Part shown: piece after piece, positions 1 to 33,832 of the stretch
Position numbering within the stretch: position 1 is the stretch's first letter
Layout: every line of letters starts with the position of its first letter
Source: Clostridiales bacterium
GTDB lineage: Bacteria; Bacillota; Clostridia; Lachnospirales; Lachnospiraceae
Reading direction: 5' to 3'
NCBI GenBank assembly: GCA_021203005.1
Contig: JAJQCB010000192.1
Coordinates: 1-33,832 of the forward strand
Length of the DNA stretch: 33,832 bases
Position numbers and translations under genes: made by a program
The notes under the pieces: model-generated
The model's database searches: none
What the model was told of the DNA's origin: nothing
Seen by the model: only the letters and a program-made list of their open reading frames with translations

Positions 1-1274
1 TCATTAATGCTCCCGTGGAAATGGTAGGAATTCGCTGCACATCCGCCGCTGCAGTAGAACCTGGCAAAACAGTTTCTGCATTTTTCCTTGGCATAGACAT
101 TGCAGCACTTAAACTCATCTCTGATATCCGTCCGTGTCACCCCGTCCCAGACATTTCCCATAAGGAAATCCTCATTTCCCACAAACTGATGACAGGGATA
201 CAGGTCTCCCCAGGGCGTCACCGCCAGATACTCTGTGCCGGAACCGCAGCCGGACAGGCGCTTGGCCACGCAAGGACCGCCCTCCAGGTCAATCATAAAA
301 TGGAAAAAATCGAACCCGCGCCCCTCCGCATTGCGGCGGACCATCTCCGCCGCCAGCTTATCATATTCCTCAAAAAGCTTCGGGAGATCCTCCTCCCGGA
401 GCGCGTAGGCCTCGGAGTCCTCCGCAACCACCGGCTCCACGGAAATCTGCTGAAATCCCAGATCCGCCAGGTGAAGCACGTCCTCGGAAAAATCCAGGTT
501 GTAGTGGGTATAGGTGCCCCGGACATAATATTTATCCTGATGCCTGCTCTCGGCAAACTTCTGAAACTTCGGCACGATCAGATCATAGCTGCCCTGTCCT
601 TTCCGGAACGGACGCATATGGTCGTTCACTTCTTTCCGCCCGTCAATGCTTAAGACCACATTGCTCATCTCACGGTTGGCGAACTCCATGATTTCATCAT
701 TTAAAAGCACGCCGTTGGTCGTCAGCGTAAAGCGGAAATTCTTATCGTGAATTTTTTCCTGTTCGCGGCCGTACGCCACCAGTTCCTTTACAACATTCCA
801 GTTCATCAGGGGTTCGCCGCCGAAGAAATCCACTTCAAGATTCCTCCTGCGGCCGGAATTCTCAATCAGAAAATCCAACGCGCGCTTCCCGATCTCCAGG
901 TCCATCAGCGCCCGACGGCCGTGATATTCTCCCTCCTCCGCAAAACAATAACGGCAGGCCAGGTTGCAGTCGTGGGCGATATGTAAGCAAAGCGCTTTTA
1001 CCACCGTGGGTCTGCGCTTAAAATCCATGATATAATCTTCGTATTCGTCTTTCGTAAAGAGCGTGCCGTCCGCGGCCAGCTGAGATACTTCGTCATAAGC
1101 CTCCGACAGTTCCTCCGCCGGATAACAGACGGAAAGGCGATCCACGATCTCCTCTTTGCTATGATCTTCGTAAAGGGCGATAATCTCATACGTAGCATCA
1201 TCTACCACATGAACCGCACCGCTGTTCACATCAAGGACGATATTATATCCATTGTTCTTATACTGGTGTATCAT
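1..1274 (-). CDS. scfB: SCIFF peptide maturase, radical SAM/SPASM (5' part; 3' end lies left of the window)
   Basis: About 424 residues are visible, and the frame is still open at the left edge, so the C-terminus is missing. The N-terminus (MIHQYKNNGYNIVLDVNSG) is typical of the SCIFF maturase family. A CX3CX2C radical-SAM cluster motif (CNLACRYC) lies about 100 residues in, followed by the FFGGEP motif. A cysteine-rich SPASM region (FYCSGGC) runs off the edge. Family knowledge: such enzymes use SAM and Fe-S clusters to form thioether cross-links in the six-cysteine SCIFF peptide, which is encoded immediately upstream here. An AGGAG ribosome binding site precedes the ATG. The gene lies 86 bp downstream of scfA on the same strand, so co-transcription is likely, with a hairpin between them. 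Confidence in the family is high; the biological role of the modified peptide is not known from the sequence. Confidence 0.95.
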   Translation of the reverse strand, partial: MIHQYKNNGYNIVLDVNSGAVHVVDDATYEIIALYEDHSKEEIVDRLSVCYPAEELSEAYDEVSQLAADGTLFTKDEYEDYIMDFKRRPTVVKALCLHIAHDCNLACRYCFAEEGEYHGRRALMDLEIGKRALDFLIENSGRRRNLEVDFFGGEPLMNWNVVKELVAYGREQEKIHDKNFRFTLTTNGVLLNDEIMEFANREMSNVVLSIDGRKEVNDHMRPFRKGQGSYDLIVPKFQKFAESRHQDKYYVRGTYTHYNLDFSEDVLHLADLGFQQISVEPVVAEDSEAYALREEDLPKLFEEYDKLAAEMVRRNAEGRGFDFFHFMIDLEGGPCVAKRLSGCGSGTEYLAVTPWGDLYPCHQFVGNEDFLMGNVWDGVTRTDIRDEFKCCNVYAKEKCRNCFARFYCSGGCAANSYHFHGSIN

Positions 1275-1303
1275 TCGATACTCCTCATTTCTATAATCAC
1301 TGA

Positions 1304-1333
1304 AAGACCGCATGCGTTGCCGCATACGGCCTC
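1304..1333 (-). other. Intercistronic hairpin with GCAA tetraloop between scfA and scfB
   Basis: On the transcribed strand a nine-pair stem (CCGUAUGCG / CGCAUGCGG, one G-U pair) closes a GCAA tetraloop, and three to four further pairs including G-U extend it. Only a short, interrupted U run (UCUUUC) follows, so it is at best a leaky terminator. It may instead be an mRNA-stabilising or processing element keeping the peptide mRNA more abundant than the enzyme mRNA. Confidence 0.7.
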
Positions 1334-1360
1334 ATGTTCCATTCCTATAAAACGACCTGC

Positions 1361-1501
1361 TTATTTATGCTCACAGCTCTGATTGCCGACCGTGCAGGAT
1401 GTCTTGCATGCAGACTGGCAGGATGTCTGGCACTCACCGCAGCCGCCCTTCTTCACGGTGTTCTGTAACTTCTTTGTGTTCAATGTCTTCACATGTTTCA
1501 T
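1361..1501 (-). CDS. scfA: SCIFF ribosomal peptide precursor (six cysteines in forty-five)
   Basis: This 46-residue peptide starts MKHVKTLNTKKLQ. The C-terminal part holds six cysteines (GGCGECQTSCQSACKTSC plus one more near the end), the hallmark that names the family. The start is fixed by an AAGGAG ribosome binding site seven bases upstream; an in-frame ATG 15 codons earlier lacks a good site and lies in the leader. It is the substrate of the adjacent maturase, which forms cysteine thioether links. The peptide is near-universal in Clostridia and its function is unknown. A strong sigma-70 type promoter lies 67 bp upstream, and a stem-loop separates it from scfB. Confidence 0.96.
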   Translation of the reverse strand: MKHVKTLNTKKLQNTVKKGGCGECQTSCQSACKTSCTVGNQSCEHK

Positions 1502-1567
1502 AACAAAAAACTCCTTTCTATATCTATCCGTAACGGCACACAACACGCCGCCGCAAATACTTTTCTG

Positions 1568-1596
1568 AGTATAACACAGTTCCCTGTATTTCGCAA
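1568..1596 (-). promoter_or_regulatory. Promoter of scfA-scfB
   Basis: On the minus strand a -35 box TTGCGA (1591-1596) and a -10 box TATACT (1568-1573) are separated by exactly 17 bp. The predicted 5' leader is about 60 nt. Confidence 0.75.
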
Positions 1597-1620
1597 GAGT
1601 GAGTATATACAGGATGCGTC

Positions 1621-1681
1621 AGTTGCCACTGATATATTTTAAGGCAACTCTATAGGCGCGTTTTTAGCCAGGACAAAATCC
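1621..1681. repeat. Intergenic repeat, copy 1 of 3
   Basis: The core GGCAACTCTATAGGCGCG followed by TTTTTAGC is shared with copies near 3.68 kb and 33.76 kb. After the core it shares GAC-N-AAATCCA with copy 3. Here the core is also the right arm of an inverted repeat (AGTTGCC 1621-1627, GGCAACT 1643-1649). It occupies the gap between the fabH stop and the scfA promoter. Confidence 0.6.
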
Positions 1682-1686
1682 ATCTC

Positions 1687-2652
1687 TTATGCCCACTCCA
1701 ATATCATCACACCCCAGGTCAGACCTGCTCCGAATCCGGCGAGGACGACCTTGTCCCCGGACTTCAGCAGTCCCTTGCGGTTCACCTCATCCAGAAGAAT
1801 CGGAACACTGCCGCCGGAAGTGTTGCCGACGCGGCTCACATTCTCCGGAACCTTATCCATCGAAATCTTCAGGCGCTTCGCGATCGACCGATTGATGCGG
1901 GCATTGGCCTGATGCAGCAGATACCAGTCAATATCATCCGCCGTCAGATTCGCTGCCTCCAGCGTCTCCTCAATTGCCTCCGGAATCTTTCTCACCGCAA
2001 ACTTAAAGACCTCGCCGCCATCCATATAAAGGAAATCCATCGGCTTCTGCTCCGGGACAAAAGGATTGAAATTCTCACGGCTCTTTACATAGATCGTACC
2101 GCCCTTGCTCCCGTCGCTGCCTGTCGTCGAACCGAGAACACTCCCCTCAGCCGCACGTACCACGGCGGCTCCGGCTCCGTCCGCAAAAATCACGCAGGTA
2201 CTTCGATCCTTCCAGTCCACGATACGGGAGAGAGACTCCGCCCCGATTACCAGAGCCGTCCGGCATGTCCCCGCCTGCATCATGGAATCCACTACAGTCA
2301 TCGCAAATACAAAACCCGCGCAGGCTGCATTCAGATCGAAAGCCGTCGCATTCACCGCACCGATCTCACTCTGCACGAGACATGCAGTGCTCGGAACCAG
2401 GGTATCTGCGGTACAGGTCGCCACGATAATCAGGTCGATCTCCTCCGCGCTGACGCCCGCCATATCCATGGCGCGGCGCGCCGCCTCTGTGGACAGGGAG
2501 ACAGTCGTCTCCTCCACGGAAATATGCCTTTCCCGGATACCCGTCCGGCTGCTGATCCACTCGTCACTGGTATCAACGATGGTGGACAGGAAATCATTTG
2601 TCACTGTTTTCTCCGGCAGACAACTTCCGGTTCCGATAATCTGTGCTCTCAT
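1687..2652 (-). CDS. fabH: Beta-ketoacyl-ACP synthase III
   Basis: The 321-residue protein matches the usual FabH length. It catalyses the first condensation of acetyl-CoA or branched acyl-CoA with malonyl-ACP in type II fatty acid synthesis in the cytoplasm. The catalytic triad is visible: Cys111 in NAACAGF, His247 in LLHQAN and Asn277 in GNTSGGS; the C-terminal GFGAGLTWG is also typical. The chosen ATG has GGAGG eight bases upstream; a longer in-frame reading by 22 codons would overlap the promoter and operator. The gene stands alone here, without the usual fab operon partners beside it. Its leader carries a FabT-like palindrome, suggesting control by a MarR-type lipid regulator encoded elsewhere. 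Confidence 0.96.
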   Translation of the reverse strand: MRAQIIGTGSCLPEKTVTNDFLSTIVDTSDEWISSRTGIRERHISVEETTVSLSTEAARRAMDMAGVSAEEIDLIIVATCTADTLVPSTACLVQSEIGAVNATAFDLNAACAGFVFAMTVVDSMMQAGTCRTALVIGAESLSRIVDWKDRSTCVIFADGAGAAVVRAAEGSVLGSTTGSDGSKGGTIYVKSRENFNPFVPEQKPMDFLYMDGGEVFKFAVRKIPEAIEETLEAANLTADDIDWYLLHQANARINRSIAKRLKISMDKVPENVSRVGNTSGGSVPILLDEVNRKGLLKSGDKVVLAGFGAGLTWGVMILEWA

Positions 2653-2674
2653 ACTGGCCTCCGCTATATATAAA

Positions 2675-2691
2675 AATTTGATATTCAAAGC
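2675..2691 (-). promoter_or_regulatory. FabT-like operator in the fabH leader
   Basis: The minus strand reads GCTTTGAATATCAAATT, matching the FabT consensus ANTTTGATTATCAAATT at all but two specified positions. It sits a few bases downstream of the predicted transcription start, a position compatible with repression. The consensus is established for Firmicute fatty acid genes; its use here is inference. Confidence 0.65.
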
Positions 2692-2702
2692 ATTACTTTC
2701 AA

Positions 2703-2731
2703 AGTATAAGATACGCATTTTAATTTGTCAA
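2703..2731 (-). promoter_or_regulatory. Promoter of fabH
   Basis: On the minus strand TTGACA (2726-2731) and TATACT (2703-2708) are separated by 17 bp, a near-perfect sigma-70/sigma-A promoter. Confidence 0.85.
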
Positions 2732-2836
2732 CCAGCAAAAAAACAGTACTATCCGCCGTTTTTTATCATATGATGATACCAGGGTCGAAATGATGTAACA
2801 GAAAAAACGAAAGCGCAAATAAGAAAGGAGCAGCAC

Positions 2837-3601
2837 ATGGCATATGACATTATCTTAGACGCCGGGCACGGCGGTTTTGACAACGGAGCATCCTACATGG
2901 GCCGTGCGGAGAAGGACGATGTCCTCCGCCTCACCCTCGCCGTCGGACAGCAGCTGGAAGCAGACGGCTACAGCATTTATTACACCCGCACCTCCGATGT
3001 ATACAATTCTCCCACAGAAAAAGCGCAGCTCGCCAATGAGTCCGGCGGAAGCTATTTTATCTCCTTTCACCGGAATTCCGCTGTGGAGGATAACCTGTAC
3101 GACGGCGTGCAGACCCTGGTCTATCAGGAAAACGAGACCGTCAACCGCCTGGCCGGCAATATCAACGCGGCTCTGGAACAGGCCGGCTTTCAAAATCTCG
3201 GTATCGAGGAGGTCCCCGGGCTGATCGTTCTGTGGAAAACAGAAATGCCGGCCGTCCTGGTGGAAGTCGGCTTTCTCAACAATGAAAAGGATAACGCCAT
3301 TTTTGACGAAAACTATGACCGGATTGTCGCCGCCATCGTCTCCGGCATCGAGGAAAGCATTCCGCTTACCGCCCAGTCTCTGCCAAAGGAGTACGCTGTG
3401 CAGACGGGACTCTTCCGGTACGACGTCAACGCCGCCTACCAGCTGGAGCGCCTGGAAATGCAGGGATTTACCGGGCAAATCACCTTCGACGATCCCTACT
3501 ATGCAGTCCGGGTAGGGCAGACCGCCTCCCTCGACGACGCCGTTGCGCTGCAGGAGGATTTAAAGCATCACGGATATACGACTATGGTCGTAACCTCCTG
3601 A
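2837..3601 (+). CDS. N-acetylmuramoyl-L-alanine amidase with SPOR domain, CwlC-like
   Basis: This 254-residue protein has an Amidase_3 domain (about 1-175) and a C-terminal SPOR peptidoglycan-binding domain (about 185-254). Zinc ligands and catalytic residues are visible: His11 in DAGHGG, Glu25, His78 in SFHRN and Glu143 in VEVGFLNN. The enzyme cleaves the bond between muramic acid and the stem peptide. There is no signal peptide. The length, domain order and lack of a signal match B. subtilis CwlC, a mother-cell lysis enzyme acting late in sporulation, so a similar role is likely. An AAGGAG site precedes the ATG. It is divergent from fabH. A phage endolysin is an alternative, but no phage genes are nearby. 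Confidence 0.9.
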   Translation: MAYDIILDAGHGGFDNGASYMGRAEKDDVLRLTLAVGQQLEADGYSIYYTRTSDVYNSPTEKAQLANESGGSYFISFHRNSAVEDNLYDGVQTLVYQENETVNRLAGNINAALEQAGFQNLGIEEVPGLIVLWKTEMPAVLVEVGFLNNEKDNAIFDENYDRIVAAIVSGIEESIPLTAQSLPKEYAVQTGLFRYDVNAAYQLERLEMQGFTGQITFDDPYYAVRVGQTASLDDAVALQEDLKHHGYTTMVVTS

Positions 3602-3646
3602 TGCCAGCTATATTCTTTTTCATAAAGCAGCCACTCCCATTGCACA

Positions 3647-3722
3647 GGATACACCAGGTATTCCATATATATTTTCAGGCAACTTTTAAGGGCGTTTTTA
3701 GGTGTATCCGTCTGAAAATATA
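3647..3722 (+). repeat. Intergenic repeat copy 2 embedded in a possible RNA pseudoknot
   Basis: The repeat core GGCAACTTTTAAGGGCG-TTTTTAG spans 3678-3701. Two perfect interlocking inverted repeats surround it: GGATACACC (3647-3655) with GGTGTATCC (3701-3709), and TATATTTTCAG (3668-3678) with CTGAAAATATA (3712-3722). The second stem's left arm lies in the loop of the first, the arrangement of an H-type pseudoknot or of two competing hairpins. It lies between the amidase stop and the promoter of the next gene. Confidence 0.55.
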
Positions 3723-3743
3723 AAAATCAAGTACAATAGACCC

Positions 3744-3772
3744 TTTTCACCCGGGGACAGATCGCGTATAAT
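3744..3772 (+). promoter_or_regulatory. Putative promoter for the downstream small protein gene
   Basis: A consensus -10 TATAAT (3767-3772) has a weak -35 (TTTTCA, 3744-3749) 17 bp upstream. The predicted leader is about 35 nt and contains no clear Shine-Dalgarno site. Confidence 0.45.
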
Positions 3773-3813
3773 ATAGTCGTCTTTACCGTCACTTTTGTAT
3801 CGCACAGTTCATT

Positions 3814-4314
3814 ATGAATCATACCTACATCATCGCATTCTGGAGTCTGTCCCCCATCAACTCCCGCCGTTTCTGTATGGACTTTTTTGCGTCCTCCCTG
3901 AAACCGTTCGGCGACATCCAGTGTCTCGACTGCGGGAACAGGCAGGACAGACGCACGATACAGCTTCTGCGCCAGTCTGATCTGGTGGTCATCGCACTGC
4001 GGCAGAGCCACCGGGAAATCTGCGATCTTTTCTGCAAAAACACTCTGCATTTTTCCAATTGCATCTATCTGATCGTGGACTACTTTCCCGACCGGGAATT
4101 TGACCTGACTAAGATCTCTTTTGAATTTCGTATTCCGCTCTCCCGCCTGGCCTGCATTCCCTATCATCCCGACCGCCGGGATCTGTATCCGGGAAAAGAA
4201 CCCGTAAAGAACCAGACAGGTAACACAATTCTGCGGGCCGGCCGCGGGAGACCGGGGTTCCACAGAGAACTTTACCGCGCCCGGCGGGTCATACTGCAGG
4301 CGCTGGGATTCTGA
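3814..4314 (+). CDS. Uncharacterised protein, possibly related to CpaE/MinD-type ATPase remnants
   Basis: This 166-residue protein has alternating hydrophobic strands (TYIIAFWSL, DLVVIALRQS, CIYLIVDYF) like a Rossmann-type nucleotide-binding fold, and a C-terminus (ELYRARRVILQALGF) like that of small MinD/CpaE-related proteins common in Lachnospiraceae. No Walker A motif is present, so if it belongs to that group it is not an ATPase. It is preceded by a good -10 box but no clear ribosome binding site, so the start is uncertain. It ends just before a hairpin shared with the convergent transporter gene. The opposite-strand reading frame over the same stretch looks like a shadow. Family assignment is tentative. 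Confidence 0.6.
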   Translation: MNHTYIIAFWSLSPINSRRFCMDFFASSLKPFGDIQCLDCGNRQDRRTIQLLRQSDLVVIALRQSHREICDLFCKNTLHFSNCIYLIVDYFPDREFDLTKISFEFRIPLSRLACIPYHPDRRDLYPGKEPVKNQTGNTILRAGRGRPGFHRELYRARRVILQALGF

Positions 4315-4325
4315 TATACAAACAG

Positions 4326-4350
4326 GGAACCCGCCTACCTGGCGGGTTCC
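4326..4350. terminator. Hairpin shared by two convergent genes
   Basis: A perfect 10-bp stem (GGAACCCGCC / GGCGGGTTCC) with a five-base loop lies 11 bp after the rightward gene's stop and contains the stop codon of the leftward transporter gene in the loop-stem junction. There is no good T tract on either strand, so termination efficiency is uncertain. Confidence 0.55.
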
Positions 4351-5609
4351 TCCGCTTCCTTTTCAGGAATTCTCAGATATATTTTCACAATCCGGTGATT
4401 TTCCTTCGTCCACACCTGCATATAGACGCCCTCCGGCGTTGTGATCGCATCCGTCACTTTCGGCAGCCGGTCCAGCATCCCGATCATATAACCGCCGACA
4501 GAATCATAGTCCTCCGACTCCAGATGAAGATTCAACACCTCATTCAGGTCATCCAGCTGCATCTGTCCCTCTACCAGATATTCCCGCTCGGAAATCTGCT
4601 GCAGCAATTCCACCTCGTCCTCATCAAACTCATCCCGGATTTCACCCACAATCTCCTCGATCAGGTCCTCCATCGTGATCAGACCGTCCGTCATGCCGTA
4701 CTCATCCAGCACAATGGCAATGCTGATATGATTCTTCCTCATCGCGATCAGAAGATCCGCCGTGTTCTTATGCGTATGCGTGAAATACGGCTCCCGCATC
4801 AGCGCCTGGACGGAAAAATGCTCCTTATCACAGAGAAGAAGGTCTTTCATATTCAGAATCCCGACCACATTGTCCGTCGTATCTTCGTAGACAGGCAGGC
4901 GCGTGAACTTGTCCTCGGCAAACACCTCCAGCACCTCATCATAAGTAGCGTCGATATGTACAAAAGTCATATCGATCCGGCGCACCATCACATCCTCCGC
5001 CACCGTGTCCCCGAAATCAAACACATTGTTGATCATTTCTTCTTCTTCCGGCTCAATCACACCGGACTCCTGGCTGAGTTCCAGAACCGTGCGCAGCTCG
5101 CGCTCCGACATGACGTTGTTTTTTTCATTCGGATCCACGCGCAGCAACCGCAGAAAACCGGAGGCAAGCAGGTTGATAATAAAAATCACCGGCGTCAGAA
5201 CATTCATCCAGATCCAGATTACTCTGCTGTAGCGCAGGGAAAGCTTCTCGGAACGGATCGTAGCAATCGTCTTCGGGGATATCTCTCCGAAAATCAGCAC
5301 CAGCACGGTAAGCACCCCCGTAGAGATACCGGCAGCAGCATTGCCAATCAGCCGGACTGCGACAATTGTAGCCAGCGAGGAAGCGGAAATATTAACCAGG
5401 TTATTGCCGATCAGAATGGCGCTCAGCATTTTCTGGGAGTTGTCAGTCACCCGCAGCACCAGCTGCGCCCGCTTGTCTCCCTCCTCCGCAAGAGTCTTCA
5501 TACTGATCTTACTTACTGTCGTCAGCGCCGTCTCGGCAGATGAAAAAAAAGCCGACAACGCCAGCAAAAAAATCAAAACTAATATAGGTATCGCGACGTC
5601 TGGGTCCAA
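4335..5609 (-). CDS. CNNM/CorC-HlyC family membrane protein (DUF21-CBS-CorC_HlyC)
   Basis: The 424-residue protein has an N-terminal DUF21 (CNNM) membrane domain with several hydrophobic helices (about 5-25, 60-85, 95-115, 125-150). A CBS pair follows (about 200-330, with VMVRRIDM and DGLITMEDLIEEIVGEI), then a C-terminal CorC_HlyC domain (about 345-415). The family is linked to Mg2+/Co2+ efflux and resistance; the older name haemolysin C is misleading. The likely start is TTG: the frame is closed by a stop shortly upstream and an AGGAG site lies about 12 bases before the TTG. The gene is convergent with the small protein gene at its 3' end and divergent from the TIGR04086-like gene. Confidence 0.9.
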   Translation of the reverse strand: MDPDVAIPILVLIFLLALSAFFSSAETALTTVSKISMKTLAEEGDKRAQLVLRVTDNSQKMLSAILIGNNLVNISASSLATIVAVRLIGNAAAGISTGVLTVLVLIFGEISPKTIATIRSEKLSLRYSRVIWIWMNVLTPVIFIINLLASGFLRLLRVDPNEKNNVMSERELRTVLELSQESGVIEPEEEEMINNVFDFGDTVAEDVMVRRIDMTFVHIDATYDEVLEVFAEDKFTRLPVYEDTTDNVVGILNMKDLLLCDKEHFSVQALMREPYFTHTHKNTADLLIAMRKNHISIAIVLDEYGMTDGLITMEDLIEEIVGEIRDEFDEDEVELLQQISEREYLVEGQMQLDDLNEVLNLHLESEDYDSVGGYMIGMLDRLPKVTDAITTPEGVYMQVWTKENHRIVKIYLRIPEKEAEEPAR

Positions 5610-5774
5610 AAACGAATCACTCTCCTGTCTTTTTCAAAAATGATAATCTCTATCGTCAGAAACCATGACGCATGCTCTGAAATCAAAGTCTTCGACGATA
5701 AATGTAAAAAAATGCTACCACATCTGTTCTGTTTTTGCAAGTATAACATATATATAATGCAGGAGGATTTTATC

Positions 5775-6149
5775 ATGGAAAGAACAAACAGGCAAAAAAA
5801 CAAACCCCTGACCATCATCAGCACCCTGCTGATCATGTATGTCATCACCGGTCTTGCACTCCTGGTGCTGGCACTTCTGCTGTTAAAGATGCAGCTTGGT
5901 GAAAACATCGTATCCGCAGGCATTCTGATCATCTATATCCTTTCCTGTCTGGCAGGCGGAATGATCGCCGGAAAGCGGATGAAAGTACATAAATTTCTCT
6001 GGGGCATTCTGACAGGAACATTCTATTTCCTGATTCTTCTCGCCGGCTCTTTTTTGCTGAACCGGGGCATCAGTGCCGACACGGTCCAGATCAGCACCAC
6101 ACTGGTCATGTGCATGGCTGCAGGGATGATCGGAGGCATGATAAGCTAG
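5775..6149 (+). CDS. TIGR04086-like small membrane protein
   Basis: The 124-residue protein has four predicted membrane helices (around LTIISTLLIMYVITGLALL, the next ILIIYILSCLAGGMIAG stretch, FLWGILTGTFYFLILLAG, and the glycine-rich C-terminal LVMCMAAGMIGGMIS). This matches the TIGR04086 family of small Clostridia membrane proteins, often found near protein-export genes; its function is unknown. The start is fixed by AGGAGG nine bases upstream of ATG; a longer reading of 45 codons would be soluble, cysteine-rich and lack a ribosome binding site. A TATAAT-like box is just upstream. Confidence 0.8.
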   Translation: MERTNRQKNKPLTIISTLLIMYVITGLALLVLALLLLKMQLGENIVSAGILIIYILSCLAGGMIAGKRMKVHKFLWGILTGTFYFLILLAGSFLLNRGISADTVQISTTLVMCMAAGMIGGMIS

Positions 6150-6245
6150 ATACCACGTTCCAGCTGAGCGGGATAAACTGCAGGCGCATCGTTCCGACTG
6201 CATAGAACCGGAATTTGTCCGACATATCCATAGCCGCCAACCGAA

Positions 6246-6698
6246 TTACAGCGGAATTTTTGTGATTTTATAATTCCTTCCGTCAATCTCCATCACCGCA
6301 AAAGAGACTTCGCCGCCGAACCGCGGCCGTCCGCAGCTTCCCGGATTCAGCCAGAGTCTCCCGTCAACCACTTCCTCGGAATAGCGGTGCGTATGACCGT
6401 GCACGATCACGTCCGCCTCCGCCGCCATCCGGCCTGCGTCATACCGGTCATGGACAAGCAGAAATTCCAGTTCTCCAATCCGGAAACGGAGTCTCTGCCG
6501 GAGATTCTGCGCCCAGTAAAAGTCATTGTTGCCCCTTACCGCGTAAAGCTTTCCGCGCATAAGACGGAGTTTATCCAGAATGTGCTCCTCCGCAAAATCT
6601 CCCGCATGTAAAATGTAATCGCAGTTTTTCAGTGTGCCGACCACCTCCGGCCGCAGCAGGCCATGGGTATCGGAAACAATTCCCACTTTTATCGCCAT
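6246..6698 (-). CDS. YfcE/MJ0936-family metallophosphoesterase
   Basis: The 150-residue protein carries the calcineurin-like phosphoesterase motifs in order: GIVSDTHG (about 5-12), LHAGD, VRGNND and VHGHTHR. These bind two metals, and the length matches YfcE-type cytoplasmic phosphodiesterases. The natural substrate is unknown. The ATG is preceded by an AGAGGAA site; the frame extends 15 codons further upstream without support. It lies downstream of the large island on the same strand but has its own gap of about 210 bp, so it need not belong to the island. Confidence 0.9.
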   Translation of the reverse strand: MAIKVGIVSDTHGLLRPEVVGTLKNCDYILHAGDFAEEHILDKLRLMRGKLYAVRGNNDFYWAQNLRQRLRFRIGELEFLLVHDRYDAGRMAAEADVIVHGHTHRYSEEVVDGRLWLNPGSCGRPRFGGEVSFAVMEIDGRNYKITKIPL

Positions 6699-6841
6699 AG
6701 ACGATTTCCTCTCCCCCGTTTCCCGGCATCCGACATGCCGCAAAAATCATTACCCGTAACTGTTTATCCAAATCAACTATAACATAGTTCCATATGGATG
6801 TCGAGCGGCAGGTTCCGCAAAAATTTCGCCTTCAACGCATC

Positions 6842-6889
6842 ACGGGAAAGACACCCGCCTGTTTATTTTCGGCTGAGAATCTTTCCCGT
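6842..6889 (-). terminator. Inverted repeat after the DA1-like gene
   Basis: A perfect 10-bp inverted repeat, ACGGGAAAGA and TCTTTCCCGT, with a 28-base loop, lies 19 bp beyond the stop of the last gene of the vWA-tubulin operon. No T tract follows, so it may act as a 3' stabiliser or factor-dependent terminator. Confidence 0.4.
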
Positions 6890-6907
6890 AATTCATAACT
6901 ATAGTAA

Positions 6908-9900
6908 CTATAGGGGCGGGTTATTCATAAACGGGGTCTCGCCCTCTAAGGAAGTACCCTCTGACAACGGATACCGGCTCTCATAGACCAGGAATCCCTG
7001 CCCATACTCGTCCTCCCGGTGCCGGGTAATAATCTCTTCCCGTTTCGCGGAAGCCATCTCCCCGATCAGATAAGCATACTGTATTTCAGCCCACTTGGCC
7101 ATGCCTTCGTAGATCAGGAGCTCATTGTTCCGCCCATACGTACTCTGGATCTCTTTTTTATCCCAGTTTAAGTACTGCCAGATATGTGTCAGTTCATGCG
7201 CCATCGTCATGGCGGAGCTGATCCGCGGCGAACCGTTCTCCACAAGCAGCGAATATCCTTCCCGGGAAGAAATCGCCACACCGAGGACTCTTCCGTCCGC
7301 GTTTCCGGTGGGAACGAAGGACTGTCCAAGCGCCCTGTGGAGCCTCTTCGCATTAACCATTCTCACCTTCACCGGCACATTCAGCTTAATGCCATAATAG
7401 GACTGCATGGAGTTTATCACTGTCTTGTACAGCTCTACAAACTCCTCCTCCGTTTTGATGGCGGTCCGCCCGCAGGCCATACAGTGCTCCCTGCCGTCCT
7501 TGAGCACCTCATACTCGGTACCGGTCAGCGCCGCACCGCAGAAGTCACAGTAATGCTGTCCTTTCAGGTTCGGTTCAAACCCTTCCTCCATCAGTCTGGA
7601 GAGGATTTTGCCCTCCCGCGCCTGCTTCAGCTCGCTGTTGCCGTATCCTCTGTCGCGCAGGAAATCCAGTGTCTCCTCCGGCTGAATGCCCTCCGGTATC
7701 TGACTGCCGCCATAGAGCAGATAACGTCTCTCATGGTAAGGTTTCCGAAGCGGTATCAGAGATAACAGTTTTACAACCTTTGCCTGTTCTCCCTCAAACT
7801 CAAAATCAGAGCCCTCGCCGGCTTCCGGCGCCGTTCCATTCTCATCAGTTCCGTCAGCAGCCCCGTGTTGGGCACTCTCCGCCTCCGGCACAGCTCCGTC
7901 AGCATCCGTTTCCCGAGGAGCAGATTCTATCCCGGGAGTTTCCCCGGCGTCTCCAGCGCTATCCTCAGGCGCCCCTGCGGACAGATGAATCTCCGGCCCG
8001 GAGAAACTGAACGACATCTGCACTGCGGTGTCATCCTCATCATCCGCGCTGACTTCCGCCGCTCCGGTTTCCGTCGACTCTTCTGTATCCGCAGTTTCCG
8101 CCGGCTCTTCTGTATCCACAGCTCCCGCCGGCTCTTCCGCATCCGCAGGTTCGACAATCGCAGCAGTTTCTGTCGGCTCATCGGCCGCAACAGGCTCCGC
8201 CGGCGTTCCGGTCTCCACAGGCTCATCATCTTTGCCGCGATTCTTCTTTTTCTTTTTACGTCTGCCGAACAGTCCTTTTCCTCTGCCGAACAGTCCTTTT
8301 CTCTTCTTTTTCCCCTCCGGCTCCTCATCCGACGGCTCCGGAAGCTCCGCCGCTTTTTTCTCCGGCGCGGCAGGAGGATTCTCACTGTTCTTCACAGCCT
8401 CCAGCTCCCAGTCCAGATAATCGCAGAGGATAGAAAGAATCCGATCCAGATTTCTCTGGGCAGCCTCCAGCAGGCCGATATCCAGCTGACTGTCCTCGAT
8501 AATATAGATACAATTCTCGATCGGACAGCCATCAACCTGATAGGTCATCGGAACATCCTGCTCACCCGGCATAACCGCAGCGATAAAGCCCTGGTTTTCC
8601 GCAAACAGTGTCACAAAGAGCTCGTTCATCAGCACGGCGATCGTCCGGCAGATTTCCGCCGTCACTGGCTGAGATCCGTTTTCAAATCCGACCTTCATGA
8701 TTCGCTTATTATAGTAAACTCTGTCGGGAATGCCGTTGACATCCACGCGCTTCGCCGCGGCAAAATCGTTGTATCGATCCATCTTCCAGTACGCAGGCGT
8801 CTTCACGGAGACATCCGCATAACAGATGCTGACCTGAAGTCCGTCTCTTTTGCGCACATCGCCCATGATCTCAGACTCACGGATATGGTCCAGCCGATAC
8901 ATGCGAATCTGACGGTAGCTTTCCCGCCCTGTGATATGATCCGCAGCACGGCGCAGAATGACATTTCCGGCCGTGTTGACACGCAGCATCTCATAATACT
9001 TTCCGGCAATGGTAAAGAACTGCCCCGGCAAATGTCTCTGGTAAATCTGACCCAGAACCTCACTGCCAAGGAACTGATCTTTGCCCTGCTCATCCTCCGC
9101 GATGTACTCGACATTGCGGAGCGTATCCACATACAGGCGGATAAAAACCGGATTCTGTATGTAGAAACACGACTCCATCCGGCCGGTCCGAATGTTGTAT
9201 TTTCTCTTTTGGCGTATCACATTTTTATCAAACGTATACTCCCTGTCCTGTTCCGCGCAGGTCAGAACGTCTCCCTCAGCCCCGGTGCCAAACGCGTTCG
9301 TCCTCAGAATTTCATGCCACAGACTGGCCTGCAAATCAAGCACCGGAGCGTCAATCAGCTGCAGTTCCCGGCTCAGCTCCGACTCCCAGACCATGCCGAT
9401 TGCCATGCGCAGGCACAGACGAAGCACGACATTGCGCGCCGTGTGCGCATAGTCTGCCACCACATAGGGGATTGCCTTCGGATCCGCGTTGAAGATAGTG
9501 TCATTCTCCGTCATATAGTCTTTCATCAGATATTCCGTGGAAAGGATATTGACAAAGCCTTCGCGGGTCGTCCGGGTGGAAAAATCCCGTTTCATCTCAA
9601 ATACGTTAAACGACTCATCTTCCACGGTCATGTACTGAACCGACTGTTTTTTCGCGCCCCACATCTCAGGGCTCACATGAAACTTCGCTTTCAGCGTCTC
9701 CTGCTCGGTCGGCAGCGATGCGTATTCCAGCAGGTCATAGTAATACTGACCCGCGATCCAGCCCACATCTGTCACAGGAAATGCCTCGCCTCCATACCAG
9801 TATGTCTCATTGACCTGGTTTTTCAGAGCCGCCACAGACAGCTCCGTACCAAATCCCAGATATCGCGACAGGTTCGGCAGCATCCGGTGCTGCAGGTGAT

Positions 9901-11485
9901 CGCTGTCCGCATCCCAGCACATATAGGAAGAAATTCCCTCATGGTGATCGGTCGCGGAGACCTCTGTCAGGCTCACCATCAGCACATGGGACAGCGCATC
10001 CAGCAGACCGTCGCAGTTTCTGTCAATGGAGCAGAACACCGGCTTTTCCTCATTCGTGCTGCAGTAACGGACCAGGGAATTCAAACCGATCTGTGCCGTC
10101 GCCAGAAGGCGGGACGGTTCGATCAGAATCATCATTCCCACTTCCGACAGGAAGTCGGCATTGTTCTCGTGCAGCTTAATGTCATGAACCATGGACCGGG
10201 TCAGAATACCAACATCCGGCTTTTCCTCCTCATCGGAATATACCCTCCCGATCACACCGACACGCCACAGGGACGGCGTATTATTGATGGAGACCAGACC
10301 TTCCCGGCACCATGCTTCCATTTCCTTCTCAATCCCGTGTCTTCCCAGAACGATCAGCACCTTTTTATGCTTCAGCATCACGCGGTTCATGGGATAAAAG
10401 AGGTAGGGAATCAGGTCATAGTAAAACGGATTGTTAAAGAGAATACTCTTTCCCTCCAGCATATCCTTTCCGGCGCTCACATATTTGTGATCCAGCTTCA
10501 GTCCCATGGCATGGCTGTGCGCAAGGAAATGACCATAGGACTCAATCATCACTGAATCATCCTCTTCCAGCTCACCCAGCACTTCCCGGTTGGTTCTGAA
10601 ATTAACCAGTCCATTGTTGATTGTGGTGCTGTCCGCGCTTAGCTTATCCGGGAACAGCTTCCGCAATACGTCTTTCATCAGGAAATAATTTACCTGATGG
10701 CGGGCTCTCTCATCCTCACCCTCCAGATCCTGTAAATCCTCCTGTCTGGTCCGGCCGCCCAGAATATACGCGACTTCCCCCACCAGGATAATTGCAACGA
10801 CCGGAGACATCGGCTGCTGCAGCAGATCCGCATGATAAAGACCAACGGACAAAAGCGCCAGCAGCGACAGGGTAAATACCGCCGTAAAATTGAATACCTT
10901 TAAAAGAGTTCGTGCCTGACAGCAGTTTTTCCGCAGATAGCTTAAGCCCGTCTCCTCATTTTTCTCATAAAAAGGCGCCTGGAGCATCTCCGCAAACGGC
11001 CGGCTCCCGCTCATGACTTTCTTCATGATCCTGATCAGTATTCCCTTTAAGATCATAAAAAGCACAAGGAATCCGATATTTTCCACATAATAAAGCAAAA
11101 GCAGGATATCCATATTGCGGATAAGGTCAATCACCCTTGCTATGAGATCCGCTATCTTTGTCAGGAAACCGGAAAGCACCTCGTTCTGTGCTGTTTCCGC
11201 GGTTTCCAGAAGGAACATCTTAAGCGCCCCCGGGTTCAGATGCAGTGTCCTCAGCAGATTCAGGAAAGTGTGCATCAGATTCAGCACCAGTTCGTTGCTG
11301 ACGACAATGACTACCGCAGCGGCAATCCCGTAGGCCAGCGCAATAAAAGGCATCAGAATCTGCCGGTTGCGGTATTCCTTTTTCAGATTCACCTTCATCG
11401 CCAGCAGACAAAGCACAATAAAAGTAATACATTGCGGGAGACATGTTCTCATATACTGGAGCACTTCACTCATCACTTCAGTCAT
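6908..11485 (-). CDS. Giant membrane protein with C-terminal zinc ribbon and DA1-like HEXXH metalloprotease domain
   Basis: The 1525-residue protein has about five membrane helices at the N-terminus (roughly 15-33, 43-66, 126-151, 198-216, 226-244). A large unrecognised soluble region follows (about 250-1030). Residues 1035-1230 form a low-complexity linker: first basic with a GLFGRGKGLFGRR repeat, then rich in Glu/Ala/Pro/Thr. The C-terminus has a four-cysteine ribbon (C1313, C1316, C1335, C1338) and a glutamate-zincin motif HELTH (1430-1434) with a candidate third ligand Glu1460 in YEGMAKW. Zinc ribbon plus this peptidase arrangement recalls plant DA1-type LIM peptidases. The ATG overlaps the preceding gene's TGA (ATGACTGA) with GGGAGGAG upstream, so the two are translationally coupled. 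Likely a membrane-anchored protease of the vWA-tubulin assembly; substrate unknown. Confidence 0.8.
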   Translation of the reverse strand: MTEVMSEVLQYMRTCLPQCITFIVLCLLAMKVNLKKEYRNRQILMPFIALAYGIAAAVVIVVSNELVLNLMHTFLNLLRTLHLNPGALKMFLLETAETAQNEVLSGFLTKIADLIARVIDLIRNMDILLLLYYVENIGFLVLFMILKGILIRIMKKVMSGSRPFAEMLQAPFYEKNEETGLSYLRKNCCQARTLLKVFNFTAVFTLSLLALLSVGLYHADLLQQPMSPVVAIILVGEVAYILGGRTRQEDLQDLEGEDERARHQVNYFLMKDVLRKLFPDKLSADSTTINNGLVNFRTNREVLGELEEDDSVMIESYGHFLAHSHAMGLKLDHKYVSAGKDMLEGKSILFNNPFYYDLIPYLFYPMNRVMLKHKKVLIVLGRHGIEKEMEAWCREGLVSINNTPSLWRVGVIGRVYSDEEEKPDVGILTRSMVHDIKLHENNADFLSEVGMMILIEPSRLLATAQIGLNSLVRYCSTNEEKPVFCSIDRNCDGLLDALSHVLMVSLTEVSATDHHEGISSYMCWDADSDHLQHRMLPNLSRYLGFGTELSVAALKNQVNETYWYGGEAFPVTDVGWIAGQYYYDLLEYASLPTEQETLKAKFHVSPEMWGAKKQSVQYMTVEDESFNVFEMKRDFSTRTTREGFVNILSTEYLMKDYMTENDTIFNADPKAIPYVVADYAHTARNVVLRLCLRMAIGMVWESELSRELQLIDAPVLDLQASLWHEILRTNAFGTGAEGDVLTCAEQDREYTFDKNVIRQKRKYNIRTGRMESCFYIQNPVFIRLYVDTLRNVEYIAEDEQGKDQFLGSEVLGQIYQRHLPGQFFTIAGKYYEMLRVNTAGNVILRRAADHITGRESYRQIRMYRLDHIRESEIMGDVRKRDGLQVSICYADVSVKTPAYWKMDRYNDFAAAKRVDVNGIPDRVYYNKRIMKVGFENGSQPVTAEICRTIAVLMNELFVTLFAENQGFIAAVMPGEQDVPMTYQVDGCPIENCIYIIEDSQLDIGLLEAAQRNLDRILSILCDYLDWELEAVKNSENPPAAPEKKAAELPEPSDEEPEGKKKRKGLFGRGKGLFGRRKKKKKNRGKDDEPVETGTPAEPVAADEPTETAAIVEPADAEEPAGAVDTEEPAETADTEESTETGAAEVSADDEDDTAVQMSFSFSGPEIHLSAGAPEDSAGDAGETPGIESAPRETDADGAVPEAESAQHGAADGTDENGTAPEAGEGSDFEFEGEQAKVVKLLSLIPLRKPYHERRYLLYGGSQIPEGIQPEETLDFLRDRGYGNSELKQAREGKILSRLMEEGFEPNLKGQHYCDFCGAALTGTEYEVLKDGREHCMACGRTAIKTEEEFVELYKTVINSMQSYYGIKLNVPVKVRMVNAKRLHRALGQSFVPTGNADGRVLGVAISSREGYSLLVENGSPRISSAMTMAHELTHIWQYLNWDKKEIQSTYGRNNELLIYEGMAKWAEIQYAYLIGEMASAKREEIITRHREDEYGQGFLVYESRYPLSEGTSLEGETPFMNNPPL

Positions 11486-12797
11486 ACAGCTCCTCCCTTC
11501 TCAATCCCAGGCTCCGGATAATTCCATAAGGAATCTCCACATAATTGCCGCGCTCCAGAAACTCAATTCGCGTCTGCATCTCCGGCGCTTTCGGAAGCGG
11601 ATAACTGTAATCTTTCGCGAGATTGAAATTAAAATCATACGGCGTTTCCTGACAATTCGGCAGATCATCCTCGTCCCGGTTCAGAAACCTTCCGAACAGA
11701 TCATAAATGATCGCCTGCTGCTCATCCATGTCCGCCACATGCTTCTGGAGTATCCTGATCTGGTGGACGTCCCCATCCTTATGTTTCTCAAAGTAAGAGA
11801 GAACGGATATTCCGCGCATCATATTGCAGGCATGCCCAAGGTAGACCGAATGCTGCTTTACATCATTTTCAATCTGACCCAGGATCGACCGCATGGTAGT
11901 ATTATAATCCTTCACCCTGCTCACCAGCTGCCAGCGCAGCACAAACAGACAGATCATCCCTGCCGCGAACAGTGTCACCAAAGCCGCAAGCAGCAGAATC
12001 ACAGTCGGCGGAAGCGGCAAATCCCACTCCTCCCCTGTCCGATTCTGCAAAAAGACAGGAAGCATCCCGACAAAGACCAGAGCCAGGCAGAGCACTCCCC
12101 AGAAAATGGTGACTTTTTTTCGCATACGCCGCTCCAGAACATCCTGGACGCCGCGCTGTTTGTCTTCCATCTGCTTATAATAGCGCTGAACGTCGTAGAT
12201 GTTCCCGGTGCGGGTTTCCACCATCTCCCGTTCTTCTACCCCGACATGTTCCTTTACATCTTCCACCTGGAATTCATTCAGGACAGCGGCGCGGTCTTCC
12301 GACAGGACATTCATCCGCCGGAACGTATCCGTCGCCTGTTTAATTGCCCGTGCCGGCTGCTTCACCAGTTTTTTTATCGCCTTTCGGTTTTTCAGATAGC
12401 TGCCCGTCCAGACCATTTCCTCATCATCCTCCGGGCAATCATACGCCAACCCGAACCGGTCGTTACAGTACAGTGTTTCCGGGTCAAAGCGCTCCCGAAG
12501 GTTGATCGGTATGCTGATATTGGCGCAGAAAATCTGTTCCGCCTGTTCGTCTGTCAGCCGCTTCACCTGCCTGCCGCGGATATCACTGATTTTTACCTGA
12601 AGCTCCGCTTTCGTCGCCGCCAGTTTCGCGTTATATTTGCCAAGCAGCAGCGCCATTTTCTCTTCATCCGCATCACACTGCAGCTCATACACCCGGTTCG
12701 GCTGCAGGCAGCCGCCGGGTACGGGATTCCCCGCAAGCAAAATCACCCCGAGCAAAACCGGATGTAATCGCTCCTGTAATTCTGCTTTTTTTGTCAT
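11478..12797 (-). CDS. Two-TM protein, C-terminal part of a gene split by a +1 frame change
   Basis: Read from the ATG at the frame junction, this is a 439-residue protein. It contains a charged helical region (about 45-230), two membrane helices (about 230-250 and 264-288) and a helical cytoplasmic tail. It has no recognised domain. The upstream partner (12685-13608) overlaps it in another frame, and the sensible reading passes from one to the other at an A7 run. No clear Shine-Dalgarno site precedes the internal ATG, so this is probably the second half of one roughly 710-residue protein rather than an independent gene. It is coupled to the following 1525-residue membrane protease by an 8-bp stop-start overlap. 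Position in the vWA-tubulin operon suggests a membrane adaptor. Confidence 0.65.
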   Translation of the reverse strand: MTKKAELQERLHPVLLGVILLAGNPVPGGCLQPNRVYELQCDADEEKMALLLGKYNAKLAATKAELQVKISDIRGRQVKRLTDEQAEQIFCANISIPINLRERFDPETLYCNDRFGLAYDCPEDDEEMVWTGSYLKNRKAIKKLVKQPARAIKQATDTFRRMNVLSEDRAAVLNEFQVEDVKEHVGVEEREMVETRTGNIYDVQRYYKQMEDKQRGVQDVLERRMRKKVTIFWGVLCLALVFVGMLPVFLQNRTGEEWDLPLPPTVILLLAALVTLFAAGMICLFVLRWQLVSRVKDYNTTMRSILGQIENDVKQHSVYLGHACNMMRGISVLSYFEKHKDGDVHQIRILQKHVADMDEQQAIIYDLFGRFLNRDEDDLPNCQETPYDFNFNLAKDYSYPLPKAPEMQTRIEFLERGNYVEIPYGIIRSLGLRREELYD

Positions 12798-13608
12798 CCA
12801 TATCAAAAACCAGATAACGCATTCTGTCATAGTACAGATTCCAGTCATAAAACCTGCTGTATTCCCGCTCATCATGGTCTGTCCAGACACATTGCAGCGC
12901 ATAATCCATATCGTCGTGATGACGCTTCGCGATGCACAGGACTTCCCGGGGAGCGGTGTAGGACAGAGGCTCATCTCCACGGATCTCATCCCGGATCTGC
13001 TGCTTATACAGGGCACATTCTCTGTATTCCCGATACTCGAGGTAATCTAATGTATCCCTGTAACTGAAGGAGCCGCGGATCAGTTCCTTTCCTTCCTGCT
13101 CTCCTGCGCTGTCGTCCGCATCGAATTTTTCGTTCTTCCGCCTGACGTCAGCCTCGGCCTCACGGCGCATTTTTCTGACTGCCGCGTCCTCATCGCCGTC
13201 GCCGCGCTTTCTCACAACAGGATCCTCGCAGAGTCTCGTCACCAGCCGGACCAGCGGCTCATCCGCCGCCAGCTTATAGGCCGCCTTGTGCGCTGCCATC
13301 CGTCTGTCATAAAAATCCTCCATGGACTCGCTGCCGTCCTCATCCCATTCCGGCGCCGCATACTCCACAATATTAAACGGGTTCTTTTTCTTCAGTCCCC
13401 TCTCATCACAGAGAATGACCGCTCTCCACTCTTCCCTATGAGCGACCTCTCTCTCCAGATCCGGGACGGATTTTTTCATAGAATCTCTCTCCTCAGGATT
13501 CCATGGGCAGAAAGCAAACTGGGTTTTCTTCATGAATGGCTCTAAAAACAGACGATATTCACGGATATTGTCAATATGTTCCTGTTCCGCAATTATGACT
13601 GTATACAA
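12685..13608 (-). CDS. N-terminal part of the split operon protein (TTG start)
   Basis: The start is TTG: GGAGG lies seven bases upstream, and the protein begins YTVIIAEQEHIDNI, a good first strand. The region is alpha/beta-like at the N-terminus (VIIAEQEHI, QFAFCPW, WRAVILCDERG) and then very charged and helical, about 307 codons in all. It is not a family I recognise. Coding character holds up to DMDDKK at the A7 tract; the last 33 codons after it look like an out-of-frame tail over the partner's reading frame. It lies 97 bp after the tubulin-like gene, with an intercistronic hairpin between. It is either a frameshifted gene, an assembly error, or a slippage-controlled product. Confidence 0.6.
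   Translation of the reverse strand: MYTVIIAEQEHIDNIREYRLFLEPFMKKTQFAFCPWNPEERDSMKKSVPDLEREVAHREEWRAVILCDERGLKKKNPFNIVEYAAPEWDEDGSESMEDFYDRRMAAHKAAYKLAADEPLVRLVTRLCEDPVVRKRGDGDEDAAVRKMRREAEADVRRKNEKFDADDSAGEQEGKELIRGSFSYRDTLDYLEYREYRECALYKQQIRDEIRGDEPLSYTAPREVLCIAKRHHDDMDYALQCVWTDHDEREYSRFYDWNLYYDRMRYLVFDMDDKKSRITGAITSGFARGDFACGESRTRRLPAAEPGV
12786..12792 (-). other. A7 homopolymer at the frame junction
   Basis: The minus strand reads GAC-AAAAAAA-GCAG. With six A residues the two reading frames would join seamlessly as DDKKAELQER, so one extra A explains the +1 break. Confidence 0.75.
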
Positions 13609-13630
13609 CTGCACACCTCCATTCCGCTCA

Positions 13631-13680
13631 GCAGCTGCTCGATGCGTATGCAACGCATTGCTCCGCACGTTCACAGCTGC
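13631..13680 (-). other. Two-tier intercistronic hairpin after the tubulin-like gene
   Basis: An outer stem GCAGCTG/CAGCTGC (13631-13637 with 13674-13680) encloses an inner stem ATGCGT/ACGCAT (13642-13647 with 13653-13658). It lies between the tubulin-like stop and the TTG of the next gene. No T tract follows, so a stability or processing role is more likely than termination. Confidence 0.5.
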
Positions 13681-13705
13681 CTGCTTGTTGTCTGCTCAGA
13701 AATCC

Positions 13706-16700
13706 CTACTTAATCAATGCTTTCATATTATCCAGCAGCGTATTGTAGTCATCCGGTTCCGGTGTGGAGCTGATCACGTGGCGGATCTTACGGAAAATTG
13801 TATCAATCACCATATTATCAGACGCCGCTTTTCCGAGTTTCAGCTCATCAAACTTCTCATAATTTTCCATCAGCAGTCCAAACTGGCTCTGGAGAATATC
13901 ACAGAGAAGGAACGGCGCGTCATCTGCACTCTCCGCACTCGTCAGCTCATCTTCAAAGGTTTGAATCACAGCCTCTACCAGACCGGAGATCTCACCGGTA
14001 AAGCGGCGGCTGTTCGGAAGACTGTTGTAGTAGGCCAGCGGAATCTCAAAGAGGCTGGCTTTCCCCTCATGAATGCTCTTCAGCCGGAAGCCATCCACAG
14101 CCATGGCAAAGAGGGTCGCCTCATAGTTGGAATTGCGGACCTGATCTCTCTCCTTTTTGCTTCTGCAGATCACACCGATGTCCTCCACCACGGAAGCATC
14201 AATGTAAAGGGCATCCAGAATCTCATAGAACTCGTCGCAAAGCGTGCCGTTGGAAACAATCAGATCCTGCGTACGCTCTTCGGAATTCTCATAGCGGAAA
14301 ACCTTCTTACCGCCGGCTGCGGAGGACAGGTTCTTCTGCTGGATTGCGCCGTAAAGGAGCGCGTAAATCAGAGACTGATGAATCTTCATCATCTGTCCGC
14401 TCATAAACTTAAAATCAATCTCCGGCATAAATGCGATGGAATCCCATCTCTTATCAATATGAGTGGAAATCATCATATTCTTTGTGGAATCCGGTCCGAG
14501 ATGCTTCGCATATTCCATGTATGCATTATGGTAAAGACCCACATTCTTCACTCTCGTCTCTGTCGTCGCCGGAGAAGCAAACTTGTTCAGCTTATCCGGG
14601 GTCAGATTGTACAGCGCAATAAAGAAATGCATCTCGTATTTACTGATCGTATCGCAGGCTTCCGAACCGACGCCCTTGGCAAACATCTCACTCATACGGT
14701 AGTTGCGCATAGAATCCAGGGACCGGTTATAAGCCACGCACTTCACTTCTCTGGGCTCCTCATTACGGATTCTCTGGATGCCGGGCGCAGCCAGCCGCTC
14801 GCCCATCGCCAACGCACTCTTAATATGGCGCAGCGTATCTTCGCTGGACACGCGGTCCACGACCTGCTTGTCGGCACCCTGCTCCTCTCTGGTCTTGATA
14901 CGGGCTTTCAGCCTGTACTCAAGAGCAAGCGCTTCCACGATATTGACGTCCAGGCTGTCGCACTGTTCGCGGACACTCTTCTTGAAATATCCGAGAACGA
15001 TATCATCAAAAACATCAATCCGCTTATCCTCTTCCACAATATCCGCGAAACGAATCTCCCGCTCAAACGCCACATTTGCCTTAATCGCGTCATAAATCGC
15101 GCCGTTTAATTCATCATCCAGCATCGCGCCGTCCGCACTCTGCCTGGAAGTCGCGCGGCTGAGCTCATCCATGACTTCCTTCTCGGAGCAGATATTGACC
15201 ACGGAGTCGCCCTTGACGAACTTCAGCTCATCCACAAGGTCGTCTCTCTTTCTGAGCAGAGCGGATACCTTATCCGGGAAGCTTGCGAAGAATTTCTCAT
15301 ACATCTCGCAGGCCTCTTTGACAAATTCGAAGCCTTTCTTATAAGCTTCCAGCTCCGCCGCCAGCTCACTGTACTCTTTGATCAGCGCGAAGTAATCCGG
15401 GAAATATTCATTTAAAAGAGTATAAATCTTGTCCTGTCCGCCGATTTTTTCCAGAAGCTTCGGATGCTTTTTCTGATTTGCTTCCGCATCGCAGAGTTCA
15501 TCAATGCTGACTTCTCTCTTTTTCCGGGTAGATTTTACGTCAAACCGGGCGGGATCATTGGCTTCCGCGGAATATCCGTACAATCCTTCGCCGGCCTCTT
15601 CCATCTTTGTCTGCGTGGAGCGGATGCGCTTTTCAAACTCATCTTTCGCCAGATAAAGCACATAACGCGCCGCAACCGGATGTGCAATCTCATCGTATGT
15701 ATTCTTCAGAAGCGCTTCGATCGTGTACGGCCGTTTCTCATTAATGGTCTTTGTCTCATTTTCAAAAATGGCTTCTGCTTCACTCTCCGCCGCTTTCTTC
15801 GCGTTCATCCGCACCGCAGCCTCGTAGTCGCGCAGCAGACCGAGGTTCTCGGTCGCTTTCTTCTTATTCTCCTCTTCCTTGTAATCAATCTCGTCCGAAA
15901 GTTCATTTGCCAGACCGGAGGTCGCCTTGATCACGGAGTTGTTTGCCACGCTGCCGTGCATATGTGTCTGCAGCTCACGGAAAAACTTATTGACGCTCTT
16001 GTTGACGCCCACCATAAACTTCGACCGGATATCCTTGGAGAAAGAATCAGACGCGGAATTCAACGTGCTGACATAAACCTCGCCGAGCTTCGGCGCCTCC
16101 GAAGCCGAGAGCCCTTTCTTTCTGGCCTCCGCCTGTTTTACCTGGAACGCCTTGTCATACCGTCCCCACTTGCCGGCATCTTTCTCGCCGCCGATATTGT
16201 CAAGCGCCCAGCCGTACGCCACATAATCCGCCAGCTGCTCGTAGGGGTAGCGCAGCACGCTGGATCCGATTCCGCCGAAGCGGTTGCGCCCCACATTGCC
16301 CGGGTTTGACATTTCCTTGATAATATTATCCTCAACAGAAAATGCTTTTTTCTGCATCGGTCCGATGTTCTGCTCATACAGTGCCTGCGCCGCCTGCTTC
16401 TTATACTGGCTCAGACTGATCATTGTGGAATCCTCCGCATCCTGTCCGTCCATGAGGAAGCAGAAATCCATCGGCAGAAGCGCCAGTGACTTTGTGCCGC
16501 CGCCCGGCATCGTATAATCCACACGCATATTGTCATAACGCTTCAGATCCTCGTCGATATCAAAGAAACCGGAGCCTTTCATCATAAAGGCATTGATTTC
16601 CTTGATGGTTGCGTAAGCGTTTCTTCTCTGGCTCTCCCGCTCCTGTGTGGAGCTGATGACACTGTCTAACGTCTCAGGAAGCATGATCAGGGAACGGACA

Positions 16701-17269
16701 ATCAGCGCCGTGTTCGGATACTTGTTCTTCACATAATCGCGTATAAACATGCTTAAGGGAAGGATAATACCGGATCCGGTTCCGCCGGAAGCTGTGGAAG
16801 CAATTACCACACGGAGCGCCTGCTTCATATCCTGTCCGTTTTTGCGGAACAGATCGTCCACCGCGGCGTACAGCGGATTGATCTGGCCGGTCTTGATGGT
16901 CGCGTTGAACGCCAGTCTGGAAATCGCTCTCACCTGGCCCGCGCCCTCAGATACGGTCTTGTCATACATCACCGCGTTTTTCGGGAACCAGTTGCGCCGC
17001 GCATCGTCGTCATAATCCAGATAATCGCCGACGGTCTGCGTATTGGACGTCTGGACATAGTAAATATTGGCCTTGCTCTTCTGCACGGAAAGCAGGTCAT
17101 TCACATTCGTATCCAGGCAGACAAAACTGATATTCTCCTTCTCCTCCGGGCGGCACATTTCCGCCACGCGTCTGACAATCTCAGAACCGGTTCCGCCGAC
17201 ACCGATGAAAATAGTGGGTGCGCCGACTGTGTTGGGTTTGATGTTCTCTTTTTTCATAGCTTCCTTCAT
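13706..17269 (-). CDS. Large tubulin/FtsZ-like GTPase (Tubulin_2-type)
   Basis: The 1187-residue protein starts with a Rossmann-type strand and GVGGTGSE (23-30). The tubulin-superfamily phosphate-binding signature STASGGTGSGI (158-168) corresponds to the FtsZ GGGTGTG loop. Early residues CLDTNVND may contact nucleotide. Beyond about 400 residues the protein is mostly charged helices, far longer than FtsZ. Such divergent tubulin-like proteins occur in bacterial operons with vWA proteins and have been proposed from comparative genomics to act in membrane remodelling; whether this one polymerises is unknown. Two starts are possible: the first ATG sits directly on an AGGAGG, and an ATG four codons later has AAGGAA upstream. 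It lies between the vWA receptor-like gene and the membrane adaptor, suggesting one complex. Confidence 0.88.
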   Translation of the reverse strand: MKEAMKKENIKPNTVGAPTIFIGVGGTGSEIVRRVAEMCRPEEKENISFVCLDTNVNDLLSVQKSKANIYYVQTSNTQTVGDYLDYDDDARRNWFPKNAVMYDKTVSEGAGQVRAISRLAFNATIKTGQINPLYAAVDDLFRKNGQDMKQALRVVIASTASGGTGSGIILPLSMFIRDYVKNKYPNTALIVRSLIMLPETLDSVISSTQERESQRRNAYATIKEINAFMMKGSGFFDIDEDLKRYDNMRVDYTMPGGGTKSLALLPMDFCFLMDGQDAEDSTMISLSQYKKQAAQALYEQNIGPMQKKAFSVEDNIIKEMSNPGNVGRNRFGGIGSSVLRYPYEQLADYVAYGWALDNIGGEKDAGKWGRYDKAFQVKQAEARKKGLSASEAPKLGEVYVSTLNSASDSFSKDIRSKFMVGVNKSVNKFFRELQTHMHGSVANNSVIKATSGLANELSDEIDYKEEENKKKATENLGLLRDYEAAVRMNAKKAAESEAEAIFENETKTINEKRPYTIEALLKNTYDEIAHPVAARYVLYLAKDEFEKRIRSTQTKMEEAGEGLYGYSAEANDPARFDVKSTRKKREVSIDELCDAEANQKKHPKLLEKIGGQDKIYTLLNEYFPDYFALIKEYSELAAELEAYKKGFEFVKEACEMYEKFFASFPDKVSALLRKRDDLVDELKFVKGDSVVNICSEKEVMDELSRATSRQSADGAMLDDELNGAIYDAIKANVAFEREIRFADIVEEDKRIDVFDDIVLGYFKKSVREQCDSLDVNIVEALALEYRLKARIKTREEQGADKQVVDRVSSEDTLRHIKSALAMGERLAAPGIQRIRNEEPREVKCVAYNRSLDSMRNYRMSEMFAKGVGSEACDTISKYEMHFFIALYNLTPDKLNKFASPATTETRVKNVGLYHNAYMEYAKHLGPDSTKNMMISTHIDKRWDSIAFMPEIDFKFMSGQMMKIHQSLIYALLYGAIQQKNLSSAAGGKKVFRYENSEERTQDLIVSNGTLCDEFYEILDALYIDASVVEDIGVICRSKKERDQVRNSNYEATLFAMAVDGFRLKSIHEGKASLFEIPLAYYNSLPNSRRFTGEISGLVEAVIQTFEDELTSAESADDAPFLLCDILQSQFGLLMENYEKFDELKLGKAASDNMVIDTIFRKIRHVISSTPEPDDYNTLLDNMKALIK

Positions 17270-17376
17270 CCTCCTCTATTATGGTTTTGGGGTTGTATTT
17301 ACTTAATTATAAAGAAAAGCGTTGCTTCTCATTTTGTTTCCTGTGTTCCGGGTCAAACATCTCTGCCCCTGTTTCC

Positions 17377-20040
17377 TCAATGATATTTTAGTGTTACGGA
17401 AAACGTGATCGGCGTGCCCATCCCGGATTCATCCAGCACCTCTCCGGTGATCGTGCATTTCTGATTGCTCGTCAGACGCACATTCAGGGAATCCTCCTTG
17501 CCGCCCTTCTGCGCCGCTTTTTTCGCCCTCGCGCCGGCTTTTTTAAATTTGTTCGTCTCCGGGTCCTTCGAAAACGATGTGGTACCGATCTTGTAACTCT
17601 CGATGCTGTGGGACGGAGAAACAGTGGCATTGGTCACGATCGCCGCACGCGTACTGCTTTTCTTGCTTCTGGGATCCACCGCCTCAAGCTGCAGCGTCAT
17701 ACTGCACTTTGCCAGAGGATTATTCTGGGACTTGGGAGACGTAAGCGTCAGCGTTGCGTGCTTTTTCCCGCCGGTATAATTCGTCAGCTTCGCCTTGCCG
17801 GTCACTTCATCGCCGTCCACCATAAAGGAAGACTTGGCCACCGAGATCCGCTTCGGCAGAATCTTCTGGTTCATGATAAGCGCGATGACCGCAATGATCG
17901 CCGCGATGATCAGAGCGATAATCAGATACCGCAGCCAGAGCGGGTAATTCTGCAGTTCTGTCTTGTGGCTTGCTTCTGCCGTCACCTCATTGCCGAACTC
18001 ATCATAAGCTGTGGCTGTCACGTTTATCTTATAATTGCCCGCCTGGGAAGCATCAGCGCTCAGGTAAATCAGAAACTGTGAATTCTCCGCATCCGTCTCC
18101 ACGGTATAGCCGAGTCCGCCCGCGTCCACCGCAAGGCTGGCCGCCTCCATCTCCTCCGCGTTAAGCGCCTCACCGCCGCGGGTCACTTTCACGGTAAGCG
18201 GATCCGCCTCCGCCAGCTGGCTGATCACATAATAGGATTCCCCCTCGATCTCTGCTGCCAGCGCATTGCTGTACTCGGAAATGCTCACATTCACTGTGCC
18301 GATCTCATTGGTCACCGTCGCGTCATGCTCTTCCACATAGGAGGCCGTCACTGTCATCACATAATCCTGCTGCACGACCTGCGTCTCATCGCCATCCGGA
18401 TAGGTCAGCGACAGAACGATGGAATTGCCATCGTCAGAGACCGCTGTGGTATAGGACGGCGCACCCTCTTTATCAAAAACGACGTCCAGCGTTACCTTAG
18501 ATAATTCCTCTCCGGTCAGCTGTGTTCCCTGGTAAGTAAGCGCAACATTGTAGACTCCGGTCTCTTCCAGGTCAGGCAGGGTATAGCTGTCTGCACCGCC
18601 GGAAATCGTCCCCTGCAGATCGGCAGGATCCGGGATAAAATCTACTACTTTAATCGGAAACGGCCAGTCCGCGTCACCGTAATCCTCTGTGGATACCTTA
18701 TAACCGCTCAGATAGGTGGCTTCCACGGTCGCGTCAACCGTGTCGCCCACTTTCAGGTCAATCGGGATGGAACTGTTGGAAGTCATGGTTTCCGAATAAT
18801 CCTGCGTATTTCCGTCTGCATCTGTCACCGAATATGTAATCGTAAATTCCCTGTCACCCAGAAGCTCCGATTCTGTAAAATTACCCTCCTCATCGACCAG
18901 GCCATACTGCATGGAATAGGTACCCTGAACCACCTGACTGGCATCCAGCTCAGAGACATTCTCGCCCTCATCGTTGATAAAATAAGCGGCGATGCTGACG
19001 TTCGGCTCATAGTACACGCCCACGCTGCTGGCGGTGCCGCTGTACTGCAGCATATAGGTGCCGGCCGGTATATCCTCATAGGTCACAATCTCACCGCTCA
19101 GACTGGTGTCTGTCTCCATATCTTTATAATAAGCAGTGGAAGCGGTTGCACTCCCGGTCCCTTCCGTTGTACTGTAAGAAGGAGAATAGGATGCGGTTGG
19201 CGTCCCGACTTCATTTCCCTGCGAATCCACCAGTTTCAAATCATCGATACTGCTGCCCTGTACAAAGAGCACCAGCTTTGTCATCGACAGGTCAAACGTG
19301 ACCTCACTCCCGCTTAGGATAAGTTCATCTCTGCCATAGATTGTATTGCACATGGAAGTAAGCTTTGTCAGAATTTCCGAAGAATCGGAAGCAATCTCCA
19401 CCTCGCTCTGATAGGATCCCTCTACCGTTGGATTCGCTACCGAAGCGTCAACCTTGATTCCCAGATACATCAGATTCACATCGTTATTATACCCGCTGAG
19501 CTTCTCACTGAGCGCCGTCTCCGTCTCGGAAACGCTCATCTCCTCCTCATTCTCATAAAACTGCGCGCCGTCTGTCAGCACGACCAGCCACTTCTCATCC
19601 GCGTCTGTCTGCATCAGACCATTGTACGCATCGTCTATGGTCTCAATCGGCGTATCATTGGATTTCAGCGTATAAATGTCCCGGATCACCGACACATCGC
19701 CGCCGCCCTCCACGGTAAGCGGTGAGCTGCTGGTATAATTCGACCCGCCCGCCGTGATCTCATGCATCGGATAAATGCTGATCTGGTCGCCCTCGTTCGC
19801 CATGGAGGCGAACACCTCCATCGCATAAATCGCGCGGCTCCAGGCCGTTTTCTGATACATGGAACCGGAATTGTCAAAGACAATGGCAATCGCACGCGAT
19901 GTCGACGGCTTGTTTGCCGCTTCTGAGACCGTGGAACTTTGCAAAAACATCAGAATCGTCAGAAGAAATATCAGGAAAAAACATGTGAGTTTTTTGCACA
20001 GAATACAGACTTTCATATACCCCCTGAAAAGATTTCTCAT
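17377..20040 (-). CDS. vWA-domain receptor-like membrane protein
   Basis: The 887-residue protein begins with a signal peptide or anchor (about 1-41). A von Willebrand factor A domain follows with the MIDAS motif DNSGS (56-60), a downstream Thr in NDTPIETID and Asp in VVLTDGA. A long Ser/Thr/Gly-rich beta region with Ig-like strands occupies the extracytoplasmic part. One strong membrane helix lies at about 702-723 (IIALIIAAIIAVIALIM). The last 164 residues should be cytoplasmic, with a basic KKAGARAKKAAQKGGK segment between beta strands. This topology fits a receptor whose tail could contact the tubulin-like GTPase encoded next. The ATG has AGGGGAG upstream; 13 further in-frame codons are not supported. 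Two candidate promoters precede it, so it probably heads the operon. Confidence 0.88.
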   Translation of the reverse strand: MRNLFRGYMKVCILCKKLTCFFLIFLLTILMFLQSSTVSEAANKPSTSRAIAIVFDNSGSMYQKTAWSRAIYAMEVFASMANEGDQISIYPMHEITAGGSNYTSSSPLTVEGGGDVSVIRDIYTLKSNDTPIETIDDAYNGLMQTDADEKWLVVLTDGAQFYENEEEMSVSETETALSEKLSGYNNDVNLMYLGIKVDASVANPTVEGSYQSEVEIASDSSEILTKLTSMCNTIYGRDELILSGSEVTFDLSMTKLVLFVQGSSIDDLKLVDSQGNEVGTPTASYSPSYSTTEGTGSATASTAYYKDMETDTSLSGEIVTYEDIPAGTYMLQYSGTASSVGVYYEPNVSIAAYFINDEGENVSELDASQVVQGTYSMQYGLVDEEGNFTESELLGDREFTITYSVTDADGNTQDYSETMTSNSSIPIDLKVGDTVDATVEATYLSGYKVSTEDYGDADWPFPIKVVDFIPDPADLQGTISGGADSYTLPDLEETGVYNVALTYQGTQLTGEELSKVTLDVVFDKEGAPSYTTAVSDDGNSIVLSLTYPDGDETQVVQQDYVMTVTASYVEEHDATVTNEIGTVNVSISEYSNALAAEIEGESYYVISQLAEADPLTVKVTRGGEALNAEEMEAASLAVDAGGLGYTVETDAENSQFLIYLSADASQAGNYKINVTATAYDEFGNEVTAEASHKTELQNYPLWLRYLIIALIIAAIIAVIALIMNQKILPKRISVAKSSFMVDGDEVTGKAKLTNYTGGKKHATLTLTSPKSQNNPLAKCSMTLQLEAVDPRSKKSSTRAAIVTNATVSPSHSIESYKIGTTSFSKDPETNKFKKAGARAKKAAQKGGKEDSLNVRLTSNQKCTITGEVLDESGMGTPITFSVTLKYH

Positions 20041-20089
20041 TTGTGATCTCCCCTCTGTGCGCCGCCTTTCCGAGCGCAATCATAAAAAT

Positions 20090-20119
20090 ATTATAAACTA
20101 TAGTAAAATATACTGTCAA
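20090..20119 (-). promoter_or_regulatory. Proximal promoter of the vWA-tubulin operon
   Basis: TTGACA (20114-20119) and TATAAT (20090-20095) on the minus strand are 18 bp apart in a very AT-rich stretch, giving a leader of about 40 nt. Confidence 0.75.
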
Positions 20120-20190
20120 TTGCCAAATATGGCCGAACGCTTTCCGAAATCAATCCGTTTTCACGCAATTCGTTATACAAACTTTTTTGC

Positions 20191-20238
20191 AAATTATCAC
20201 ATTTTATTATGCCAGTCAATTAGGTTAATTTTTACAAT
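20191..20238 (-). promoter_or_regulatory. Distal promoter with conserved upstream box (shared with the TIR operon)
   Basis: On the minus strand the box ATTGTAAAAATTAACCT (20222-20238) is followed two bases later by TTGACT, a 17-bp spacer and TAATTT. The same order and spacing occurs upstream of the TIR gene at 27970-28017; within the spacer ATAA, AAT and TGA also match. Probably a co-regulated promoter with an activator or repressor site. Confidence 0.6.
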
Positions 20239-20268
20239 GTGATTATTTTATTACTATAGCAACAGCAT

Positions 20269-20826
20269 TTATCCCCTGACACATCGAAAGCCGAAATATA
20301 CCGTATCGACTCCTTCTCCCCTGTCGTCCTTTAAGACTGCAACCACATCATATCCCCGGCGGCTCAGCTCATGCAGATGCGCCGTGTTTAACGACCACGT
20401 GCGGGTAGAGACCTTTTCACAGCCGCACTCCCGCGTCACTTCATTTTCCATGTGATGATAGAGCGCATCCATGATATGCTGCCCGCGGCACTCGCTTCTC
20501 ACACAGATGGTTGTGATATACAGCGATGTCCCGAAATTCTCCAGCGCTTCACAGATATAATCTTTTTTGAAAGTCATGAAGCCGACCACCTTCCCGTCAT
20601 CCGCGTAGGCCAGCACGAAATTTTGCCGGATCATCTCCTCATAATAGACGATCGGCTCACCGTTTTTCTTCATGCTGCTGCCGTCCGCCCCTTTCAGCTG
20701 CTTCTGCGACGAGCTGTTGCGCGCGGAAAGCGGCGGATAGAAATCCTCATCACACTGACACAGGATCTCCCAGATCTGTGATTTTTCTGTCTCGTTCAGC
20801 ATATTTCCTTTATATTCGATTCTCAT
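20269..20826 (-). CDS. GNAT-family N-acetyltransferase
   Basis: The 185-residue protein has the GNAT fold pattern: strand VVGFMTFKKDY, then beta-4 and the acetyl-CoA loop ITTICVRSECRGQHI (a variant of the R/QxxGxG/A motif), then the helix LYHHMENEV. The conserved beta-5 region STRTWSLNTAHLHELSRRGY is typical of acetyltransferases acting on amines. The substrate cannot be told. It starts 15 bp after the stop of the KAP-methyltransferase gene, and its AAGGAG site overlaps that stop, so translation is coupled. It may modify the same target as the methyltransferase or a separate protein. An AT-rich gap and two promoters separate it from the vWA gene. Confidence 0.85.
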   Translation of the reverse strand: MRIEYKGNMLNETEKSQIWEILCQCDEDFYPPLSARNSSSQKQLKGADGSSMKKNGEPIVYYEEMIRQNFVLAYADDGKVVGFMTFKKDYICEALENFGTSLYITTICVRSECRGQHIMDALYHHMENEVTRECGCEKVSTRTWSLNTAHLHELSRRGYDVVAVLKDDRGEGVDTVYFGFRCVRG

Positions 20827-20841
20827 AATTCCTCTTCTCCT

Positions 20842-22992
20842 TTATTTTTTCGGCCGCTGTGCGAAGATATAGAGACGATGCGAAGACTTATCCACCGGTG
20901 TACTCCTGCAAATCCGGAAATACTCCTCTTCCAGTGCGTCGTATTCCTCCTGGGTAACAGAGGGCAGATGGTAATAAATCAGGCTCGCTCTGGCAAAATT
21001 GTCTACCAGATTCTGATTGTCCTTCTCGTCGGAATATACACTCTCCACATCTATATTGACATAACCGAGATCCCGCAGCAATATCTCCATCTCACTCTTT
21101 TTCGGATAAAATGTCGGGAACAGCCACTTGCGGAATTTTTCTTCCAGTCCGACATGTTTGATCGCCTCCCGCGCCGCGCGGTGCAGACCCGCATAGGTTC
21201 CGTAACCGCCCTGGTGCACTGCCAGAAGTCCGCCCGGCTCCAGAGCTTCCAGAAGCAGGCGGTACATTTTCCTCTCGTCTGTAATCCAATGAAGCGTCGC
21301 ATTGGAAAAGACCAGATCATATGCCGCCTTGTCTGACAAATCCAGGGCATTCATTACATCAAACTCTATGTCTCCCCTGTAGAATTCAGTACTCAGATGC
21401 GAGACTGCCGCTTCATATTTTCCTCTGGCCACCTCAATCTGGCTTTCTGACAGATCAAATGCTCTGATACGCATATCCCGGTTCCGGTTCCACATGTCGA
21501 TCGTTGTCGTTCCGTTTCCGCAGCCCACATCCAGAACCCTGCTGTGGCTGCTGAAATCCACAGAGTCAATCAGCCGTTCGCCCTGCCGGTGCTGCGTCTG
21601 GGAGGATCTGTCGTACGCTTCCCCATTATATTCCACGTTGGTCTCCGCCTCCGCATTCATATACATGACATTCACGATTCCCAGCGCATCCTCGACCCGC
21701 TCTCCCAGACTATGGCACCGTTCCTGCACCAGCTCGTAGATCTCCAGAAGGCTTGCAATCCGATGATAATTGCGCCGGAGCACCTCGTCCTTACATACAG
21801 TGAGAAATACGATTTCTTTCCACTCCGCATCCAGATGATATTGTTTTTTTACCTCCTCTGTCAGTATTCCTTCCACATCGTAGGCATTATAATCACGCCT
21901 CCAGGTTTCCAGATTATTGTTGCCGGCCAGCATACGATACACGTCCGGGAAAGACATCTGCAGCGCCATCAGCAATATTTCCATGATCCGCAGTTCCGCG
22001 TGCCGCTCTTCCTCCCCCAGATGAAGCGCGTTCATCAGATGGAGCATATTCAGCAGCCTCTTCACCGCCCGCGGGTTTTTATTAGTCGCCAGGCGGAAAA
22101 TCTCCACAATCCTCGCCTCGTATTTGGTATAGTCATATTCCCGCTCCATAAACCTGATTTCGCGCAATCTTCCCATCACCATATCACTGATATCGTACCT
22201 TGACACCGGAATCATGTAGGGGACCTGAATCAGCTTATCAAAAAAATCCTGCGCAATATTCCGGTCCGTCACAATGGAGGAACCATACTTCTGCTGAATC
22301 CCCATGGATACAACAGCAAAATCAATTGCCAGCACAAAGATGCACTTTTCGATGTCAAACAGATTTTTCATGGCTTCCAGCAGAGTGATCGCCATCCGTG
22401 GTTCCAGACGGTCCAGATCGTCCACAAAAATCAGAAACGCCTTGTCCGTAACCCCGTTATTTTTCTTTGACGTCTCCTCAATCAGGAATTTTTCGAAATC
22501 ACTCTTCAACTGCCGGAGAGAGGCGGAACTGTTCCCTCCAAACAGCCGGTCCAGGACTCTTCCGGATGCTTCCAGATCCACATTGACCGCCGTCAGCATC
22601 AGGCTGGTAATCCCCTTTAAGTATTCCTTCATCATCTTCCGGCGTCTCTCCATATCCTGTTTGGAATTGTCCTTCGCCAGAAGCTCTTCCATCTGCGTGA
22701 ACAGACTGACAATCAGCTTTCTCACTGCCGTATCATAGTCATTTTCCAGAAAAAGATCCCAGGTCGTCAGCCAGATCGCGTCATAGCGCTCCTCCTCGGG
22801 AATCCGCGGATCACAGAGATTGTTCTCCATCATTCTCATGAAGGAAGTCTTTCCGCTTCCCCACTCTCCCTGCAGCGCAATGGTAATCGGAGTGTCGCTG
22901 TCCCGGACAAACTCACACAGCGCATTCACATACCGGGCAATCCCGAACTCATCCTGTTCTAACCGATTCAGCGGAATATCGCGTTTTTCCAT
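20842..22992 (-). CDS. KAP P-loop NTPase fused to a SAM-dependent methyltransferase
   Basis: The 716-residue protein has an N-terminal KAP NTPase: Walker A GEWGSGKTS (42-50), Walker B FLIFVDDLDR (186-195) and the downstream NPRAVKRLLN segment (306-315) typical of the family. From about 455 a class I methyltransferase domain follows, with motif I VLDVGCGNG (486-494), motif II around FDLSES and the YDLVFSNATLHWI region resembling trans-aconitate-type methyltransferases. KAP proteins are often membrane-associated and many occur in conflict or defence loci, but no long membrane insert is obvious here. The fusion is unusual. A GGGAG site precedes the ATG. GNAT is coupled downstream; the channel gene is 127 bp upstream on the same strand. 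Confidence 0.9.
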   Translation of the reverse strand: MEKRDIPLNRLEQDEFGIARYVNALCEFVRDSDTPITIALQGEWGSGKTSFMRMMENNLCDPRIPEEERYDAIWLTTWDLFLENDYDTAVRKLIVSLFTQMEELLAKDNSKQDMERRRKMMKEYLKGITSLMLTAVNVDLEASGRVLDRLFGGNSSASLRQLKSDFEKFLIEETSKKNNGVTDKAFLIFVDDLDRLEPRMAITLLEAMKNLFDIEKCIFVLAIDFAVVSMGIQQKYGSSIVTDRNIAQDFFDKLIQVPYMIPVSRYDISDMVMGRLREIRFMEREYDYTKYEARIVEIFRLATNKNPRAVKRLLNMLHLMNALHLGEEERHAELRIMEILLMALQMSFPDVYRMLAGNNNLETWRRDYNAYDVEGILTEEVKKQYHLDAEWKEIVFLTVCKDEVLRRNYHRIASLLEIYELVQERCHSLGERVEDALGIVNVMYMNAEAETNVEYNGEAYDRSSQTQHRQGERLIDSVDFSSHSRVLDVGCGNGTTTIDMWNRNRDMRIRAFDLSESQIEVARGKYEAAVSHLSTEFYRGDIEFDVMNALDLSDKAAYDLVFSNATLHWITDERKMYRLLLEALEPGGLLAVHQGGYGTYAGLHRAAREAIKHVGLEEKFRKWLFPTFYPKKSEMEILLRDLGYVNIDVESVYSDEKDNQNLVDNFARASLIYYHLPSVTQEEYDALEEEYFRICRSTPVDKSSHRLYIFAQRPKK

Positions 22993-23119
22993 CTCTATTC
23001 TCCCACCTGTTTTTTCATCATCCTGTTACATTCCGGTTCTCATACTTTTTCAAGCAGAAAATCCGGTGAGTCCTCTGTATTCTCTTTCCTTCCCATTCTC
23101 CCGAAACAAATCACTATCC

Positions 23120-25246
23120 TCAATGATTACTGTACAGAATCAGCTTATCCTCCGCTTTCAGATCCAGCATGATCTGAGTCTGATCTCCGGCAAAGATGGT
23201 CATCTCGTCGTCCTCTGTCACGTAACCGAGCACCAGATCCAGGTTTTCCGGGTTCCGCTCAATCGCGGCGCGGTAAACGGCGCGGATCAGGCTGGCTGCG
23301 CTGCAGTGCGAAGGCACTTCCTCCAGATAATCTCCGACCTTCTTGATATAAAGCTCCTTGCTGGTGTAGGCCGCACTGTCCGGATCGTCGTAAGTAAGAA
23401 TATCACTGTAAAACTCAAACAACGGCTGCTTATCGCCGATCTGTGTGATCATCTTGCTGATATAACGGTTGCTGATAACAACATTGTTCACGCTGTAACT
23501 GTGCACCACATCGTAATTCTTCGGATTCAGAATCTCCACCACAACATCAATCCGCTCGGTATCTTTCCCGCCGTTTGCGGCGCGGCGCTGTGCCAGGATG
23601 TCCTGTATGTAAACCAGATAAGTCAGAGCCCGCGCATCCTGATCCTCCACCGACACAGAATCATCCGACAAAATCAAGATACCGGTATCCCCATCCATGT
23701 CATCGATAAAACTGTTGACCGCCTGGTAAATGGTTTCCTGATCATAGAGATCCGCCTCGATCGGATCATTGACATAGGGATACCTTTTATAAAAATCCAT
23801 CCGCTCCAGGCTCTTCGGATCGTCAATCACGGAGATATTCAGGATGTCCCGCCCGTCCGCAGCCGGGTTCCACTCTGCGCGGAAAGATTCAAATCCGCTC
23901 ATCAGGGATCCCATCCTGGTATTGTGCCCCAGAATCAGGACATTGCGCCGCGGCAGCCAATAATCCGGATTATACCGCACGGTCAGTCCCGGATCCGTCC
24001 ATGAAATGCGGCGATACATGTCGTTTTCCTTATCCGCCATATAAAAATAATGCCAGCCGGTCTTGGATTCCATCGCAGCCAGCGGAACAGAAAAATGATA
24101 ATTGGCAAGGTGTTCTTCTCTGTCTCCTTCCGGCTTCTCCGGATTCGCCGGCATACAATAAAATTCCGCTCCGCGGTTGGAAAAAAGCTCACTGTACACC
24201 TGGTTGAGCTCCGGCATAATCGAAAACTGAGAAAGAAGCTGACCAAGAATCTGGTTGACGGGAATCGGCACGATATTGCACTTTCCCAGCTTCTCCTTGT
24301 GCGCGATAATCCGTTCAATCTGTGTCATCGTCCAGTTGTCTTTATCGTTATCATAATCCTCCACCTCGACGACAATCTTCTGATCGTTTGCCGAGTTTTC
24401 GGCAGAAGTGATCTCCGCCACCAGCATCAGCGTTTTCACCGTTGTGGCATTGCCTTTCATCCGTTCATCCCGATGTTCCGGAGAATTATAGCGGCAGACA
24501 CTCCTCTGCTCATCATGATTCAGTATGATTACGGTCTTCGCCTTATCCAGTGAAATATCCATGAGCTGTTTCATGGAAAATGTATCACCCTCCCGGACAA
24601 TAATAGTCATTCGATTGCTCAGGCGATTCTGGCTTTGAAAATGTCTTTTTTCCCAAAAAGTCATCTCACTGCTTTGCTCACGCAGAAGATTATTTTCCTG
24701 CGCCATCGTATCGGCCAGGCGGTTCTCAATCTCTTTCTCTACCTCCACTCTTCCCTCCGGCACCAGAATGACAACTTTTTCCGGGTTTTCACAGTAGACC
24801 AGATCGTTGACAATCTCCGACGCACGGCTGTTCCAGTTTAAAATCACGGTGTGTCCGGAAATCTTCAGTTCCCGGCCGCCGGCATTCGCCTCGGCGACAA
24901 AACTGAAAATAGCGTTCGTCACATAACCGATCACACAACCGGTAAACGCAATCATGCCGATGACAATAACAAAAATGCAGACCACCACAATCGCGGCATT
25001 CGTATGACTCACATCAGAAACAATAAACTGGATACATCCCGCGTCCAGAATCATAGACAGTGCGTAGTAAGCGGATGCCCAGAATCCATGTACGCCTGCA
25101 GAATCGGGCACCATCCGCGAGAGCAGACACGCGGCCAGTATCAGAAACGCGATATTAAATAAAATGATACCAAGCAAAATTGCCCGGCTGGGTTTCTTGG
25201 CGACCTGGATACTGATCCATTCCTGCAGGCGTTCTTTCAGGTTCAT
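23120..25246 (-). CDS. CASTOR/POLLUX-like ion channel with RCK-type domains
   Basis: The 708-residue protein has an N-terminal helix (about 22-45), a pore-loop-like segment with LDAG (67-70) that resembles the ADAG/ADSG filter of plant CASTOR/POLLUX channels, and a second helix (about 85-112). A Rossmann-type RCK domain follows (GHTVILNWNSRASEI, 131-145), and a second one begins at NVLILGHNTRMGSL. Such channels gate cation flow in response to ligands bound by the cytoplasmic ring. The ATG has GAGGAG upstream; a 76-codon in-frame extension has no support and contains a repeat fragment. It lies in the same-strand run between the TIR/TPR gene and KAP-methyltransferase. Ion selectivity and ligand are unknown. 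Confidence 0.82.
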   Translation of the reverse strand: MNLKERLQEWISIQVAKKPSRAILLGIILFNIAFLILAACLLSRMVPDSAGVHGFWASAYYALSMILDAGCIQFIVSDVSHTNAAIVVVCIFVIVIGMIAFTGCVIGYVTNAIFSFVAEANAGGRELKISGHTVILNWNSRASEIVNDLVYCENPEKVVILVPEGRVEVEKEIENRLADTMAQENNLLREQSSEMTFWEKRHFQSQNRLSNRMTIIVREGDTFSMKQLMDISLDKAKTVIILNHDEQRSVCRYNSPEHRDERMKGNATTVKTLMLVAEITSAENSANDQKIVVEVEDYDNDKDNWTMTQIERIIAHKEKLGKCNIVPIPVNQILGQLLSQFSIMPELNQVYSELFSNRGAEFYCMPANPEKPEGDREEHLANYHFSVPLAAMESKTGWHYFYMADKENDMYRRISWTDPGLTVRYNPDYWLPRRNVLILGHNTRMGSLMSGFESFRAEWNPAADGRDILNISVIDDPKSLERMDFYKRYPYVNDPIEADLYDQETIYQAVNSFIDDMDGDTGILILSDDSVSVEDQDARALTYLVYIQDILAQRRAANGGKDTERIDVVVEILNPKNYDVVHSYSVNNVVISNRYISKMITQIGDKQPLFEFYSDILTYDDPDSAAYTSKELYIKKVGDYLEEVPSHCSAASLIRAVYRAAIERNPENLDLVLGYVTEDDEMTIFAGDQTQIMLDLKAEDKLILYSNH

Positions 25247-25313
25247 AACTTTTTTCTCCTCGTACTGTAATTGTTTGTGCAATGTAACTATTATTACACA
25301 TCTACAAAAAAAT

Positions 25314-25350
25314 GCCATAGCCTCCGGTCTGAATCCGGACATTCCGGAAA
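25314..25350. repeat. 37-bp repeat, intergenic copy
   Basis: It matches 30794-30830 at 36 of 37 bases. In the other copy these bases encode FRNVRIQTGGYG of the helix-turn-helix partner gene. Here the same frame reads EEFFRNVRIQTGGYG and then hits a stop, so the copy looks like a gene remnant. It also contains three CCGG boxes. Confidence 0.7.
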
Positions 25351-25436
25351 AATTCCTCCCCAGGGAGTTTGTAAACGATTTTCCCTTCATTTTCTTGTCT
25401 TCCCTCTTGAAAAAGACACACGAAAATCCATTTATT

Positions 25437-27506
25437 CTAAGGCCGTCGGATATACTCCTCCAGCTTCTCATCAATTCCTTCCTGACTCATGTATGCCCGT
25501 ATCTTATCCAGTGATTCCGCGCGCAGCAAGTGCTTTTGAACCACATATCCATCCTTATATGTGCAGGAAATATCCAGCACATATTCTGCAGTCGTTTTTT
25601 TCAGGAAGTGTTTTTTCACTTCATAATACAGATCTACACTGATGCGCACACCCTTCTGAGAATTTCTTCTCTCCGTATTGATCAAATGCTTATTTTCCGT
25701 CTGATTCCACTTTGCAGGCAGACGCTCCATTGCCTGCAAAAAACGAACTGACAGGCTGTTCTTCCTCCTCGTTTCCTCTTCCGCCCGAATCGCGTTACGC
25801 ACGTTATTCAGGTTATTACTGTAAGAAGGAACATTCGGGCACTGTCTGACCAGACGGTCCCAGATAGCCTCCGCTTTCTTAAGCAGCGGCAAATCCATCT
25901 TTTCAGAAAGAACAATGGCATTCCACAGGCAGGAGGTTGCCAGCCCGTCTAGGACATCCGTCGTCTCCGCCTCCGATGCCAGACGTTCCCACTCCCGCAT
26001 TCCTTCCGGAAACCACTTCCGGGCGCCGTCAGAATCTTTATTATTAAAACACAGATTTCCCATGCGGTCATAAGCGCGTGCCAGGCTGAGGCGTGCCTGC
26101 CTCGTTCCGGTTTCCTCCAACAGTTGTCTGCTCAGCGTCACCATTTTTTCAAAAAGAGCTCTCGCTTCGTCGGTCTTCCCTTCCTCGTTTAAGACCAATC
26201 CCAGACTATTATAACAGGTAATAAGATCCGTACGGGCTTTTACCGTACCGGTCTCCTCCGCCAGAGTTTCCAACTGTTCCCGTGCCTTTTCATACCAGGA
26301 TCGTGCGGCAGGCAGATCACTCTGCAGTAAAAAAGTATTGCCCATATTCTGGTAAGTAGCTCCCATCAGCTGCCTGGCTTGCACTGATCCGCTCTCCCTG
26401 ACAAGTTGTTCTCTAAGCTGTATCGACTTCTTATACCAGCTTTGCGCTTCCTGCAGATTTCCTTCCGCCTGACACAACTTTCCCATCCTGTCATAACTAT
26501 AGGAAAGATCCGTTCGTGCTTTAAATGTACCGGTTTCCTCAGCCAACGCTGTCGACAGAGTCAGATTTTGCTCATATCGCCTGCGGGCTTCCTGCAGATT
26601 CCCTTCCGCGTAGTAAACATCCGCCAGACGTTCATAGCTGATGCAAAGTTCTCTGCGTGCCTCTACTGAACAAAGTCCTTCCGCCAGAATTTCCTGTTTC
26701 TCAATCGCTTTCCTGTACCATTCTTTCGCCTCAGTAAGCTTTCCCTGTGCCTCGCTGATACCTCCCGTCTGAACATAACTCAGACTCAGATTTTGATAAT
26801 CCTCTGTGCTTCCTGTCTCTTTTACAAGCTGTTCATATAACTCCATCGATTTTCGGAACCACTCCATTGCCTGATCCAGGTTCCCCTCATTCCTGCATAA
26901 CAGTCCCATTCTCGCATAACTGGCAGGAACCTCGCGGCGATACAGAGGCGTATCAATCTCGCGAGCCATTTTCTCCACCACTGGCATTCGTTTTTCATGC
27001 CAGATGCGGGCTTTTTTCAAATCCCCCTGTGCCATGTAGAAGTCACCCAGTCTCTCACAATCAACGGAAAAAGGCTGATTGTCTTTTACAAGCCCCGTCT
27101 CGCGTGCAATCGTTTCAGACGCATGCGCTGTTTTTTCAAAATACTCTCCGGCTTTCGCCACATCACCAAGTTCAAGGCAGAGATCTCCCATCCGGTTACA
27201 GCAGACAGACAAAAACCATTGATTCAGGTATTTATCAGACTTCGGCGCGATCTTCTGTGCCACAGCCTCCATCCTTTTATAGGATTCTCCCGCTCGTTCC
27301 AGCTGTCCCAGCCTGATCCGGGCATCCCCTGCATTCCACAGAGCAATAAACAATTCTTTGCCTGCCTCTCCGCTTCCGGATTTTTTAAATTGCCGTTCCC
27401 GATCATCCGCAAGCTTTTCCAGCCACTGTGCAGACATCTCATAATCCCGCTCTACGCCGTCACCGGACTCATACATCTGCGAAAGCTTCTCCATCGCCTC
27501 CGGCAA
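25437..27506 (-). CDS. TPR-like repeat protein, probable C-terminal part of a TIR-TPR protein
   Basis: The 689-residue reading begins with a Sel1-like repeat (LPEAMEKLSQMYESGDGVERDY). About ten tandem TPR-like repeats with a 47-residue period follow, each having a helix pair with G-N-L-Q-E-A-type turn residues and a linker such as EETGT-KARTDL. The C-terminal 150 residues are non-repetitive and end in KLEEYIRRP. TPR arrays bind protein partners or act as sensors. The 38-bp overlap with the TIR frame, the +1 offset and the poor start (TTG at the listed position, or ATG four codons later) suggest that TIR and TPR were one protein. The gene is followed by the channel gene after a 190-bp gap holding the 37-bp repeat. 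Confidence 0.75.
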   Translation of the reverse strand: MPEAMEKLSQMYESGDGVERDYEMSAQWLEKLADDRERQFKKSGSGEAGKELFIALWNAGDARIRLGQLERAGESYKRMEAVAQKIAPKSDKYLNQWFLSVCCNRMGDLCLELGDVAKAGEYFEKTAHASETIARETGLVKDNQPFSVDCERLGDFYMAQGDLKKARIWHEKRMPVVEKMAREIDTPLYRREVPASYARMGLLCRNEGNLDQAMEWFRKSMELYEQLVKETGSTEDYQNLSLSYVQTGGISEAQGKLTEAKEWYRKAIEKQEILAEGLCSVEARRELCISYERLADVYYAEGNLQEARRRYEQNLTLSTALAEETGTFKARTDLSYSYDRMGKLCQAEGNLQEAQSWYKKSIQLREQLVRESGSVQARQLMGATYQNMGNTFLLQSDLPAARSWYEKAREQLETLAEETGTVKARTDLITCYNSLGLVLNEEGKTDEARALFEKMVTLSRQLLEETGTRQARLSLARAYDRMGNLCFNNKDSDGARKWFPEGMREWERLASEAETTDVLDGLATSCLWNAIVLSEKMDLPLLKKAEAIWDRLVRQCPNVPSYSNNLNNVRNAIRAEEETRRKNSLSVRFLQAMERLPAKWNQTENKHLINTERRNSQKGVRISVDLYYEVKKHFLKKTTAEYVLDISCTYKDGYVVQKHLLRAESLDKIRAYMSQEGIDEKLEEYIRRP

Positions 27507-27879
27507 GTCCGCATTCGCCGCAGTTTCGGTTAAAATCGCTCTCCAACCCGCTCTCCTGCATCAGAGGCAACACAGGGATATGATGTTCCATAGCAAAACG
27601 AAAGAGGATCTCGTGGGCACTGTTTTTCTCATATAAAAATCTGGCCGTAACCGGTATCACAAACAGCTGCACCCGGCTAAGTTCCAGTTCCAGATCTTCC
27701 GCCGTCCAGCTGTTTCCCGGATCGCAGTCATACCAGATTACGCAGTTCTGCGTCTTAAAAATCTCTCCGCAGACCGCGTCAAAATATGGTTCCATATCCT
27801 TCGGGTGGCACGTAAAAAAGACGCGCTCCTTTCCCTGCGGACTGCTGTTTCCTCTTGTTTTGTAAGCTAATTTTGCCAT
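27469..27879 (-). CDS. TIR-domain protein (truncated by frame change before the TPR region)
   Basis: The 136-residue product has a TIR_2-like fold: strand RVFFTCHPKD (19-28), IWYDCDP (48-54), LELSRVQLFVIPVT (65-78), helix SAHEILFRFAMEH (87-99) and strand IPVLPLM (101-107). Glu90 is placed like the catalytic glutamate of NAD-hydrolysing TIR domains. Such domains cleave NAD+ and can release cyclic ADP-ribose variants. After FNRNCG the frame turns low quality and ends with TGA. The next protein in +1 frame is TPR-rich, so a single TIR-TPR protein is likely, disrupted or read by frameshift. A GGGAGG site precedes the ATG; a promoter with the shared box is upstream. Confidence 0.8.
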   Translation of the reverse strand: MAKLAYKTRGNSSPQGKERVFFTCHPKDMEPYFDAVCGEIFKTQNCVIWYDCDPGNSWTAEDLELELSRVQLFVIPVTARFLYEKNSAHEILFRFAMEHHIPVLPLMQESGLESDFNRNCGECGLAGGDGEAFADV

Positions 27880-27969
27880 ATATCCTCCCGTCTTTCACAA
27901 ATGTTTTTCATGTTATCGGTCTGGAGCGGCAGAGGTAAAATACCAGCATCCGTTTTCGCTCCTGTGTTC

Positions 27970-28017
27970 CTTTTATCATATTGACTTATCTCCGTCAAGC
28001 AGGTTGATTTTTACAAT
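27970..28017 (-). promoter_or_regulatory. TIR operon promoter with conserved upstream box
   Basis: On the minus strand ATTGTAAAAATCAACCT (28001-28017) precedes TTGACG (27993-27998), a 17-bp spacer and TAAAAG (27970-27975). The upstream box matches that of the vWA operon at 16 of 17 bases, and the two promoters align without gaps. The -10 itself is weak, which suits an activated promoter. Confidence 0.6.
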
Positions 28018-28102
28018 TTGCAATTATGGTATCGTTCGATCCGAACATGGATTCCAGGGGGGGACAAATCAGCGTCATCATTCCGCCTGCAAACGCCACA
28101 GC

Positions 28103-28143
28103 AAAAAAGCAGGCGCAGGTCTGTACCCGAACCTGTTCCTGCT
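28103..28143 (-). terminator. Rho-independent terminator of the RyR gene
   Basis: On the minus strand a nested stem, AGCAGG with CCTGCT (bulge-containing) around CAGGT/ACCTG, is followed at once by a run of six T. A related hairpin follows the RyR-gene remnant at 32.3 kb. Confidence 0.75.
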
Positions 28144-28260
28144 CCTCTTTCGCTGCATCCATACTTTCCGATTCAGTTTCCATTCAGACAACTTTATGAT
28201 CACACACGATCATTTCCAGCACAACATGTAAGGATACGGCTCTCTGCGTCCCTACCGCAC

Positions 28261-30111
28261 TCAGTCGTCATCCTTAATCTTCTCCGACTCCGGCAGATCC
28301 TCAAACGGGATCAGAAGATGATGGAGCTTTGCCATATCATTTCTCTCGGGCGCATAGCGATATCCGATCGACCGCATATAAGCATTCCACCCGGCATGCT
28401 CCACCTTCTGTATGGCACGGCGTTCCTCCTCTGTCCTCTGACCCGGCGCCTTGTCCGTCCCGGGCACATGCATCTCGCGGCGCACTCTGGAACGAATCGC
28501 ACTGGCCATGGAGGACTGCCGGAAATATTCATGCTGATAGAAACGTCTGGACTCCTTTCGAAGCTGTTCCTCATAATCCGCAGACGATTTGTCCACCCAC
28601 TTCAGGTGGCGCGTCTTTGCCTCCGCCTCCAGGCTATCCTGCAGTATCACATCGTAGGACCAGGTCGTTTCCATATCTCCGATAAAACCGATGTTATACC
28701 CTTTCCCTTTGAAATCCTGCATCGGATACTTTTTCACAATTTCTGATTTTTTCGCGTCAAACACCACCGCCTCAATCACCGGCTGCGGTTCCTCTGTGAC
28801 AGACTGTGTAAACAGACGGCGCAGCTTCACAGCAATGCGGATGTTTGCCGCATCATCGCCCAGAGTCAGATATGCGATGGAGACATGATGCAACTCCGCA
28901 ATCTGCCGGTCAAAATCAGAGGTATCCGCATCGATTCCCCACCCGCCGGCCGTATGATGAAAATAAATATCAAAATGGCTTTCCCCATCGATATCTTTAT
29001 GGTTCATTTCCATCGTTTCCGGGCAAAGGGAAGCAAATCTCTGTTCCGCCAGATGATCCCGCTCAAACACATGGATCTCCGTCCGTATCCCCGGCAGCTG
29101 CGTGTACCAGGTAAGCGCCCGCAAAAGCTCTGTCCCGTACTGCCCCATACCGACCAGGACAATGGTAAGCACCCGTTCCCCATCGGGAAGCGTACGGGCA
29201 AGATCAAAGAGGCGATGATTTTCCGTATCAAACAAATAGGAATACACCATGGACTGCGCGCTGTTTATCCGCTTCACTTCCATCCGGATGTCCGTGTTCA
29301 TAGCGGAGCCGACCAGAAGTTCCCCCTCCTCTGAATTCGTAACGACATGGAGAGAGATGCGGTCACACTGCCCATACCGTTCCGTCAGAGTCAAAGCGTG
29401 TCTGATATTCTCTGTCTCATCAGAACCCATGATAAAAAAGCGGACTTTTGTCTTTTTCCTGGAAAAATCCACATTCAAAGTCAGAATATCCGATTTCAGG
29501 CAGATGGCTCCCAGATTCTTTGCCCAACTGATGACCTCCGCGGATTCCTCTTCATCTTTCTCATATACATCTGTGAAGACAAGCAGGCTTCCTTTCTTAC
29601 CTGCCCTGTCATGCTCCGCACAGCTCCGGGCCAGAACCAGAGACCGCTCGTTCAACTCTGAGAATATGTATATGTTTTTGAATTTTACGGTCTTAAGCTT
29701 CGCGTAATCCAGTATGCTCTGAAAAAAGGAGACGACCACTCCGACCAGGAGTATCGGCGCCAGCACATAGAGGATGCCTCCGAAAATCCGGTAGGCGCCA
29801 CGCAGCGCCGCGGGCAGAGACGCCACGCTCTCATACAAATCCAGATACTCCCCGTCCAGGCTGAAGACCTGCAGGGAAATCCGGATCGTCTGAAAAAATG
29901 TCTGGAGGTCAACGGCCCGGGAGCCGATGAAAAGCTCCCTGCACAGGGGAAGAATCAGCAGAAAAAGGGAAAAGAAAGTTACACCAAGGAACAGGGTAAC
30001 CAAAGACAAAGCCCGCCGGCTGCGCCTGTTCCTCCTGTAAGACAGATATCCTCCGATATTACACACTGCAAAGATCAAAAGTGCCAGTACAAAACAAATC
30101 GCCCACATCAT
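28261..30111 (-). CDS. Membrane protein with two Rossmann (TrkA-N/RCK-like) domains and a C-terminal RyR domain
   Basis: The 616-residue protein (numbering from a TTG two codons earlier) has three membrane helices (about 5-24, 37-60, 112-134). A first Rossmann-type domain starts at KNIYIFSELNERSLVLA (147-163) and a second has the nucleotide-binding loop VLVGMGQYGTELL (320-332). The C-terminus (573-618: HAGWNAYMRSIGYRY, HHLLIPFEDLPESEK) matches bacterial RyR repeats. Comparative genomics has suggested that bacterial RyR domains sense NAD-derived nucleotides, such as those made by TIR enzymes, and a TIR gene follows here. GGGGAG lies nine bases before the chosen ATG. The architecture parallels the CASTOR/POLLUX-like channel in the same island. 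A terminator follows; an HD remnant precedes it by 63 bp. Confidence 0.82.
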   Translation of the reverse strand: MMWAICFVLALLIFAVCNIGGYLSYRRNRRSRRALSLVTLFLGVTFFSLFLLILPLCRELFIGSRAVDLQTFFQTIRISLQVFSLDGEYLDLYESVASLPAALRGAYRIFGGILYVLAPILLVGVVVSFFQSILDYAKLKTVKFKNIYIFSELNERSLVLARSCAEHDRAGKKGSLLVFTDVYEKDEEESAEVISWAKNLGAICLKSDILTLNVDFSRKKTKVRFFIMGSDETENIRHALTLTERYGQCDRISLHVVTNSEEGELLVGSAMNTDIRMEVKRINSAQSMVYSYLFDTENHRLFDLARTLPDGERVLTIVLVGMGQYGTELLRALTWYTQLPGIRTEIHVFERDHLAEQRFASLCPETMEMNHKDIDGESHFDIYFHHTAGGWGIDADTSDFDRQIAELHHVSIAYLTLGDDAANIRIAVKLRRLFTQSVTEEPQPVIEAVVFDAKKSEIVKKYPMQDFKGKGYNIGFIGDMETTWSYDVILQDSLEAEAKTRHLKWVDKSSADYEEQLRKESRRFYQHEYFRQSSMASAIRSRVRREMHVPGTDKAPGQRTEEERRAIQKVEHAGWNAYMRSIGYRYAPERNDMAKLHHLLIPFEDLPESEKIKDDD

Positions 30112-30174
30112 ATACAAGTACTCCCCTTTTCACATGATTTTTCAAACACTCCCACCGCACGTTTCCTGAGGCGT

Positions 30175-30354
30175 TCACACGCCGAACATTTCCCGGCAAA
30201 ACCGAATGCCGGTCTCTGTTTTGAAAATCTTCTGTAACGCAGCCTCCAGGACTGCAATCGCCCGGGAAAAACTATGAACTTTTATAAAATGCTGAATCCG
30301 CGGGGCGTCCCCCGCGTAATATGCAATCATTTCTGCAATCAGCTTCTCTATCAT
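30175..30354 (-). pseudogene. Internally deleted HD-domain protein copy
   Basis: The 59-residue product matches the first 37 and last 21 residues of the HD protein at 32587-33072 (MIEKLIAEMI, YYAGDAPRIQHF, GIRFCREMF). About 102 residues are missing in frame, including the metal-binding HD pair and the HHH segment. It cannot be an active hydrolase. The start ATG follows a GCGAGGT site. It lies just upstream of the RyR gene on the same strand and is probably a deletion remnant, although an in-frame mini-protein could still be made. Confidence 0.8.
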
Positions 30355-30535
30355 GTCAGTACCTCGCTTCCATCGCTTATTCTTAAATCCCATTCTATCA
30401 CACTTAGCTCTCATTTAACAGAAATTCTTAACCGGATTTCAACAGCGATTTCAACAGTAAGTCACGAAATGAAACGTATAATTCCGACAAGTGTGCTGCG
30501 AAGTTGTCACACTTATTAACAGAAAAAGGTACAAC
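30355..30535. other. Intergenic stretch between the HD remnant and the HTH gene
   Basis: It contains a direct repeat of TGTTGAAATC (minus strand, two copies two bases apart) and an AAGTGTG/CACACTT inverted repeat just after the HTH gene stop. No gene is evident; a TAGAAT -10-like box lies upstream of the HD remnant without a good -35. Confidence 0.4.
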
Positions 30536-31351
30536 TCACTGCCAGTTACGCTTTGATACCTCGCTCTTTAAATAGAGCGTACTTTTCCCGGAAGTTTTCA
30601 AAGGATGAAGCTTTCCTCTCCTGGTCAGGTCATCGACATTCTGGCGGGAGCATCCCAGAATCTCCGCCGCCTCTGCGGCATTGATCACCCGATAGCTTAC
30701 AAATCTTTTAAAATCCGTTATATCAAGCGGAACCTCCTCGCCCCGGGAATACAATTCAACATCCGCGATGTCCCTGTTTTCATCCCAAGTCACGCCATAG
30801 CCACCGGTCTGAATCCGGACATTCCGGAAATAATCTTCTCTCTGCAACAGAATACGAAATGACGGATGTTCCTGAAAGTAAGATTGAAGCCTGCATTTTT
30901 TGACCAGGCCATCCCGGAAAAACACCAGCAGCGAAAACTGTTCCAGAGGAACGATATCCTCAATCCGCTTTTCAAAGCGCCCGCGAACCGACTCCGGCAG
31001 ATTTCTCTCATCCAGAGGCGCCAGATAGTAGTCATCCTGTGCGCACCGCCCCATGGAAAGCATCAGCAGGGAAAATTCATCATACTCATCCAAACCGTTA
31101 TCCCGCAGAATCTGCCCCAGATTCTGGCGGTCAGGCGGAATAATCCGCTGCTGCACCCATATTTTGCTCCAATAAGAATTGACTGTCTTTTCCCCTTTCT
31201 TCACAAAAGAGGACAATATAAGTGGCGTTTCCCACGGATCCGCATCCTCCGGCAGCTCGATGTAAAATCTTTTCTCCACCTCATAGTAAAGAAGATAAGC
31301 TAAATTCTTTTTCTCTTCCGCGAAATCATCCCTTATGGCAAAAATCTTCAT
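30536..31351 (-). CDS. Helix-turn-helix partner of the HipA-like kinase
   Basis: The 271-residue protein has an N-terminal region resembling HipA-system partner proteins (the Trp-containing WVQQRIIPPDRQNLGQIL followed by YDEFSLLMLSMGRCAQDD). The middle part, with FRNVRIQTGGYGVTWDENRDIADVEL, resembles DUF2442 domains. The C-terminus is an excisionase/MerR-like helix-turn-helix (INAAEAAEILGCSRQNVDDLTRRGKL). It probably binds the palindromic operator upstream of the kinase and neutralises or tunes it. ATG is preceded by AAAGGTGG; a GTG two codons earlier is possible. It overlaps the kinase 3' end by 26 bp, so the kinase comes first, opposite to classical hipBA. A repeated 37-bp segment lies in its coding region. 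Confidence 0.75.
   Translation of the reverse strand: MKIFAIRDDFAEEKKNLAYLLYYEVEKRFYIELPEDADPWETPLILSSFVKKGEKTVNSYWSKIWVQQRIIPPDRQNLGQILRDNGLDEYDEFSLLMLSMGRCAQDDYYLAPLDERNLPESVRGRFEKRIEDIVPLEQFSLLVFFRDGLVKKCRLQSYFQEHPSFRILLQREDYFRNVRIQTGGYGVTWDENRDIADVELYSRGEEVPLDITDFKRFVSYRVINAAEAAEILGCSRQNVDDLTRRGKLHPLKTSGKSTLYLKSEVSKRNWQ
30794..30830. repeat. 37-bp repeat, coding copy
   Basis: This segment within the HTH gene encodes FRNVRIQTGGYG and is repeated with one mismatch in the intergenic region upstream of the channel gene. The flanks of the two copies diverge. Confidence 0.7.
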
Positions 31352-32147
31352 GTGCACACCACCTTTTCCATATCATCTCCCAGATTTTATCCAGCAGATT
31401 ACCGGGCAGTATACCGTCCAGCCCCTCCAGAAGTACAGCCTTATCCTGCAAGCGCAGCGAGTGTAACTTTGGCCTGGCATCCACGGGAATCAGACGAAGG
31501 TTATCCTGAACCGACCGGGATCCGATGAAAGTATTCGTCAACCTGTCCTCCATCACATCAAAAACAGCAACCGCATCATCTGTCAGACATTGAAACAACA
31601 AAGACAGACCGTGGTCAAACAGCGGAGTCAATCGCATCGTTTTCTTTCGGCTGTTTCGCAGCACCTCAATATTCGCTCCATGCCGGTCACGATTCAAAAT
31701 AAGAAAATCTACCACAAACATTTGATAAATATACTCAGACCAGCCATTCCTGATACAAAAATCCAACGGCGTTTCACCTTCCAGGCGCTCGCTCTCATAA
31801 TAGACATCCAGGGCGATTTTGCTCTCTCCACGCTGCTTAAAATCCTCCGAGGCACAAAGGTATACCTCTTGCACTTTGCCACCCAGCATTACATCCGCAT
31901 GAATCAGCTGATAATGTAAATGCTCGATTCCCAGAAGTTCCAGCAGCCGGTCAACAATCAGTTCATTAACACATTCATGTCCGATAACGCCTCTGACGCT
32001 GTCATAATTCGACAGCTTATAATATATTTTTTTCCCACCCAGTTCCGAATAAGCTTTCAAAAAGGATCCTGCTGTCCCGGAGGAGCGGCGTATCCTGGAC
32101 CATGTCAGGTATGTCAGATCCTGTTTTTCAGTAATCAGCCCACCCAT
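31326..32147 (-). CDS. HipA-like serine/threonine kinase
   Basis: The 273-residue protein has a glycine/serine P-loop-like segment (RSSGTAGSFLKA, 21-32), a Lys44 in YYKL, the catalytic loop NRDRHGAN (152-159) and the metal-binding DHG (178-180) of the HipA_C fold. HipA kinases phosphorylate host targets such as glutamyl-tRNA synthetase and can halt growth; this short form lacks the N-terminal subdomain, parts of which may be in the partner protein. The ATG is preceded by GAGGGTGAG. A clear promoter with an 11-bp palindrome lies 63 bp upstream, suggesting autoregulation. It is transcribed with the overlapping HTH gene. Whether it is a toxin, a defence kinase or a housekeeping relative is inference. 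Confidence 0.8.
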   Translation of the reverse strand: MGGLITEKQDLTYLTWSRIRRSSGTAGSFLKAYSELGGKKIYYKLSNYDSVRGVIGHECVNELIVDRLLELLGIEHLHYQLIHADVMLGGKVQEVYLCASEDFKQRGESKIALDVYYESERLEGETPLDFCIRNGWSEYIYQMFVVDFLILNRDRHGANIEVLRNSRKKTMRLTPLFDHGLSLLFQCLTDDAVAVFDVMEDRLTNTFIGSRSVQDNLRLIPVDARPKLHSLRLQDKAVLLEGLDGILPGNLLDKIWEMIWKRWCAHEDFCHKG

Positions 32148-32209
32148 TTTCTCACCCTCTTTCTGAAACGGAAATATCTGCTGCGCAGTAACAATTATTT
32201 CATATAGAA

Positions 32210-32238
32210 ATGATAAGATACTACTTGTCGTATGTCAA
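32210..32238 (-). promoter_or_regulatory. Promoter of the HipA-like kinase-HTH operon
   Basis: TTGACA (32233-32238) and TATCAT (32210-32215) on the minus strand are 17 bp apart. The -35 box lies inside the palindromic operator. Confidence 0.8.
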
Positions 32239-32246
32239 GTAGTATC
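32217..32246. promoter_or_regulatory. Palindromic operator over the kinase promoter
   Basis: A perfect inverted repeat GATACTACTTG / CAAGTAGTATC with an 8-bp centre covers the -35 box and spacer, the position expected for a repressor. The HTH partner is the obvious candidate ligand. Confidence 0.75.
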
Positions 32247-32252
32247 CTGTTA

Positions 32253-32276
32253 CATTTTTCATGTACATGTAAAATG
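32253..32276. promoter_or_regulatory. Second palindrome upstream of the kinase promoter
   Basis: A 24-bp palindrome centred on CATGTACATG with CATTTT/AAAATG ends is perfect except for one mismatched pair. It starts 15 bp upstream of the -35 box and could be another operator or a terminator-like hairpin. Confidence 0.5.
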
Positions 32277-32292
32277 ATTAAGACGGCAAAAT

Positions 32293-32335
32293 GAAAAGCA
32301 GGCGTCGGTCTGTATAAAATCCGTTCCTGCTTTTC
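32293..32335 (-). terminator. Terminator-like hairpin of the decayed RyR copy
   Basis: A perfect 10-bp stem GAAAAGCAGG/CCTGCTTTTC is followed on the minus strand by ATTTTG. It aligns with the RyR terminator at 28.1 kb (shared CGCCTGCTTTT and AGCAGGAAC elements). Confidence 0.55.
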
Positions 32336-32362
32336 GCTGTATCCATATTTCCCGGACGATGT

Positions 32363-32416
32363 TCAATCATCATCCTTGATCTTTTTCGGCTCCGGCAGCT
32401 CCTCAAACGGTAACAG
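32363..32416 (-). pseudogene. Remnant of the 3' end of a second RyR-domain gene
   Basis: The minus strand encodes LLPFEELPEPKKIKDDD plus a stop, matching the last residues of the intact RyR-domain protein (LLIPFEDLPESEKIKDDD). Nothing similar is visible further upstream. Together with the hairpin beyond the stop, it shows that the gene end and terminator were duplicated and the rest lost. Confidence 0.8.
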
Positions 32417-32586
32417 AGTGACTGATGATTGACGGGAATGACTGGCGTTAGATTCTTTCATCTTTACATATTTCTCAGGAATATGTTACATTAGTGTCAT
32501 ATAAAATGCCTGAAAAATAAAGTGTCGCCCTGCGGCACATCGCGCAAGCGCACTTCCGATATCCATCTGATTGAAAGGAGAAAATC

Positions 32587-33072
32587 ATGATTGAAAAACT
32601 GATTGCAGAAATGATTCAATATTATGCCGGAGACGCGCCGCGGATCCAGCACTTTATGAAAGTCCACGATTTTTCCAGGACCATTGCGGTGCTGGAAAAT
32701 ATAGACGAAGATACGATTTTTACCCTGGAGGCCGCCGCCGTCGTCCACGATATCGGCATCCACATCAGCGAAGAAAAATACGGTTCCTGTGCCGGATCTT
32801 ATCAGGAGCTGGAGGGACCGCCGCTGGCGGAGGAAATGCTTGGCCGCCTCGGATTCCCGCCGGAAATTACGGCGCGGGTCAGCTATCTGGTCGGACATCA
32901 TCACACCTACACCGACATCGACGGCGCAGATTATCAGATTCTCGTCGAAGCGGATTTTCTGGTCAACCTCTTTGAAGATAACTCACCGAAAAACGCGGTG
33001 GAACACGCCTTGAAAAATATCTTCCGGACGAAAACGGGCATCCGGTTCTGCCGGGAAATGTTCGCGGTGTAA
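32587..33072 (+). CDS. HD-domain metal-dependent phosphohydrolase
   Basis: The 161-residue protein has the HD superfamily pattern: His27 in KVHDFSR, His54-Asp55 in VVHDIG, and the His-rich LVGHHHTYTD (101-110) followed by Asp123 in EADFLVN. Such proteins hydrolyse phosphoester bonds in nucleotides or other small molecules; the substrate is unknown. AAAGGAG lies seven bases before the ATG. It is convergent with spoVAC, with only two bases between stop codons, and both ends form a short palindrome. An internally deleted copy sits in the island next to the RyR gene. If this enzyme acts on a nucleotide signal it might belong functionally to the island, but that is speculation. Confidence 0.9.
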   Translation: MIEKLIAEMIQYYAGDAPRIQHFMKVHDFSRTIAVLENIDEDTIFTLEAAAVVHDIGIHISEEKYGSCAGSYQELEGPPLAEEMLGRLGFPPEITARVSYLVGHHHTYTDIDGADYQILVEADFLVNLFEDNSPKNAVEHALKNIFRTKTGIRFCREMFAV

Positions 33073-33074
33073 CT

Positions 33075-33641
33075 TTACACCGCCCCGACCAACTTCACCA
33101 CCCAGTAAATCAGCCCCAGCACCCAGCTTGTAAAAATCCCGTAGAGGATCACCGGGCCGCCGATCGAAAAAATCTGCGCCCCCAGTCCGAAAACCTGACC
33201 CTCTTTTTTATACTCCAGCGCGGCGGAGGAGATGCCGTTTGCAAACCCTGTGATCGGCACCAGCACGCCCGCGCCGGCAAACTGGGCCAGAGACGGATAG
33301 ATATTAAACCCTGTCAGCACCGCGCTGGCCAGAACCAGAATCAGGCTGGTCCACCGTCCCGCTGTCATCTGGTCCATGCCGCGGACATTCATGCAGAAAT
33401 TTGTAATCATCTGACCAATAACGCAGATTGCACCGCCAACCGCAAACGCTTTCACCATATGAAGCGGCGTATTGTAAGTCGGCGTCACTTTCTTCACATA
33501 AGCATTATAGGCGTCCTCCCGCTGCTGCTTCCGGATACCGTCCGACGCATTTTCCCGCTCCACCACCTCAGAGACCAGCTCCTCCTCCGAGGCATTCTTG
33601 TCAATCATATTCTCATTCATATTTTCACTTTTATTCATCAT
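33075..33641 (-). CDS. spoVAC: Stage V sporulation protein AC
   Basis: The 188-residue protein has a charged N-terminal extension (about 1-48) and then the conserved SpoVAC region beginning YVKKVTPTYNTPLHMVKAFAVGGAICVIGQM, with membrane helices at about 65-85, 95-115, 120-140 and 160-185. SpoVAC is an inner-membrane part of the channel that moves dipicolinic acid during sporulation and germination. The usual partners spoVAD and spoVAE are not downstream, where the convergent HD gene lies, so they must be elsewhere or upstream outside the window. The start is ATGATG with an AAGG site close by; either ATG is possible. Confidence 0.9.
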   Translation of the reverse strand: MMNKSENMNENMIDKNASEEELVSEVVERENASDGIRKQQREDAYNAYVKKVTPTYNTPLHMVKAFAVGGAICVIGQMITNFCMNVRGMDQMTAGRWTSLILVLASAVLTGFNIYPSLAQFAGAGVLVPITGFANGISSAALEYKKEGQVFGLGAQIFSIGGPVILYGIFTSWVLGLIYWVVKLVGAV

Positions 33642-33759
33642 ACCTTACTTACCTGCTCTTTCTTTTTTCATTTCCGAATCCTGACTTCAATCTTACGTTG
33701 AAAATCTTTTTATTAATAATGTTCAGGTAGGAAGCGGCAGATGTCATGATATAGTTTCA

Positions 33760-33797
33760 AGCAACTTTTAAGGGCGTTTTTAGCTGAGACGAAATCC
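33760..33797. repeat. Intergenic repeat, copy 3 of 3
   Basis: The core AGCAACTTTTAAGGGCG then TTTTTAGC is nearly identical to copy 2, and the following GAC-GAAATCCA matches copy 1. It lies upstream of spoVAC near the right edge. Confidence 0.6.
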
Positions 33798-33832
33798 AGT
33801 ACTTACTAAGACTTAGGCGCGAAGGCATTCCT

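What the first reader, a model, noticed from the sequence alone, without database searches (positions are those of the whole stretch)
6908..32147. A 25-kb single-strand island combining TIR, RyR, CASTOR/POLLUX-like channel, KAP-methyltransferase, vWA, tubulin-like and DA1-like protease genes
All large genes here point the same way and carry domains typical of signalling or conflict systems: an NAD-processing TIR candidate, two membrane proteins with double Rossmann/RCK-type modules (one with RyR), a KAP NTPase, and a vWA-tubulin-protease membrane set. I do not recognise this combination as a described system. The working model is that TIR makes a nucleotide messenger that RyR/RCK proteins sense, with the tubulin-vWA assembly acting at the membrane. 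Domains are seen; the joint function is inference.
Basis: partly seen in the sequence, partly recalled or inferred. Interest (0 to 1): 0.9.

Follow-up and report, generated by a model that had tools for sequence, protein, structure and literature searches.

The report
RyR–CASTOR channel genes beside tubulin machine
A bacterial genome carries a conserved six-gene membrane system that pairs a relative of plant calcium channels and an animal-type ryanodine-receptor domain with a tubulin-like protein, and several related genomes place an immune-type TIR gene beside it; its function has not been tested.

Summary
The genes are there, all on the minus strand, but the 25 kb are not one unit. Six genes form a conserved core: a RyR-domain RCK membrane protein (Ry), a CASTOR/DMI1-type channel (CAS), vWA, Tubulin_2, an unnamed two-TM protein X, and a multi-TM zincin. 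They lie as one run in two relatives. The nine nearest genomes found with CAS all carry Tubulin_2; three more distant ones have CAS alone. KAP-methyltransferase, GNAT and HipA/HTH look like passengers. X is split between frames, and the TIR gene lacks the segment that Pfam recognises as TIR in relatives. The TIR–RyR link is supported elsewhere: TIR genes lie at 5 of the 9 islands (one damaged, one 2.2 kb away), and 8 of 29 RyR loci have a TIR gene within 500 bp. Ry keeps the four ligand residues reported for a cADPR-cleaving phage RyR protein, at identical spacing, and folds like CASTOR gating rings. CAS keeps the Asp-containing CASTOR-type filter. Best model: a NAD-derived signal gates a Ca2+-type channel coupled to a membrane tubulin–vWA–protease machine. 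The system is well supported; the mechanism is inference. Its core resembles FtsZl1–vWA operons: a new variant.

The parts
28261..30117 (-). Ry: 618-aa membrane protein; TM helices, short pore-helix-like element, two RCK Rossmann domains, C-terminal RyR half-domain (H574, W577, H599, D616)
23120..25246 (-). CAS: 708-aa CASTOR/DMI1-type channel, two TM, LDAG filter, two RCK domains (ORF extends to a TTG at 25474)
   Evidence: PDB profile hits only CASTOR/DMI1; LDAG invariant in 8 of 8; TM
17377..20079 (-). vWA protein: N-terminal signal/TM, vWA with MIDAS (outside, inferred), one C-terminal TM, tail
   Evidence: orthologues
13706..17269 (-). Tubulin_2 (FtsZl1-type) protein with GGTGSG loop, 1187 aa
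   Evidence: Pfam E 2.1e-53
11478..13674 (-). Gene X, interrupted: two overlapping ORFs in different frames (12685-13674 and 11478-13016); one gene with two C-terminal TM in relatives
6908..11485 (-). 1525-aa protein: five predicted N-terminal TM, long unassigned middle region, C4 zinc site, HExxH zincin (DA1-like motifs)
27469..27879 (-). TIR-like N-terminal fragment of an interrupted TIR-TPR gene (accessory, not core)
   Evidence: 65% to first domain of C233 TIR-TIR-TPR; second TIR absent
25437..27506 (-). Sel1/TPR part of the same interrupted gene, other frame (accessory)
20842..22992 (-). KAP NTPase-methyltransferase fusion, passenger
   Evidence: 43% homologue beside a GNAT on another contig in G154
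20269..20826 (-). GNAT acetyltransferase, passenger paired with KAP-methyltransferase
20090..20119 (-). 12-of-12 sigma-70-like promoter match just upstream of vWA (consensus match only)

Best explanation
Shown: a six-gene system (Ry, CAS, vWA, Tubulin_2, X, multi-TM zincin) that recurs as a run in relatives and is opened and reordered in this window by passenger genes. Inferred: Ry is an RCK-type channel subunit whose RyR domain binds an ADP-ribose-type signal made by TIR proteins. With the neighbouring CAS it forms a ligand-gated, probably Ca2+-permeable, conductance. Opening it changes ion levels at the membrane, where the vWA protein (outside), the tubulin-like GTPase (inside) and the membrane-bound X and zincin form a polymer/protease machine. 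The likely output is growth arrest or membrane remodelling on infection or envelope stress. In this genome the TIR gene inside the island is damaged, so the signal would come in trans.
For: Same six genes in one run, one strand: G283 (contig ends cut vWA and CAS) and G154. Same six near each other in own, G200 and G124. The nine nearest genomes found with CAS (own, G200, two of the family, five of the order) each have one Tubulin_2. CAS is on one contig with at least one core gene in 8 of 9; in G345 the contig starts at CAS. In 200 family genomes CAS is in 3 and Tubulin in 6 (two weak, partial), and all 3 CAS genomes are among the 6 (hypergeometric 1.5e-5 with own, 5e-4 without). TIR at 5 of 9 islands, with different architectures. 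TIR ORF within 500 bp of a RyR ORF in 8 of 29 RyR loci, window excluded (one of the 8, G154, is also an island); controls 23 stretches, 411.6 kb, one weak TIR hit. Ry has H574-W577-H599-D616, the spacing of RyDEP H75-W78-H100-D117 (PMC13232231 section 4); W577 and H599 are invariant, H574 is in 10 of 11. CAS LDAG invariant in 8 of 8; plant filter is AD(S/A)GNHA and D265N abolishes activity (PMC6697748 passages). Ry fold matches CASTOR/DMI1 gating rings best.
Against: CAS occurs alone in three class-level genomes (G580, G610, G794): no match to the window's Tubulin protein and no other system gene in the stretches read. The vWA-Tubulin-X-zincin block occurs without CAS in G021. G375 lacks Ry between zincin and CAS. 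Ry-like proteins without Tubulin_2 in G165, G089, G092. G159, the one other genome of the same genus shown in the family sample, has none of CAS, Ry, Tubulin, TIR or KAP-methyltransferase. G345 has no TIR in the 4.1 kb after CAS; G283, G368 and G375 end at contig ends. In G200 the TIR lies about 2.2 kb past the zincin with a conjugation gene between. G165 has Lys in place of the first His. The Ry loop is SLDG here and SLNG in G200, not a conserved filter. CAS and Ry profiles do not match each other significantly (E 0.09). None of Ry, CAS, vWA, Tubulin or zincin matches a PADLOC model at E up to 0.01. No function was tested.
Confidence: 0.45

Rival explanations
1. An envelope or Ca2+/turgor homeostasis system, not a defence system: the channel pair senses cytosolic Ca2+, nucleotides or NAD state, and the tubulin-vWA-zincin complex remodels the membrane. 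TIR genes are neighbours only because RyR domains sense NAD-derived metabolites in general.
For: FtsZl1-vWA operons were predicted to remodel membranes (PMC2875224). RyR domains also sit on K+ channels with a TVGYG or GYGD filter in 10 of 22 RyR proteins printed, including one in this genome. No PADLOC match for the core proteins scanned.
Against: TIR proteins of different architecture recur at the islands and immediately beside other RyR genes. Distribution is patchy, 3 of 200 family genomes for CAS.
Confidence: 0.3
2. Two independent systems side by side: a TIR/RyR/CASTOR signalling unit and an FtsZl1-vWA-zincin membrane unit that merely share a variable genomic slot.
For: Each half exists without the other: CAS alone in G794, G610, G580; core block without CAS in G021. 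A full-match promoter lies before vWA in the window. Gene order differs between loci.
Against: Single runs in G283 and G154, and Tubulin_2 in all nine nearest CAS genomes.
Confidence: 0.2
3. A chance gathering of unrelated defence-type genes in an island, as for KAP-methyltransferase and GNAT.
For: KAP-methyltransferase, GNAT, HipA/HTH and TIR-TPR are not shared at these places; the slot between CAS and vWA in G200 holds unrelated genes such as RelB/PIN and a P-type ATPase.
Against: The six core genes recur in several genera and two families.
Confidence: 0.05

Closest known systems
FtsZl1-vWA operons (Makarova and Koonin 2010, PMC2875224, parts 1-2 of 5 read)
   Same: N-terminal FtsZ-like domain (Tubulin_2, residues 20-356) with GGTGSG loop and a long C-terminal part (its helical nature not tested here); adjacent membrane vWA protein with intact MIDAS; further membrane proteins
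   Different: No P-loop GTPase, kinase or OmpA gene in the core; adds RyR-RCK protein, CASTOR-type channel and multi-TM zincin, none named in the parts read
GAP1-N2 GTPase-centric conflict systems with tubulin and vWA (Kaur et al. 2020, PMC7159879, section 29 and passages read)
   Same: Tubulin-domain protein with long C-terminal part; membrane vWA protein with vWA placed outside (inferred from TM positions here)
   Different: No GTPase or GAP1 found by Pfam in the window; RyR, ryanodine, CASTOR and DA1 have zero occurrences in that paper's main text
Thoeris (passages in PMC13232231)
   Same: TIR gene beside a gene whose product carries a domain expected to bind cADPR-type signals (in relatives)
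   Different: Sensor is RyR on an RCK channel-like protein rather than the effectors I recall (SLOG, Macro-TM, caspase; from no call); TIR in this window is broken; tubulin core added
Plant CASTOR/POLLUX/DMI1 channels (PMC6697748, passages read)
   Same: Two RCK domains, Asp in a DAG/D(S/A)G filter, no TVGYG
   Different: Two TM rather than four; bacterial operon partner Ry with RyR domain

Membership tests
FtsZl1 (Tubulin_2) with vWA | Tubulin_2 domain with GTP-binding glycine loop | tested here: met
   PF13809 E 2.1e-53; GGTGSG
FtsZl1 (Tubulin_2) with vWA | Linked vWA protein with MIDAS | tested here: met
   DxSxS in 5 of 5; adjacency
FtsZl1 (Tubulin_2) with vWA | Frequent linked P-loop GTPase or OmpA-like protein (not universal) | tested here: not met
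   No such Pfam hit in island proteins at E up to 0.1
GAP1-N2 tubulin conflict systems | GTPase with zinc ribbons | tested here: not met
   No GTPase domain besides Tubulin
GAP1-N2 tubulin conflict systems | GAP1 protein | tested here: inconclusive
   No such hit, but whether Pfam holds a GAP1 model was not checked
Thoeris | Intact TIR that makes a cADPR signal | tested here: not met
   Window TIR gene lacks the TIR_2 segment and is interrupted; intact relatives exist in other loci
Thoeris | Effector activated by that signal | not testable with these tools
   Needs biochemistry
CASTOR/DMI1 channels | Two RCK domains in collinear order | tested here: met
   Collinear segments to 6o6j and 7vm8, E 3e-5; the fold of CAS itself failed
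CASTOR/DMI1 channels | Filter with Asp, no TVGYG | tested here: met
   LDAG in 8 of 8
CASTOR/DMI1 channels | Four TM segments | tested here: not met
   Two hydrophobic segments; the pore pair is present
RyR domain (PF02026) | Score over curated cut-off for the window protein | tested here: not met
   16.8 bits and 21.6 bits against 27.4
RyR domain (PF02026) | Significant family-profile match to solved RyR domains | tested here: met
   6.6e-22 (RyR1 chimera 6uhi), 2.5e-10 (putative ryanodine receptor 6uag)
RyR domain (PF02026) | Ligand residues H, W, H, D of RyDEP | tested here: met
   Exact spacing; residue numbers from PMC13232231 section 4; matched by spacing, not by a shown alignment to RyDEP
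DA1 peptidase | Significant match to PF12315 | tested here: inconclusive
   E 0.15 for window, best 0.028, listed for 6 of 7 orthologues
DA1 peptidase | HExxH...E and preceding zinc site | tested here: met
   Invariant in 7 of 7 aligned; motif positions

The most novel reading that the evidence does not exclude
A bacterial version of the cADPR-RyR-Ca2+ pathway: TIR enzymes make a cyclic ADP-ribose signal that binds the RyR domain of a CASTOR-fold channel subunit, opens a Ca2+-selective CASTOR-type pore, and thereby switches a tubulin-vWA-protease machine at the membrane.
Probability: 0.22. Interest if true: 0.93.

Novelty: new variant of a known kind. Interest (0 to 1): 0.72.

Why it matters
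If true, it links three open questions in one testable operon: what FtsZl1-vWA systems do, what bacterial RyR domains sense, and whether bacteria use TIR-made signals to gate ion channels. RyR-TIR adjacency in other genomes gives smaller two-gene units in which the signalling step can be tested first.

Tried and rejected
PADLOC scan of nine window proteins (X, HipA-like and GNAT not scanned): no match for Ry, TIR, CAS, vWA, Tubulin or zincin; KAP-methyltransferase matches PDC-S20, PifA and QatA models through the KAP part and mad2 through the methyltransferase part; the TPR protein matches a TPR model, and the DUF2442-HTH protein has weak matches. PADLOC scan of nine TIR proteins from RyR-linked loci and islands: only weak matches (E 1.5e-8 or worse outside TPR) to ThsB, SAVED-TIR and similar models. 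NCBIfam: nothing over a cut-off. Profile searches of gene X against PDB and Pfam, of the whole zincin protein and of its C-terminal part against PDB: nothing significant, so X and the long middle region of the zincin protein stay unassigned. CASTOR fold with two near-identical rows failed (pLDDT 39) and was not used. The idea that Ry is a sequence paralogue of CAS was tested by profile alignment and not significant; only the predicted fold supports it. KAP-methyltransferase as a component was rejected because its pair with GNAT lies on another contig in G154. A note of mine counted 11 K+-filter RyR proteins; the printed list gives 10 of 22.

Limits of the TIR statistics: the TIR profiles were built from TIRs at RyR-linked or island loci, so sensitivity leans toward such TIRs. 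The region-level comparison with controls is only p 0.034 (8 of 29 against 1 of 23); the Poisson figure of 3e-10 assumes the control TIR density. Controls were stretches I chose, not random draws: 16 from genomes that hold RyR and 7 others already fetched, two of which flank the C38 RyR locus. Several RyR loci are short because contigs end (for example 3.5 and 5.2 kb). The window's TIR is not counted in the 8.

Papers: PMC2875224 parts 1-2 of 5; PMC13232231 part 1 of the whole text, sections 4 and 5, and found passages; PMC7159879 found passages and section 29; PMC6697748 found passages. Others seen as search listings only. That no paper describes this combination rests on searches in an open-access library only; a 2015 survey of nucleotide-centred conflict systems that I recall was not among the listings.
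Full report
WHAT IS THERE. The window is the whole contig C93 of a 3.83-Mb, 312-contig genome, 95% complete and 6.4% contaminated by estimate. From 32147 to 6908 all large genes run on the minus strand. In transcription order: HipA-like, DUF2442+HTH, Ry (RyR-RCK), TIR fragment, TPR, CAS (CASTOR-like), KAP-methyltransferase, GNAT, vWA, Tubulin_2, X (two ORFs), multi-TM zincin. Pfam supports KAP, methyltransferase, GNAT, TPR and Tubulin_2 strongly, vWA and RyR weakly, and TIR not at all. GC is even, 0.47 to 0.54, across the window. The window's Tubulin is 60% identical to that of G283 of another family but 27-29% to those of G124 and G154 of its own family, so the island may be transferred, or the contig mis-binned; this does not touch the gene-linkage argument.

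TWO BROKEN GENES. X is split over two frames here; in G200, G124, G154, G021 and G283 it is one gene of 655-715 aa, with two TM segments near the C-terminus in the three checked. The TIR-TPR gene is also damaged. Its relative in the same genome, on contig C233, is a 955-aa TIR-TIR-Sel1-TPR protein. Pfam recognises only the second of the two TIR-like segments in C233, G035 and G154-C9, and that segment is absent from the window copy. Whether these are real mutations or assembly faults cannot be told.

A SIX-GENE CORE. In a sample of 200 genomes of the same family, CAS is in 3 (own, G124, G154), Ry in 6, Tubulin in 6, two of them weak and partial. In 295 genomes of the order CAS is in 6: own plus G283, G330, G345, G368, G375 of another family. 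A ninth genome, G200 (record title Clostridiales bacterium isolate MI.11_7), came. All nine carry one Tubulin_2 (which examined 14 genomes; of the other five, G021 and G201 have it and G165, G089, G092 do not). Gene order: G283 vWA-Tubulin-X-zincin-Ry-CAS in one run (contig ends cut vWA and CAS); G154 the same order, with about 0.6 kb between zincin and Ry; G330 and G368 zincin-Ry-CAS, contig ends beyond the zincin; G375 zincin-CAS without Ry; G345 contig starts at CAS; G124 CAS-vWA-Tubulin-X-zincin, then Ry about 9 kb further; G200 Ry-CAS, six other ORFs, then vWA-Tubulin-X-zincin at 73-82% identity. So the window and G200 share an order, opened by different passengers: KAP-methyltransferase and GNAT here; a CHAP protein, RelB/PIN, an AAA protein and a P-type ATPase in G200. 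G201 (an Oscillospiraceae record) has Ry on one contig and vWA-Tubulin on another; CAS was not sought there. The three CAS genomes among the six Tubulin genomes of 200 give p 1.5e-5, or 5e-4 leaving out the window's genome.

LIMITS OF THE UNIT. CAS also exists alone: of 391 class-level genomes 4 have it, and the three besides own have no match to the window's Tubulin protein and no other system gene in the stretches read. G021 has the vWA-Tubulin-X-zincin block without CAS and no TIR in its 19.65-kb stretch. G165, G089 and G092 have Ry-like proteins without Tubulin_2. G159, of the window's genus, has none of the genes sought. CAS and Ry therefore look recruited to a vWA-Tubulin core, and the pair is usual but not obligatory.

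THE RyR DOMAIN. A profile of the RyR region of seven Ry proteins hits solved RyR domains (6.6e-22 to the RyR1 chimera 6uhi, 2.5e-10 to the putative ryanodine receptor 6uag, 1.7e-6 to 35tm). The RyDEP preprint (PMC13232231, sections 4-5) shows that H75, W78, H100 and D117 of a phage RyR protein contact the cADPR-derived ligand, and that six of eight phage homologues tested bind 2'/3'cADPR. Ry has H574, W577, H599 and D616: identical spacing of 3, 22 and 17. Across 11 Ry proteins W577 and H599 are invariant, and H574 is in 10 (Lys in G165).

THE TIR LINK. At the nine islands a TIR gene is found at five: own (damaged), G124 (TIR-beta-propeller, 15 bp from Ry, plus a second TIR on the other strand), G330 (TIR with a PQQ/propeller-like part, 57 bp after CAS; TIR_2 5e-10, ThsB_TIR 5e-9), G154 (350-aa TIR protein after CAS and a solo RyR gene), G200 (TIR-Sel1, about 2.2 kb past the zincin with a conjugation gene between). 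G345 has none in 4.1 kb; G283, G368 and G375 cannot be judged. RyR was found at 33 places in 27 of 200 genomes. Leaving the window out, 32 places in 29 loci were examined; 8 loci have a TIR ORF within 500 bp of the RyR ORF (G176, G028, G058, G087, G178, G088, G035, G154). G154 is counted in both lists. Control stretches: 23, 411.6 kb, one weak hit (E 4e-5). G080, found through TIR, has a Ry-like gene next to it. G154-C9 is a TIR-TPR locus without a RyR place nearby. Ten of 22 RyR proteins printed are K+-channel-like with TVGYG or GYGD, including one on contig C38 of this genome and the TIR-adjacent one of G058. So RyR looks like a common sensory cap of RCK membrane proteins in this family, and TIR is one of its partners.

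THE TUBULIN SIDE. Makarova and Koonin predicted membrane remodelling for FtsZl1-vWA operons. Kaur et al. placed tubulin-vWA neighbourhoods among conflict systems built on GTPases; no GTPase was seen here. By a simple hydropathy scan vWA has an N-terminal and a late TM segment, X two, the zincin five (four in G154). The zincin's C4 site, HExxH and distal Glu are invariant in 7 of 7.

MECHANISM. Shown: gene content, conservation, domain identity, residue conservation, adjacency. Inferred: ligand, ion, coupling between channel and tubulin core, biological output. The best model is a TIR-signal-gated ion conductance coupled to a membrane polymer/protease machine, probably for defence or damage response. 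I put about 0.85 on the six genes being a real system, about 0.45 on RyR sensing an ADP-ribose-type signal and gating the channel pair, and about 0.3 on an anti-phage role.

Noticed in passing
G000:C233 (L007 2136-9814): Intact TIR-TIR-Sel1-TPR gene about 2 kb from a stand-alone 102-aa RyR gene in which the second ligand His reads Thr, followed by a BspA-type LRR protein.
   Followed up: partly
G000:C38 (L004 12676-14433): A TVGYG K+ channel with C-terminal RyR domain (weak, 18 bits) in the same genome; similar proteins are common in the family.
   Followed up: partly
L103, L106, L107, L122, L124, L125 (RyR and adjacent TIR genes): RyR gene followed by a TIR gene on the same strand in six genomes, 0 to 364 bp apart: a possible two-gene TIR-RyR unit of Thoeris type.
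   Followed up: partly
L072 12871-14532 and L104 9557-11260: Proteins of 553 and 567 aa without predicted TM and with a C-terminal RyR domain (weak HD hit in L072), each next to another RyR gene; near TIR-TPR in L072.
   Followed up: no
window 30536-32147: HipA-C-like gene (weak Pfam hit) overlapping a DUF2442-HTH gene; looks like an independent pair at the island's upstream end.
   Followed up: no
window 20269-22992 and L070 6915-9794: KAP-methyltransferase fusion with adjacent GNAT recurs as a pair in G154 on another contig; G143 and G151 match only the KAP part.
   Followed up: partly
L029 5361-9504: In G021 the zincin part appears to lie in a separate reading frame after the TM protein, as if the 1525-aa protein were two genes there.
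   Followed up: no
L056, L057, L059: CASTOR-type channel genes in three class-level genomes, without Tubulin match in the genome or RyR partner in the stretches read.
   Followed up: yes
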